Positions 1 to 49,462 of a stretch of 49,462 nucleotides of DNA are shown piece after piece. How positions within the stretch are numbered: position 1 is the first letter of the stretch; the number at the start of each line of letters is the position of its first letter. The stretch lies in IMG/VR virus record IMGVR_UViG_3300017762_002752, positions 1-49,462 of that record; one strand, given 5' to 3'. The position numbers were made by a program, and so were the translations under genes. The notes beneath the pieces were generated by a model. That model was not told where the DNA came from. It worked only from the letters and a program-made list of their open reading frames with translations, and ran no database searches. Source of the stretch: a virus.

Positions 1-822
1 AATTGTGGAAGTAATAATCAATACAATTATCGTGGAGTATATGATTGGGCAGAGTACCAAAAGCATTTTGTAGAATGGCAAAAGAAAGTACGCTTTACTG
101 AAATAAATGTTGTTGGTGGTGAGCCTTTTGTACACCCTGACTTGTTAACATGGGCTACAGAAATTAAGAAGTTATGGCCAGATGCATTGGTAAGTGTTGA
201 CACTAACGGAACATTACTTCATTTAGAAAAAAATATCCGTATTTCTAGAACCTTATTAGAAAACGATATTAAATTAATAGTGTTTTGGCATAGTGCTAAT
301 GATTTTGATAAAGGTAAAATATTTCTTAACAAAATTTTAGAACCTTATGAGATTAACATAATTGTTGATGATGGTGTTACTCGTTATTTTAAAGATGATA
401 AGTGCATTGCTGAAATTGAATTAATTGATGAATATTTCCCTTCAACCATAAAAGAAATTAAAAACGGAATAGTATATCTAGATGATACTGATGATATACA
501 AGGAAGTCATGATGTTTGTCATTATGCAGAAGACTGTACAGCAATACAATGCGGTCTTATGTATAAGTGCGCTCTACCAATGACATACGCAAATTCCAAA
601 GATCAATTTAACTATGAGGAAAGAGTTAGGCCCCTACTAGATCAATATAAAGCATGTTCACCGTTTTGGGAATATGATGAAATTAAAAAGTTTATTGAAA
701 ATTTAAATAACCCTATACCGCAATGTAGGTTTTGTGCTTTTGATAAACGAGCAGGATCAAAGGATTTTAGAATCCCTGTTACATTTGATAAAAGTTTGAA
801 AAAGTTTGCACATGAATACTGA
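1..822 (+). CDS. Radical SAM protein (5' end outside window)
   Basis: The open frame runs in from the window edge, so the start lies upstream. A TTG at 142 is not a credible start because the frame is coding before it. The fragment begins Asn-Cys-Gly, which could be the last cysteine of a CX3CX2C radical SAM motif. GGEP is at fragment residues 39-42 and TNG at about 68-70, both typical of radical SAM enzymes, which cleave S-adenosylmethionine with a [4Fe-4S] cluster. Seven cysteines between about 173 and 245, including a CxxC pair near 242-245, suggest a SPASM-like auxiliary cluster region. It is the first of nine radical SAM genes here and overlaps the next gene by 11 bases. The substrate is unknown. 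Confidence 0.85.
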   Translation, partial: NCGSNNQYNYRGVYDWAEYQKHFVEWQKKVRFTEINVVGGEPFVHPDLLTWATEIKKLWPDALVSVDTNGTLLHLEKNIRISRTLLENDIKLIVFWHSANDFDKGKIFLNKILEPYEINIIVDDGVTRYFKDDKCIAEIELIDEYFPSTIKEIKNGIVYLDDTDDIQGSHDVCHYAEDCTAIQCGLMYKCALPMTYANSKDQFNYEERVRPLLDQYKACSPFWEYDEIKKFIENLNNPIPQCRFCAFDKRAGSKDFRIPVTFDKSLKKFAHEY

Positions 823-1471
823 TTACCAAATTACAGATTGGCTACTTAATAAAAGTGATTTCGGTTGGCTTGAATTAGACATGGAGTTCGATTTAGACTC
901 ATGGAAGAAGGAAACTGCTGCTGCAAAATTTGTAGACCACAGGGGAGGAGAACATCCTGGTTGGAACAGTAGTTGCATACATGGCATTGATGTGGATAAA
1001 ACTGGTGCGTGGACAAACTACGGCTATGAAAGAGAAGAAGATGTTCCTTACAAATGGACTAGTATAAGTGAGCATACACCTAGCATCAAAGGCTTTTGGG
1101 AATTGTTTCCATATGAACGCTATAGAAGAATACGTTTTATGCAACTTGAACCTGGCGGCAAAATAAGTCCGCACAGCGATGCTCCTGGAAAGTTACCAGG
1201 TGAAGAAAATTTAGACATGCTCGAATTTGGAGTACCTATTAACGTAGCAATTATTCACCCAGACGACTGTCATATGACTCTTGAAGGACACGGTACTGTT
1301 CCTTTCAAAGAAGGAAAGGCTTTTATAATTAATATAAGAAACGTACATAGTTTTGTTAACAATTCTAACACACCTAGAATACACTTAATAGCACATGGTA
1401 TACCAGGTAAACGTAAAGATGAATTTGTGGAACTTATAGCAAGAAGTTATAGGAAACAGAATGAACGATAG
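812..1471 (+). CDS. Aspartyl/asparaginyl beta-hydroxylase-like 2OG-Fe(II) oxygenase
   Basis: A 219-residue protein with a double-stranded beta-helix pattern: His121-x-Asp123 (in PHSD), His179 (NVHSF) and Arg189. These would be the Fe(II) triad and the 2-oxoglutarate-binding Arg. The layout resembles the aspartyl/asparaginyl beta-hydroxylase branch. ATG 812 is preferred over an in-frame TTG at 806. The gene overlaps the upstream radical SAM gene by 11 bases and the downstream one by 11, indicating a translationally coupled operon. It is one of eight putative 2OG oxygenases in the island. Family assignment rests on the motifs. The hydroxylated target, whether protein, peptide or small molecule, cannot be read from sequence. 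Confidence 0.75.
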   Translation: MNTDYQITDWLLNKSDFGWLELDMEFDLDSWKKETAAAKFVDHRGGEHPGWNSSCIHGIDVDKTGAWTNYGYEREEDVPYKWTSISEHTPSIKGFWELFPYERYRRIRFMQLEPGGKISPHSDAPGKLPGEENLDMLEFGVPINVAIIHPDDCHMTLEGHGTVPFKEGKAFIINIRNVHSFVNNSNTPRIHLIAHGIPGKRKDEFVELIARSYRKQNER

Positions 1472-2465
1472 TATTAAAATATTAGATATATTCTACGGCA
1501 ACAAATGTCAACTTGCTTGTGATCACTGCGATACAAGGAGTGACTACATACGACACGGAGAATTTGATCCTACACTTGATAACATTTTAGAAAGTGTTAC
1601 ACTTGCTAGCCAACAGTTTAATGTAGAGTGTTGGAGTGTGTTAGGCGGAGAACCTTTCTTATACACAGATACAGTTATAGCAATTATTGAACATATTCGA
1701 AGTTTAGAAAAAGAAAAAGATAAAGTTATCTTCTTTCCTACTAATGGTATTGCATTAAACAAACCAAAGGTAATGGATCTTGCTGTAGAGTTAATTACAA
1801 AACATAATGTATGGATGCAAATTTGTAGTCATGTAGCAGCATGGGACGTTTTAGCAAAGCATAATCAAATGTTAGAAAATGTATACGATCTTGCAGCTCG
1901 AGTAGGATATGATAAAGTTGAACCTACAAGCAGTTGGTGGTCTTCTATAATGAACTTGGGAGGTGGCAATGCTGCTTGGCAAGAGTTTAATAGACGAAAA
2001 GGTATGGACTTAACCATGGAAGAGTCTCCTAACGAAGCAGCATGGATGAATGGGAAAAGTGGCATATATTATATGGAAGCTCATAGTTTTCAAAAAATAC
2101 ATAACAGAGATGACTTAGGAAAATTAAGGCCGTTTAATCAAGGAGATCCTGAATCATCATATTGGAATGGTTGTCCTAGTTGTTTTTGTGCAATGCTAAT
2201 TAACAAGAAAGTTTACAAATGCGGAGCATTAGGTACACTTAAAAATGTACTAACAAAAACAAAACAATTAGACGATGAAGATTGGCAGCCGTACTTAAAT
2301 TACAAACCGGTGGACTTAACACTTAACGATCAAGACGCTATAAACAATTTTTATAATACACACTACTCACATATAGATGCTTGTAATATGTGTCCTAAAA
2401 ATGTTAATCAAGTAAAACAAAATGAACAAAACGTACTACCCAAGTACGCAAAAAATAGATTATAA
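1461..2465 (+). CDS. Radical SAM protein with C-terminal cysteine region
   Basis: A 334-residue protein with a canonical CX3CX2C motif (Cys16, Cys20, Cys23) and GGEP at 62-65, so a [4Fe-4S]/SAM radical enzyme is expected. The C-terminal third has clustered cysteines (CPSCFC, KCG, CNMC), resembling a SPASM/twitch auxiliary-cluster domain as found in peptide-modifying maturases. ATG 1461 overlaps the preceding oxygenase, giving the order radical SAM, oxygenase, radical SAM. Its stop overlaps the 3' end of the convergent gene on the other strand by 6 bases. The substrate is unknown. Confidence 0.88.
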   Translation: MNDSIKILDIFYGNKCQLACDHCDTRSDYIRHGEFDPTLDNILESVTLASQQFNVECWSVLGGEPFLYTDTVIAIIEHIRSLEKEKDKVIFFPTNGIALNKPKVMDLAVELITKHNVWMQICSHVAAWDVLAKHNQMLENVYDLAARVGYDKVEPTSSWWSSIMNLGGGNAAWQEFNRRKGMDLTMEESPNEAAWMNGKSGIYYMEAHSFQKIHNRDDLGKLRPFNQGDPESSYWNGCPSCFCAMLINKKVYKCGALGTLKNVLTKTKQLDDEDWQPYLNYKPVDLTLNDQDAINNFYNTHYSHIDACNMCPKNVNQVKQNEQNVLPKYAKNRL

Positions 2466-3107
2466 ATCTATCTTATCACTAGGAATATAAACTACAGCAA
2501 ACACCCAAGGCTCGTCTGAGTTGTTCCACGCACCGTGTAGGTACTGTGAGTCAAACATAAACATTGGTGCTGCTTCTGGAGTAAACGCTTTATTGTCTAC
2601 ATGAACACCTATGGTGTCAGGTGGTAGTCCTTTAGGATATTGCAAACTAATAACCAAGTTTCTATTAGAAGACTCACCTACAGGAACTCCTGGCTTATCT
2701 ACATGATCCTCTATTCTTGCTCCACTTGCAAGGCTATGTAGTTCAACTTCATAATCAAAAGCCAAAGCGTCAATGTGCTTTTTAAAGTACTCCATTAAGA
2801 AGTCTGGAATATATTCTTCAGGTGAATAAAATTTTATGTATTTCCATGCACCTTTAAAGTCATCAGGATCATCGAGGTATTCTTCGTCCTCTTCTTGCAT
2901 TATCCAATTACTTGTATATGTTGTTCCTGTATCAGTACCGACAGCATTATGCCAATATTCGGCATCCATATCCTCTGTATCTTTGACATTTTTATCTTCC
3001 AAAAACTTTATCGCAGCATTAATATCAAAGTCTTTAAAACTATCAATAAAAGGCTGCAATTTAGGGAAGTCTTTATATGTGTTAAGATCTATCAGTTCGA
3101 TGTTCAT
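2460..3107 (-). CDS. 2OG-Fe(II) oxygenase-like protein
   Basis: A 215-residue protein from ATG 3107. The C-terminal half shows His135-x-Asp137 (DHVD), an Arg-rich strand near 149, and a distal His191 (YLHGAW), the expected iron-triad order of an aspartyl-hydroxylase-like double-stranded beta-helix. The frame stays open upstream to 3275, but ATG 3107 is chosen because a CATAAATA late promoter lies exactly 5 nt before it. Longer starts would run through the divergent gene. It is transcribed divergently from the gene at 3136 and converges on the radical SAM gene ending at 2465. The substrate is unknown. Confidence 0.7.
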   Translation of the reverse strand: MNIELIDLNTYKDFPKLQPFIDSFKDFDINAAIKFLEDKNVKDTEDMDAEYWHNAVGTDTGTTYTSNWIMQEEDEEYLDDPDDFKGAWKYIKFYSPEEYIPDFLMEYFKKHIDALAFDYEVELHSLASGARIEDHVDKPGVPVGESSNRNLVISLQYPKGLPPDTIGVHVDNKAFTPEAAPMFMFDSQYLHGAWNNSDEPWVFAVVYIPSDKIDL

Positions 3108-3112
3108 ACCAA

Positions 3113-3120
3113 TATTTATG
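3113..3120 (-). promoter_or_regulatory. Late promoter CATAAATA
   Basis: The minus strand reads CATAAATA, then 5 nt, then the ATG at 3107. It matches the T4-type late box. With T4 geometry, +1 would be the A of the start codon. It is back to back with the plus-strand late box at 3122-3129. Confidence 0.7.
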
Positions 3121-3121
3121 C

Positions 3122-3129
3122 TATAAATA
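3122..3129 (+). promoter_or_regulatory. Late promoter TATAAATA
   Basis: An exact T4 late consensus TATAAATA, followed by 6 nt and ATG 3136. Together with the box at 3113-3120 it forms a bidirectional late promoter with only 1 nt between boxes. Confidence 0.75.
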
Positions 3130-3135
3130 TTTGTC

Positions 3136-4230
3136 ATGGACTTAAATGACAAATTAGCATTCTGTATTGTAGATGATATAGATACATATAAAAACGATAG
3201 CATTAAACAAACTATTAGAAATATTGTTGACTTTACAATATCCAATCTGCGTACCAAAGGGTATACAGTAAACATAGGTAAAAACGAAGATCAACTATTA
3301 CAAAATCTAAAAGGTTATAAACATGCAGTAGTAATGAGTCCTGGCACAGAATTTATTAACGGCTTTGCGTTCTTTGAAGCACTAGATAAACTAGTAGAAC
3401 AAGACTTTTTTGTAGCAGGACATATATTAGATCGTACTATGCACAATGCTTATTATGAACTGCATCATCAATGTTATGTAATTAATATGGATGCCTACAA
3501 CGCATTTAAACGCCCTACAGTAGGCGCTTTAGAAAAAGACATAGTACATACCCAACTAGAACCTAAACGCAGCGTAGACAACATACACGACGACTATACG
3601 CCTATAACTGTAGCAAAAGGGTACAAGCAGGTTACGTATGCTAACAGATGTCATGGATGGAATCTATTAAAAGTAGCATTTGAATGGAACTTGCCTGTTA
3701 TTGTATTTGACGATAGTATTCGTAATAACAAATGCCATTACTATCCTGAAAGCACAGAGGACTTTTTAAAACAGAAAGAACATATTGATCACAAATTAAA
3801 ATACTGCGAGGAAGAATTCGTACATACTGACAACACAGAATGGACAACTGGCATTACAGAAAAGTATGAACAAGTTGTGCTACCTGCTAGTGGAACACTA
3901 TACTTAGACTTAATAGATAAAGGGCGTGTAGTGTTTTATGATTATAATAAAAAAGCACTAGACTACTGGAAAGAAACATGTCCACGTAAGGACGGCATAG
4001 ATTATTTGTTTGTGTATACTAATTTGCTTGAAGAACAGAACCTTATAAACTACTTAGATGTTAATCTAAAAACATTGGTTAACTTATCTAACGTATTCTG
4101 TTATGAAGGCACAGCAGCAAAGTACAGTTTAGAACAAAGGCTAACTGCACAAAACAAATTATTAAAGGTACTAGATACAGTATCTGATGTAAAGATTAAC
4201 TTTACTATGAAAGCTGATGCTGGGCATTAA
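3136..4230 (+). CDS. Unrecognised 364-residue protein
   Basis: I do not recognise a family with confidence. The sequence looks like a soluble alpha/beta protein: hydrophobic strands alternate with helices, no signal peptide or membrane segment is seen, and there is an acidic stretch around 150. Around residues 255-275 a strand followed by VVFYDYN resembles the binding region of Rossmann-fold methyltransferases or glycosyltransferases, but motifs are too weak to name it. ATG 3136 follows a perfect late box by 6 nt. The 3' end overlaps the convergent SGNH-type gene by 26 bases. Its place within the radical SAM/oxygenase island suggests a role in the same chemistry, which is inference only. Confidence 0.6.
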   Translation: MDLNDKLAFCIVDDIDTYKNDSIKQTIRNIVDFTISNLRTKGYTVNIGKNEDQLLQNLKGYKHAVVMSPGTEFINGFAFFEALDKLVEQDFFVAGHILDRTMHNAYYELHHQCYVINMDAYNAFKRPTVGALEKDIVHTQLEPKRSVDNIHDDYTPITVAKGYKQVTYANRCHGWNLLKVAFEWNLPVIVFDDSIRNNKCHYYPESTEDFLKQKEHIDHKLKYCEEEFVHTDNTEWTTGITEKYEQVVLPASGTLYLDLIDKGRVVFYDYNKKALDYWKETCPRKDGIDYLFVYTNLLEEQNLINYLDVNLKTLVNLSNVFCYEGTAAKYSLEQRLTAQNKLLKVLDTVSDVKINFTMKADAGH

Positions 4231-4837
4231 TTAACTCAAACACATCTTGATTATTTTTGTTACCACCTATATGGTTGGCTGCCCATGTGTCAAACCCTTT
4301 TATGTCTTGATCAACAAAATTATACAAAGGAGTTTCTATTTCAACTCCGTGTTTCCAATCATATGTTTTTTCAAAACTCCACATATGGATTATTTTACTT
4401 TTTACCTTGCTTAATACATTTAGGTCAAAGTATTGCAGTGCTGCTTTTTGCTCAACACTTGCTTTTTCGTAGTCGTGTAAATGTTTAAAATATTCTGCTG
4501 CTGCATTAATTTTTTTACGAAAGAATAAATCCTTGAAAGAATAATCCTTCCATTGTTTGTTTTCAATACTGCCTTTTGTAATGTTTCTAAGTTTAGCATC
4601 GTACAACCTGTTATAGTCTGTCCAGCAAAAGATAGAAATATCAGGTACATCACTTTCATTAAATTGTTTTAACATGACATCCCACACTGAGCTTCCGCCA
4701 TATCCTAAATTTGTAATTTTTGCATCGTGATGATTTCTTAGTTTTTCAATATAAGTATCGTAACCTTTTGCAATGCTATGTGGGTTAGATGTTTCGCAAC
4801 AGAAACTATCTCCGTAAAATCCTATTGTTAGTGGCAT
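4205..4837 (-). CDS. SGNH/GDSL-type hydrolase-like protein
   Basis: A 210-residue protein. The N-terminus has a strand then GDS (residues 9-11), the block I nucleophile motif of SGNH hydrolases. NLGYGGSS at 43-50 fits block II, and a C-terminal ANH near 187-189 could supply the catalytic His. Members of this family remove or transfer acyl groups on sugars, lipids or peptides. Block III is not clear, so activity is not assured. The ATG lies in the end of the upstream oxygenase gene (10-base overlap), and the order is oxygenase, oxygenase, SGNH. The target is unknown; a glycan acyl group is one possibility. Confidence 0.6.
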   Translation of the reverse strand: MPLTIGFYGDSFCCETSNPHSIAKGYDTYIEKLRNHHDAKITNLGYGGSSVWDVMLKQFNESDVPDISIFCWTDYNRLYDAKLRNITKGSIENKQWKDYSFKDLFFRKKINAAAEYFKHLHDYEKASVEQKAALQYFDLNVLSKVKSKIIHMWSFEKTYDWKHGVEIETPLYNFVDQDIKGFDTWAANHIGGNKNNQDVFELINAQHQLS

Positions 4838-5328
4838 GAGTATTCAGTCACCTGTAATACTATTCTTGGAACAAAAGAAAGATTAGCAGCACCGTGTTCG
4901 TCTTGTGAGTTTTCATATTGGAACACATCACCTCTCTTGTAATTTGCTACCATTGAGTTACCGTATATAAAAACATGTCCCGGAATAAAATCTTGTAAAG
5001 GAACCCAATAACGTTTACAGTTTTGATCATCATGAGTATGTGGATCTGTGTGCATAGGCATCATTTGCCCAGGTAGAAGTTTAGTAATCCACCAATGACA
5101 TTTACCGTCTGCCCAAGGAAATGTTAAATCTATCTGTAGGTCTTGTTGCTCGTATACATACCACATTGTCTTACTAAAATCTAGTGCGGATTTTCCTTTT
5201 TCCCAAAGTGCTTTTTCAACTTCGTTTACAGGTTTCCAATCTCCAGGACGGGCTTGTCCTTCTGTAATCATCACAAGGTCATTAAGGTCTCTGCTTAGAT
5301 CCTTACCGAAGTTACCTATCCACTCCAT
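4828..5328 (-). CDS. 2OG-Fe(II) oxygenase-like protein
   Basis: A 166-residue protein from ATG 5328. It shows His93-x-Asp95 (MHTD), distal His145 (DEHGAAN) and Arg155, the usual order of iron and 2OG ligands. The frame extends to a TTG at 5355 inside the upstream gene, but the ATG four bases after that gene's stop is preferred. This is the middle gene of a minus-strand operon starting at 6148. No clear Shine-Dalgarno sequence is visible. The substrate is unknown. Confidence 0.7.
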   Translation of the reverse strand: MEWIGNFGKDLSRDLNDLVMITEGQARPGDWKPVNEVEKALWEKGKSALDFSKTMWYVYEQQDLQIDLTFPWADGKCHWWITKLLPGQMMPMHTDPHTHDDQNCKRYWVPLQDFIPGHVFIYGNSMVANYKRGDVFQYENSQDEHGAANLSFVPRIVLQVTEYSCH

Positions 5329-5332
5329 GTTT

Positions 5333-6148
5333 CTAATATGTTTTGAGATGATCAATCCCTAGCCTCTTTCTAAAATCGTTTGTAAATTTACAGTCAATGC
5401 GTAAACCGTATTCAACTTCTACACTGTTTTCTCCGCCGTGCCAGTCTTGGTCATTCCAAAAAGCAGCGTTACAGTTTAAGTAATGTTTGTTCTCGCTCTC
5501 TGGATCCCAAATATAAAATCCTCTCTTTGTGCGATAGCGTATATGTATGAATTCATTATTGTGCGGACTATATTGTTTATCATCGTGTACTCCGTTGTCT
5601 GCATCTAGGTCTCTGTGTTCAAATGCTCTACCATTATGATCGCAGTGAAAGAAAATAACTCTACCAATGCGTTCAATGATATTATTTGCTTGTAAATCTT
5701 CTACCCATTTTACGACACCTGGAAAGTATTTGCTTTCTTCAGTCTTTTGTCTTTCAGCGTTACGTTCATTCCAGTCACCTTCATTCCAAAGGAAGTAGTA
5801 AATGTATGGATCATTAGCACCCATTGTTGCTTTTAAATAGCGTGTGAATATATTACGCTGTTTGTAATCGCCAAAGTCTGTAGGCAATATTTTGTTACCT
5901 TCGATTTTAATAGGATCGTTATCATCTAATGCTTGATACTCGTCCCATGCTTTGTAAATTGGTTTCCAATTAAGAATATAACTGCTATCCTTCCATTCAA
6001 AGCCAGGAGCCATCCAAGTACCTTCTTTTGCATAATCTCTTGCTAATGCAAACCCTCTAGCAATCTCAGGATGCAGATCTTTGAAAGACGAAATGTCTAG
6101 GTGTGAATCTAAGTTAATGTAAGGCTTTCCGCCAATTCCTCTAATCAT
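5333..6148 (-). CDS. 2OG-Fe(II) oxygenase-like protein
   Basis: A 271-residue protein with His178-x-Asp180 (EHRD), His237 (DWHGGEN) and Arg250, the putative iron triad and cosubstrate Arg. The first 150 residues are rich in Trp, Tyr and charged residues and match nothing I recognise, so they may form a substrate-specific region. It heads the three-gene minus operon 6148-4205. A late-like box (GGTAAGTA) ends 5 nt before the ATG, and the divergent gene at 6175 has its own box. The substrate is unknown. Confidence 0.7.
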   Translation of the reverse strand: MIRGIGGKPYINLDSHLDISSFKDLHPEIARGFALARDYAKEGTWMAPGFEWKDSSYILNWKPIYKAWDEYQALDDNDPIKIEGNKILPTDFGDYKQRNIFTRYLKATMGANDPYIYYFLWNEGDWNERNAERQKTEESKYFPGVVKWVEDLQANNIIERIGRVIFFHCDHNGRAFEHRDLDADNGVHDDKQYSPHNNEFIHIRYRTKRGFYIWDPESENKHYLNCNAAFWNDQDWHGGENSVEVEYGLRIDCKFTNDFRKRLGIDHLKTY

Positions 6149-6153
6149 GTATA

Positions 6154-6161
6154 TACTTACC
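6154..6161 (-). promoter_or_regulatory. Late-like promoter GGTAAGTA (one mismatch)
   Basis: The minus strand reads GGTAAGTA 5 nt before ATG 6148. It differs from TAAATA at one base, but position and spacing match the other late boxes. It abuts the plus-strand box at 6162-6169. Confidence 0.45.
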
Positions 6162-6169
6162 GTTAAATA
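6162..6169 (+). promoter_or_regulatory. Late promoter GTTAAATA
   Basis: GTTAAATA followed by exactly 5 nt and ATG 6175. This is the same geometry as the other late boxes and again part of a divergent pair. Confidence 0.65.
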
Positions 6170-6174
6170 GTACT

Positions 6175-6867
6175 ATGAGTAACAACTTTGAATATTATTA
6201 TAACACAGTTCCTGGTAAAGGTCAATGCCGAAATAATCTAATATACACCAGTTTGATTAGTAAGGATAAAAAGACATTTTGCCAATGGTACTACAATGAT
6301 GAACAATATCATGGCGGGCATAATCAAGTAGTGGATCCTAACCTAATGGAGGAAAAATGGTTACGTGAAATTAACTTTATACAGCAAATGGAAATGAAGT
6401 ACCCACAGCATGTGCCAGAAATACAAGATATTGACTTTATCAATAAAAAATTATACTTAAAAATTGATGGGCCTGACATGTGGGAACTAGCAGGCTGTGA
6501 AGGTAACGACTACAGTGTAGTTGATAATTGGGAAGAACAAATGCTTGAGATTATTCAAGCACACAAGGACTTGGGGTTGTACAAATACAGTATGCACCCT
6601 AGCAGTTATTTTGTAGTTGAGGGGAAACTAAAAAGTATTAATTACTTCTTTACATATAGTGATCAGGATCTTGGTATTAGTTTACGCAGTGTAATGAGTC
6701 ACATCAGTGAAGATAGACAAGCAGACTTATTTCCTAAAATGGAAGCTGCTGGAATCGACGTAAACAAAGATACTCCTCATTCACAAATACAGTTACTAGC
6801 ATTTGATAGTTTTAAAACAAACTTCCCTGATGAAGTTATGGAAAAGGCAAAAGCAATCTATGCATAA
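6175..6867 (+). CDS. Protein-kinase-fold-like protein (paralog of 11126-11809)
   Basis: A 230-residue protein. It has a Lys-Thr-Phe-Cys strand near 33-36, a Glu-containing helix, PEIQDIDF near 80-87, then KLYLKIDG, and a later HKDLG followed by a short strand and KSINYF. This order echoes small-molecule or lipopolysaccharide kinases (N-lobe strand, hinge, catalytic loop), but standard catalytic motifs are degenerate. The same block order occurs in the protein at 11126-11809, so the two are paralogs. It starts 5 nt after a late box and is coupled to the next gene (8-base overlap). Kinase activity is uncertain; it may be a pseudokinase-like or binding protein. Confidence 0.6.
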   Translation: MSNNFEYYYNTVPGKGQCRNNLIYTSLISKDKKTFCQWYYNDEQYHGGHNQVVDPNLMEEKWLREINFIQQMEMKYPQHVPEIQDIDFINKKLYLKIDGPDMWELAGCEGNDYSVVDNWEEQMLEIIQAHKDLGLYKYSMHPSSYFVVEGKLKSINYFFTYSDQDLGISLRSVMSHISEDRQADLFPKMEAAGIDVNKDTPHSQIQLLAFDSFKTNFPDEVMEKAKAIYA

Positions 6868-7420
6868 GATGGTACAGTGGCACAAAGACTTAGACTTGTC
6901 TGAGTTTTACAATGAAGCAGGTCGCCGCGGCTTTGTTAATAACGCAAGTCAAAAAGTAATGATCGACTGCTTTCACAATGAACGTGAATGGAATGCTTGG
7001 ATACTTTATAGTGATGACAAAGCAATAGGGAGTGTAGCAGCTCACTCCTTTGATGATGTTATGGGGCCTAACTCATATAGAATACTTACAAGAGTATGTA
7101 CGTTTGGAGAAGCAAGACCACACAACGGATTAGTAAAAGCAAATAGGCTTTGTGCTGAACATCAAAACTTGACAGATCAGTTTATGCTTCCTGCTTGTTT
7201 AGAATGGACAAAAGGTAAAGGTAGAGTGTATGCAACTTCAAACAAAAGTAAAGAAGGAAGTCAACGTTTAGTACATTCAATATACTTTCCTACACTTGCT
7301 AAGATAGGTGTTGTAAGCAAAGTCAAAGAAGTGCATTACAGGCATACTGACCAAACAGTTTGGGAAATACACCCCGATAAATTTTATGCTAATTTAGAAT
7401 TGTACCCTAGATGGGTCTAA
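6860..7420 (+). CDS. Unrecognised 186-residue protein, possibly GNAT-like
   Basis: Chosen start is ATG 6860, which overlaps the stop of the kinase-like gene by 8 bases; the frame itself is open earlier. The protein has a strand pattern ending near a DDKAIGSVAAHSF segment, followed by a GEARPHNG loop and a later SKEGSQRLVHS segment. This is loosely reminiscent of a GNAT acyltransferase, where a helix follows the cofactor-binding strand, but the usual acetyl-CoA loop is not evident. The 3' end overlaps the convergent SDR gene by 27 bases. Function is not assigned. Confidence 0.55.
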   Translation: MHKMVQWHKDLDLSEFYNEAGRRGFVNNASQKVMIDCFHNEREWNAWILYSDDKAIGSVAAHSFDDVMGPNSYRILTRVCTFGEARPHNGLVKANRLCAEHQNLTDQFMLPACLEWTKGKGRVYATSNKSKEGSQRLVHSIYFPTLAKIGVVSKVKEVHYRHTDQTVWEIHPDKFYANLELYPRWV

Positions 7421-7996
7421 GTTAGGATTAATACGTTCTAATTCTTTTCTAACGTGTTCAGTTAGTTTCCACCTAAATTCAATTTGCCTTATAGTAGGCT
7501 TCTGTGCCCAAAACATAATTGTGTCAACAATATCATTTAATGGTGTATTGTAATCGCTTAAAAACGCTGTAGTATCGTCACCTTGTATTTCGGTGCCTTC
7601 TATAAAACTTAAATCTAAATGCAGTATAGGAATGCCGTTAGGATTAATACTCTCTAACCTACATGCTTCTGCAAGTGCTTGTTTATCATGCACATAGTCT
7701 GTAGGAATAAGCTCAGGATAGTGTCTACTAACGCTGCCCATAACAACCATCATATTCACTTTGTCTTTAAGTGCGTGGAACAGTTTTAATTGCTGTCCGT
7801 CCCTATATGCATTGTTTACAAAAAAGTCTGCACCAGTAGCTTCTTGTACAATCTTATCAAAGTCTTTTTCAATGTCATAACCGTTACTACGACTCATACC
7901 TATAATCTCATGACAACTAACTTCTGTAAACTTATCAAATATTGCTTTACCAATACCTTTGGTATGTCCTGTAATTACAATTTTATTTTCACTCAT
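7394..7996 (-). CDS. Short-chain dehydrogenase/reductase (SDR)
   Basis: A 200-residue Rossmann protein with the SDR hallmarks: TGHTKGIG at 9-16 (NAD(P) binding), NNA at 61-63, Ser88/Ser90 and Tyr101-x-x-x-Lys105. All catalytic residues are therefore present, and an NAD(P)-dependent alcohol/ketone or sugar oxidoreductase is expected. It is somewhat short for the family (usually about 250). It is the last gene of an eight-gene minus operon and overlaps the upstream SDR-like gene by 8 bases, so the two may work as a pair. The substrate is unknown. Confidence 0.8.
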   Translation of the reverse strand: MSENKIVITGHTKGIGKAIFDKFTEVSCHEIIGMSRSNGYDIEKDFDKIVQEATGADFFVNNAYRDGQQLKLFHALKDKVNMMVVMGSVSRHYPELIPTDYVHDKQALAEACRLESINPNGIPILHLDLSFIEGTEIQGDDTTAFLSDYNTPLNDIVDTIMFWAQKPTIRQIEFRWKLTEHVRKELERINPNLDPSRVQF

Positions 7997-8438
7997 TTAT
8001 ATCGTATCCTGCAAATGTAAAGCCTGGGTTATCTAACCAAAACTTAATAGTATTACTAATTAGGTCATAGTTGGCATAACTGCTGCTGGTTAATCTCAAA
8101 TAGAGCATAGGATGTTTGCTGTGCAACGACTGCTCTACTACATAATTTTCAAGTTCTAACTTTTGTTCACTGTATGTTGGCATACTAAAATCTTTAAACG
8201 TTGAAGCAATACTGCCACATACAACTAGTCTACATCTATCCTTTAATGCTTCTACATATTTGATCTGAGCACCTTTTGCGTGTGCGTTTAAAATAACAAC
8301 ACTGTCAGAATCAATGTGAGAGCATATAGCATCTATGTCTTGTGAAAGGTCATAAGGTCTATCAAAATTTACGCAATTAAATTCTTTGCGTAAATGTAAT
8401 CCTAATCCTTTGTTGCTTCCTACTATATAAAATTTCAT
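7989..8438 (-). CDS. Short SDR-like protein (tandem with next gene)
   Basis: A 149-residue protein with a compact SDR pattern: GSNKGLG at 7-13, NAH at 51-53 in place of NAG, Ser76/Ser79, and Tyr89-x-x-x-Lys93. It lacks the segments that in full-length SDRs shape the substrate pocket. It starts with an ATGA overlap on the upstream CSD-oxygenase gene and is followed by a second SDR. It is probably a diverged duplicate, perhaps a heterodimer partner. Residual activity is possible because the Tyr/Lys pair is kept. Confidence 0.7.
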   Translation of the reverse strand: MKFYIVGSNKGLGLHLRKEFNCVNFDRPYDLSQDIDAICSHIDSDSVVILNAHAKGAQIKYVEALKDRCRLVVCGSIASTFKDFSMPTYSEQKLELENYVVEQSLHSKHPMLYLRLTSSSYANYDLISNTIKFWLDNPGFTFAGYDINE

Positions 8439-9466
8439 TTTACTAGGTCATCTAGATTATCGAAAAAGTCGTCACCTAAATGATTTTCAATTACCTGTCG
8501 TAGTTTACTGTTTTCTAAATTTTTAAGTTTGCGATATAGCACTACGTTACCTCGCTGAATATCCATAAACTTTTTAACGTAAAATGTATCATCAAATGTT
8601 GGATTTTCTTCTGGCACAAAGTCCTCCCTGTCTGTAAAACCTACTCTGTTTGTTTCACTAAAGAAACAACTGGCTATCCATTTTGTTCCTTTACTAATTA
8701 CTGTACTTTCGTGTATTGTACTCCAATTCTTGGCTTCATCGTAAGATTGCTTAAAGTATAACATGCTTCCTTTCTTAGGTTTTACATCAACGTTTAACTT
8801 TGGAAAGAATGTTGTGCCACCTTCGTAGTCATCATTAAGATACAGTATAGCAGTTCCTACTCTATCATTGCTTCCGTGAGAGTAGTAATTAATTTTATCA
8901 GGGAAATAAGGATAATCGTGGTGTAAGTCTAAGTATCTACCTTTATCATAATTGTATATGTCAATAGCTTCAATATGAGAGTGTTGTAGTCCGCAGTTAT
9001 CTACAATTGAATTTGCAATAGTATTATAGTGATGTGGATCCATACCAAGACTAATACCTCTTTGTTCCACATCTTCTGTTACCTGTGTATAACTTTCTTG
9101 TCTGCTCTGCTTTCCGCTGTCTGGATTCATTCCATCTGCAATGTGTTTAGCAATAATTTCGTCACACATGTCTTCTGAGACAGCATTGTCAAAAACTATG
9201 ATAAGAGGTTCTTCACAATATATTCTACCTTTAGCCATATTTAATACTGGCAACGGAACGGCATCATCTTCTAAAACAGTTATCTGCCCAGCGTGTTCTT
9301 TACCGTTGTACATAAATCTTTCAAAAGAAATCTTTTGTCTTTCTTTCATAGTCTTTGGTTCACTAATCATGTGCCATTTCTCACATATAATCTGATCGCC
9401 CTTATCAGTCTTGACAAAGCCAAAACCTTTTGCGTCATTGAACCACTGTACTATTCCTGTTTCCAT
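8435..9466 (-). CDS. Cold-shock domain fused to prolyl-4-hydroxylase-type 2OG oxygenase
   Basis: A 343-residue protein. Residues 1-65 form a cold-shock domain with the RNP1-like KGFGFV at 13-18 and an N-terminal GIVQWFN strand. Residues about 85-270 form a P4H-type 2OG oxygenase: His182-x-Asp184 (HHD), GGTTFFP at 216-222, His252 (IHES) and Lys262 (KGTKW), which in P4Hs binds 2OG. The remaining 70 residues are charged and unassigned. ATG 9466 is chosen because it forms a TAATG overlap with the upstream stop and starts the cold-shock fold. The architecture suggests an RNA- or ribosome-directed hydroxylase, which is inference. Both domains look intact. Confidence 0.88.
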   Translation of the reverse strand: METGIVQWFNDAKGFGFVKTDKGDQIICEKWHMISEPKTMKERQKISFERFMYNGKEHAGQITVLEDDAVPLPVLNMAKGRIYCEEPLIIVFDNAVSEDMCDEIIAKHIADGMNPDSGKQSRQESYTQVTEDVEQRGISLGMDPHHYNTIANSIVDNCGLQHSHIEAIDIYNYDKGRYLDLHHDYPYFPDKINYYSHGSNDRVGTAILYLNDDYEGGTTFFPKLNVDVKPKKGSMLYFKQSYDEAKNWSTIHESTVISKGTKWIASCFFSETNRVGFTDREDFVPEENPTFDDTFYVKKFMDIQRGNVVLYRKLKNLENSKLRQVIENHLGDDFFDNLDDLVK

Positions 9467-10005
9467 TACCATGCGTTCCATATGTACTTAGGCACTGTTC
9501 CGCAATTAGTTCCGGCGTGCCAAATCTTTCTATCTACCCACTCGTATGTTGCACCTTGTGGAACATTATAAAATGTTTCATTGCCTGCAATAAAAATATG
9601 CCCCCATTGCGGACTACCTATATGGCAATGATATCTAGGACAATCAGGAATACTTTCTTCATTGTCATGTACGTCCCAATGAATAGGTGCAAAACGTCCT
9701 GGGTGTATTCTACTTATCCACACATTTTTACAGTCTAATCCGTAAAACTCGTTCCAAGCATCAACTATGCTTTGGTCAAACTGTTTGCCTGGAATAAACA
9801 TATCCCAACCTGCTGTGCCACCTTCGTGTACAGTTTTATATCCTGCTTGTTCCCACATATCTAATATAGGATCTAATCCAGGAACAGTATCACCACGTTT
9901 ATGGCTAGGTCCTACATATTCAGGATCAACACTTGCACATTGATCAATTACACTATCCCAATCAATAGTGTTACATATTCCTAAATGTTTAATCTGCATC
10001 TGCAT
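9466..10005 (-). CDS. 2OG-Fe(II) oxygenase-like protein (paralog of 10561-11133)
   Basis: A 179-residue protein with His109-x-Asp111 in PIHWDV, then PQWGHIF, YEW and His163 in HAGTN. The same motif series (IDWD, PGR, HWDV, WG, YEW, HAGT) occurs in the protein at 10561-11133, so they are duplicates separated by the alternative oxidase gene. Fold and ligands fit the aspartyl-hydroxylase-like or cupin-like oxygenases. It sits in the eight-gene minus operon, overlaps its upstream neighbour by 17 bases, and its stop overlaps the next start. The substrate is unknown. Confidence 0.72.
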   Translation of the reverse strand: MQMQIKHLGICNTIDWDSVIDQCASVDPEYVGPSHKRGDTVPGLDPILDMWEQAGYKTVHEGGTAGWDMFIPGKQFDQSIVDAWNEFYGLDCKNVWISRIHPGRFAPIHWDVHDNEESIPDCPRYHCHIGSPQWGHIFIAGNETFYNVPQGATYEWVDRKIWHAGTNCGTVPKYIWNAW

Positions 10006-10564
10006 ACCTATGATTTACTTTACTGTGATGTTCTTCATCTGCTCTTACACATTTAATTAAGTCTGACAGTCTAGCAGTCTTTTTCATCTTGTAATAATCA
10101 ATTGCTAGTTGTGGAGCAGGAACATTTTCTACTTCTCCATTCTCTACCATTGCTAGATAGTCTGTATAACTCCTAACTGCTTCTTCTTCAAAGTATGCAA
10201 TCATTCTGTGTGCAAGTCTATAACTGATAATGTAAATTATAAAATAGAATATCATAAAAATGATTTGTGCTAACACAACTAATAGTCTTTCAAACACATT
10301 AGGTTTAGCAATTGCAATGAAAAACATTAAATGCATTCTTTCATTTTCTGCTTCTTCTAACATCTCTCTGATATCAGGACCAAAACCTGTTTTCATTTTA
10401 CGCAAACTTTTAAAATGCAACCACATGCCTGCAACCATACCAGGCACACCTGCTACTGTTTCTAGTACAACTGCTCTGTGTCCATATCTTTTAGCAAAAA
10501 ATGTATCTGCAAAGAATCTAAAAAACTTTGTCATTCCCATTGCTAATGCATTTCTAATTTTCAT
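9989..10564 (-). CDS. Alternative oxidase (di-iron quinol oxidase, AOX/PTOX family)
   Basis: A 191-residue membrane-associated di-iron protein. All AOX ligand motifs are visible in order: LET (Glu35), NERMHL (Glu75, His78), FEEEA (Glu126/127) and RADEEHH (Glu177, His180), followed by KVNHRYAD as in the family's C-terminus. Hydrophobic stretches at about 92-116 fit the helices that sit in one membrane leaflet. AOX oxidises quinol and reduces O2 to water without pumping protons. Plastoquinol oxidases of this family are known from cyanophages. Here the gene lies between two paralogous oxygenase genes and starts with an ATGA overlap. It could keep electron flow or lower O2 for iron enzymes (inference). 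Confidence 0.9.
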   Translation of the reverse strand: MKIRNALAMGMTKFFRFFADTFFAKRYGHRAVVLETVAGVPGMVAGMWLHFKSLRKMKTGFGPDIREMLEEAENERMHLMFFIAIAKPNVFERLLVVLAQIIFMIFYFIIYIISYRLAHRMIAYFEEEAVRSYTDYLAMVENGEVENVPAPQLAIDYYKMKKTARLSDLIKCVRADEEHHSKVNHRYADAD

Positions 10565-11133
10565 TTGTTTGGCCTTCCTAAAAAATGAAACAGGTATTGT
10601 TTGTGTATTCCCATACTTGTTCCTGCATGATGGCTTCTATAATTATCCCATTCATATATGCTACCTTGTATTTCATTATGGAAGCACTGGTTTTCTAGTA
10701 TAAGAACATTACCCCACCTTGGCTTATCTATAAAGCATACCCAACGTTTTAGCTCTCCTAATGATAACCATTCTTCTTCTTTATCTTCGACATCCCAATG
10801 ATATGGAACATTACGCCCAGGATCAACTTCGCTTACAAAAACTCTTAATGGCTGTGCGTTTACTAGTTTTGCAAACTTATTTTGTATTTCAATATCAAAA
10901 TGTTCACCTGGATAGTAGTCATGCCAGTATATTTCTTCTAAATTATAACCAGCACCTTGCCATGTTCCTATAATATCTCTATAACTTTGAAGTAGTGGAC
11001 CATCTGATTCTGCTTCGCTACGGTCAACTACACTTGTAACTGTATTCTTATCACCTGTAGTACATTCCATACATTTCTTTACAATAGGATCCCAATCAAT
11101 AATAGATTGTGTACTACCAAAAAATTTAGGCAT
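10561..11133 (-). CDS. 2OG-Fe(II) oxygenase-like protein (paralog of 9466-10005)
   Basis: A 190-residue protein. It has His112-x-Asp114 in PYHWDV, PRWGNV, YEWD and a distal His168/169 in HHAGT. It can be aligned by eye with the protein at 9466-10005 over nearly its whole length, from the N-terminal IDWD to the C-terminal HAGT motif, so it arose by duplication. A GGAG Shine-Dalgarno sequence precedes the ATG, which overlaps the upstream stop by 8 bases. The substrate is unknown. Retention of both copies suggests distinct targets. Confidence 0.72.
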   Translation of the reverse strand: MPKFFGSTQSIIDWDPIVKKCMECTTGDKNTVTSVVDRSEAESDGPLLQSYRDIIGTWQGAGYNLEEIYWHDYYPGEHFDIEIQNKFAKLVNAQPLRVFVSEVDPGRNVPYHWDVEDKEEEWLSLGELKRWVCFIDKPRWGNVLILENQCFHNEIQGSIYEWDNYRSHHAGTSMGIHKQYLFHFLGRPNK

Positions 11134-11809
11134 TGAATAACTCCTCGTATATGTAACTCATATTCTGATCTCCCCATAAAACATGTGTGCTTAAACTACG
11201 CTTAAACATAATTTCTAAGTTTATTTTGTCTTCAACAAGCTCACCTGTTTCATCTAACCTAAATTGTGCTGTATCGTGTATAATACCTTGCATGTACTTT
11301 TCTTCAATATAAGGATCATCAATAGGAACACAGCCGTACCAGTCTATACATTTCATTTGTTTGTAATCTGTAATATAATGACAATGTGGATACATTGTTA
11401 ATTTGTATATACCTTCGTCAAATTGATCAACAATTATATCTCTAATTTGTCTACGCCACATATACTCTGGCCACTCTTCAACTTCAGGATCATAAATTAC
11501 TTGGTTACAACTTTTACCATACCACTTGATGTAAATTTTTTGATTTTTGTAATCTATATCTTTTACCTCTGGTGCATACTTTTTATCTTTGAATAATTCA
11601 AGATAAGTTAATTCGTTTTGAAAAAACCAATCAACAACTTCTTTTGTATACAATGGTCGATGCTGTATATCTCTATATGCGTATTCGTTTGGAAATCCGT
11701 AGTTCTTACAAAATGTTTTTCCATCTTCACTTACAAGAGGTTCATAAGTTTGTTGTGCCATACAAGGACGGCCAATGCTATCAAGTTTTAAGTAATGGTT
11801 CCATTTCAT
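11126..11809 (-). CDS. Protein-kinase-fold-like protein (paralog of 6175-6867)
   Basis: A 227-residue protein from ATG 11809, which overlaps the epimerase stop (ATGA). It shares with the gene at 6175 a KTFC strand near the N-terminus, PEVKDIDY then a KIYIKWYG strand, and a helix followed by GIYKLTMYPH and KCIDWYG. These correspond to kinase-fold N-lobe, hinge and catalytic-loop positions, but the catalytic HxD and DFG are not conserved in the usual form. It is the second gene of the eight-gene minus operon. It may phosphorylate a sugar or simply bind a ligand. Confidence 0.6.
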   Translation of the reverse strand: MKWNHYLKLDSIGRPCMAQQTYEPLVSEDGKTFCKNYGFPNEYAYRDIQHRPLYTKEVVDWFFQNELTYLELFKDKKYAPEVKDIDYKNQKIYIKWYGKSCNQVIYDPEVEEWPEYMWRRQIRDIIVDQFDEGIYKLTMYPHCHYITDYKQMKCIDWYGCVPIDDPYIEEKYMQGIIHDTAQFRLDETGELVEDKINLEIMFKRSLSTHVLWGDQNMSYIYEELFNA

Positions 11810-12717
11810 ACAATAGCCTTCCATATCTCGATAGTTTTATCAAGTCCTTCGTCTAATGTAACTTTTGGTTCCCACCCTAGTTTTTTCTTAATTAGTGTAT
11901 TGTTAGAGTTAAGCCAGTAAATCTCTCCTGCACGAAATAGTTTTGTATCCCAGTTGATAGTTCCTTTCCAGTCTAACTTTTTAGCAATTAGTTCTGCATA
12001 GTCTCTAATCTTAATAGGATTATCCGGACCAATTGTAAAAATACTTCCGTCATTACATTTATCAGGATTGTTAATTACTGTTTCCCAGGCATCTAGCATA
12101 TCGTCAACAAAAATAAAATTACGATACGGCTCAGCATAACCTAAGTTACACTTGTCTGGATTAGTTAACATTTGATTAATAATTTGTTCAGTTACAAAAA
12201 ACTCATTATCCTTTCTGCCATAGCAGTTTGTTTGCCTTAGAGCTGTAAAAGGAAAGTCATAACAACGATGTGCATATTCTAAATACTTTTCACAACCATA
12301 CTTTGCAACTGCATACGGAGCATTAGGATTAGGAACAGTGTTTTCGTCAAATGCTATAGATTGCTTTGGTGTACCGTGTTCTTCAATTTCATCTGAAATA
12401 GGTTGCCACCCGTACACTTCCATTGTACTTGCAAACACAAAGTTTCTTAAATTTTTTACCTTGGCTGCTGTTTCAATTAAGTTAACTGTGCCAACATAAT
12501 TAATTTCACTAAATGTAATCTGCTCGTAAAAACTTTGTTCGACTTCTGTACGTGCAGCAAGATGAACAATAATATCAGGTTTTACTAATAATACTTCGCC
12601 AGCAACTGATTGATGATCTAGCAAATCGCTTTTCAAATGATGCACTTCGTGATTCTTTAGTCTTTCGGATAGATGAGAACCTATGAATCCAGATGATCCT
12701 GTCATTAAAATTTTCAC
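11806..12717 (-). CDS. NAD-dependent sugar-nucleotide epimerase/dehydratase
   Basis: A 303-residue extended SDR. It has GxxGxxG in MTGSSGFIG at 5-13, a STMEVYG segment near 97-103, Tyr135-x-x-x-Lys139 (YAVAK), and the downstream NCYGR and YRNFIFVDD segments typical of NDP-sugar epimerases and dehydratases. Expected substrates are UDP- or GDP-sugars. GTG 12717 is preferred because GGAG lies 8 nt upstream; an in-frame TTG at 12723 is only 2 nt from that site. It is the first gene of the minus operon 12717-7394. It points to glycan remodelling, in line with kdsA and the phosphomannomutase further on. Confidence 0.85.
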   Translation of the reverse strand: MKILMTGSSGFIGSHLSERLKNHEVHHLKSDLLDHQSVAGEVLLVKPDIIVHLAARTEVEQSFYEQITFSEINYVGTVNLIETAAKVKNLRNFVFASTMEVYGWQPISDEIEEHGTPKQSIAFDENTVPNPNAPYAVAKYGCEKYLEYAHRCYDFPFTALRQTNCYGRKDNEFFVTEQIINQMLTNPDKCNLGYAEPYRNFIFVDDMLDAWETVINNPDKCNDGSIFTIGPDNPIKIRDYAELIAKKLDWKGTINWDTKLFRAGEIYWLNSNNTLIKKKLGWEPKVTLDEGLDKTIEIWKAIV

Positions 12718-12733
12718 TGCCAATACTCCATAT

Positions 12734-12741
12734 AATAAATA
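12734..12741 (+). promoter_or_regulatory. Late promoter AATAAATA
   Basis: AATAAATA followed by exactly 5 nt and ATG 12747. The divergent minus operon lacks an equally good box; a weak CATAAGTA is present on that strand. Confidence 0.6.
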
Positions 12742-12746
12742 TACTT

Positions 12747-13091
12747 ATGCTAAAAAGTGCTACTATTAAAGAATTCAGGCAGACCGCAAAAGGTTATAAC
12801 GATATACCTGATGATGTTAAAATACTAGTAGAAACAAACGGTAACAGTGACGCTGCTTTTTACATAAGTGATTGGTATCTACTAAAAATTTACGATGAAT
12901 CTTTAACAATTAGCAGTGATGTGCAACAAAAGTATTCTACACTTATTGAAAAAGTAAAAGAGCATAATCTAAACTATGCTGCCATTCATGTATGCAATAC
13001 TGCTATGATGGAAGAAGTAAAACGTAAAAATAAAGGAAGAACTGTAATAGAAGTTAGTGCAAATACTTTATTGGTATTACACCGTTATTAA
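12747..13091 (+). CDS. Unrecognised 114-residue protein
   Basis: A small soluble protein with a mixed alpha/beta pattern. There is an acidic centre, two hydrophobic strands (DAAFYISDWYLL and a C-terminal NTLLVLHRY) and no cysteines in metal-like pairs. ATG 12747 is chosen over upstream in-frame codons because a late box ends 5 nt before it. The 3' end overlaps the convergent oxygenase gene by 15 bases. It is a single-gene plus-strand cassette between two minus-strand blocks. No function can be named. Confidence 0.55.
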   Translation: MLKSATIKEFRQTAKGYNDIPDDVKILVETNGNSDAAFYISDWYLLKIYDESLTISSDVQQKYSTLIEKVKEHNLNYAAIHVCNTAMMEEVKRKNKGRTVIEVSANTLLVLHRY

Positions 13092-13733
13092 TTTCATATT
13101 TGGTGGAACAGGAATTTGATTTACTAATCCTGCTTCAATGTCAAACTCTATACCTTGCTCAACAACTTTTACGTTGCTAATGACTTTTTGATTGTTTGCT
13201 GCTCTGTTTAACCATGGACTTAGATACTTATCAAACTCGTATCTTACGTTTCCTTCTGAGCCTGTTATTCTAACATGCTTTGGATCATTAATAATATTCT
13301 TAGGTAGTAACTTTCTTACAACTAGTTGAGCTCTTATGTGAGCACCTATATTCATTGCAGTGTGTGGAATACCTGCGTCCATGTCATACCATTTACCGTC
13401 AAGCACAGTTTTAAACATTTCTTCTTTTTCTAAGTCAATAAGATAGGCTTCGTCGCCACATAAATTTAAGTGCCATCGATTGTCAATGTCTGCATGTGAA
13501 GTATAGCAACTAGGCGATTCTAAAATAATAATTCTAGCTTGTCCTTTAGGTTCTGGTAAACTATTCCAAATAGATTCCCATTGTGTACCCAAGTACTCTG
13601 GTTTTAACTGCCAAGGATCATAAAAGAAACTGCCAGTCTGTTCTGAAATATTAAACTTTCCTATTTCGTAAACATCGCCCATTACACCCTCTATCACCTC
13701 TAAAGGTACTGTATATTTGGTATTTTGGATCAT
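13077..13733 (-). CDS. 2OG-Fe(II) oxygenase-like protein (aspartyl hydroxylase type)
   Basis: A 218-residue protein with His80-x-Asp82 in SHADID, followed by an Arg-Trp-His-Leu strand, His124 (IPHTAMN) and Arg134. This is the arrangement of aspartyl/asparaginyl hydroxylase-like enzymes. Two in-frame ATGs lie 6 bases apart; the downstream one (13733) is chosen because the GGTAAATA box ends exactly 5 nt before it and the upstream ATG overlaps the box. It is a single-gene minus cassette, divergent from the PP-loop gene. The substrate is unknown. Confidence 0.72.
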   Translation of the reverse strand: MIQNTKYTVPLEVIEGVMGDVYEIGKFNISEQTGSFFYDPWQLKPEYLGTQWESIWNSLPEPKGQARIIILESPSCYTSHADIDNRWHLNLCGDEAYLIDLEKEEMFKTVLDGKWYDMDAGIPHTAMNIGAHIRAQLVVRKLLPKNIINDPKHVRITGSEGNVRYEFDKYLSPWLNRAANNQKVISNVKVVEQGIEFDIEAGLVNQIPVPPNMKLITV

Positions 13734-13738
13734 ATGCA

Positions 13739-13746
13739 TATTTACC
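13739..13746 (-). promoter_or_regulatory. Late promoter GGTAAATA
   Basis: The minus strand reads GGTAAATA, 5 nt, then ATG 13733. It pairs divergently with the box at 13775-13782. Confidence 0.65.
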
Positions 13747-13774
13747 GGAACTACGATATGTGCGTATAAAACTT

Positions 13775-13782
13775 GGTAAATA
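13775..13782 (+). promoter_or_regulatory. Late promoter GGTAAATA
   Basis: GGTAAATA followed by exactly 5 nt and ATG 13788. It is the same octamer as the divergent box at 13739-13746. Confidence 0.65.
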
Positions 13783-13787
13783 TCGTT

Positions 13788-14525
13788 ATGCGTAAGATAA
13801 AGATCGACAATGTGTCCATTCCAGTCGATATAAAATGGAAAAACATTGGTATTAGTTTAAGTGGAGGAGCAGATAGTGCGTTACTTGCGTACTTGATTTG
13901 CAAAAATCTACATGACAACTGCAAGGTACACATCAGCACACAAGTTAGAATGTGGAAATCACGCCCATGGCAAGAACATATTTCAGCAGAAGTATTTGAT
14001 TGGTTTGTGGGATACTTTCCTGATCTTGAATTTGAAAGGCATGTTAATTTTATACCGCCTGAACTTGAAGAGCCTAATTCAACTATGATTAAAGATGCCT
14101 ACGGAAAAATGAAACCAGGTAACAGAATTATATTGAGGTCTTTTAACGAATATCTTGCACACAAGGTAAACTTAGATGCTTGGTATGCAGCAGTGACACT
14201 AAATCCAGATGTAGAATTTGATGGTGCAATGAGCGATAGACAAGAACCTACTATAGATACTATAATGGAACACATGGGAGTAACAGTTTGCCATCCGTTT
14301 GTTGCAAGTAAGAAAGACTGGGTTATAGAACAATACATAAAAAATGATATTGCTGAACTGTTAAACATCACTAGAAGTTGTGAAGGCGACAATGATGCAT
14401 ATCCAGAAGTTTTTAAAGGACTAGATTATACAACATACACACCTGGACAGTATGTACCAACATGCAAAAAATGTTTTTGGTGTCAAGAAAGACAATGGGG
14501 AGTAATGAATGCCATGCAAAAGTAA
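13788..14525 (+). CDS. PP-loop ATPase, QueC/ExsB-like
   Basis: A 245-residue protein with the PP-loop SLSGGADS (residues 23-30), which binds ATP for adenylation. Near the C-terminus is a cysteine set (RSCEG, then CKKCFWCQERQW) like the zinc site of QueC, which makes 7-cyano-7-deazaguanine. The middle differs from QueC (a DAWYAAVTLN segment instead of the usual loop), so a related amidotransferase or nucleobase-modifying activity is also possible. The frame starts earlier at a TTG, but ATG 13788 follows a late box by 5 nt. It overlaps the next radical SAM gene by 17 bases. A QueD-family gene is at 27320. Confidence 0.75.
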   Translation: MRKIKIDNVSIPVDIKWKNIGISLSGGADSALLAYLICKNLHDNCKVHISTQVRMWKSRPWQEHISAEVFDWFVGYFPDLEFERHVNFIPPELEEPNSTMIKDAYGKMKPGNRIILRSFNEYLAHKVNLDAWYAAVTLNPDVEFDGAMSDRQEPTIDTIMEHMGVTVCHPFVASKKDWVIEQYIKNDIAELLNITRSCEGDNDAYPEVFKGLDYTTYTPGQYVPTCKKCFWCQERQWGVMNAMQK

Positions 14526-15777
14526 AACATTTTGTATGCACCCTTTTACAGGCTTGGCAACAAGAGAAGACGGAGCCATTAAGGTATGCTGTCGTAGTCA
14601 ACCAATTGGTTGGATACAAAATGAAACAGTAGAAGAAGTGTGGAATGGCGACAAGATGAAAGAAGTCAGACGCCAGGTAATGAATGACGAGCGACCAGAT
14701 GTTTGTAAGCCGTGCTTTGATCTTGAAGATCAGGGTGTAGAGAGCTTACGACAGCGTCATATAGCAGGAGTAATACCTGAAGCAAGGGTAAACTTATACC
14801 CTGATGCTTTAGACGCTTTAAACGAAGATTATACAATGCCGTTTGAACTTCCTACTATGGAAATAAAACTTAACAATCTTTGTAATTTAAAGTGTCGTAT
14901 GTGCAATCCATTAGATAGCACACAATGGAAAGATTGGAATCAAGTTACTGAATTTTATAAAAAAGAAAACAACTATCTTATTCCTACTGTTGAAAAACTA
15001 GTTGATACACCTGGAAAGTATATAGGTCCGTTTGATAACTCAGATAACTGGTGGAGTAGTTTTGAAAAACTATTGCCTTTCTTTAGGCGTGTAGAATTTG
15101 CAGGTGGAGAACCTTTAATGGATCCATACCACTATAAAATTTTAGATAGACTAGCAGAGTATGGAGAAAATATAGAAATTAAGTATGCTACTAACGGCAC
15201 AACATTAGGTATTAAAGGTGGACGTACTATTCATGACTACTGGCCTAAGTTTAAAAGTGTTGCAGTAAATATAAGTATAGATGGTTTGCATGATACATAT
15301 GAATATATTAGAGGCAATGGTAAGTTTAGTGAAGTAGAAGAAAACGTAAAAGTATTTAAGAGCTTTCCTAACGTAAGTAGAGTAGTAGGCGCTTTTACAG
15401 TCCAAGCAAATAACATTATGCAGATTTGTGATGTTATTGATTATTTCTTAAATGATATGGGTATTATATTTTACTCACATAGAGTAAACTATCCTATGTC
15501 TTTGTCAGCACAAGTAGTGCCGCCAGAACTAAAAGAAAAAGTAATAAAAGACTTAGAAGCAATGAAAACTAAAGTTTTAAATTATGATGTTATAAGAGAA
15601 AATGAATTGCTTAAAAAAGTTACTCTACAACAAATACAAGACAACATTAATTTTTTACAGGCTAAATGTATGCACGACACACATTGGCAAGACTGTATAG
15701 CATTCAACCATAATTTAGATAAAACTAGGGGGCAAGACTTTCTCACAGCCAACCCTGAGTTCGCTCCTTATGTTTAA
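14509..15777 (+). CDS. Twitch-type radical SAM protein
   Basis: A 422-residue protein with an N-terminal cysteine region (Cys9, Cys27, Cys28, Cys66, Cys69) preceding the radical SAM core. The core has CX3CX2C at Cys125, Cys129, Cys132, GGEP at 199-202 and a later NISIDG strand. This N-terminal SPASM/twitch-like arrangement is shared with the protein at 18454-19836. It probably binds one radical-generating [4Fe-4S] cluster and one or more auxiliary clusters. It overlaps the PP-loop gene upstream and the next gene by 8 bases. The substrate, possibly a peptide or protein, is unknown. Confidence 0.88.
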   Translation: MPCKSKTFCMHPFTGLATREDGAIKVCCRSQPIGWIQNETVEEVWNGDKMKEVRRQVMNDERPDVCKPCFDLEDQGVESLRQRHIAGVIPEARVNLYPDALDALNEDYTMPFELPTMEIKLNNLCNLKCRMCNPLDSTQWKDWNQVTEFYKKENNYLIPTVEKLVDTPGKYIGPFDNSDNWWSSFEKLLPFFRRVEFAGGEPLMDPYHYKILDRLAEYGENIEIKYATNGTTLGIKGGRTIHDYWPKFKSVAVNISIDGLHDTYEYIRGNGKFSEVEENVKVFKSFPNVSRVVGAFTVQANNIMQICDVIDYFLNDMGIIFYSHRVNYPMSLSAQVVPPELKEKVIKDLEAMKTKVLNYDVIRENELLKKVTLQQIQDNINFLQAKCMHDTHWQDCIAFNHNLDKTRGQDFLTANPEFAPYV

Positions 15778-16579
15778 CCTTATATTAACAAACGGCAAAG
15801 AAGATACTAGTATACCATTTAAAGTTAGAAATACTAGTATTGCTAAAAAATGGCACAAAGAACTTTTAAAAAATTATAAATTATACGAAATAGATAGATT
15901 TACTAACTGGGGTACGCATAATCTTATTGATGAACTTAATCAATGTATTAAAGAAATAAAACACAGTGGAGTTTATATTGATCGATATATCAGTACTAAT
16001 AGTACTAGTATGCAACAAGATTTAAACTATCTGCATAAATTTTTTGAAGACTTACGTGGCGAAGCAACCATAGGAACAGAATGGTTTAATAATTCTCCAA
16101 AGAAAATACAAAAATGCGTAGAGCGTTTTAATATTCTTATACATAAATTAGAAGCAGAGTTACGAACAACGAATCATCCTACAGTAGTAGTTACTTTTAA
16201 AGATAGACCTGTGATGAACCTATCACAAGAAGATATGAAACACTTTACATTTCAATGGACTCACGGAACTGTATACATAAATTATTGTCAAGTTGGAAAA
16301 ACAGTTTTAGATATCTTTAAAGACAAAGATGGTGTAGCCAAAGGAATAAGACCTCAAGAATTTTATAGTGCAGATTTTATGGTTAAGTTTGGTCCTACAA
16401 TACCTTATCCAATGTACTTACTAAGAAAAATTTATATAAATTTATGGATAAAGTTACAATCATTTAAATTTAAAAATCTTAATTTAGGAATGATTCCTGT
16501 AGCAGATCTAATTGAAGATATTGACATAACACATTTAAAAAAATATAATGAAGTTAAAGGTGTACAATGCATAAAGTAA
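15770..16579 (+). CDS. Unrecognised protein between two radical SAM genes
   Basis: A 269-residue protein, largely alpha-helical at the N-terminus and rich in Lys, Asn and Tyr, with no metal motif or membrane segment. It begins 8 bases inside the twitch radical SAM gene and ends 13 bases inside the next radical SAM gene, so all three are surely co-translated. That position makes it a candidate substrate-binding or partner protein for the radical SAM enzymes (inference). It is longer than a typical precursor peptide and shows no leader/core pattern. No family recognised. Confidence 0.6.
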   Translation: MFNLILTNGKEDTSIPFKVRNTSIAKKWHKELLKNYKLYEIDRFTNWGTHNLIDELNQCIKEIKHSGVYIDRYISTNSTSMQQDLNYLHKFFEDLRGEATIGTEWFNNSPKKIQKCVERFNILIHKLEAELRTTNHPTVVVTFKDRPVMNLSQEDMKHFTFQWTHGTVYINYCQVGKTVLDIFKDKDGVAKGIRPQEFYSADFMVKFGPTIPYPMYLLRKIYINLWIKLQSFKFKNLNLGMIPVADLIEDIDITHLKKYNEVKGVQCIK

Positions 16580-17478
16580 TAAGCAAATGGCCGCATCAAG
16601 ATAGTGTTCATGTTGAGTGGAACCTTGGCAAACGTTGTAACTTTGATTGTAGTTACTGCCCAACAGAAATACACGATAACACCAGCCCACATACAAATAT
16701 TAAAGTATTGTTAGATGCAGTTGATGCACTATCTGAAATTGATAAATCAATGCGTGTAAGTTTTACAGGCGGTGAACCTTGCGTACACCCAAAGTTTACG
16801 GAACTTGTTGATCATGCAAGTCAGCGTGTTGATTGGATCAATGTAACTACTAACGGCACACGGACAGCACAGTACTACAGTGATCTTAATGTAAATCATA
16901 TTGTGTTTAGTTTGCATGTAGAAGACGATGAACATTGGAGAAGATGTGCAGAAACTGTATTAATGTTTTCTCAGATAAATGAAGGTGCATATACAAAAAA
17001 GCCATTTCAAGTTAACTTAATGGCACATCATAAACTTATGGATAGAGTAAAAGAATGTGCTACAATGTTTGACGGACACAGCATTCCTTATGTTGTAAGA
17101 CGAATACGATGGACAGAAGGTGACCATGATGTGTTTGATGATTTAAAATATGAAGGTAAAGATTTAGAATGGATACTTAATCAAACATCAACAGCAAAGC
17201 CTAATGTTATTATTGACGATAAAGAAGAAATGCATGCCAACGATGTTATTAAAAAACATCTAAATCAATTTGAAGGTTGGAAGTGTAGTGCAGGTATAGA
17301 AAGCCTAATGATTAATTGGGACGGTGAAGTTCACCGTGCTACTTGTAGAGTTGGCGGAAGTATAGGTAACATTTATGACGGTAGTTTTGAACAACCGGAA
17401 GATTGGATAACTTGTACTCGTAAGTGGTGTACTTGTGCCGCTGACATCCCTCTTACAAAGGAACTTTCCATTTCGTAA
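16567..17478 (+). CDS. Radical SAM protein (paralog of 17453-18457)
   Basis: A 303-residue protein. CX3CX2C is at Cys24, Cys28, Cys31 and GGEP at 68-71, followed by TTNGT. The C-terminal part has GWKCSAGIES, a DGEV strand, TCR and a closing CTRKWCTC, a likely auxiliary [Fe-S] site. The same closing pattern occurs in the convergent neighbour at 17453-18457, so they are paralogs facing each other tail to tail with a 26-base overlap. ATG 16567 lies inside the upstream gene. It is the last gene of the plus operon that starts at 13788. Confidence 0.88.
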   Translation: MHKVISKWPHQDSVHVEWNLGKRCNFDCSYCPTEIHDNTSPHTNIKVLLDAVDALSEIDKSMRVSFTGGEPCVHPKFTELVDHASQRVDWINVTTNGTRTAQYYSDLNVNHIVFSLHVEDDEHWRRCAETVLMFSQINEGAYTKKPFQVNLMAHHKLMDRVKECATMFDGHSIPYVVRRIRWTEGDHDVFDDLKYEGKDLEWILNQTSTAKPNVIIDDKEEMHANDVIKKHLNQFEGWKCSAGIESLMINWDGEVHRATCRVGGSIGNIYDGSFEQPEDWITCTRKWCTCAADIPLTKELSIS

Positions 17479-18457
17479 TGTGTGTGTCAGGTTGACAACT
17501 ACAACTAGTCCTTGGACAAATAATAGTTTTTAAATCCATTTGTGCTTTATTAAATCTTAAAATAAAATCCTCTGCAAACATACTAATATTTGCATCAGCA
17601 AATACTTGTTCTTGACAACTACCTGTAACTCTACCGTCATGTGTAATAACTAAATTTTCTATAGCAACGTTGCATTTCCAGCCTTTAAAATAGTTTGCCT
17701 GTTCCATAATATATTTGTTTGGTGTTGCAGGTACTATAGCATCGTTATCATATATTGCTATACTTTCATGTATTCTAAATCTATGTAGGTTAGATATAAT
17801 CCAATCCGAATCTGGAGCACGTTTTATTGGCTGCTGCAAGTATTTCATTTGTTCATCATTGTAACTACCTATATCGTAGCCGGGAGCATCTACTACTTCT
17901 TTTGCTTGTATAATCCAGCGTTGCTTACTGGTTTTCATTTTCTCAATTAGTTCGATACATCTATCCCACGCTGTTGCATCCATTAACATAAGTGCGGTTA
18001 CATCTGTTCCTCTTCCAAAGAGATGATCAGCAACTGCAATAAAGTTATCAATGTCTACATCTTTTTGATGGCAACTTAAAACAAACTCATCTACATCTTG
18101 TGTATTTTTTTCAAACCATCTTACAGTTCTACTTCCGTTAGTGGTACATTGTATATGAACACTATGATTTTCTTTTATTTCTTTACAAAACTTTGCAAAG
18201 TGAGGCCATAATGTAGGCTCGCCTCCACCTACAACGTTAATCTTAAAATGTGTTTTATTATGTGCTAATGTATAATAATCAAATAATGCTCTAAAGTTTT
18301 TTATTACTGTATCTATATTTTTAGGATAGCGAAGTCTGTTAGTAACACTACCTGGAAAACAGTATTCGCAAGAGAAGTTACAAATGTCAGTTGGCCAGAA
18401 CCTAATATCTAATGTTTCAGGATCTTGTGTAGTAGCAATTTTAATTAATTCTCTCAT
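17453..18457 (-). CDS. Radical SAM protein (paralog of 16567-17478)
   Basis: A 334-residue protein with CX3CX2C at Cys26, Cys30, Cys33 and GGGEP at about 77-81. The C-terminal GWKCNVAIEN, DGRV, SCQEQ and CPRTSCSC mirror the protein at 16567-17478. It is the third gene of the minus operon methyltransferase, twitch radical SAM, radical SAM, with an ATGA overlap to its upstream neighbour. The substrate is unknown. Confidence 0.88.
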   Translation of the reverse strand: MRELIKIATTQDPETLDIRFWPTDICNFSCEYCFPGSVTNRLRYPKNIDTVIKNFRALFDYYTLAHNKTHFKINVVGGGEPTLWPHFAKFCKEIKENHSVHIQCTTNGSRTVRWFEKNTQDVDEFVLSCHQKDVDIDNFIAVADHLFGRGTDVTALMLMDATAWDRCIELIEKMKTSKQRWIIQAKEVVDAPGYDIGSYNDEQMKYLQQPIKRAPDSDWIISNLHRFRIHESIAIYDNDAIVPATPNKYIMEQANYFKGWKCNVAIENLVITHDGRVTGSCQEQVFADANISMFAEDFILRFNKAQMDLKTIICPRTSCSCQPDTHITKWKVPL

Positions 18458-19836
18458 AGTAGATGTGCTAACTCTGGAAATACCTTTGCTGCTTCTAAAC
18501 CTCGTATAGCATCAAGTTTATTTGTGTATTCCTTGAAGCCTGGTAATAAGTGACTGTTGTCCTGTGCATTCATATGATTAAGAACTGCTTCCCAACGTTT
18601 CCACCCATATGGATTATGTTTCCAATATTCGTCATCTTGTCTATAGTTTTTCCATAGCCAATCTTTGAAGTCCATAAAACGTTCTTTAACTTCTTCTTTA
18701 TCTTCTTTAGGTAAAATTTGTATACTTAGAAATGTTGGAATGTATAGTAAGTGCATGTTAACTAGCCCACCGCCCATTTGTACTCCACCTGGAACTTCAC
18801 CAACATTTAATTTTTTAAAGCCGCTTTCTAGTTTCCATTTCATAAAGTCTGGTAAGTGTTTTACGTTGAATATTTGAATTGCTGTTGCTAAACTTGTTTG
18901 TATGTTGTCAGGTGTGTTATCTAACATGTGTAATGTTTTTTCTACAGTTTCAAAGTTTGTAGGAAAACGTATGTATTCGTCACGTTCGTGACTAGCGTCC
19001 ATGCTTACAGCAAATTTAACTTTCTTAAACTTTGACCAAAGCTCAATCAAATCATCATCAACTAGCAATCCGTTACTGTTATAGCGTAACAGTATTTTAT
19101 CTTGATATCCTTGCCTGATAATTTCTTCAATAAATCTTTTGTGTTCTCTAATCATTAACGGCTCGCCGCCTGCAAAGTATACTTGTTTTAAGTTAGGAAT
19201 CTGTGCATTCATTTCTTCCCAAAACGTATCTTTTTCATGCCATTTGTTATTGAACTCTTTTCTATCCCATTGCATTTGCCTTTTAACTTCAGGATCTTCT
19301 AATACAGGAATTAATTTTTTATGGTCAGCGACCCACTTGCTACTATCGTGTGGTGAACACATGACGCATTTAATATTACATGTATGTCCTAAACGTAAGT
19401 CTAAATATTTTAAATTTTCAGGAACTGTGCCATCTTCTTTTGTTTGTCTTACAAGTTCAGGTATATCAACACCATCTTCCATCCAAGTATAACTTTCCCA
19501 AACACGTTTACTTGCAACTCCTTTCTTCTCTTCCTCAAAGCATTTTTTACAACTTGCAGGAATATTACCTTCAAGCATTGTGGTTCTTACATTTTTCATG
19601 TAATCATTATTCCATGCTTCCATAGGAGTTTCGTGACCAAAGTTTGCAGGCTTGCCATGATTCATTTTAACTAAACCTACTTCGTGATCACCACCTGCAC
19701 CACTAGCATTTGACGAACAACATAATCTCATATCTCCGTTAGGTCTTGTTGCAAAGTGTATCCATGGTAAAACACAAAATGTTTTTGTGCCAGCGGCCTT
19801 GGCTATGGCGTCTGTATATTTGTCTAATTCAGACAT
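18454..19836 (-). CDS. Twitch-type radical SAM protein
   Basis: A 460-residue protein. The N-terminal cysteine region (Cys21, Cys39, Cys40, Cys96, Cys99) is followed by the radical SAM core with CX3CX2C at Cys153, Cys157, Cys160 and GGEP at 225-228 (approximate). It shares the N-terminal KTFC, CC and CKKCF spacing with the protein at 14509-15777, so two related enzymes serve neighbouring operons. The start overlaps the methyltransferase stop (TAATG). Two or three [4Fe-4S] clusters are expected. The substrate is unknown. Confidence 0.88.
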   Translation of the reverse strand: MSELDKYTDAIAKAAGTKTFCVLPWIHFATRPNGDMRLCCSSNASGAGGDHEVGLVKMNHGKPANFGHETPMEAWNNDYMKNVRTTMLEGNIPASCKKCFEEEKKGVASKRVWESYTWMEDGVDIPELVRQTKEDGTVPENLKYLDLRLGHTCNIKCVMCSPHDSSKWVADHKKLIPVLEDPEVKRQMQWDRKEFNNKWHEKDTFWEEMNAQIPNLKQVYFAGGEPLMIREHKRFIEEIIRQGYQDKILLRYNSNGLLVDDDLIELWSKFKKVKFAVSMDASHERDEYIRFPTNFETVEKTLHMLDNTPDNIQTSLATAIQIFNVKHLPDFMKWKLESGFKKLNVGEVPGGVQMGGGLVNMHLLYIPTFLSIQILPKEDKEEVKERFMDFKDWLWKNYRQDDEYWKHNPYGWKRWEAVLNHMNAQDNSHLLPGFKEYTNKLDAIRGLEAAKVFPELAHLL

Positions 19837-20441
19837 TAAAATCTTCCCATTAACATATAACGTGTATATTTAGGTAACTCTAATTCATCTTTAACTAGTA
19901 TAGTTTTTAATTTAGATTTTTTTTCAAAACTGCTAACACTATTAGAACAGTTTACATGTTCTTCTAGTTCAAAATAATTATTAGATTGTAAAATCACTTC
20001 AGTACTTGTTGGTACACGTTTTGCCCATTTGTTGTACTGTTGTTGTGTGAGGTGTTCGCAACTTGTGTTAATGACCATGTAAGGTTGATCAGTATATTCA
20101 TACTCACACATATCTGCTGTAACTGCTGTAAATTTTCCTTCCATCTCGTAACGCTTATTCATTGTGTTTGCTATTTCTGCACACTTAGGATCAATATCAA
20201 CACTTGTAATATGTTTAAATCCTATTGTGCTGTTGAACAATAAATTTGCTAATACGCCATTCCATCCGCCAAATATAACACAACTAACATTACCAACATG
20301 ATGATGTTTTTGCAGTGTTTCAACCAACCACGCTTTAGATTTTAATTGGCCTCCCCAAAAACTTTCAAGTGTGCGGTCGCGATCTTCGCTGTTGCGAATT
20401 GCATCCATCCAAAATTTTATATCTTCAAGTTCTACTTTCAC
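19836..20441 (-). CDS. Class I SAM-dependent methyltransferase-like protein
   Basis: A 201-residue Rossmann-like protein. A glycine-rich loop (FGGWNGVL, about 57-64) follows a hydrophobic strand, then SVDIDP at 80-85 supplies the acidic residue that binds the SAM ribose, and an INTSCEH motif sits where motif IV is expected. The start is GTG 20441: a CTTAAATA late box ends exactly 5 nt before it, and no better ATG exists. It heads the operon with the twitch and ordinary radical SAM genes. The substrate is unknown. Confidence 0.75.
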   Translation of the reverse strand: MKVELEDIKFWMDAIRNSEDRDRTLESFWGGQLKSKAWLVETLQKHHHVGNVSCVIFGGWNGVLANLLFNSTIGFKHITSVDIDPKCAEIANTMNKRYEMEGKFTAVTADMCEYEYTDQPYMVINTSCEHLTQQQYNKWAKRVPTSTEVILQSNNYFELEEHVNCSNSVSSFEKKSKLKTILVKDELELPKYTRYMLMGRF

Positions 20442-20446
20442 AAGTG

Positions 20447-20454
20447 TATTTAAG
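20447..20454 (-). promoter_or_regulatory. Late promoter CTTAAATA
   Basis: The minus strand reads CTTAAATA, 5 nt, then GTG 20441. It is 1 nt away from the divergent plus box at 20456-20463. Confidence 0.65.
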
Positions 20455-20455
20455 C

Positions 20456-20463
20456 CATAAATA
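20456..20463 (+). promoter_or_regulatory. Late promoter CATAAATA
   Basis: CATAAATA followed by exactly 5 nt and ATG 20469. It is part of a bidirectional late promoter with the box at 20447-20454. Confidence 0.68.
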
Positions 20464-20468
20464 CGAGT

Positions 20469-21332
20469 ATGTTACTCCTTCCTGAATTAAGTGTATATAT
20501 AACCCACACCTGTACTTTGGCGTGTGATAGCTGTTGCACGTTTAATCATTTAAATTGGGGTACCCATTTTAAGCCAGATACAACTAAAGAAAAATTAAAA
20601 GCTCTACCAGACACAGTCGACTTTGAAGAAGTTTTTATTATAGGTGGTGAGCCTACGTCTAATCCTGCACTAGGAGATTGGATGGCATACTTAGAAAGTA
20701 TGTGGCCTAATGCTAAAAAATGGGTAGTAACCAACGGGAGAGACCTAGATAAATTTGATGAACTGTATCCTGAATGGATAGACCGTGATTGGAAAATAGA
20801 AATATCAGCACATTCACAACAAGACCTTGACACCATAATGTCGTGGATACACAATAGGTGGGCAGATGTATCCTGTGAGCGATTCAAAGATACTAGACAC
20901 GAAGATGGTGAGTGGCATTATAAACTTGTTGTTGACGGAATTGAAAGAGGTGAAATTACAGAAGCATGGCAGTTTTACGAAAACCCTGCTGTAGTTAAAA
21001 AAGGTAACAAACTAACTTGGGATAAACTTAGAGATGCAGATGATCAGCATTCTAAGTGTCCTGCTATACAATGTATGTATCTAGTAGATGGTAGATTTTA
21101 TCGCTGTCATCAACAGGCAATACTTCCTCAGTTATCAAAAAAGTTTCAAATAGAAGATCCGTTTGCTGATATAGCAAAACAAGATCTAGGGTGTAGTCCT
21201 GAAGAGTTTGAAACTTGGATCAAAACACAATTAGAACCTCAAGAGCAGTGTCGTTTGTGTAAATGGGAAAACAAAATTACATTACCAATTGAAAAATCCA
21301 AAACCAAAAAAATTAAACTTTTAAAAATTTAG
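20469..21332 (+). CDS. Radical SAM protein
   Basis: A 287-residue protein with CX3CX2C at Cys15, Cys19, Cys22 (plus an adjacent Cys23), GGEP at 59-62 and VTNGR. C-terminal cysteines (CPAIQC, RCHQ, CxxC in QCRLC) suggest a further cluster, and the very C-terminus is Lys-rich. It has the same broad layout as the partial gene at 1-822. It is a single-gene plus cassette started by a late box, converging on the gene ending at 21313 with a 20-base overlap. The substrate is unknown. Confidence 0.86.
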   Translation: MLLLPELSVYITHTCTLACDSCCTFNHLNWGTHFKPDTTKEKLKALPDTVDFEEVFIIGGEPTSNPALGDWMAYLESMWPNAKKWVVTNGRDLDKFDELYPEWIDRDWKIEISAHSQQDLDTIMSWIHNRWADVSCERFKDTRHEDGEWHYKLVVDGIERGEITEAWQFYENPAVVKKGNKLTWDKLRDADDQHSKCPAIQCMYLVDGRFYRCHQQAILPQLSKKFQIEDPFADIAKQDLGCSPEEFETWIKTQLEPQEQCRLCKWENKITLPIEKSKTKKIKLLKI

Positions 21333-22299
21333 GTATTTTGCTGTCTGCACTACTTACACAAGAGCTAGTAATGCATTTAGATGGCGTCTTAAACAGCGTA
21401 AAACCGCCCTGTAGCGTTCCTAAAGGGATATCGCTGCAACTATATGCTCTCTTAACTTCATCACCTCTTATAACGCAGCTTTGATACCCTGCATTGCAAT
21501 TCCAATCTTTAAACTTATTGAAGTTAAATGCATTCATTCTTTCTGCCTGATCCAAACCATAATTGTTTCCTTTAGCATCTTCTAAATACATTTGCATGAT
21601 TTGCTCACCTTTCCAATTTTGTGGAAAGCCTGTTTGCAATTGTTCAATTTGCTGATCGGTGTACCCGTCAACTATTCTAGACGCGGTAGGGTCGGACTGC
21701 GGTTTAAGAGTGACGTTAATTCCTTTGTCTGCGAATCTACTACAACGTTCATAATATTCTTCAAAGTGTTCAGGAACCATAACTTGATTAATTGTAACAA
21801 ATACTCCTCCTTCTATGAGCTGTACGCATCTATCTCCAAAGTCTTTTTCGTTTGCAAATTCTGCGTGATAACTTGCAGTGATGCTACGACGTGTTAGGTG
21901 GCTGGTGTTGTCTATAAATCTTCCCCACCATTTCTCACCTGGGCTTAGATTAGTTGTAAGGTGTATGCTTTGATATTTTGCTTCATCGTCATTAGCATAA
22001 TATTCAACAAGGTCACCAAACTTTTTATATGCTGTTGGTTCACCTCCACTAAAACTAAAATGAAATTCAGTAAATCCATTTGCTCTTGCTTGGCGTTTAA
22101 TTTCATCAATTGCATTTGTGTATACTTCAAAGTCTTGATGGTCTGGAACGTTTGAGTTTGCATACGGCCAACAGTAACTACAACTATAATTACAGAAGCG
22201 ACCAAGTATCCAACTAACGTTAAACAATGGCTGTTGAAGCATTGTTGTTTGTCCAAACTTAACAATATTGTGGAATGGTATTAGAGTAAAATCGTTCAT
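21313..22299 (-). CDS. Radical SAM protein
   Basis: A 328-residue protein. CX3CX2C is at Cys36, Cys40, Cys43 (RFCNYSCSYC) and GGEP at 85-88. The C-terminal WNCNAGYQS, an SCSD segment and CITSSC resemble the closing cysteine set of the pair at 16567 and 17453, so it belongs to the same subgroup. It starts by ATGA overlap on the upstream radical SAM gene. The two-gene minus operon 23357-21313 therefore encodes two radical SAM enzymes in tandem. Confidence 0.87.
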   Translation of the reverse strand: MNDFTLIPFHNIVKFGQTTMLQQPLFNVSWILGRFCNYSCSYCWPYANSNVPDHQDFEVYTNAIDEIKRQARANGFTEFHFSFSGGEPTAYKKFGDLVEYYANDDEAKYQSIHLTTNLSPGEKWWGRFIDNTSHLTRRSITASYHAEFANEKDFGDRCVQLIEGGVFVTINQVMVPEHFEEYYERCSRFADKGINVTLKPQSDPTASRIVDGYTDQQIEQLQTGFPQNWKGEQIMQMYLEDAKGNNYGLDQAERMNAFNFNKFKDWNCNAGYQSCVIRGDEVKRAYSCSDIPLGTLQGGFTLFKTPSKCITSSCVSSADSKIPKFLKV

Positions 22300-23357
22300 T
22301 TAGGCTCCACAATGGCAGTTGAACATGCCTTTACACAGGTCATGCACTTGTCTTTGCCTTCCCAGTAGTCAGTAATTCCACCGAATAAAATGCCATCTGT
22401 GTCTAATATGCCTGACTGGCAAGTGTTTAAACCTATATTGTTTATTATATCTTTTGTATTTTGCACACTCTGATTACGCAGTTTGTGTATAGGTAATATC
22501 TCTTCTATTGGTTGTTCTAAGTAATCGCTACCTATATAACAGCAAGGCATTATGTGTCCGTATGGATCAACATATATACCTTTTTCGCTAGTACACTTAG
22601 GATTAATTTTTGCTTGTTCCATAACATGATTTAGATAACTTGTATCTAACAAATCAATTAATTTTGCATTTGGCTGTTTAGCAAATCTTTGTCTTGTTGC
22701 AGGCTCTAAAAAATATTCTGTTTCTAGATTGTTATTAACAACTTTAAATTTTTCCATCTCATAAAAACGTGTAGTGCTTACAAAGTTAACTTCTTTGACT
22801 CCTAGCTCTAGCAAAAACTTTTCTAGTTCTTCTGCTTCATCTTCATTGTGCTTGAACACTAAACTATCTACCCTTGCTTCGCCGCCAGCATCTATATATG
22901 CTTTTAAATTTTCTATAACTTTATCAAAATTTGTGTTACGTCTATATAATTCATGTTTGCCTTTGAATCCATCGATTGCAAATACAACTGTACTGTTCGA
23001 AACTGTTCCTATAACCTTTGCTAACTTTGCCCACCATTCAGGATTTCTCATACCACCATTTGTGTGTATTGCTAATCTAGTAGTAGGATTACACTCTCTA
23101 ACATATGAATAAATTTCTAAGCAATCTTTTGCAAACGCAGGATCACCGTAATTACCGCAACTATAAAAGTTTTGTAACTGAGCTAGAAATGGTTTAGGAA
23201 ACCATTTTTTAAAATCATCAATGCTCATATCTCCGTTCTTAATGAAAGGTCTGGTAGGACCTCCGTGGAAATTCCTTGCACACATTGGACATTGTGCTTG
23301 GCATTTATCTGTCAATTCCAGATGAACTGTTGTTACTTCAGAAACTTTTTGTGTCAT
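22296..23357 (-). CDS. Radical SAM protein with SPASM-like C-terminus
   Basis: A 353-residue protein. CX3CX2C is at Cys19, Cys23, Cys26 (CQAQCPMC). The GGEP position reads GNYGDP, a known variant in radical SAM/SPASM proteins, followed by HTNGG. The C-terminal KCTSEKG, DPYGHIMPCC, and CMTCVKAC are a good SPASM-type match, so two auxiliary [4Fe-4S] clusters are likely. SPASM proteins commonly modify peptides, but others act on sugars or alcohols. It is transcribed from an ATTAAATA box 8 nt before the ATG. Confidence 0.88.
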   Translation of the reverse strand: MTQKVSEVTTVHLELTDKCQAQCPMCARNFHGGPTRPFIKNGDMSIDDFKKWFPKPFLAQLQNFYSCGNYGDPAFAKDCLEIYSYVRECNPTTRLAIHTNGGMRNPEWWAKLAKVIGTVSNSTVVFAIDGFKGKHELYRRNTNFDKVIENLKAYIDAGGEARVDSLVFKHNEDEAEELEKFLLELGVKEVNFVSTTRFYEMEKFKVVNNNLETEYFLEPATRQRFAKQPNAKLIDLLDTSYLNHVMEQAKINPKCTSEKGIYVDPYGHIMPCCYIGSDYLEQPIEEILPIHKLRNQSVQNTKDIINNIGLNTCQSGILDTDGILFGGITDYWEGKDKCMTCVKACSTAIVEPK

Positions 23358-23365
23358 TATGAACG

Positions 23366-23373
23366 TATTTAAT
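23366..23373 (-). promoter_or_regulatory. Late promoter ATTAAATA
   Basis: The minus strand reads ATTAAATA, 8 nt, then ATG 23357. Its spacing is longer than the 5 nt seen elsewhere. Confidence 0.5.
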
Positions 23374-23384
23374 CACTTTATTAG

Positions 23385-23413
23385 TTGACTTTTGCAGTCT
23401 AGGCTTATATACT
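23385..23413 (+). promoter_or_regulatory. Sigma70-type early promoter
   Basis: TTGACT at 23385-23390, a 17-nt spacer, and TATACT at 23408-23413. It drives the histone-like gene at 23463 with a leader of about 43 nt. Confidence 0.8.
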
Positions 23414-23462
23414 ATGACTGTTGAGAAGACTCTCAGCATAGATTATAAGGGAAACATAAATT

Positions 23463-23660
23463 ATGAGTACACAAGTAGAAGCAATAAAAGCAGCATTTGA
23501 ATCGTTTTTAGAAGAAAACGAAAAGTTCGAAAACGGTAATGGCGCAGCAGGAACCAGAGCCCGTAAAGCATTACAAGAAATAACTAAAGCCGCAAAAGAA
23601 CGTAGAAAAGAGATTACTGATACTAAAAACGCTAGAAAAAGCGCAGCAGTATCACAGTAA
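23463..23660 (+). CDS. Histone H1-like (Hc1-type) DNA-binding protein
   Basis: A 65-residue, highly charged, helical protein. It has the pattern GNGAAGTRARKALQE followed by a Lys/Arg-rich helix, which I recognise from bacterial and phage histone H1-like Hc1 proteins. Those bind and condense DNA non-specifically. A strong sigma70 promoter upstream and a perfect hairpin terminator downstream make it a monocistronic, probably highly expressed early gene. The ATG is preceded at some distance by AAGGG. It could reshape host or phage DNA early in infection (inference). Confidence 0.75.
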   Translation: MSTQVEAIKAAFESFLEENEKFENGNGAAGTRARKALQEITKAAKERRKEITDTKNARKSAAVSQ

Positions 23661-23672
23661 CCCACCCATGTA

Positions 23673-23705
23673 TAGGGCTACGAGTGTAGCCCTATTTTAC
23701 TTTAC
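23673..23705 (+). terminator. Rho-independent terminator
   Basis: A perfect 9-bp stem, TAGGGCTAC/GTAGCCCTA, with loop GAGT at 23673-23694, followed by a T-rich tract. It ends the histone-like transcript 12 bases after the stop. Confidence 0.85.
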
Positions 23706-23720
23706 ATAAGGAATAAAAAG

Positions 23721-24389
23721 TTGACAGAAGTAAAATTAGTATCGTATAGCCGAGCAACAGAAGAATTTGAAGAAGAAGGTTTAACAGATTTGCAAGAACT
23801 TATTGCATTTTGTGCAAAGGTATCAAACCCACAAGCACAGATTAATAACGATACCAGCGAGAGGTTAATCAAGTATCTAATCAAACATCAACATTGGTCG
23901 CCATTAGAAATGGTTAACGCTGTACTAGAAATTAACACAACTAGAGATATTGCACATCAGATTGTGCGTCATCGAAGTTTTGCATTTCAAGAGTTCAGTC
24001 AACGTTACGCTGATCCTAAAGAACAGGGCGAAATGTTTGAATTCAGCGAAGCACGTTTACAAGATCCTAAGAATAGACAAAATTCTATCGATGTTGAAGA
24101 TGAAAAACTACAACTTGATTGGTTACATGCACAAATGCGTATCGCACATTTAGCCAAAAAAGAATACGACTGGGCCATTAAGAAAGGCATTGCGAAAGAA
24201 CAAGCACGAAAAGTACTGCCTGAAGGACTTACCAAAACACGTCTTTACATGAATGGAACAATTAGGAGTTGGGTACATTATATTCAACTTAGAGGTGCAA
24301 ATGGAACACAAAAAGAGCATATGGACATTGCTGTAGCGTGTGCTAAGGTCATCTCAGAAATATTTCCTATTGCGAAAAATCTAACATGA
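23721..24389 (+). CDS. thyX: Flavin-dependent thymidylate synthase ThyX
   Basis: A 222-residue protein with the ThyX signature RHRX7S at residues 83-93 (RHRSFAFQEFS), which binds FAD and dUMP, and a C-terminal RSWVHYIQLR segment typical of the family. It converts dUMP to dTMP using methylenetetrahydrofolate and NADPH/FAD. The start is TTG 23721, with AAGGA about 9 nt upstream; the next in-frame Met is too far into the fold. It lies directly after the terminator of the histone-like gene and before a new sigma70 promoter. thyX is common in phages and supplies dTMP for replication. Confidence 0.95.
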   Translation: MTEVKLVSYSRATEEFEEEGLTDLQELIAFCAKVSNPQAQINNDTSERLIKYLIKHQHWSPLEMVNAVLEINTTRDIAHQIVRHRSFAFQEFSQRYADPKEQGEMFEFSEARLQDPKNRQNSIDVEDEKLQLDWLHAQMRIAHLAKKEYDWAIKKGIAKEQARKVLPEGLTKTRLYMNGTIRSWVHYIQLRGANGTQKEHMDIAVACAKVISEIFPIAKNLT

Positions 24390-24414
24390 AGAATTCGTTT
24401 AGAGCAGATTTTTC

Positions 24415-24443
24415 TTGACAAATGATATATATCATCATATAGT
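24415..24443 (+). promoter_or_regulatory. Sigma70-type early promoter
   Basis: TTGACA at 24415-24420, a 17-nt spacer, and TATAGT at 24438-24443. An AGGAG Shine-Dalgarno precedes ATG 24469. Confidence 0.8.
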
Positions 24444-24468
24444 AATATTTTTATCATAGGAGCAAGAG

Positions 24469-25758
24469 ATGGCATTGCCTAAAAGTACCAAGAAGAAAAA
24501 GCCAAGAGCTGCACCGCGGATCCAACGTGGCGCAAAGCTCACGGAACCTAATTGGGACGGTTGGGAAGATATGACTGGCGAGCAACTTCATCGGCATCGT
24601 CGAGCAACACACGAGTGGTATTATGCAAACTTTAAGCCAGAGGACTTATACACTAATGTATATGCCTGGATGGAAAAAGAGGACAAGTATACTAAAGATC
24701 AAATTAAATGGATCAAGGCTGCACCTAAACATGCTATTAGTATTACTGCAGGTATTGTTGCACGTATGGATACAATGGGTGCTCCAAGGTTTTCTCAGAA
24801 AGAAGCAGATTATTGGGAATCACTTGCTGGAACAATGGGCCAATTAAAATCATCAATTGACTTTCTTGAAAGGAGAATTGAAATCGCAATACAAACAGGT
24901 AAGGATCACAAAGAAGAGAAAGAGGAAGAACTAAAGGAAAAGCCACAGAAGCGTGTAATTAGTATTCAAGAACGTATAGAGTTACAAGCAATTGCTGCCT
25001 GTGAAAAAGTTGATATGTGGTTAGAAGTGTGGAGTGATCAAGATAAAAAGTTTGATCCTAAAGGATTTGATTTTGCAAAACACTTTGCTCAAATGAAAGT
25101 AACACAAGCACATGCTCGCAAGATTATGGGATTGTATGAGCCAGAGCTTAAAGAAATTAAAGAAGTACTAAATCCTCCTAAGTTGAAAAAAGATGCAACT
25201 GAAAAAGAAAAAGATTTTGCAGCTCAACTACAAGAAGCATACGAGTTTACAACTAAAAAAGAACTTAAGAACATGCTAACAGCACTAGAAAGATTATATG
25301 GTGCTTGTCAGGTTGTTATTGATTCAAGTAAAGCAACACGTAAGCCACGTAAACGTAAGGTGTACAGTGCAGATAAACTTGTATCAAAACTAAAATTTAA
25401 AACAACAGATGACAAGTATCAACTTGCTAGTATTAATCCTGAAGATATTATTAAATGTAACGAGCTTTGGGTGTTTAATTGTAAAACACGTAAGATAGGA
25501 AAGTATGTTGCAGATATACAAGATCCGCTAGGGCAACAACGTGAAGGTAGTGGGCTGAGTGTAAAAGGTACAACTATTACAGGGTTCAACGAAAAAGAAA
25601 GTATTCAAAAAACACTACGTAAACCTGAAGAACAACTGAAAGACTTCAAAAATAGTGGTAAAGTCAAGTTGAGATCTTTCCTAGATGACATTAAAGCAGT
25701 GGACATAAAGCTGAACGGTCGGATAAATAATGATATAATCTTGCTGAAAGTGCAATAA
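24469..25758 (+). CDS. Large conserved-looking protein of unknown function
   Basis: A 429-residue soluble protein with a basic N-terminal tail (residues 1-25 rich in Lys, Arg and Pro). A helical, coiled-coil-like middle (about 130-280) is rich in Lys and Glu, and a beta-containing C-terminus follows (VFNCKTRKIG, then KGTTITGF). The basic tail suggests contact with nucleic acid. It has its own consensus sigma70 promoter and a strong AGGAG site, so it is expressed early and strongly. I do not recognise its family. A role in DNA or RNA transactions is inference from charge only. Confidence 0.7.
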   Translation: MALPKSTKKKKPRAAPRIQRGAKLTEPNWDGWEDMTGEQLHRHRRATHEWYYANFKPEDLYTNVYAWMEKEDKYTKDQIKWIKAAPKHAISITAGIVARMDTMGAPRFSQKEADYWESLAGTMGQLKSSIDFLERRIEIAIQTGKDHKEEKEEELKEKPQKRVISIQERIELQAIAACEKVDMWLEVWSDQDKKFDPKGFDFAKHFAQMKVTQAHARKIMGLYEPELKEIKEVLNPPKLKKDATEKEKDFAAQLQEAYEFTTKKELKNMLTALERLYGACQVVIDSSKATRKPRKRKVYSADKLVSKLKFKTTDDKYQLASINPEDIIKCNELWVFNCKTRKIGKYVADIQDPLGQQREGSGLSVKGTTITGFNEKESIQKTLRKPEEQLKDFKNSGKVKLRSFLDDIKAVDIKLNGRINNDIILLKVQ

Positions 25759-25778
25759 ACCGGCTTTTCTGTATAAAG

Positions 25779-25786
25779 GATAAATA
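25779..25786 (+). promoter_or_regulatory. Late promoter GATAAATA
   Basis: GATAAATA followed by exactly 5 nt and ATG 25792, upstream of a structural-type gene as expected for late expression. Confidence 0.68.
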
Positions 25787-25791
25787 CTAAT

Positions 25792-26607
25792 ATGGACAAT
25801 GCAAAACTTAATCAAGCCCTAACTGAGCTAGAATCAGCTCTAACATCAGACGGTGGATGGGCATCAAATCAGTCAATTAAATTCACTACCGACATTAACG
25901 GTAAGGGCCTATTCTGGGCTGGCAAAGACTACACTAAACAATTATCCTATATGGAAGATACAAAGAGTATCTTTTCAACAGAGAATATTGATCTTGCTAA
26001 AAATAAAGCAGTTAAAATAAACAACTTAGAAGTACTAACACTAGATACACTAGGTACAAGTGTAGTAAACAGTAACTTAAAATCACTAGGTAGATTAAGA
26101 GGACTGGTAGTAGACGGTGATGTTTCAATTAATCAATACGTTTACTTTAATTCACATAATGATAGATTAGGTATTGGTACTGAGCAGCCAAATGCGGCTG
26201 TAAGTATTGCAGAAGATGGCGTAGAAATGATTATCGGTACAGATGAATCAACAAAAGGATTTGTTGGTACATTTGGTAGCCATCAATTAGATGTAAAAAC
26301 AGACAATCAAGTAAGACTAACTGTTGAAGCTGGCGGCGATGTACGCATTGCTAAAGACGGCTTTGTTGGAGGCAAACTAGCAGTAGGTGTTTCCAACCCA
26401 GATAGCACAGTTGACTTACATGTTAGGGGCGCAATTAAATTCAACAATGCACTTCATATCAACGGCGTTGAAGCACCACAAGGTGGTAACTTTAATCAAG
26501 GTGATATTTGCTGGAACTCAAGAGCAAGACAGAAGTCATACATTGGTTGGGTTTGTATCCAAGCAGGTAACCCTGGCATATGGGCACCGTTTGGAGAAAT
26601 CAGGTAG
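25792..26607 (+). CDS. Tail-fibre-like structural protein
   Basis: A 271-residue protein with features of phage fibre shafts: repeated short beta strands, an RLGIGTEQP segment near 124-132 and its partner AVGVSNPDSTVDLHV near 196-210. Such GIGT-P motifs recur in trimeric beta-helical fibres. The C-terminal tail (QGDICWNSRARQKSYIGWV) resembles the end of fibre or collar proteins. It starts 5 nt after a late box. It is separated from the main fibre cluster by about 9 kb and followed within 5 bases by a MptE/Maf-like gene, so it may be a substrate for glycosylation (inference). Confidence 0.7.
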   Translation: MDNAKLNQALTELESALTSDGGWASNQSIKFTTDINGKGLFWAGKDYTKQLSYMEDTKSIFSTENIDLAKNKAVKINNLEVLTLDTLGTSVVNSNLKSLGRLRGLVVDGDVSINQYVYFNSHNDRLGIGTEQPNAAVSIAEDGVEMIIGTDESTKGFVGTFGSHQLDVKTDNQVRLTVEAGGDVRIAKDGFVGGKLAVGVSNPDSTVDLHVRGAIKFNNALHINGVEAPQGGNFNQGDICWNSRARQKSYIGWVCIQAGNPGIWAPFGEIR

Positions 26608-26612
26608 CGGGA

Positions 26613-27224
26613 GTGTCCGGGACTTTAGTTTTAGGTAACGGAGAAAGTCGCAAGGGGCTAGATCTAGCTCACATATATCCACATTATACTATAGTAGGTT
26701 GTAACGCAGTACATAGAGATATGGTCGTTGATCATCTTGTGTGTTGTGATAGACGTATGGTGTTAGAAGCAACAGAAGGAGAGAACACAAAGGACACAAA
26801 AATTTATGTCCGTGGTGAAAACTATCAATACTTCCGTAAAGTTCGTAAAGATAAAAGAATAAATTCTGTTCCTTACATATCTCCTAAAGACGAACAAAAA
26901 CATAATCAGCCTATTAACTGGGGCAGTGGTCCTTATGCTGTTTTACTTGCTGCAACTCTTGAGTCAGATAATATTACATTGTTAGGTTTTGATCTTTACG
27001 GTAATAACGACAAAGTTAATAACTTATACAAAGGAACAAACAATTATGCTGACGCTGATACGCATCCAATCGATCCTAGTTATTGGAAAATACAAATTGG
27101 CGAAGTATTCAAAAATCATCCTCACAAAAATTTTACAATAAAAAATATGCACGAATGGGACTTTCCGCCTATATGGCAAAAGCCGAATGTTCACTTTGAA
27201 AAATTTTATAAATCAATATCTTGA
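26613..27224 (+). CDS. MptE/Maf (DUF115)-like Rossmann protein, possible glycan-related transferase
   Basis: About 203 residues from GTG 26613, chosen because it follows the upstream stop by 5 bases and has AGG about 8 nt upstream. An ATG at 26580 inside the fibre gene is an alternative. The N-terminus has LVLGNGES, a strand-loop like the GNGPS motif of MptE/Maf-type proteins and sialyltransferase-like folds. A later WGSGPYAVLLAATL helix and LLGFDLYG strand also fit that fold. Members act in sialic/pseudaminic acid transfer or as diphosphokinases. It is grouped with kdsA, a GT8-like gene and a phosphomannomutase, which favours a glycan role. Activity is uncertain. Confidence 0.55.
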   Translation: MSGTLVLGNGESRKGLDLAHIYPHYTIVGCNAVHRDMVVDHLVCCDRRMVLEATEGENTKDTKIYVRGENYQYFRKVRKDKRINSVPYISPKDEQKHNQPINWGSGPYAVLLAATLESDNITLLGFDLYGNNDKVNNLYKGTNNYADADTHPIDPSYWKIQIGEVFKNHPHKNFTIKNMHEWDFPPIWQKPNVHFEKFYKSIS

Positions 27225-27248
27225 CAAATATCTTAATTCGTGTATAAT
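27221..27248 (+). promoter_or_regulatory. Sigma70-type early promoter
   Basis: TTGACA at 27221-27226, a 16-nt spacer, and a perfect TATAAT at 27243-27248. The -35 box overlaps the stop of the preceding gene. The leader is about 65 nt, with a TAGGAG site before ATG 27320; I see no convincing riboswitch in it. Confidence 0.82.
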
Positions 27249-27319
27249 TAGTAATATGTTTAACAAGGTCTTAGCGTCAACCCTTCCAATTCTGCCGCTC
27301 ATATATAGGAGATAAAAAT

Positions 27320-27769
27320 ATGGGAAAATACTTTAGTACAAAAACTTATGGTCATAACATTGGCCTTAGTGCGGTGTTTAGGCAGCCGAACGCAGATCAT
27401 TCACATTGTCATTTGCTACACGGTTATAGTTTAGCATTTAAATTTACTTTTGGATGTAATGATCTAGATAATAAAAATTGGGCAGTTGACTTTGGTGGAC
27501 TTAAACCGCTGAAGGCTTGGCTTGAAGATAGTTTTGATCACAAAACTTGTATCGACGAAGTAGATCCGATGAAGGACGAACTACTACGTTTAGAAACACT
27601 TGGACTTGCAGAGATTAGACAATTCGATGGTGTTGGTGCAGAAAAATTTGCAGAACATGCATTTAACTTTGCAAACAATTTGATTAGAGAAAAAACAAAT
27701 AATCGTTGCTATTGTGTAAGTGTTGAGTGTTCAGAGCATGGTGCCAACTCAGCAATCTACGAAGGGTAG
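27320..27769 (+). CDS. queD: QueD / 6-pyruvoyltetrahydropterin synthase family protein
   Basis: A 149-residue protein of the T-fold pterin enzymes. A catalytic-type Cys30 lies just before LLHGY (33-36), NWAVDFGGLKPLK forms the next strand and helix, FDHKT is near 71-75, and a C-terminal EHGANSAIYE closes the active site. QueD makes 6-carboxy-tetrahydropterin on the way to 7-deazaguanines. One oddity is that the usual zinc motif HGH reads HGY and the upstream His of the AAH motif is absent; nearby His27, His29 and His31 could substitute. The exact reaction is therefore uncertain. It has a strong promoter and TAGGAG site and leads the operon with kdsA. Confidence 0.8.
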   Translation: MGKYFSTKTYGHNIGLSAVFRQPNADHSHCHLLHGYSLAFKFTFGCNDLDNKNWAVDFGGLKPLKAWLEDSFDHKTCIDEVDPMKDELLRLETLGLAEIRQFDGVGAEKFAEHAFNFANNLIREKTNNRCYCVSVECSEHGANSAIYEG

Positions 27770-27775
27770 TAAATT

Positions 27776-28543
27776 ATGAGAATAATTGCAGGACCGTGTC
27801 AACACGAGACACTAACTGATAGTGCAATGATTGCAAAAGAATGTAAACGTGTTTGTGATAAACACGGTATTGACTATTACTTTAAAGCTAGTTTTGATAA
27901 AGCAAATAGATCTAGTATCAAAGGAATACGTGGTATCGGTATGGACGCAACACTTACCGACTTTGAAGCATTGAAAAATGAGTTTGGAGTAAACACAATC
28001 ACTGATGTACATACTGTAGAACAAATTCAATACATCACTGAAGCATACAACGATGTAGTTGATGCATTACAAATTCCTGCGTTTTTATGTAGACAAACAG
28101 ATCTAGTAAAGGCTGCTTGTGCTACAGACAAGATTGTTAATATTAAAAAAGGTCAGTTTCTTGCACCTTGGGACGTTGAAAGTATACTGTCAAAGACAAC
28201 AGGTGCTAAAGAAGTTTGGATAACTGAGAGAGGAACGAGTTTTGGATACAATACTCTTGTCGTTGATTTTACTGGCTTGGACTACATGCTTAGTAATTAT
28301 AATACCCCTATTGTTCTTGATGCAACCCACGCAGTACAGAAACCAGGCGGCAATGGAAGTAGTAGCGGCGGCAATCGCGATTACGTTCCTGGCTTATGTC
28401 GTGCAGGTAGTGCTTTGGGTATTAGAGACTTCTTTTTAGAAGTACATCAAGATCCAGACAATGCACCTAGTGACGGTCCTAACGCACTCCATTTACATGA
28501 CTTTGAAGCTGTTGTTGACAGTATAGTCCGTCATGCTGAGTAA
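27776..28543 (+). CDS. kdsA: 3-deoxy-8-phosphooctulonate synthase (KDO8P synthase)
   Basis: A 255-residue protein that matches KdsA along its length: AGPC at 5-8, KASFDKANRSS at 37-47, IPAFLCRQTDL, NIKKGQF, TERGTSFGYN and DATHAVQKPGG. KdsA condenses phosphoenolpyruvate with arabinose-5-phosphate, the first committed step to KDO of lipopolysaccharide. Cys8 in the AGPC motif is the residue that marks the metal-dependent class (Asn in the E. coli type). The gene is 6 bases after the QueD-family gene and just before a glycosyltransferase. A phage copy could alter host surface glycan or KDO supply (inference). Confidence 0.95.
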   Translation: MRIIAGPCQHETLTDSAMIAKECKRVCDKHGIDYYFKASFDKANRSSIKGIRGIGMDATLTDFEALKNEFGVNTITDVHTVEQIQYITEAYNDVVDALQIPAFLCRQTDLVKAACATDKIVNIKKGQFLAPWDVESILSKTTGAKEVWITERGTSFGYNTLVVDFTGLDYMLSNYNTPIVLDATHAVQKPGGNGSSSGGNRDYVPGLCRAGSALGIRDFFLEVHQDPDNAPSDGPNALHLHDFEAVVDSIVRHAE

Positions 28544-28549
28544 AAATGA

Positions 28550-29365
28550 ATGGCATTAGAAAATCACAACTTCACAAAAGCAGAACGTAAAGCACAAAAG
28601 GCTGCCAGGCGGTTAGAAAAAGAACTGCGAAAGACAAATAACTTTCGAGACAAGAATGAGAACGGACCTGTTACACAAATCCTTTGTGTACGCTTTGGCA
28701 ACAAGTACGGAAACGAGTATGTTATAAAGTTACGTGACATGGTCGCAAGGCATATTACTGTACCATATCGTTTTAACTGTTTAACAGACGATCCTAAACC
28801 TCTTGAAGGTGTAAACAATATTGTTGTACCTAATAAAGGTTATGCAAGAGGTTGGTGGCATAAAGTTCACATGTTTGATCCTACTCTTCCTTTAGAAGGT
28901 AGAATATTATACATGGACCTAGATGTTGTTATCCATAAGAACATTGATAAACTATGTAATGTTTGGTTAGATGATTTTATGGGCATTAGAGACTTTAATA
29001 GAAAGTTTCATCCAAACTACAAATACCTAAATAGTTCTGTTATGGCATGGAATGCAAGAACACAATCTCACGTTTATAATAACTTTATGGCTAATCCGGC
29101 ACAGGCACAAAGACTGCATGGAGATCAAGATTGGATTTGGCAAAATTGTAGAGAAGTTCTTAAGTTTTGGCCTGAAGAATGGGTAATGAGTTATAAATGG
29201 GAAATACGAGATAAGACTGAACTTCATATGAAAGACGGACAAAGACAGTTTAAAACTATTAGAGATGATATAGTTGCTCCAAAAGACAATTCTATCATGG
29301 TATTTCATGGCGATCCAAATCCTGGACAAGTAAAAGACAAGTTAATTGTTGACAACTGGAAATAA
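28550..29365 (+). CDS. GT8-like glycosyltransferase
   Basis: A 271-residue protein. The first 40 residues are a basic helix. A Rossmann-like domain follows, with the nucleotide-sugar DxD motif YMDLDVV at 121-127, a GWWHKVHMF segment before it, NSSVMAWNA after it, and HGDQDW near 183-188. This order is typical of GT8-type enzymes that transfer sugars from UDP- or GDP-sugars. It lies directly behind kdsA, so both probably serve surface glycan or phage-protein glycosylation. The acceptor is unknown. Confidence 0.8.
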   Translation: MALENHNFTKAERKAQKAARRLEKELRKTNNFRDKNENGPVTQILCVRFGNKYGNEYVIKLRDMVARHITVPYRFNCLTDDPKPLEGVNNIVVPNKGYARGWWHKVHMFDPTLPLEGRILYMDLDVVIHKNIDKLCNVWLDDFMGIRDFNRKFHPNYKYLNSSVMAWNARTQSHVYNNFMANPAQAQRLHGDQDWIWQNCREVLKFWPEEWVMSYKWEIRDKTELHMKDGQRQFKTIRDDIVAPKDNSIMVFHGDPNPGQVKDKLIVDNWK

Positions 29366-29377
29366 TGACTGTATACT
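29349..29377 (+). promoter_or_regulatory. Sigma70-type promoter predicted to give a leaderless mRNA
   Basis: TTGACA at 29349-29354, a 17-nt spacer, and TATACT at 29372-29377, then 6 nt to ATG 29384. The usual +1 (about 7 nt after the -10 box) falls on the A of the start codon. No Shine-Dalgarno sequence is possible upstream. Confidence 0.75.
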
Positions 29378-29383
29378 GTAAGT

Positions 29384-30208
29384 ATGTTTAACTTTAGAAA
29401 GAAAAAATCCTGGCTACGTTTCTATTCTTTAGATCCAAATGTAGCAGAATTGTATCCTATTGAGCCTGCTGGTAAAGCAGACCGTGGATTCAATGATGTT
29501 GGAACACGTAGAGTTAGGCCTGAGAGCGGCAATCAACTTTCTAAAAACTGTCCTGGTATTAAGCCACTTATGAAGTCAGGGTATATCATGAGAGCTCCTG
29601 CAGATTTTGTAATTAAAACAGGTCCCGGAGTAGATAGTGGTGTTGCTTGGGAAGTTCCTTTTAAGTTTGTAAAACCTAGCACAGGAAATTACCATATACA
29701 AGGTTGGGAATATTACATTAATTGGCATGCACCTTGGCAAACTGAGCCACTTATTCCTCATGATACTGATAACACAAACAAACCTTACTTGAATTCAGCA
29801 GTTAAAGTTGAAACGCCTTGGCGTGTAAAAGCAAGTGACGATATGTTACTAATGCAAATGCCTGTAACCTACAACAATGAAACAAGATTTACGGCTGCGT
29901 ATGGTATAGTTGATCCTATGTACATGCATGCCATTCCAATACAATTATTTTGGCATGTACTAGAAGGAGAAACTCTAGTTAAAGCTGGAACACCACTTGC
30001 ACAGTTTGTGCCTATTAGTAGAAGTATGCTACATGATCATGAAATTATCATAGATGAAGCTGGTCAACTTGAAAAAGATATTGAAGATGCATTTACATAT
30101 GCAAATCATCACAAGTTTGCAAAAACAGATAATGTTGTTGCAAAGGTGAAGCGTATCAAACAACTGTTTGATCGTTTTAGAAAGAAAAATCCTAATGCTA
30201 AAATTTAG
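29384..30208 (+). CDS. Unrecognised 274-residue protein
   Basis: A soluble beta-rich protein with many Trp and Pro residues. It has a short basic N-terminus, a KSGYIMRAPADFVIK strand-turn region near 65-79, several aromatic strands (WEYYINWHAPW), and a Lys-rich C-terminal tail. No transmembrane segment or catalytic motif is evident. The sharp sigma70 promoter with +1 on the ATG predicts a leaderless transcript. I recall similar uncharacterised proteins in marine phages but cannot name a function with confidence. Confidence 0.65.
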   Translation: MFNFRKKKSWLRFYSLDPNVAELYPIEPAGKADRGFNDVGTRRVRPESGNQLSKNCPGIKPLMKSGYIMRAPADFVIKTGPGVDSGVAWEVPFKFVKPSTGNYHIQGWEYYINWHAPWQTEPLIPHDTDNTNKPYLNSAVKVETPWRVKASDDMLLMQMPVTYNNETRFTAAYGIVDPMYMHAIPIQLFWHVLEGETLVKAGTPLAQFVPISRSMLHDHEIIIDEAGQLEKDIEDAFTYANHHKFAKTDNVVAKVKRIKQLFDRFRKKNPNAKI

Positions 30209-30218
30209 AAAGGACATT

Positions 30219-30359
30219 ATGCTTAATACAATAATAAAAGTACTTGTTATAATAGTTTTGCTAGAGTTTGCAATATTATACGGTTCTCAAGTGTATGACG
30301 AATACATGTTTTGGGACCAGTACGAAAGACTATACACTGATATTCCGGTAGAGGAATAA
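30219..30359 (+). CDS. Small single-pass membrane protein
   Basis: A 46-residue protein. One hydrophobic helix spans about residues 4-21 and is followed by an acidic, Tyr-rich tail (YDEYMFWDQYERLY). ATG 30219 is chosen because AAGGA lies about 5 nt upstream and just after the previous stop; the open frame begins earlier inside the upstream gene. The predicted topology has a short N-terminus and a polar C-terminus. No family recognised. Confidence 0.55.
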   Translation: MLNTIIKVLVIIVLLEFAILYGSQVYDEYMFWDQYERLYTDIPVEE

Positions 30360-30364
30360 TCAGT

Positions 30365-31099
30365 ATGAAGTTTATATTTGATGTAGACGGTACATTGACG
30401 CCAAGTCGTCAGAAGATGGACGAAGAATTTTCAAAGTTCTTTTTTGACTTCTGCACAGAAAACAAAGTTTATCTCGTTACAGGTAGCGATAAAAAGAAAA
30501 CTGTGGAACAGGTAGGTAATGTTATCTACGGCTTGGCTAGACGTGCTTATAATTGTAGCGGTTCAGACGTATACAAGTCAAATGAAAACGTAAGACGAAG
30601 CGATTGGAAACTTCCACATAACGCTAAAACATTCCTATTAGACAAATTAGAGGAAAGTGAGTTTCCATTACGTACAGGACTACATATTGAAGAACGCCCA
30701 GGTATGATAAACTTTAGCGTTGTAGGTCGTAATGCTACAATAGGAGAACGTAAGTTGTATGCAAAGTATGATACTAAACATAAAGAAAGAAATCTTATTG
30801 CTGACTTGTTTAACAAAGAATTTCAGAACTTAAGAGCAACAGTGGGTGGAGAAACAGGGTTAGACATTGCACCTATAGGTTCAGATAAAAGTCAGATACT
30901 TGTAGACTTTGATAAAGACGATAGTATTTTGTTTTTTGGCGATCGTTGTGATCCCGCAGGTAATGATTTTCCTATTGCCGAAGCACTAAGACAAAACTTT
31001 AAACGTTCAAAAATTTATCATGTTAATGATTGGAAAGAAACATTTAGAATATTAAGCGATTCACGATTGACATCAACCTCACAAGATAGTATACTATAA
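30365..31099 (+). CDS. Eukaryotic-type phosphomannomutase-like HAD protein
   Basis: A 244-residue HAD-superfamily protein. DVDGTLT at 6-12 carries the nucleophile and acid Asp. ERPGMINFSVVGR near 110-122 matches the cap-domain substrate loop of PMM (a GMLNVSPIGR-like motif), and FFGDRCDPAGND near 196-207 matches the Mg-binding motif. These enzymes interconvert mannose-6-P and mannose-1-P for GDP-mannose. It lies in the group with kdsA, GT8-like and MptE-like genes, so a glycan precursor role fits. A sigma70 promoter for the next gene is embedded in its 3' end. Confidence 0.82.
   Translation: MKFIFDVDGTLTPSRQKMDEEFSKFFFDFCTENKVYLVTGSDKKKTVEQVGNVIYGLARRAYNCSGSDVYKSNENVRRSDWKLPHNAKTFLLDKLEESEFPLRTGLHIEERPGMINFSVVGRNATIGERKLYAKYDTKHKERNLIADLFNKEFQNLRATVGGETGLDIAPIGSDKSQILVDFDKDDSILFFGDRCDPAGNDFPIAEALRQNFKRSKIYHVNDWKETFRILSDSRLTSTSQDSIL
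31067..31095 (+). promoter_or_regulatory. Sigma70-type promoter predicted to give a leaderless mRNA
   Basis: TTGACA at 31067-31072, a 17-nt spacer, and TATACT at 31090-31095, then 6 nt to ATG 31102. The layout is identical to the promoter at 29349-29377. It lies within the end of the phosphomannomutase gene. Confidence 0.75.
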
Positions 31100-31101
31100 G
31101 C

Positions 31102-32151
31102 ATGAATAAGAGAATAGGCTTTGCCTGCAAATACATGTGGCACGATCAGACGCAGAAGAAGAAACTGCTAGAAGAGATCCAACGACCACTAAATACTCGC
31201 AGTACAACAGTACAATGGCTCAACAGGCAAACACGTGAAGATGCAGAACAACGCTTGTGGGATATCATGGTCCACAACATACAGAGCTATGCTAATTTGA
31301 TAGAGTACGTAGGGAGTTTGACAGATGAGTTGCGAATGGTACGACTGGGTAGCGATGTACTTCCTGTTTATACTGAGCCTACTTGGGGCTATTATTGGCG
31401 TAAGCCAGACGTCCGCGAATACTGTGAGAAACACTTTGCACCGATCGGCGAAAGGGCAAGAGCCCTCGATGTCCGACTATCGATGCACCCAGGCCAATTT
31501 ACTGTACTTGCGAGCGACAACCCCGAAATTGTAGAGAGGAGCATAGAAGAATTTGAATATCACACCGATGTCATACGCTGGATGGGATACGGCAAGACCT
31601 TCCAAGACTTCAAGTGCAATGTCCATATATCAGGTAGACAAGGTCCAGCCGGTATCATACACGCAGTTAACAAAAGACTTTCTCCAGAAGCGAGAAACTG
31701 CATCACAATCGAGAACGACGAAATGTCGTGGGGCATCGAAGCCTCCCTCGAACTTGTCGACACATGTGCATTGGTATTGGACATACACCATCACTGGGTC
31801 CGCACAGGCGAATATATACTGCCCACCGACGATAGATATCTACGCATGATAGATTCGTGGCGTGGTGTACGACCTGTGATACATTATTCATACAGTCGAG
31901 ACGAATGGTTACCGCAAGACTTTGCACACGACACAATGCCTAACATGGAACAGTTACTAGAGGCAGGCCACAAAAAGCAAAAACTTAGAGCCCATAGTGA
32001 TTACTATCCTAACAATACAGTTAATGACTGGGCTTTGTCCTTCCGTGACTCGGCAGATATTATGTGCGAAAGCAAGGCAAAAAATCTTGCTAGTAAGGCT
32101 TTGTTAGATTATGACCTAAGCCGCAAAACTCTCGCCACAGCCGCAGCTTGA
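31102..32151 (+). CDS. uvsE: UV damage endonuclease UvdE/UvsE
   Basis: A 349-residue TIM-barrel nuclease. The metal-site motifs are clear: RLSMHPGQF (His129), NVHISG (His175), TIENDE (about 202-207) and LDIHHHW (Asp227, His229-231). UVDE nicks 5' to UV photoproducts. Late strands and a Lys-rich segment near residues 292-300 complete the barrel. Base composition is odd: the 60 bases from 31441 contain 35 G/C, against 17 in the 60 bases from 30781 in the preceding gene, which suggests recent acquisition. The 3' end overlaps the convergent iscA by 36 bases and is AT-richer again. Confidence 0.93.
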   Translation: MNKRIGFACKYMWHDQTQKKKLLEEIQRPLNTRSTTVQWLNRQTREDAEQRLWDIMVHNIQSYANLIEYVGSLTDELRMVRLGSDVLPVYTEPTWGYYWRKPDVREYCEKHFAPIGERARALDVRLSMHPGQFTVLASDNPEIVERSIEEFEYHTDVIRWMGYGKTFQDFKCNVHISGRQGPAGIIHAVNKRLSPEARNCITIENDEMSWGIEASLELVDTCALVLDIHHHWVRTGEYILPTDDRYLRMIDSWRGVRPVIHYSYSRDEWLPQDFAHDTMPNMEQLLEAGHKKQKLRAHSDYYPNNTVNDWALSFRDSADIMCESKAKNLASKALLDYDLSRKTLATAAA

Positions 32152-32448
32152 CGTTGCATTAGGATTTCTAATTATAAGTTGGGATCCAAACACTTCTTTA
32201 ATAAAATCAACTTCAGTACCTGCAACATACATCACACTAAATTGATCAATAGCAAATTGACCGTTTGGTAAGTCAACTACTTCATCTTTTTCTTCTAAGG
32301 CTTCAGTCATGGACCATTCATACTGAAAACCGGCACACCCACCGCCCTTGACTTGAAGTCTGACGATGGGTTTACCTTGTTCGTCTATCAGCTTGGTCAT
32401 GTGATCGACCGCTGATTGAGTTAATTTAACTAGTCCTGTTTTTTCCAT
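32116..32448 (-). CDS. iscA: A-type Fe-S carrier protein (IscA/ErpA/SufA family)
   Basis: A 110-residue protein with the three family cysteines: Cys38 in GGGCAGFQY, and Cys102 and Cys104 in SSCGCGESF. This matches IscA spacing closely. It receives Fe-S clusters from the IscU scaffold and delivers them to target enzymes. ATG 32448 is preferred to an in-frame TTG at 32457; both lie within the upstream small gene. It is the third gene of the minus operon SOD, membrane protein, iscA and faces iscS-iscU from across a promoter region. It converges on uvdE with a 36-base overlap. Confidence 0.93.
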   Translation of the reverse strand: MEKTGLVKLTQSAVDHMTKLIDEQGKPIVRLQVKGGGCAGFQYEWSMTEALEEKDEVVDLPNGQFAIDQFSVMYVAGTEVDFIKEVFGSQLIIRNPNATSSCGCGESFAA

Positions 32449-32600
32449 AGTGTCCAAATACCATATCCGATTGCTGCATATGCTGCTAATTTCGCAAATG
32501 GTCCTGCGATTAGAACAACTACACCAACTCCAATAAGGACTGCACCGTCCCAGGATGTTCTTTCTTCTAGTCTATCTTTTACCCAATTAATAGGATTCAT
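32430..32600 (-). CDS. Small membrane protein
   Basis: A 56-residue protein. A charged N-terminus (NWVKDRLEERTSWDG) is followed by two hydrophobic stretches, at about 20-34 and 36-50, and a short basic tail. It is probably inserted in the inner membrane. ATG 32600 is chosen because AAGGAG precedes it closely. It lies between the superoxide dismutase and iscA genes and overlaps iscA by 19 bases. No family function is known to me. Confidence 0.65.
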   Translation of the reverse strand: MNPINWVKDRLEERTSWDGAVLIGVGVVVLIAGPFAKLAAYAAIGYGIWTLWKKQD

Positions 32601-32601
32601 A

Positions 32602-33165
32602 TTATTCTCCTTGTATGCGGTCATTGATTACTGACCAATTTATAATCTTCCAAATATTAGCAAGGTACTTTGATTTATCTGCTTGATAATCTAGTGCCCA
32701 TGCATGTTCCCACCAGTCAACTAACAAAGCAATTTTCATTCCACGTTTATAACCGTGATTTTTAATTGTTTTGATTCGTCCTTTTGTATCTAAGTACAAC
32801 CAACCGGAACCTTGAATGCCCATAGCTACTTTTGAAAATTCTTCTTTGAAACTTTCAAAAGAACCAAAGTTGCTATCAATAAGTTCCTGCGATATGCCTG
32901 TAGGTTTATTACCTGCAGAAACAGGTTGTAACTGTGGGAAGAACAAATTATGTAATTTTGCACCGCCATAATTAAAATCATCATCGCCATCCTTATCATT
33001 GTATCTTTTAACATACGCTGATGCAAGTTTGCCGTAGTGATAATCAAGTGTGTCGCTGCTCATTACTTCAAGCTCATTCTTCTCATAGGGCAACTTTTCT
33101 TGCACTAGATTTTCACGAGCTGTATCTGCTTCAATGACTATTTTTCTGTATAACTTTATGGTCAT
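32602..33165 (-). CDS. Iron/manganese superoxide dismutase
   Basis: A 187-residue protein that aligns with SodB/SodA along its length. Metal ligands are His43 (YHYGK), His72 (KLHNLFF), Asp150 and His154 (VDWWEHAW), and the gateway Tyr51 is kept. The second-sphere His next to the YHYGK motif is Leu. The Gln that tunes Fe or Mn use is replaced by a Gly/His pair (Gly68 and His137), a pattern seen in some Fe SODs. Metal choice is therefore open. The N-terminal 25 residues are an extension. ATG 33165 follows a TATAAATA box by 4 nt. It likely protects Fe-S enzymes from superoxide. Confidence 0.92.
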   Translation of the reverse strand: MTIKLYRKIVIEADTARENLVQEKLPYEKNELEVMSSDTLDYHYGKLASAYVKRYNDKDGDDDFNYGGAKLHNLFFPQLQPVSAGNKPTGISQELIDSNFGSFESFKEEFSKVAMGIQGSGWLYLDTKGRIKTIKNHGYKRGMKIALLVDWWEHAWALDYQADKSKYLANIWKIINWSVINDRIQGE

Positions 33166-33169
33166 ACTG

Positions 33170-33177
33170 TATTTATA
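33170..33177 (-). promoter_or_regulatory. Late promoter TATAAATA
   Basis: The minus strand reads TATAAATA, 4 nt, then ATG 33165. It drives the SOD, membrane protein, iscA operon. Confidence 0.72.
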
Positions 33178-33235
33178 CACTTAGGCCCGGCATAAAAAAT
33201 AAAAACCAATCATTACATATAGTCTTTTTGTGTTG

Positions 33236-33243
33236 TATAAATA
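33236..33243 (+). promoter_or_regulatory. Late promoter TATAAATA upstream of iscS
   Basis: An exact TATAAATA just upstream of the sigma70 promoter for iscS and 59 nt from its ATG. With the minus-strand box at 33170 it gives both Fe-S operons late expression. Confidence 0.6.
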
Positions 33244-33250
33244 CAGTTGG

Positions 33251-33279
33251 TTGACAATATTACTAAATTGTTGTACAAT
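33251..33279 (+). promoter_or_regulatory. Sigma70-type early promoter of iscS
   Basis: TTGACA at 33251-33256, a 17-nt spacer, and TACAAT at 33274-33279. The leader is about 18 nt, with no clear Shine-Dalgarno before ATG 33303. Confidence 0.8.
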
Positions 33280-33302
33280 AAACTAAAAAATCATATACAT
33301 TA

Positions 33303-34574
33303 ATGGATCATAAGCAACACAGAGATGTCACAGCGACCATCGATACCCATGCAGAGTCATCGGGTAACAGAATCTATATGGATTATGCTTCTACAACTCC
33401 ATGTGATAAACGTGTAGTCGAAACCATGGTCAAGTACATGACTGATGAAGGTGAATTTGGTAATCCAGCAAGTAGAAGTCATAGTTTTGGATGGAAAGCA
33501 GACGATGCTGTTGATGAGGCTAGAAAAAATGTAGCTGAATTAATTGGTGCAGATCCTAAAGAAATAGTATTTACAAGTGGCGCTACCGAAGCAGATAATT
33601 TAGCAATTAAAGGTATTGCAGATTTTTATCAAAGCAAAGGCAAACACATTATAACAAGCAAGATAGAACATAAAGCAGTACTAGATCCATGTAGAGAATT
33701 AGAACGTGACGGATTTGAAGTTACATACTTAGACCCTAACGAAGATGGCATAGTTACAGCAGACATGGTTATAGACGCTGTTAGAGACGATACTATACTT
33801 GTTAGCATTATGTATATTAATAATGAAATGGGTACTGTCAATGACATAGAAGGCATTGGTAAGTATTGTTTTGAAAACAAAATAATGTTTCATGTTGATG
33901 CTGCACAGGCAACAGGAAAAATAGAGTTTAACTTACAAGAACTTCCTGTACATTTAATGAGTTTATCCGCACACAAAACATATGGTCCAAAAGGTATTGG
34001 TGCTCTGTATGTCAGAAAGAAACCAAGAGTAAGACTTAGAGCTCAAATACACGGTGGCGGACACGAAAGAGGTATGCGTTCAGGCACATTACCTACACAT
34101 CAAATAGTAGGTATGGGCGAAGCATTCAAGTACGCAAGACTTGAAATGGAAAAGAACAAACAGCATATTAAAATGCTACATGATAGACTGTTAAGCAAAC
34201 TTACTACTATTGAAGAATCATACATAAATGGTTCACTAGATCACAAAGTACCAAACATACTTAATATTAGTTTTAATTTTGTTGAAGGCGAGTCTTTGAT
34301 TATGGCATTAGAGAACGTTGCTGTAAGCAGTGGTAGTGCATGTACAAGTGCTAGTTTAGAGCCTAGTTATGTGCTTAGAGCTATAGGCAGAGACGACGAG
34401 TTAGCACACAGTAGCATTAGATTTAGTTTTGGCAGAACAACTACTGTAGAAGAAGTAGATAGTGTTGCAGAGACAATGCTTAATGTAATTGGCAAACTTA
34501 GAATACTATCTCCTCTGTGGGATATGTATTTGGACGGTGTTGACTTTAGTAAGGTTAAATGGAACGCTCACTAA
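33303..34574 (+). CDS. iscS: Cysteine desulfurase IscS
   Basis: A 423-residue PLP enzyme of full IscS length. The PLP Lys225 ([10 protein letters not shown]), His123 and the sulfur-carrying Cys347 in [10 protein letters not shown] are each exactly 19 residues later than in E. coli IscS. This means a 19-residue N-terminal extension and no internal gaps. The C-terminus ([12 protein letters not shown]...WNAH) matches the end that docks IscU. It removes sulfur from cysteine and passes it to IscU. It is followed by iscU 17 bases later and has both early and late promoters upstream. The full-length form suggests a functional enzyme. Confidence 0.96.
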
Positions 34575-34577
34575 CGA

Positions 34578-34585
34578 GGTAAATA
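34578..34585 (+). promoter_or_regulatory. Late promoter GGTAAATA before iscU
   Basis: GGTAAATA followed by 6 nt and ATG 34592, lying in the iscS-iscU gap. A GAGG stretch overlaps the start of the box, so iscU may also be translated from the iscS transcript. Confidence 0.5.
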
Positions 34586-34591
34586 ATTATT

Positions 34592-35020
34592 ATGGCATAC
34601 AGTAATAAAGTAGTAGACAGATTTAAAAATGTACTTCATGATCCTGAGGCAAATGGAGTTGGTAGGTTTGATCCTAAAGATCCAAACGTTGCTACTGGAA
34701 TGACTGGCGCACCTGCATGTGGTGATGTAATGAAGTTAGATCTAAAAATTAATCCTGACACCGATGTTATTGAAGATGTAAAATTCAAAACATATGGTTG
34801 TGGTAGTGCTATTGCAAGTTCGCACATGTTTGTCGAAATGCTAACAGGTATAACTACTGAACAAGCACAACAAATCAAAGACAAAGATATAGCAGATGCT
34901 TTAGAACTTCCTGCATTGAAACTACATTGTTCAATCCTAGCAGAAGAATCAATCAAAGAAGCAATAGAGAATTGGGATAATAAAAAATTAAAAAGAAAAC
35001 ACAATAACGGTCCAGAATAA
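34592..35020 (+). CDS. iscU: Fe-S cluster scaffold IscU
   Basis: A 142-residue scaffold protein with all cluster ligands: Cys43 and Asp45 in GAPACGDV, Cys70 in TYGCGSA, His112 and Cys113 in LHCSILAEE. It is IscU type rather than SufU. The chaperone-binding motif LPPVK of E. coli IscU is LPALK here, so recognition by host HscA could be altered. There is a short basic C-terminal tail (KKLKRKHNN). It lies 17 bases after iscS and its stop overlaps the next start. With IscS and the A-type carrier it gives a minimal Fe-S assembly set. Confidence 0.95.
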   Translation: MAYSNKVVDRFKNVLHDPEANGVGRFDPKDPNVATGMTGAPACGDVMKLDLKINPDTDVIEDVKFKTYGCGSAIASSHMFVEMLTGITTEQAQQIKDKDIADALELPALKLHCSILAEESIKEAIENWDNKKLKRKHNNGPE

Positions 35021-35208
35021 TGCCAGTAAAATTTAAACCATCACAAAAAATTAGAAATAAATCCACAGGTAAAACTGAAACTCAACACTTTTACATGAAG
35101 TGTACCTCTACACAAGAGCTAGTAGACTATATAGGTAGCAGTAATGCAAAGCCTAAAACTATAGTAAAAGTAAAAAAAGAACTTACTAGTAGATCTACTA
35201 GAATTTAG
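35020..35208 (+). CDS. Small conserved-looking protein
   Basis: A 62-residue basic protein with the pattern HFYMKCTSTQELVDYI followed by a Lys-rich tail. I recall similar small proteins in marine T4-like phages, without known function. Its ATG overlaps the iscU stop (TAATG), so it is co-translated with the Fe-S genes. Its 3' end overlaps the convergent zinc-ribbon gene by 11 bases. Confidence 0.6.
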   Translation: MPVKFKPSQKIRNKSTGKTETQHFYMKCTSTQELVDYIGSSNAKPKTIVKVKKELTSRSTRI

Positions 35209-35485
35209 ATAAAGGTAAGTCTGTGTTTGCAGGCAAATCCCATACTTGTTTCTGTTCTACACCTTTGCGTTGAGCAAAACGTTTAGCATCACAGTTAGTA
35301 CACACATGGAAGTAGTTGTTGTTCAACCGGCTTGAGTTCATCTTTTTTAGATCCCTGGTAAATACAGTATCACAGTTATCACACTGTAGGTGAACAACAG
35401 TTTTTTCACGAAGATATTCGTGTTTTTTGCCAAGTTTACTCTGCCGTTTATAGTGAGTATGTACTTTTTCAGTTTTAATGAACAT
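35198..35485 (-). CDS. Zinc-ribbon protein
   Basis: A 95-residue protein. Two CxxC pairs, Cys35/Cys38 and Cys62/Cys65, form a probable zinc ribbon, preceded by a Lys/Arg/His-rich N-terminus suited to nucleic-acid binding. ATG 35485 follows an AGTAAATA late box by exactly 5 nt. It is a single-gene minus cassette divergent from the large fibre gene. A role as a small transcription or DNA-binding factor is inference. Confidence 0.7.
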   Translation of the reverse strand: MFIKTEKVHTHYKRQSKLGKKHEYLREKTVVHLQCDNCDTVFTRDLKKMNSSRLNNNYFHVCTNCDAKRFAQRKGVEQKQVWDLPANTDLPLSKF

Positions 35486-35490
35486 GCATG

Positions 35491-35498
35491 TATTTACT
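35491..35498 (-). promoter_or_regulatory. Late promoter AGTAAATA
   Basis: The minus strand reads AGTAAATA, 5 nt, then ATG 35485. Confidence 0.65.
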
Positions 35499-35526
35499 AT
35501 TTTACATTAGGCTTGTAAAATTATTG

Positions 35527-35534
35527 GCTAAATA
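35527..35534 (+). promoter_or_regulatory. Late promoter GCTAAATA
   Basis: GCTAAATA 32 nt before ATG 35567. Unlike most others it leaves a leader of about 27 nt, with a GGAG Shine-Dalgarno at 35554-35557. Confidence 0.6.
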
Positions 35535-35566
35535 CATTAGGAATAAGATACTTGGAGACTTAGTAG

Positions 35567-38500
35567 ATGGCACGTAAGATTGTAGATATAGGCGCAATAG
35601 GTAACGACGGTACCGGCGATAGTATTAGAGATTCGTTTCGTAAGACGAATGATAATTTTAAAGAACTATATAGCTCGCTAGGACTTGGCGAAAAACTTAC
35701 TTTTATTGCACTTGACGATACACCCACTACGTTTTTAGGTCAAGAAGGTGCTGTACTAGCAGTTAATCCAACAACAGACGGATTACAATTTAAGCAGATT
35801 ACAGCAGGTTTAGGTATCACAGTAGATGATACTTCAAATTCAAACCAAATTATTGTTGCGACTGAGTTTAGTGAAATCTCAGGTGACCCTAGCCCACAGC
35901 TAGGTGGTAACTTATCTGTTGCATCAGGTGGTAATACATACCGTATTAAAGATATGAATACTCCTGTTTCAGATGATGAAGCAGCAAACAAAGAATATGT
36001 AGATACAAAGATTTCAAGAGCAGGTGTTGATGCTATTGATCCGTCAACAGGTAATCCAAACGTAGCATTTGGTACAATGACTGGTCCATTAATTTTAAGC
36101 AGAAGCCCAGAACCTTCAGATGACGAGTTATATGACGGCTTGATTGCTGCAACTAAACAATATGTTGATAATGCATCATTTGGTAGTAAGGTAAATCTAT
36201 ATGTTGCTACATCAGGTCAAGACGAAAGAGTAGGTGTAAGTGAAGAACTACAAGGTAGAGCTCTTGCTTATGCTTATAAAACAATTGAAGCAGCATTAAA
36301 ACGTGCTGAAGAAATAGTATTAGAATCATTAGACGATATTGGTCCTTATAAGAAACAACTTACATTTAATAACGGCTCAGGCACTGTAACACTTGCACAA
36401 ATTGATACGTCACCTTCATCAGGTGCAGGATTTGTTGGTAGTGCAAGAATGAGTGTTGATACTATTACTATGAATGCATCAGGTGCAAACTATCAAGCAG
36501 GCGATATTATTACACTGCAAGGTGGTACAGGTTCAAATGCAACTATTGAAGTATTATCAACAGCAACAACACCAGGTGCTATTACAACATTTAAACTTGT
36601 AGCACAAGGTGATTACACAGTTTTACCTGGAACAAGCGGCGTTGTTACAACTTCTGATTCAACATTTGGTATAGGTGCTACATTTGATGTAACATATAAA
36701 GTAAACGGTGTTGATATTAGCAGTGGTGGTAACAGTTACAGTTTAGTATCTGTACGTGTTGTAGGAACAGGAGCAACAGGTTCTTTTGGTACAGCAGTTA
36801 TATCCGGTGGTGTTATTACTGGTATTGATATTGCAGATGCAGGTAGTGGATTTACAACAGTTGGAACTGTTCAAGTTGACTTGCCAAGATTCTTATTAAA
36901 AACAGATGGATATCGTACAGACTACACAGGTGATGTATTAACAGATACTCCGGTAGCATTTAGAACAAGAGATATTAGAGAAGGTTTACACTTACGTGGC
37001 GAAACATCAGGCGCACTTGCGCAGATTCTTGCACACGACGGATCATTAGATAGTAACGGTAACGAGATATTTGATGTAGATATTAAGTATGGAACATTTT
37101 TAATTGATGAACCTATTTCATATGGTGATATTACTAACCAAGTTCAAATTGCAGTCCTTGTTGAAAGTGGAATTTATCAAGAAAACTATCCACTTAAAGT
37201 ACCGCAGAACGTTGCAATCATTGGTGATGAGTTTAGACGTGTTCTTATTAAGCCAAAACCGGGAACTTCTAGTTCTCCTTGGGCATTCCAGAAATTTAGA
37301 AGAGATACAAATATCGATGGGTTGACAACTGCTACGCAATTGTATGGTCATCATTATCTATCAGACTCAACACAACCAGTTTACCCTAAAATTGATAATA
37401 AAGGTGCTTACAGAAAGTCAGCAGCACTTCTCAAACTTAATAAATCATTCATTCAAAACGAAGTTGTTGATTGGATCGATACGCAAATTGCTGGAAACAT
37501 TGCACCATTTACAAACACATATACATATATCAAAACACAATGTAAACGTGATGTAGGATTAATTATTGATGCTATGATATTCGACCTGAAGTACGGCGGA
37601 TATAATAGAACTATTTCCGCAGGTTTAAAATATTATCAGACTGCAAGTGGTCGGAAAGCAATTACTACACAACTTTCACAAACAATTGCAGGACTTGAAA
37701 GAGCGCAGTTAGCAATTGATTATGTTGTACAAAACTTAGCACTTCCAGGAACAGTAACTACAGCACTACAGATTATTGATACATCATTTACAGCAGAAAC
37801 AGGAACACAAGCAGTTGTTGCTGAACTATTTGATGCTATTGAAGATGTAATTGACGGATCAGGTAGTGTTAACTATCCAGAAGAGAACGACAAGTTAGAC
37901 GTATTCTTAATGAATGACGCTAACATTATTAGAGCTGTTACAGGTCAAGGGCATGGCGGCTTTATGATGGTACTTGACCCAGAAGGTCAAATCCTTGCTA
38001 AGTCACCATACTGTCAAGAATCAGCATCATTCTCAAAATCCAAAAACGCACAAACGTTTGCAGGTGGTATGTTTGTTGACGGCTTTGCTGGTAACTTACA
38101 ATTTAGACACGCTTCATCTACATCACCTACAAGAATTGAAGTAACAGGACTAGACAGAACACCACAACTTCCTTGTTCGTTTATTGTTGATGATACAGTA
38201 TTCAGAGTAAACTACGTTAGAGATTTTGTCTTTAACAAGAACGGTTCTTCAGCATCATTTATCTTAGATGAAACTACACCATTTACTAGAACTGCTGGAC
38301 CTGTTACTGCTACAATTACAAATGCTAACCCTGCTGTTATTACTTCATCAGCACACAAATTACAAGAAGGTGCTGTTGTTAGATTTACAACAACAGGTGC
38401 ATTGCCAACTGGATTAGTTGTTGGTACAGATTACTTTGTTTCAGGTGTTAATTTAACAACTAACACATTTCAAGTTAGTACTTCACTAGGTGGTTTATCA

Positions 38501-41500
38501 GTTGCAACAACAAGTGCTGGTAGCGGAACACACTCAATAGAAAGAATTTATGAAGTATTGATGCCTGGTAACAGATCAATGCTATCAAATGACTTTACAC
38601 AGGTTGCTGATATGGGTTACGGCCTACTTGCAACCAACGGTGGTTTAACAGAAGCAGTTTCGATGTTTACATATTACTGTTATGCATCGTACATGTCACT
38701 TAACGGTGCGCAGATTAGATCCGTTGGTGGTTCTTCTGCACATGGTATCTATGCATTGGTTGCAGATGGTTCGGATCCACTTGAGGTTCCAACACCAACT
38801 TCATTATACAATGACCTTGCACAAACAGTTTACAGTTATTTCCCAAGTGCAGGATTTGCAAACACACAAGGTGGACTGTTCCTTTATGTTGACGGATACG
38901 ACTACACGCCACTTAACAACTCAGAACTTGAAGTTGATCATGGTAATGTAATTTATAGATATCCTGTAACATCAGTTTCAACTAATGACTTGCCAGCTGG
39001 TGTTGCTAAACTTAATTTAACAAGTGACTCAACTGGTAACTTCGATGGATTGTTTGCTGTTATTCCAGACAATGCTAAAATGTCGTTGCGTTCTAACTCG
39101 CAGGTTATGTTAACAGGTGAACTTGTTGACGTTGCTACAAGACCATCAACTGGTTTGATACTACAAGAATACACAGATGTTTATCGTGTTCTACAGTTTG
39201 AGTCATCAGCTGATTCAAGAGGTAACTATGAAGTAGAATTTACAGCAGCAGCACCAGGTGTAGGTACATTCCTTGCAACTATTACTGCAACAACAGCAAC
39301 TACTAATGTTGCTACGTTTAGTCAGAATCACGGATTAATTATTGGCGATACTATTGTTCCAAGATCAACTGCAAATGGAATAACTGCAAGTACAACTTAT
39401 CATGTTATTAGTGTTCCAAAATACGATCAAGTAGTTTTAAGTACAAGTGCTGGAGGCGCGGCACTAGTACTAACGACCGGTACACCAACTATTAAATGTG
39501 TTGTACCACATAAACAATTATTCAACTATAGATTGAGCTTTACTTCAACAGGTACATTACCAGCAGGAATTACATCAGGTGAAACTTATTGGGTTAGAGA
39601 AGAAAACTTAACCGCAACAAACTTTGAACTTTCAAGTGCTATTAATGGTTCGACACCTGTAACTACAACAGATACAGGTACAGGTACACATTCAGCTATT
39701 ATTGAAGGCTTAACTGTTACAACGCTTAGAGAGAACTACAACTATATTGACTTAACACTGTACAAGCCAGGCGAAGCAAAAGCAGGTACAACAGAAACTT
39801 GTACAATATCTGTTGCATCTCCGGCTGTTATTACAAAAACAACGCATAACTTTACACAAGGTGATCCAATTGTTTTCACAACAACTGGTTCATTACCAAC
39901 AGGAATTAACACAAGTACACATTACTTTGTACACACAGTTCTTGATGCAAACACATTTACAATAAGTGTAGCATATCCAACACTGTCAGGCGCAGTACAA
40001 GTTGATACAACAGGTGTTCAAAGTGGAACACATTCGTACTATACACCAACAGGTGCTGTAGGCGATAGTTCATTTGCTATTGTTGCTGTTGCTCCTCAGG
40101 AAAGATCAAGGGTACAAGGAAGTACATTTAACTTCAACGGTGAAGTTTATGTAATTGACTTGTTTGAAGATGAAACCGTAGTTGGTAATCCTTGGGCAAG
40201 GATTACTCTTGATAGGCCATTAGTAGATAGTCTTACACAGTATGAAGCATCATATACAGTTAAATCTGCTGTAGCAAGAGGAACAGATGGTGCTAATGGT
40301 AAACTAACAATTAGAATTTCATTGACTCGTGTTACATCTCATGACTTACTTGAGATTGGTACAGGATCATATGCTGATACCAACTACCCAACAGAGATTT
40401 ATGGACCATCAGTTAATGCGTTCAACCCTGATACAGAAACAGATGAACGAAACGTTGGACGTGTGTTCTATGTAACCACAGACCAATTTGGTAACTTCAA
40501 CGTTGGACCGTTCTTTAGAGTTGACCAAGGTACAGGACAGGTTACGTTCTCAGCAGCTATTGCATTGAGTAACTTGGACGGTATTGGATTTAAACGTGGT
40601 GTTCCTGTTTCAGAATTTAGTACAGACTCTGGTATGACTGATAACGCTGTTGATACAGTACCAACAGAAAACGCAACCAGACTTTACATTGAAAGACGTC
40701 TTGGTACCACACACGGTGGTGCTCCAGTAACATCAGCAAACTTAATTCCACCAATCAGTGGTGGCTTTATGGCGCTGGACGGTTCACTGGCTATGAAAGG
40801 CCCAATTGATCAAGGTGGATTTAAACTGATCAATGTTGGTGATCCAACACAGCCACAAGACGTAGTTAACTTAAGAAACTTAACATTTGGTAACTTACAA
40901 GAATTTACACTAAGCAATCTTGAAGCAAATGATATACTTGTATTCACAGGTAATAACAACGATGCTATTAATGCATCTGTTGTAGGTGATATTGCTTTAG
41001 GTATTGATTCAACTGCAAATACAATTGACGCACAGATTCAACCAGGCGTAATTGATAACGCTGATGTTAATGCTAGTGCTGCAATAGAACAAAGCAAGTT
41101 GAACATGTCAGATGCTCAAGTACGTGCAAATGATACCGGTATTACACAAGCTGACAAAGGTATTGCAGCATTTGATAATACATTCTTTACTGTTACAAAC
41201 GGTTGGGTAACACTTACTGATGGCACAATTACAAAAGCAAAACTAGAAAACGTTACTGGTAAGAGTGTATTAGGTAATAACTTACTAAGTGCTAGTGCTC
41301 CTGCAGATATATTAATGACAACTGTTGTTGATCAAGGTGGCTCTGTTAAGAAAACACAATTTAGTACAACTGGTTTCTTAAGAAGAACCAGTAGTTCAAG
41401 TAATACAGCTGATGTTGATTACGGTATTATCGAAGCAACCGCTAACGCAACTGCAAGTCAACTTGTTCAAAGAGATAGTAACGCAGATGCCAGTGCAAGA

Positions 41501-42220
41501 ATTTGGAACGCTACAAGCTCATTTAATATTAACGGTAACACATCAGTAGGTTATGGTACATCAGGATCTGCAAGTTACGTAAGATTGTATACAGGTTCAA
41601 GTGGTAGTGGTGGTATATATTTACAGAACGGTTCACTTGCAACAGATAAGAGAAACTTATATGATAACGACTATCATAAGTTTAGAACACAGAACGGTGT
41701 ATCACTAGCACCTGTCGAAGCATCACAAATTGTTACAACAGCATTAACAACTGGTGGTAATACTACAGCAGGTACAGTAACAGGACGTTGGACATTAACA
41801 GGAACAACTCCAAGTGAATCAAGGTTTGAAGCAACTTATGCAGCTGACCTTGCAGAATACTACGAAGGTGACAAGGAATACGAAGTCGGAACAGTGTTAG
41901 TATTTGGTGGTGACAAGGAAGTTACAACTTCTAATAAAACAGGAGATCCAAAAGTAGCAGGTGTTGTTTCAGATAGAGCAGCATATGTTATGTACGCAGG
42001 TTGTCCTGGATTTAAAAATCTTGTTGCACTGCAAGGTAGAGTACCTTGTAAAGTAGTTGGCAAGATTGAAAAAGGTGATTTAATTGTGTGTGCAGGCATA
42101 CATGGTGTTGGTACAGTAGCTAATAGCGATGTACGAGCAGGTACAATTATTGGTAAAGCAATTGAAGCATATGATAGTGATCATATAGGCACAATTGAAG
42201 TAGCGGTAGGGAGAAACTAA
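35567..42220 (+). CDS. Giant tail-fibre/adhesin protein with C-terminal peptidase-G2-like domain
   Basis: A 2217-residue structural protein. Residues 1-40 carry the shared attachment-type motif (IGNDGTGDSIRDSF...NDNF). Residues about 270-440 hold Gly-rich beta repeats. Around 640-700 a CKRDVGLIIDAMIFDLKYGG helix is typical of marine myovirus fibres. Four copies of a roughly 75-residue beta module (FCCH-like: AVIT, H, G, TTTG.LP, Y) lie at about 910-990, 1234-1304, 1308-1378 and 1411-1491. The C-terminal 120 residues (DLAEYYEGDKEYEVG to GTIEVAVGRN) resemble an intramolecular-chaperone/peptidase G2 domain that is cut off after trimerisation. It probably binds the host surface. The first gene of the structural operon, it has a late promoter and GGAG site. 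Confidence 0.88.
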   Translation: MARKIVDIGAIGNDGTGDSIRDSFRKTNDNFKELYSSLGLGEKLTFIALDDTPTTFLGQEGAVLAVNPTTDGLQFKQITAGLGITVDDTSNSNQIIVATEFSEISGDPSPQLGGNLSVASGGNTYRIKDMNTPVSDDEAANKEYVDTKISRAGVDAIDPSTGNPNVAFGTMTGPLILSRSPEPSDDELYDGLIAATKQYVDNASFGSKVNLYVATSGQDERVGVSEELQGRALAYAYKTIEAALKRAEEIVLESLDDIGPYKKQLTFNNGSGTVTLAQIDTSPSSGAGFVGSARMSVDTITMNASGANYQAGDIITLQGGTGSNATIEVLSTATTPGAITTFKLVAQGDYTVLPGTSGVVTTSDSTFGIGATFDVTYKVNGVDISSGGNSYSLVSVRVVGTGATGSFGTAVISGGVITGIDIADAGSGFTTVGTVQVDLPRFLLKTDGYRTDYTGDVLTDTPVAFRTRDIREGLHLRGETSGALAQILAHDGSLDSNGNEIFDVDIKYGTFLIDEPISYGDITNQVQIAVLVESGIYQENYPLKVPQNVAIIGDEFRRVLIKPKPGTSSSPWAFQKFRRDTNIDGLTTATQLYGHHYLSDSTQPVYPKIDNKGAYRKSAALLKLNKSFIQNEVVDWIDTQIAGNIAPFTNTYTYIKTQCKRDVGLIIDAMIFDLKYGGYNRTISAGLKYYQTASGRKAITTQLSQTIAGLERAQLAIDYVVQNLALPGTVTTALQIIDTSFTAETGTQAVVAELFDAIEDVIDGSGSVNYPEENDKLDVFLMNDANIIRAVTGQGHGGFMMVLDPEGQILAKSPYCQESASFSKSKNAQTFAGGMFVDGFAGNLQFRHASSTSPTRIEVTGLDRTPQLPCSFIVDDTVFRVNYVRDFVFNKNGSSASFILDETTPFTRTAGPVTATITNANPAVITSSAHKLQEGAVVRFTTTGALPTGLVVGTDYFVSGVNLTTNTFQVSTSLGGLSVATTSAGSGTHSIERIYEVLMPGNRSMLSNDFTQVADMGYGLLATNGGLTEAVSMFTYYCYASYMSLNGAQIRSVGGSSAHGIYALVADGSDPLEVPTPTSLYNDLAQTVYSYFPSAGFANTQGGLFLYVDGYDYTPLNNSELEVDHGNVIYRYPVTSVSTNDLPAGVAKLNLTSDSTGNFDGLFAVIPDNAKMSLRSNSQVMLTGELVDVATRPSTGLILQEYTDVYRVLQFESSADSRGNYEVEFTAAAPGVGTFLATITATTATTNVATFSQNHGLIIGDTIVPRSTANGITASTTYHVISVPKYDQVVLSTSAGGAALVLTTGTPTIKCVVPHKQLFNYRLSFTSTGTLPAGITSGETYWVREENLTATNFELSSAINGSTPVTTTDTGTGTHSAIIEGLTVTTLRENYNYIDLTLYKPGEAKAGTTETCTISVASPAVITKTTHNFTQGDPIVFTTTGSLPTGINTSTHYFVHTVLDANTFTISVAYPTLSGAVQVDTTGVQSGTHSYYTPTGAVGDSSFAIVAVAPQERSRVQGSTFNFNGEVYVIDLFEDETVVGNPWARITLDRPLVDSLTQYEASYTVKSAVARGTDGANGKLTIRISLTRVTSHDLLEIGTGSYADTNYPTEIYGPSVNAFNPDTETDERNVGRVFYVTTDQFGNFNVGPFFRVDQGTGQVTFSAAIALSNLDGIGFKRGVPVSEFSTDSGMTDNAVDTVPTENATRLYIERRLGTTHGGAPVTSANLIPPISGGFMALDGSLAMKGPIDQGGFKLINVGDPTQPQDVVNLRNLTFGNLQEFTLSNLEANDILVFTGNNNDAINASVVGDIALGIDSTANTIDAQIQPGVIDNADVNASAAIEQSKLNMSDAQVRANDTGITQADKGIAAFDNTFFTVTNGWVTLTDGTITKAKLENVTGKSVLGNNLLSASAPADILMTTVVDQGGSVKKTQFSTTGFLRRTSSSSNTADVDYGIIEATANATASQLVQRDSNADASARIWNATSSFNINGNTSVGYGTSGSASYVRLYTGSSGSGGIYLQNGSLATDKRNLYDNDYHKFRTQNGVSLAPVEASQIVTTALTTGGNTTAGTVTGRWTLTGTTPSESRFEATYAADLAEYYEGDKEYEVGTVLVFGGDKEVTTSNKTGDPKVAGVVSDRAAYVMYAGCPGFKNLVALQGRVPCKVVGKIEKGDLIVCAGIHGVGTVANSDVRAGTIIGKAIEAYDSDHIGTIEVAVGRN

Positions 42221-44466
42221 TGGCATATAATACAAACATAACGCCAGGTAATCCACCACTTTTATGGGATAAGTTTAAAAGTGCATTAGATGAAGTCAAT
42301 GCAAACTTTGTAACTATCGGTGCAACACTTGCAGGTGGCGAACAAAAAACAATTACTAATACGACCCAAGCAAGTCCTGTTGTAGTTACAACTTCAACAG
42401 CACACGGACTTACTGACGGACAACGTGTAACTATTACAGATGTAGTAGGTATGACACAACTAAATGGTAATACTTATTATGCGGATGTACTAACCAGTAA
42501 CACTTTTGCTCTTTACACAGATGCAGGAATTAGTTCAGCAGTTAATGGCACAGGCTTTACTGCATATGCATCAGGTGGTAAAACACAAGGACTAAATGAA
42601 TTTAGTACACTTAACTTAGAAGCACTTACAACTTCTGTTAAGCCAGCAGACGATGCACAAAAAGTTTTAGGTGATGCTACACATAAATGGAAAGAAGTAC
42701 ACGTTGCTGAAACACTAGCGACAGCAGGTAATGAAGACAACGGATTGTATTTAGGTACAGCACATGTTAAAGGCGAAAGCGGTAAAGTTGATTTACCATT
42801 TGGTTCAACTATTAACGGTGACTTAATTATTGATCCAGAAAAAAGATATTTCAGATACATCAACTTAGATGATGGCGACATTGTTGAAGCTGATCATACA
42901 AATGATACTTTATCATTTTACGGTGGTACTGGTGTACAACTAGTAGCAGGAAGTGATGCAGACAGTATTACATTTATTAACGATGGTGTAACACAAGCAA
43001 TTGCAAGTACAGGTATTACAGTTAGTTCAGCGACAGGCAATGTAACATTCACTAACACAGGTGTTACATCTGCACAAAACACAACTAACATTCCTGGCAG
43101 AGCAACAGGAAGAACACCAGGCGAAGGTGTTACTGTTAGTTCAACAACAGGTGCTGTGCAGTTTACTAACACAGGTGTGTTAGAAGTACAACAAGGTTTT
43201 GGTATTACAGTTTCAACAGATCCTGCAACAGGTGTTGTGACTGTTTCAAACGGTGCTCCGGCAGTTCCAACATTCCAACAGATTGCTGTTGATGGACAAA
43301 CAAGTTTAGCAGCAGATAGTACTGCTGATATTTTAACGTTTGAACCTGGTTACGGTATTGGTATTACACTTGATTCACCCAACGATAAGATTACTATTGC
43401 AGTTGATTCGAAGATTGATATTACAGGATCAGTGTTTGCAGACGACTCAGGATTACTAGTTGACGGTGTTGAAGGTAAGATTGTTGGTGCAGTAGATACA
43501 ACAAGTTTAAGAACAAGTGAATCAAAAATTGCACTTGGTTCAAGTGCAGGTGAAACAAACCAAGGCAGTGATGCAATAGCCATTGGCGAACAGGCCGGCC
43601 AAACAAACCAAGGTGAAGATGCCGTGGCAATTGGCGACGAAGCAGGTCAAAACAATCAAGGTGCAAATGCAATTGCAATTGGATATCAAGCAGGTGAAGA
43701 GAACCAAGTTTCAAATGCAATTGCAATTGGTAATCAAGCAGGTGAAACAACACAAGGTTCGGCTGCAATAGCAATTGGATACCGTGCAGGTGAACTTACC
43801 CAACTCGGAGGATCAGTTGCAATTGGCTATCAAGCAGGATATAATTCACAAGCCGAAGAAGCAGTAGCAATCGGCCATCAAGCAGGTGAAACAAACCAGG
43901 CGGCATCATCAATTGCAATTGGTGACGAAGCGGGTCAATCAGGCCAAGGCGGAAATGCAATCGCAATTGGTGAAAGAGCCGGTCACTTAAATCAACACGC
44001 AAATACAATTGTGATTAATGCCCAAACAGAGACTGAATTAAACACAACTCAAACAGGCGAGTTTATAGTTAAACCAGTTAGAAATGCAGTTGGTACAACT
44101 ATGCTAATGTACAATGCTACAACAGGCGAAGTATCGTACACAGGAAGTCCTGTAACTGACATTAAAGGTAGTGTGTTTGGCGATGATAGTACATTACTAA
44201 TAGACGCTGTTAGCAGCACAATACCAGCAGCAGTGCTAAATGGTACTGCAACTATTGATATTAGAGGTTCAGTATTTGGTGATGACTCTTCTGTAGTAAT
44301 TGATGGTGCAACAGGCACAGTTACAGGTAAGATTGCACCGAACAGTGCTGCTCCAGGTTCAGAAACAGAAGCAGCAGAAGTTGGCGAAATTAGAGTTGAT
44401 GACAGTTATGTCTATGTCCGCAAGAGTACGGGCTGGGGCAGAATTGCAATCGGCGGTTGGGTATAG
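42220..44466 (+). CDS. Tail-fibre protein with YadA-head-like repeats
   Basis: A 748-residue protein. A short attachment-type start (residues 15-35) is followed by one FCCH-like module near 45-115 (TASPVVV..., H, Y, FTAY). Beta-rich repeats come next, then ten 16-residue units of the type IAIGxQAGxxNQ (43528-44007), as in trimeric left-handed beta-roll heads of YadA-like adhesins. The phrase GSVFxDDS occurs three times (about 406, 649 and 683). The ATG overlaps the upstream stop (TAATG). It is likely a second host-binding fibre or a partner of the giant fibre. Confidence 0.85.
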   Translation: MAYNTNITPGNPPLLWDKFKSALDEVNANFVTIGATLAGGEQKTITNTTQASPVVVTTSTAHGLTDGQRVTITDVVGMTQLNGNTYYADVLTSNTFALYTDAGISSAVNGTGFTAYASGGKTQGLNEFSTLNLEALTTSVKPADDAQKVLGDATHKWKEVHVAETLATAGNEDNGLYLGTAHVKGESGKVDLPFGSTINGDLIIDPEKRYFRYINLDDGDIVEADHTNDTLSFYGGTGVQLVAGSDADSITFINDGVTQAIASTGITVSSATGNVTFTNTGVTSAQNTTNIPGRATGRTPGEGVTVSSTTGAVQFTNTGVLEVQQGFGITVSTDPATGVVTVSNGAPAVPTFQQIAVDGQTSLAADSTADILTFEPGYGIGITLDSPNDKITIAVDSKIDITGSVFADDSGLLVDGVEGKIVGAVDTTSLRTSESKIALGSSAGETNQGSDAIAIGEQAGQTNQGEDAVAIGDEAGQNNQGANAIAIGYQAGEENQVSNAIAIGNQAGETTQGSAAIAIGYRAGELTQLGGSVAIGYQAGYNSQAEEAVAIGHQAGETNQAASSIAIGDEAGQSGQGGNAIAIGERAGHLNQHANTIVINAQTETELNTTQTGEFIVKPVRNAVGTTMLMYNATTGEVSYTGSPVTDIKGSVFGDDSTLLIDAVSSTIPAAVLNGTATIDIRGSVFGDDSSVVIDGATGTVTGKIAPNSAAPGSETEAAEVGEIRVDDSYVYVRKSTGWGRIAIGGWV
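43528..44007 (+). repeat. Ten tandem 48-bp units encoding YadA-head-like 16-residue repeats
   Basis: Units start with (I/V)A(I/L)G and end with a small residue before the next one. Codons vary between units while the AIG...AG core is kept, so selection is on the protein. An eleventh partial unit (IVINAQ) follows. Confidence 0.9.
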
Positions 44467-44476
44467 GAGCGGATAG

Positions 44477-44731
44477 ATGGCAAAACTTACAGTAAACATT
44501 GGAACATCCGCAAACGATAGAACAGGCGATACTCTACGTGGGGCGTTTGAAAAAATTAATTCTAACTTTACAGAATTATATGTTGGGCCACCACAACTAA
44601 CACAGACTGAAGTAGATGCACTTACACCAGTGTTAGGTATGATGATCTATAATACAACAACAGGAAAGTTTCAAGGATACGCTGCTGATGCAAACGGTGA
44701 CAGTACAGCAGGCTGGGCGGATCTACATTAG
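44477..44731 (+). CDS. Small fibre-associated protein with shared N-terminal motif
   Basis: An 84-residue protein. Residues 1-36 repeat the attachment-type motif (VNIGTSANDRTGDTLRGAF...NSNFTELY) almost as in the giant fibre. The rest is a short domain with GMMIYNTTTGKFQGY and a Trp near the end, a pattern often seen in fibre tips and collagen-like phage proteins. An AGGAGCGG site precedes the ATG. It may be a minimal adaptor carrying the attachment motif and a small beta domain (inference). Confidence 0.7.
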   Translation: MAKLTVNIGTSANDRTGDTLRGAFEKINSNFTELYVGPPQLTQTEVDALTPVLGMMIYNTTTGKFQGYAADANGDSTAGWADLH

Positions 44732-44740
44732 GAGTGACAA

Positions 44741-45316
44741 ATGGCAGTACAATTAATAAACATAGGTAATATTGTAAACGATGGGCTAGGTGACGATCTA
44801 CGAACAGCGTTCCAGAAAGTCAATACAAACTTCTCTACACTAGAAGCAGAACTAACAATTACAGCAACCAATACAGGTGCTAATGGTGTTAGTGTGTTTG
44901 CAGATAAAGTTGGTTCGAACTTAAACTTTAGAAAATTAGTAGCTGGCGCTAAAATGCAACTTGATGAAGGTCCTGAGGCAATTATAGTTGCTAGTACAGC
45001 ACCAGATGCATTTACAAGAATTGATACAGACAGTGGTAGTATGTTGGCAAACGTGCATCAACAAATTACTCTAGAAGGTACTAGTGCGCCACAATCAGAA
45101 AACGGTTTCAAAGATATTGAAGTTACCGCTGTAGGTAGTACTATTAAATTTAAAACTATTGTACCTGTAACTGAGTACTTAACAACATACGATTTCGGAC
45201 CTGTTGGAGCTTCAGGATTTGAAAATGCCATACAATTAGCACTGCAAGGATCTAACATTGATTTTGGTACACTAACGTATGATTCAGGAATCAATTTAGA
45301 TGTTGGCGGCATATAG
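44741..45316 (+). CDS. Fibre/baseplate-associated structural protein with shared N-terminal motif
   Basis: A 191-residue protein. The N-terminus (INIGNIVNDGLGDDLRTAF...NTNF) is again the attachment-type motif. The remainder is beta-rich, with a hydrophobic C-terminal region (LTYDSGINLDVGGI). An AGGAG site lies before the ATG, and gaps to both neighbours are about 10-14 bases, consistent with one structural transcript. The exact position in the virion is unknown. Confidence 0.7.
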   Translation: MAVQLINIGNIVNDGLGDDLRTAFQKVNTNFSTLEAELTITATNTGANGVSVFADKVGSNLNFRKLVAGAKMQLDEGPEAIIVASTAPDAFTRIDTDSGSMLANVHQQITLEGTSAPQSENGFKDIEVTAVGSTIKFKTIVPVTEYLTTYDFGPVGASGFENAIQLALQGSNIDFGTLTYDSGINLDVGGI

Positions 45317-45330
45317 GGAGCGAAGTCTAA

Positions 45331-47805
45331 ATGGCAATTACTTGGATAACGCCAGCAGGAGACTTAGGTACTTTCGAAGAAAGGATCACAGTCAACATTC
45401 CAATAGAGGCATCTACAGATACTTCTAACCCAATCACATTTTCTATAATTGCTGGTACACTTCCTACAGGCTGTGTATTATCCGATGGTGTCATCAAAGG
45501 TGCGCCTGGAGAAGTTACAAAACATACAACTAAGAAATTTGTTATTAGAGCAGATGACACTACTGGTGGCTGTATGGATAGAACATTTAGTATGTCAATT
45601 ACTGGTGCAGACTTTCCAGAATGGATTACAGAAAGAGGATATTTAAATGTCGGGCTTGGCGAAGCATACTTTGCACTTGACGATTCTAAGATAGATTTTC
45701 AATTACAAGCAACAGACAAAGATATTACAGCAGGGGAGGTTCTAAGCTATTATTTGGTGCCTAACAGCGGTCTTTTACCTCCTGGCTTGTCATTGTCCCA
45801 AACAGGAAAGATCAGCGGTTTTACGGAGCCTGTGCAGGCTGTAGAGTACAATGCAGCTAACACTGGTGCATACGATACACATTCTTTTGATACTGTTCCT
45901 CTCGATATTGCAAAAAATACATCAACAGGGTTTGATACGTACTTTTACGACACACAACGATTTGACTATGCAGAAGGAAGTCAGATACCTAGAAAGTTAA
46001 GTAGAGAATATACTTTTAGTATTGCAGTCACTGACGGCATTAACGCTATACATAGAACATTTAAAATTTATGTTGTTACTGAAGAATTTTTAAAAGCAGA
46101 TAACACATTACTACAAGTTGATACAAATTTATTCCAAGCAGACAACAGTGGTAACAGACAACCGTTATGGATCACAGATCCTTACTTAGGTAGGTATAGA
46201 GCAAATAACTTTGTAACTATTGCATTAGATGTTTACGATCCACCTACGTTGTCAGGTACAATAACTTATTTCTTGGTTGATAATAATCCAGACGGTACTG
46301 CAAGTGCTATACCACCTGGACTTACACTTGACACAGTAACAGGTGACCTTTCTGGTAAAGTTCCTTATCAAGCAGCAGTAACTAAAAACTATCAGTTCAC
46401 CATGAGAGCTGTAAACTTTCCTGCAAACTTAGCAACAATTAATTACACACTTGTAGGTGATTGGAGTAGCACTAGAATTTATAATGTTAATGAAGCAATT
46501 GTTTATGATGGTATTATATACATTGCTACTGTGCAAAACCAAAACAGATTGCCTACAGATAGTGATTTTTGGGTACCAGGTGTTTCAACAGTTGAAAGAA
46601 CATTCAATGTAGATATTATTGGTGACATCGAAAGTTCGATTGAATGGATAACTCCTTCAGACAGAGGAAGTATTAAACCCAATGAGCCTAGTAACTTATA
46701 CGTCGAAGCAAAAAGTTTACTGTACGGCGGTAGAATATTATATACATTAGAGAGCGGAAAGTTACCTGAAGGTTTAGAATTTTTGCCTACAGGACTTATA
46801 CAAGGTAAAGTAAAACAATTTGAAGACAATAAAGGGTTAGGCTTAACTAGATTTTATGAAAAAGATAGTGCTGGCGAAGATTCTTCAACTCGTTCTAAAA
46901 ATTTTAGTTTAGTATTTGATCAAGAAAGAACATCGTTTGACAAAGAGTTTAAGTTTACAATAAAAGCCCAAGACGGTGCAAACTTTGCTGAAGCATTAAG
47001 AGAGTTTAAAATAAAAGTTGTTGCTGATAATCAAACAGTATTCTCAAACATACTTGTTAGAGCATTACAAACGAAAGAGAAAAGATTATCATGGTTTAAC
47101 TTTATTACCGACTCTACTGTTTTTAAACCTGATGACATATATCGTTATGGTGATAAAAATTACGGAGTACAAAGTGAACTAACAGCATTACTATTTGCAG
47201 GTATTGAAAGTAATACAGCACAAACGTTTGTTTCTGCAATGGGCCAAAATCACTATAACAAACGCTTTACGTTTGGCGATGTTAAAAAAGCAGTAGCTAA
47301 AGATCCAACTACACAATCAACTTTATATGAAGTTGTCTATGTTGATCTAATTGACGATCTTGAAAAGAACGGTAAAAGCATATCACAAGTAATAGAACTA
47401 AAAGACAATATTAACAGTAAAATTATTGTTAGTTACGACAGTATTAGCATTGATAGCGATATTCCGTTAGTTAGTGATTCAGATCATCAAAGAATTTTTC
47501 CTAATTCAGTAAATAACATGAGAAAGAGAATACAAACTGTTGGGGAAAGAGACAGAGAGTTTTTGCCTTTATGGATGAGAAGTATCCAAGAAACAAAGAC
47601 TTATGAACTTGGATTTACCAAAGCACTAGTATTGTGTTATACAAAACCAGGGAAGGCCGACAGTATTTTAGCTAGAATCAAGCAAAAAGCGTTTGATTTT
47701 AAGTCTATTAACTTTGTTGCAGATCGCTATATAATAGATATAGTTGACGGACAAATTGAGGATAAATACTTTGTATTCCCGCAACGTGGAGAAAAGAAAC
47801 CGTGA
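45331..47805 (+). CDS. Ig-like (He_PIG-type) structural protein with carbohydrate-binding-like insert
   Basis: An 824-residue protein. It opens with a putative Ig-like module (ITFSIIAGTLPTG...G.I.G), and related Y.L..G.LPPGL...TG.ISG modules recur near 140-170, 310-345 and 470-500. These match the putative Ig (He_PIG) family. At about 375-417 lies a Trp/Tyr-rich stretch (W...Y....AIVYDG..YIA.........FW) resembling CBM5/12 carbohydrate-binding domains. The last 250 residues have no repeat and may attach to the baseplate. It probably contacts host glycans. It overlaps the next gene by 4 bases. Confidence 0.8.
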   Translation: MAITWITPAGDLGTFEERITVNIPIEASTDTSNPITFSIIAGTLPTGCVLSDGVIKGAPGEVTKHTTKKFVIRADDTTGGCMDRTFSMSITGADFPEWITERGYLNVGLGEAYFALDDSKIDFQLQATDKDITAGEVLSYYLVPNSGLLPPGLSLSQTGKISGFTEPVQAVEYNAANTGAYDTHSFDTVPLDIAKNTSTGFDTYFYDTQRFDYAEGSQIPRKLSREYTFSIAVTDGINAIHRTFKIYVVTEEFLKADNTLLQVDTNLFQADNSGNRQPLWITDPYLGRYRANNFVTIALDVYDPPTLSGTITYFLVDNNPDGTASAIPPGLTLDTVTGDLSGKVPYQAAVTKNYQFTMRAVNFPANLATINYTLVGDWSSTRIYNVNEAIVYDGIIYIATVQNQNRLPTDSDFWVPGVSTVERTFNVDIIGDIESSIEWITPSDRGSIKPNEPSNLYVEAKSLLYGGRILYTLESGKLPEGLEFLPTGLIQGKVKQFEDNKGLGLTRFYEKDSAGEDSSTRSKNFSLVFDQERTSFDKEFKFTIKAQDGANFAEALREFKIKVVADNQTVFSNILVRALQTKEKRLSWFNFITDSTVFKPDDIYRYGDKNYGVQSELTALLFAGIESNTAQTFVSAMGQNHYNKRFTFGDVKKAVAKDPTTQSTLYEVVYVDLIDDLEKNGKSISQVIELKDNINSKIIVSYDSISIDSDIPLVSDSDHQRIFPNSVNNMRKRIQTVGERDREFLPLWMRSIQETKTYELGFTKALVLCYTKPGKADSILARIKQKAFDFKSINFVADRYIIDIVDGQIEDKYFVFPQRGEKKP

Positions 47806-48416
47806 GTAATATAAATTATTTGAGCATAAACGAAAACTTTCCTGTAGCAGGTGCCGATAACGACACCCAAACATTCAGGGATAATTTCGATACTATTAAA
47901 ACAAGTTTAAACACAGCCAAGACTGAAATTACTAGTCTTGAGTCAACTGCCGCTAGATTATCCAATCCAGGCGGTGGGTCATACATTAATGACTTTCAAC
48001 TTAATCAAGTTACTAGAGCTGTTATGGCAAATAACAGAGATAAAACTAATAATTTGGGTACAGTACCACTTGTTGGCGGAACAACGACAGAAATTGATTA
48101 CCAAACTGGCTCTTATTTTATTATTAACGCATCATCTGCACTTAACTTACAGTTCACAAACTTTGCAGGAGATCCTGCAAATGGTGAAGAAACAACAGCA
48201 CAAGGTGGAGTAAGTAAAGTAACTTTGGAACTATACGCTTCAGGTGTTGGTGACAGAGCAGTAACATTTACAACTACAGGCGGCACTGTAATTAAGAAAG
48301 ATAGTGCTTTTCCAGCATCACTTACATTAACTTCTACCACAGATCCTGTGTTTATTGAAGTTTGGCGACACAGCCAAGAGTTCATTTACATGAGGCATTT
48401 GGGCACATTTAGTTAA
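47802..48416 (+). CDS. Small structural protein with diverged attachment motif
   Basis: A 204-residue protein starting at GTG 47802, overlapping the upstream stop. Residues 5-45 (LSINENFPVAGADNDTQTFRDNF then a helix) look like a diverged copy of the shared attachment motif. The C-terminal half is beta-rich (TLELYASGVGDRAVTF, then FIEVWRHSQEF). It is the last gene of the fibre/structural cluster. Virion location is unknown. Confidence 0.7.
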   Translation: MSNINYLSINENFPVAGADNDTQTFRDNFDTIKTSLNTAKTEITSLESTAARLSNPGGGSYINDFQLNQVTRAVMANNRDKTNNLGTVPLVGGTTTEIDYQTGSYFIINASSALNLQFTNFAGDPANGEETTAQGGVSKVTLELYASGVGDRAVTFTTTGGTVIKKDSAFPASLTLTSTTDPVFIEVWRHSQEFIYMRHLGTFS

Positions 48417-48417
48417 T

Positions 48418-48654
48418 ATGTTTCATCCATTAGAAGAAAACTTATCCGAAGTATCTACTAGTGATGTAGAGCTTAAACTAAGCGAATTGAACAAAAAATA
48501 TTACCAAGCCCAGCGTTTAGGGAACAATCAACTGTTGACACAACTTCAAACTTTTGTTACAATATATAGAAATGAACTACGTCAGAGAGCAATACAAGCA
48601 AAATTTGACGAAGAACAAGAGAAAGATTTGGATCAACTAATAAATGTGGACTGA
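48418..48654 (+). CDS. Small coiled-coil-like protein
   Basis: A 78-residue, almost entirely helical protein rich in Glu, Gln, Leu and Lys, without cysteines. It is likely a coiled coil. It begins 1 base after the previous stop and overlaps the next gene by 11 bases. A sigma70 promoter for downstream genes lies within it. Small proteins of this kind occur in other T4-like marine phages; function unknown. Confidence 0.6.
   Translation: MFHPLEENLSEVSTSDVELKLSELNKKYYQAQRLGNNQLLTQLQTFVTIYRNELRQRAIQAKFDEEQEKDLDQLINVD
48535..48563 (+). promoter_or_regulatory. Sigma70-type early promoter inside a gene
   Basis: TTGACA at 48535-48540, a 17-nt spacer, and TACAAT at 48558-48563. It would express the polymerase-like fragment, the next small gene and the GroES-like gene early. 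Confidence 0.75.
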
Positions 48655-49117
48655 GAATAATACTACTGATCAACTAATTAAAGGCATAGTTAAGTATGGC
48701 CCTGACATACTTGAGAACTGTGTGTGCAATGATGATCTAAGCAAATACAAAAATAAGATAGAAAAAGAGTTTCTTAACTATCCTCTTCCTAAACAATCAA
48801 TAGATTCTACCAATTGGTTCCTTCCTTACAAATATCAAGACATGGACATTAAGCAACATTTGTTAGCCAAATGTTCGAATGATACTGAGGTGGAACGTGT
48901 AAATATAGAACTAGCAGAGTATGAGAAGCGAGATTTATTTCCGCTACTCAAACAGATGGCATATATAATAGATACACTTAGAGAAAAGAATATTGTTTGG
49001 GGTGTTGGTAGAGGTAGTAGTGTTGCTAGTTTTGTACTCTATTTAATGGGGGTACACAAGGTAGATAGTATTAAATACAATATACCACTAAATGAATTCT
49101 TTAAAGGAGAAATATAA
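48644..49117 (+). CDS. DNA polymerase III alpha-like fragment (no catalytic aspartates)
   Basis: A 157-residue protein. Residues about 96-152 resemble the palm region of bacterial DnaE: an acidic helix, then WGVGRGSSVASFVLYLMG, then VDSIKYN...NEFF, matching the VGRGSGAGSLVAYL...DP...FERFL segment. The match stops just before the PDFDxDF segment that carries the catalytic Asp pair, so it cannot be a polymerase alone. The N-terminal 90 residues are unassigned. It overlaps the upstream gene by 11 bases and ends on the next start. It could be a decoy, a clamp- or template-binding remnant, or a different protein using the same fold. Confidence 0.65.
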   Translation: MWTENNTTDQLIKGIVKYGPDILENCVCNDDLSKYKNKIEKEFLNYPLPKQSIDSTNWFLPYKYQDMDIKQHLLAKCSNDTEVERVNIELAEYEKRDLFPLLKQMAYIIDTLREKNIVWGVGRGSSVASFVLYLMGVHKVDSIKYNIPLNEFFKGEI

Positions 49118-49338
49118 TGGCACTAGTAAGAAGTATGAGAGGTAAGGAAGTTGACATGGAGAAACTTAATCTCAAAAATGAAGAACTTCCAGCAGTTGGT
49201 AATGCTAAAGTAAATGCACGTGGCGACGAGTTAGGCGCAGGTGGAAAAATTGTTAGAACAAGAGAAGAAGTTCTATCAGATTACTATAAGCAGAATCCAA
49301 GAGCAATCAAAGAAGAAATTGTAAGTAGAAAAAAATAA
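49117..49338 (+). CDS. Small conserved-looking protein
   Basis: A 73-residue, charged protein. It contains PAVGNAKVNARGDELG near 25-40 and a Glu/Lys-rich C-terminal helix. I recall similar proteins in marine T4-like phages, without known function. The ATG overlaps the previous stop (TAATG), and it lies 22 bases before the GroES-like gene, so all three may be one early unit. Confidence 0.6.
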   Translation: MALVRSMRGKEVDMEKLNLKNEELPAVGNAKVNARGDELGAGGKIVRTREEVLSDYYKQNPRAIKEEIVSRKK

Positions 49339-49360
49339 ATTTTTAGATAGGACAAGGCAA

Positions 49361-49462
49361 ATGATCAAAGGTAAACTCACTCCCCTCCACGATGATGTTT
49401 TAGTATACGGAATGCATTTCGGTGAAACTAAAACTAAAGGCGGTATTATCATGGCCGCTGAC
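49361..49462 (+). CDS. groES: GroES/gp31-like co-chaperonin (3' end outside window)
   Basis: The first 34 residues of a gene cut by the window edge. LTPLHDDVLVYG at 6-17 and ETKTKGGIIMAA at 22-33 correspond to the N-terminal strand and mobile loop of GroES (PLHDRVIVK and ETKSAGGIVL). T4 gp31 replaces GroES so that GroEL can fold the major capsid protein; this sequence looks closer to true GroES than to gp31. ATG 49361 has an AGGAC/AAGG stretch before it. Length and domain completeness cannot be judged. Confidence 0.85.
   Translation, partial: MIKGKLTPLHDDVLVYGMHFGETKTKGGIIMAAD

Follow-up and report, generated by a model that had tools for sequence, protein, structure and literature searches.

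A coherent island of radical SAM and 2OG oxygenase genes in a jumbo myovirus, with a separate Fe-S assembly cassette

The window analysed here, positions 1 to 49,462 of IMG/VR record IMGVR_UViG_3300017762_002752 (49,462 nucleotides), represents a fragment of a large marine virus, a jumbo myovirus that is closest, among named phages, to the PA5oct-like group. Its left part, positions 1-23357, is a tightly packed block holding many iron-using enzymes and belongs to an island of about 30 genes, which in G001, a record of the same virus (protein identity 99-100%), extends about 8 kb further left than the window edge. The only intergenic gaps within these 23 kb measure 26, 33 and 27 bp, leaving the block nearly gap-free. 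Its radical SAM (rSAM), 2OG oxygenase and other genes, with core genes marked, are as follows.

1..822 (+): rSAM1, truncated at its 5' end where the window begins; PF04055 24.6 bits, under cut-off
806..1471 (+): 2OG_a, Asp/Asn beta-hydroxylase family; PF05118 E 1.2e-8, above cut-off; HxD..H..R in 5/5 orthologs
1461..2465 (+): rSAM2; PF04055 39.1 bits
2460..3275 (-): 2OG_b, Asp/Asn beta-hydroxylase family; PF05118 25.9 bits, cut-off 22.6
3136..4230 (+): putative glycosyltransferase (GT-A fold) with methyltransferase-fold C-terminus, tentative; model pLDDT 74.6
4205..4837 (-): SGNH-hydrolase-like; GDS motif GFYGDS, by eye
4828..5355 (-): 2OG_c, motif only; HxD..H invariant in 10/10 rows of alignment A7
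5333..6148 (-): 2OG_d, core, motif only; H178xD180, H237 and R250 invariant in 7/7
6175..6867 (+): kin1, core, protein-kinase-like fold; best model pLDDT 83, other four 58-66; alignment A3
6803..7420 (+): acetyltransferase-like, by eye; no Pfam match; orthologs 49-98%
7394..7996 (-): SDR-like 1; PF00106 E 0.005, under cut-off
7989..8438 (-): SDR-like 2; blastp 24.5-28.9% similarity to SDR-like 1 and relatives; no Pfam match
8435..9481 (-): fusion of cold-shock domain and prolyl-4-hydroxylase-type 2OG oxygenase; PF13640 E 2e-11, PF00313 E 2e-8
9466..10005 (-): 2OG_e, motif only; HxD..H in 7/7; alignment A7
9989..10564 (-): alternative-oxidase family di-iron oxidase; PF01786 E 1.5e-67
10561..11133 (-): 2OG_f, motif only; HxD..H..R in 6/6
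11126..11824 (-): kin2, core, relative of kin1 at 26% identity; alignment A3
11806..12723 (-): NAD-dependent sugar epimerase/dehydratase; PF01370 E 9e-39, PF16363 E 3e-41
13077..13739 (-): 2OG_g, core, beta-hydroxylase-like; 7v4f (solved beta-hydroxylase) E 1.8e-11 with profile A8; PF05118 E 0.14
13773..14525 (+): QueC-like PP-loop ATPase, core; phrog_1550 E 3.7e-7; SGGxDS motif
14509..15777 (+): rSAM3, core, N-terminal twitch rSAM; NF033640 E 2e-97, 326.7 bits, cut-off 170
15770..16579 (+): GIY-YIG-like (MUG113), possible mobile nuclease; PF13455 E 5.6e-4, just under cut-off
16567..17478 (+): rSAM4, core; PF04055 54.1 bits
17453..18457 (-): rSAM5, core; PF04055 45.3 bits
18454..19836 (-): rSAM6, core, N-terminal twitch rSAM; NF033640 E 6e-118
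19836..20441 (-): SAM methyltransferase, core; PF13649 E 1.8e-4, under cut-off
20469..21332 (+): rSAM7; PF04055 30.2 bits
21313..22299 (-): rSAM8, core; PF04055 48.6 bits
22296..23357 (-): rSAM9, core; PF04055 45.5 bits

The first-pass annotation had counted nine rSAM genes and one alternative oxidase and had seen HxD...H oxygenase patterns in eight genes, and all three calls hold. Nine stretches of the window match PF04055, eight of them above the curated cut-off, and G001 has 11 in all; rSAM1 is complete there and carries CX3CX2C (L099:107-991). Loss of this cluster motif was not seen: it is kept in all orthologs examined of the other eight genes (5/5, 8/8, 8/8, 6/6, 9/9, 5/5, 9/9 and 9/9), and rSAM6 keeps it in 80/80 loci. 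GGEP was not found in the window's rSAM9, and several rSAM proteins have extra C-terminal cysteines. Among NCBIfam models, only NF033640, which names no reaction, scores above its cut-off with any of the nine proteins. The eight oxygenase genes divide into four that are profile-backed, three of which (at 806, 2460 and 8435) meet Pfam cut-offs, and four called on a conserved motif only (4828, 5333, 9466 and 10561); these four gave no match to the Pfam-confirmed 2OG_a in profile comparison and no meaningful E-value in a sequence search of the PDB, and hhalign likewise found no match between 2OG_g and 2OG_a.

The remaining genes are more varied. The protein encoded at 3136 gave no Foldseek match at E<=0.001; VIA-align places a GT-A fold on approximately residues 1-220 of its model (Z 8.5-10.1) and a methyltransferase fold on 214-364 (Z 8.7-9.0). 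The kin1 model has 722 structure matches in the PDB at E<=0.001, the best 50 of the 722 all being protein kinases, and the usual kinase catalytic Asp is not seen in kin1. In the reciprocal ortholog comparison, which took in 8 records, neither 2OG_b nor the SGNH-like protein at 4205 had an ortholog, and the latter has no Pfam or PHROG match. The alternative oxidase was not found at the covered place in G048, G049 and G020, nor was the SAM methyltransferase found in G057, where other core genes are present. A PLP aminotransferase-like protein also belongs to the island, and G001 adds a StrB1-like amidinotransferase (E 1e-94 to 1bwd) with its HC and HFD motifs present.

That the island genes belong together as a system, as had been proposed, is borne out by co-occurrence of the core and by its sharing and exchange between phage lineages. 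Core genes are present in the distant jumbo phages G057, G072, G073 and G078, and within flanks of up to 3 kb the SAM methyltransferase lies near rSAM6 in 76/80 loci, as does rSAM8 (likewise 76/80). Among 44 neutral-marker records, 12 match 2OG_d, 10 of them strongly; rSAM6 accompanies the strong matches in 10/10 records and occurs in 7/34 of the others (p 8e-6), or in 11/12 versus 6/32 when the two weak matches are counted, figures that are raised because the two genes are adjacent on fragments. For eight of 23 island proteins the G078 version is closer than that of a sister phage, and the sister grouping is rejected by the trees of rSAM9 (AU p 6.5e-40) and rSAM5 (AU p 6e-6), whose alleles are nearest to G078; it is kept by rSAM8, and plain inheritance is not rejected for rSAM6 (p 0.23). 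In G073, gp43 is 68.7% identical to the clade, but rSAM6 is 88% identical. Related viruses thus keep the island and swap single genes between lineages.

Tail-fibre genes border the island on both sides, and the whole block is best read as one coherent, hypervariable island of tailoring genes carried by the jumbo myovirus. To its right lie a PTPS gene at 27320 (Pfam) and the following.

25792..26607 (+): virion structural or tail-fibre-like; phrog_6002 (virion structural) E 3e-13, phrog_23059 (tail fibre) E 2e-6
27776..28543 (+): DAHP/KDO8P-synthase family enzyme; PF00793 E 4.8e-53
28550..29365 (+): glycosyltransferase; phrog_1962 E 3e-26
30365..31099 (+): phosphomannomutase (eukaryotic-type); PF03332 E 1e-25
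35567..42220 (+): tail fibre, 2217 aa; phrog_9851 E 5.5e-42
42220..44466 (+): tail-spike-like protein; phrog_4636 E 4.4e-10

Bacterial relatives bear on what the island makes. Four of 10 bacterial loci, these four from Bdellovibrio-like groups (Bdellovibrionales, Bacteriovoracaceae and Halobacteriovoraceae), have a contiguous run of rSAM8, rSAM9 and rSAM6; all ten come from MAGs and were retrieved by searching for rSAM6, and this, like the six loci without the run, three of them contigs under 6 kb, counts against reading much into it. Glycosyltransferase family 2 genes lie near the run in all three loci scanned (L309, L310 and L313), and L309 also holds an acyltransferase and an asparagine synthase there.

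The leading reading of the island is a surface-glycan tailoring pathway, for which the chances seem about even. The rSAM, 2OG, kinase-fold, PP-loop ligase, amidinotransferase, methyltransferase, epimerase and GT-A/methyltransferase proteins would act one after another on sugars: hydrogens and hydroxyls would be taken off or moved, and amino, guanidino and methyl groups put on. An unusual surface glycan would result, either on the envelope of the infected host, where it could block rival phages, or on virion fibres, and allele swapping would alter its structure as in O-antigen loci. Consistent with this are the glycosyltransferases near the bacterial run, the tentative GT-A fold and the epimerase in the island, the glycosyltransferase and KDO/DAHP synthase genes to its right, the amidinotransferase of G001 as the guanidino step, the recurrence of the core in distant jumbo phages, the exchange of single genes, the kept active-site motifs and the tail-fibre genes on either side. 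Against it, the GT-A call is weak and a Pfam scan of the window's island proteins recognised no plain glycosyltransferase. The kinds of gene in the island would also suit a secondary metabolite or the modification of structural proteins.

A diffusible secondary metabolite, an aminocyclitol or guanidino compound harming competitors or altering host physiology, would account for the amidinotransferase, the PLP aminotransferase-like and the kinase-fold proteins occurring together, and such a role has been proposed for a halogenase/carbamoyltransferase cluster of jumbo cyanophages (PMC7824862); it is unlikely here, Pfam recognising no exporter or resistance gene among the island proteins scanned, and the glycosyltransferases near the bacterial run also speak against it. 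Somewhat less likely again is post-translational modification of phage structural proteins such as tail fibres, comparable to peptide-tailoring rSAM/SPASM and prolyl/aspartyl hydroxylase systems. The adjoining tail-fibre genes and the extra C-terminal cysteines favour it, as does the fact that proteins are the substrates in known cases of the beta-hydroxylase and P4H families; an epimerase and an amidinotransferase would be unexpected, and no separate precursor gene fits between island genes because the sole gaps are the three short ones. A deazaguanine DNA-modification pathway, suggested by the QueC-like PHROG match and the nearby PTPS (as QueD-like) with one rSAM as QueE, is highly improbable: the best rSAM score against QueE is 36 bits, with a cut-off of 260.1, the PP-loop protein matches no QueC model in NCBIfam, and the pathway would account for three of some thirty genes.

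To the right of the glycan-tailoring candidate, at 8.8-11.7 kb from its end and so at the distance of about 9 kb first described, lie the four Fe-S and SOD genes, whose identities were all confirmed (IscS E 3.3e-86, IscU 2e-38, SOD 2.6e-24, carrier 4.7e-17).

32116..32457 (-): A-type Fe-S carrier; PF01521 E 4.7e-17; Cys 41, 105 and 107
32602..33180 (-): Fe/Mn superoxide dismutase; PF02777 E 2.6e-24
33303..34574 (+): IscS cysteine desulfurase; 3lvj (solved cysteine desulfurase) E 1.6e-177; catalytic motifs HKTYGPKG and SGSACTS intact
34592..35020 (+): IscU scaffold; PF01592 E 2e-38; LPALK versus LPPVK in a solved relative (alignment to 2l4x)

The first-pass annotation had proposed that these genes build and protect Fe-S clusters for the phage's own rSAM enzymes, cassette and island forming one functional unit. 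The idea is not new, having appeared in 2017 for phages including TARA_ERS488813_N000010, a T4-like environmental viral genome that encodes 12 rSAM proteins as well as an A-type carrier; the proposal there is that virus-encoded assembly proteins work for virus-encoded Fe-S proteins (PMC5332604). It concerns the cassette and is compatible with a glycan product of the island. Catalytic residues are intact in IscS, IscU and the carrier, and IscU is somewhat commoner in rSAM-rich records, in 12/22 versus 6/22 rSAM-poor ones among neutral-marker records of at least 50 kb (p 0.12) and in 7/11 versus 1/5 at 115 kb or more (p 0.28), which does not establish the supply; the gp44 sample, a part of this set, gives 9/15 versus 5/8 (p 1.0). 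IscU is commoner with strong 2OG_d matches (8/10 versus 10/34, p 0.008; 0.04 by other counting, namely 0.045 with weak matches and 0.038 without two sister records), one post-hoc comparison uncorrected for many tests or kinship. Neither rSAM count nor rSAM6 is significantly linked to IscU (p 0.07-1). G099 (256.6 kb) has 19 rSAM genes with neither IscU nor carrier, and G101 (275 kb) has 18 without IscU; IscU occurs without rSAM in G045 (132.6 kb), G052, G054, G066 and G070, and G005 (62.6 kb) has IscS-IscU and no rSAM. Of 80 IscU-seeded records the 46 longer ones were searched, and 11 of these have any rSAM; IscU and the carrier were each found in 0/22 rSAM6-seeded records, possibly all fragments. 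IscS was not found at the covered place in the sister phages G048, G020 and G022, which have the island. A dedicated supply is on balance rather doubtful; the isc and SOD genes are better read as an optional cassette distinct from the island, one that may raise cluster supply generally.

Several described systems resemble parts of this arrangement. TARA_ERS488813_N000010, likened here by description, is also a marine myovirus with many rSAM genes and an Fe-S assembly gene; the section on it in PMC5332604 describes no gene island, 2OG set, exchange or bacterial counterpart. The jumbo cyanophage polysaccharide and halogenated-metabolite clusters, whose suggested role is to keep out rival phages or to produce a metabolite, share sugar modification and several 2OG oxygenases, but their gene set is otherwise different and the word 'radical' is absent from that paper (PMC7824862). 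Eight non-orthologous 2OG genes occur in one Pelagiphage group, the term 'radical SAM' being absent from PMC9599517, and rSAM and glycosyltransferase genes are jointly prominent in Tasman Sea viromes, for which the passages of PMC7150976 give no gene order. Multi-rSAM modules were in print in 2010 as the interchangeable module of Campylobacter phages CP220 and CPt10, which has 11-12 rSAM genes, a glycine-amidinotransferase-like gene, replacement of the whole cluster and a tail-fibre gene about 10 kb off (PMC2853527). The amidinotransferases of CPt10 and the present virus are homologous (23%, E 5e-20), but in the part of CPt10 compared the rSAM proteins show no more than 22-45% similarity to those of the island, in most cases along part of the sequence, and no 2OG gene was found in the annotation of 49 kb of CPt10. 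The Pelagimyophage host recognition cluster is likewise a hypervariable island, combining tail-fibre and sugar genes, in which rSAM cassettes distinguish two related genomes; it belongs to another phage lineage and is defined by its place between VrlC and gp14 (PMC7029224), and PF04055 matches once in the HTVC008M record.

The island at 1-23357 of the window is best read, with roughly even chances of being right, as a gene set for the tailoring of surface glycans, a reading consistent with the observed coherence of the island, the exchange of its genes, its intact motifs, and its sugar-gene neighbours in both phage and bacteria. Which substrates such a pathway would use and in what order, whether it would act on the host envelope or on the virion, and what benefit it would bring are matters that we infer.

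The record is a 49-kb IMG/VR virus, and G001 (77 kb) and G047 (37 kb), whose proteins are 99-100% identical to its own, represent the same virus. Its close relatives are G048, G049, G020, G004, and G022, the backbone proteins of the first four of which have median identities to the window of 93-97%. Cyanophage or pelagimyophage membership finds no support in the backbone, as the gp44 clamp loader of G048 shares 55.6% identity with that of Pseudomonas PA5oct-like jumbo phages versus 37% with that of cyanophages, and the window protein at 24469 likewise has its best match in PA5oct-like phages (32%). Tail-fibre and tail-spike proteins are encoded at 35567-44466. Near the right end of the window (48644-49117) lies a short protein whose match to the DNA polymerase III alpha NTPase domain (PF07733) is confined to part of that domain, and the window-matching region of G048 is followed immediately on its right by a tryptophan-halogenase family gene (L108:2308-3924; phrog_2928, E 6e-147).

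The island is nearly continuous, the sole gaps being of 26, 33, and 27 bp, and in G001 it extends about 8 kb further left, as far as a gene for a tail fibre bearing an Mtd_N domain. G049 and G078 have most genes of the left cassette in an unchanged order, and there too a relative of that tail-fibre gene marks its end.

Left cassette of G001, in order
radical SAM (rSAM) gene
aminotransferase-like gene (PF00155, E 2.5e-6)
two genes of unknown function
rSAM gene
amidinotransferase gene
relative of the oxygenase gene 2OG_c
gene of unknown function

The amidinotransferase, which lies outside the window, is closer to inosamine-phosphate amidinotransferase (1bwd, E 1e-94) than to glycine amidinotransferase (2e-57), and reaches no better than E 0.06 with the Pfam ADI model. 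It carries the GHFD and HCATLDLR motifs, whose residues we take to fill the Cys/His/Asp catalytic roles, and belongs by these features to the StrB1/AGAT family. Relatives were found in 10 of the 48 records searched, some of them just 27-32% identical.

The enzyme inventory of the first-pass annotation stands: nine rSAM genes, eight genes with HxD...H patterns, an alternative oxidase (AOX), SOD, IscS, IscU, and an A-type carrier were all recovered. PF04055 matches nine places in the window, eight of them above the cut-off, the ninth being rSAM1, which is truncated at the window edge. Loss of the CX3CX2C cluster motif on inspection, which the annotation had named as grounds for abandoning its proposal, was not seen, the motif being present in eight of the nine genes in the window and in the complete rSAM1 of G001. 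Two of the nine, rSAM3 (14509; 326.7 bits) and rSAM6 (18454; 394.3 bits), belong to the N-terminal twitch subfamily NF033640 (curated cut-off 170), the remaining seven being below the cut-off or unlisted, and a regular-expression search found the twitch motif in all 80 rSAM6 loci. None of the NCBIfam models compared assigns a reaction to the window rSAMs, and in the NCBIfam test for the queuosine/preQ0 pathway no window rSAM or PP-loop protein passed the QueE or QueC equivalog cut-offs. No separate small RiPP precursor gene beside a maturase fits into the gaps of 1-23357, a test that does not extend to overlapping precursors or to those left of the window.

Among the oxygenases, the HxD/E...H metal ligands are present in all eight genes and profile support was obtained for four; 2OG_c, 2OG_d, 2OG_e, and 2OG_f gained none from PDB sequence search or profile comparisons and are candidate oxygenases by motif. 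Profile-versus-profile comparison of the 2OG groups gave no result, nor did a phage-collection search with 2OG_d. One of the eight is a fusion of a cold-shock domain with a P4H-type oxygenase (8435-9481, 348 aa), the ortholog of which has 348 aa and 79% identity in G078, and 204 aa and just 46% identity in G049. AOX (9989-10564) exceeds the PF01786 cut-off at 227.9 bits and retains the ExxH ligand motifs ERMH and EEHH; it sits between two 2OG genes which adjoin one another in the sister phages G048, G049, and G020, all lacking AOX. PHROGs gave no match for ten island proteins, and PDB sequence search no result for three island proteins of G001 or for the families at 3136 and 5333. The predicted structure of kin1 is protein-kinase-like (best pLDDT 83, the other four models 58-66; 722 PDB matches at E<=0.001). 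In alignment, the aspartates usual in kinases are missing from its HPSSYF and INYF stretches, and kin1 may therefore be either a divergent kinase of small molecules or a pseudokinase. For the protein at 3136, modelling suggests a GT-A domain joined to a methyltransferase domain, tentatively so because Foldseek returned nothing at E<=0.001.

That the island genes belong together, as had been proposed, is borne out by a recurring core and by co-occurrence. The core common to distant phages comprises 2OG_d, the kinase-fold proteins kin1 and kin2, 2OG_e or 2OG_f, 2OG_g, a QueC-like protein, and rSAM3, 4, 5, 6, 8, and 9, together with the SAM methyltransferase MT except in G057. Around rSAM6, matches to rSAM8 and to MT each occur in 76 of 80 loci (flanks of up to 3 kb), the rSAM8 matches, of median identity 66%, possibly including other rSAMs. 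Among 44 records sampled by neutral backbone markers, 12 have 2OG_d (10 of them strongly) and 17 have a protein of rSAM6 type (E<=1e-60). The 17 include all 10 records with strong 2OG_d, a figure inflated by adjacency on fragments.

Island identities are out of step with the order of backbone relatedness of G057, G072, G073, and G078. Backbone-type matches number 36 of 121 ORFs in the first 100 kb of G057 (gp43 78.9%), 10 of 92 in G073, 3 of 136 in G072, and 1 of 72 in G078; a G073 backbone unrelated to the window virus is ruled out by its gp43 (68.7%). The identity of rSAM6 to the window is nevertheless 94% in G078, 88% in G073, and 57% in G057, as against 76% in the window's own sisters, and 8 of 23 island proteins are nearer to G078 than to a sister. 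Sister grouping is rejected by the trees of rSAM9 (AU p 6.5e-40) and rSAM5 (AU p 6e-6) and retained by that of rSAM8 (support 100/99). A foreign allele of rSAM6 is suggested by identity, but its tree leaves the sister grouping unrejected (p 0.23). A GIY-YIG-like gene inside the island (15770-16579), with a 76% identical counterpart in G073 and none found in the sisters, could encode a mobile nuclease driving island exchange.

A single genome scan seeded by rSAM6 provided ten bacterial loci (L307-L316) out of 108 pattern matches, four of which carry a run of relatives of the phage genes.

Gene order in bacterial loci with the rSAM run
L308, L309 (Bdellovibrionales): rSAM8, rSAM9, rSAM6, MT
L310, L313 (Bacteriovoracaceae, Halobacteriovoraceae; contigs of 103 and 328 kb): rSAM9, rSAM6, rSAM8

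In L310 and L313 a relative of MT lies about 2-4 kb upstream of the run. Among ten chosen proteins scanned, glycosyltransferase family 2 genes were found near the run in L309, L310, and L313; L309 further has an acyltransferase-SGNH protein and an asparagine synthase nearby, and L313 a QueC-family protein. The run is missing from L311, L312 (both contigs of less than 6 kb), and L316, and L307 (3.5 kb, 75%) probably represents phage DNA within a metagenome-assembled genome (MAG). Long rSAM arrays with QueC-like genes stand on the low-GC MAG contigs L314 and L315, the latter a 161-kb Chloroflexi contig (GC 0.27 in the part examined) with an amidinotransferase relative at 25%; these arrays may be phage DNA binned into MAGs.

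The first-pass annotation had further proposed that the isc genes and SOD supply and protect Fe-S clusters for the phage's own rSAM enzymes. IscS is a close match to solved cysteine desulfurase chains, as is IscU to solved IscU chains, and the catalytic residues of both and of the A-type carrier (32116-32457, minus strand) are intact. A UvdE-family UV endonuclease gene (31102-32151) adjoins the isc/SOD cassette. Pfam names no HscA, HscB, ferredoxin, or IscR among the 56 window proteins of this incomplete genome. LPPVK is the chaperone-binding motif of IscU; the window protein (34592-35020) has LPALK in its place, compared with LPPIK in 71 of 80 viral IscU, and by sequence its chaperone recognition may thus be altered or lost. 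IscU is common among viruses, at least 589 stretches in IMG/VR carrying it, with IscS beside it in 6 of 80 loci, or 5 of the 54 with more than 2 kb upstream; G048, G020, and G022 lack IscS where its place is covered.

When co-occurrence was checked, a dependence of rSAM on isc genes was not established. Four neutral-marker scans gave 44 counted records of at least 50 kb (23 by gp44, 21 by gp43), five gp44 records of 37-41 kb being searched and excluded; a partial IscU match in G108 was counted as present, and weak 2OG_d in G099 and G053 as absent in the main count and present in a variant. IscU occurs in 12 of 22 rSAM-rich and 6 of 22 rSAM-poor records and the carrier in 17 and 11 (p 0.12 each), these records being mostly fragments and the p values ignoring kinship; at 115 kb or more IscU is found in 7 of 11 versus 1 of 5 (p 0.28). 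With rSAM6 the figures are 10 of 17 versus 8 of 27 (p 0.07), and the one positive, for strong 2OG_d, is post hoc (8 of 10 versus 10 of 34, p 0.008; 0.045 or 0.038 under other counting). Any rSAM was present in 11 of 46 IscU-seeded records, and IscU in none of 22 rSAM6-seeded records, all possibly fragments. G099 has 19 rSAM genes and neither IscU nor the carrier, which argues against a requirement; a loose link at the level of the lineage is possible.

Related gene sets appear in earlier papers: multi-rSAM modules with an amidinotransferase in Campylobacter phages in 2010 (PMC2853527), rSAM and Fe-S assembly genes in phages, with the supply hypothesis stated, in 2017 (PMC5332604), both in 2020, rSAM cassettes within a host recognition island (PMC7029224) and Tasman Sea viromes whose main AMGs include rSAM and glycosyltransferase genes (PMC7150976), jumbo-phage sugar clusters bearing 2OG genes in 2021 (PMC7824862), and pelagiphages with multiple 2OG genes in 2022 (PMC9599517). 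HTVC008M has 13 annotated 2OG oxygenases and one PF04055 match. No description of the island was found in the full texts searched, a scope excluding most subscription papers and all preprints, and as far as this search goes, what is new is the conserved core, the exchange of its genes one by one, and the counterpart in bacteria.

The swapped, conserved core and a bacterial counterpart near glycosyltransferases give a first concrete lead to a product and turn attention away from the supply of iron and towards surface chemistry: does a phage-run radical glycan pathway mark or shield the infected cell? A bolder and rather unlikely proposal is that a marine jumbo-phage lineage possesses the whole of a radical pathway giving a sugar coat its guanidino and hydroxyl tailoring, and recombines this pathway gene by gene. 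Predatory Bdellovibrio-like bacteria would share this rSAM glycan system, unnamed as a system, in which allele combinations would set the product and hence which rival phages or receptors are recognised. Phages with multiple rSAM genes are common in this lineage, three or more being found in 22 of 36 records of at least 50 kb, with a range of three to nineteen. The top counts among the records searched are those of G099 (256.6 kb, 19 rSAM) and G101 (275 kb, 18 rSAM).
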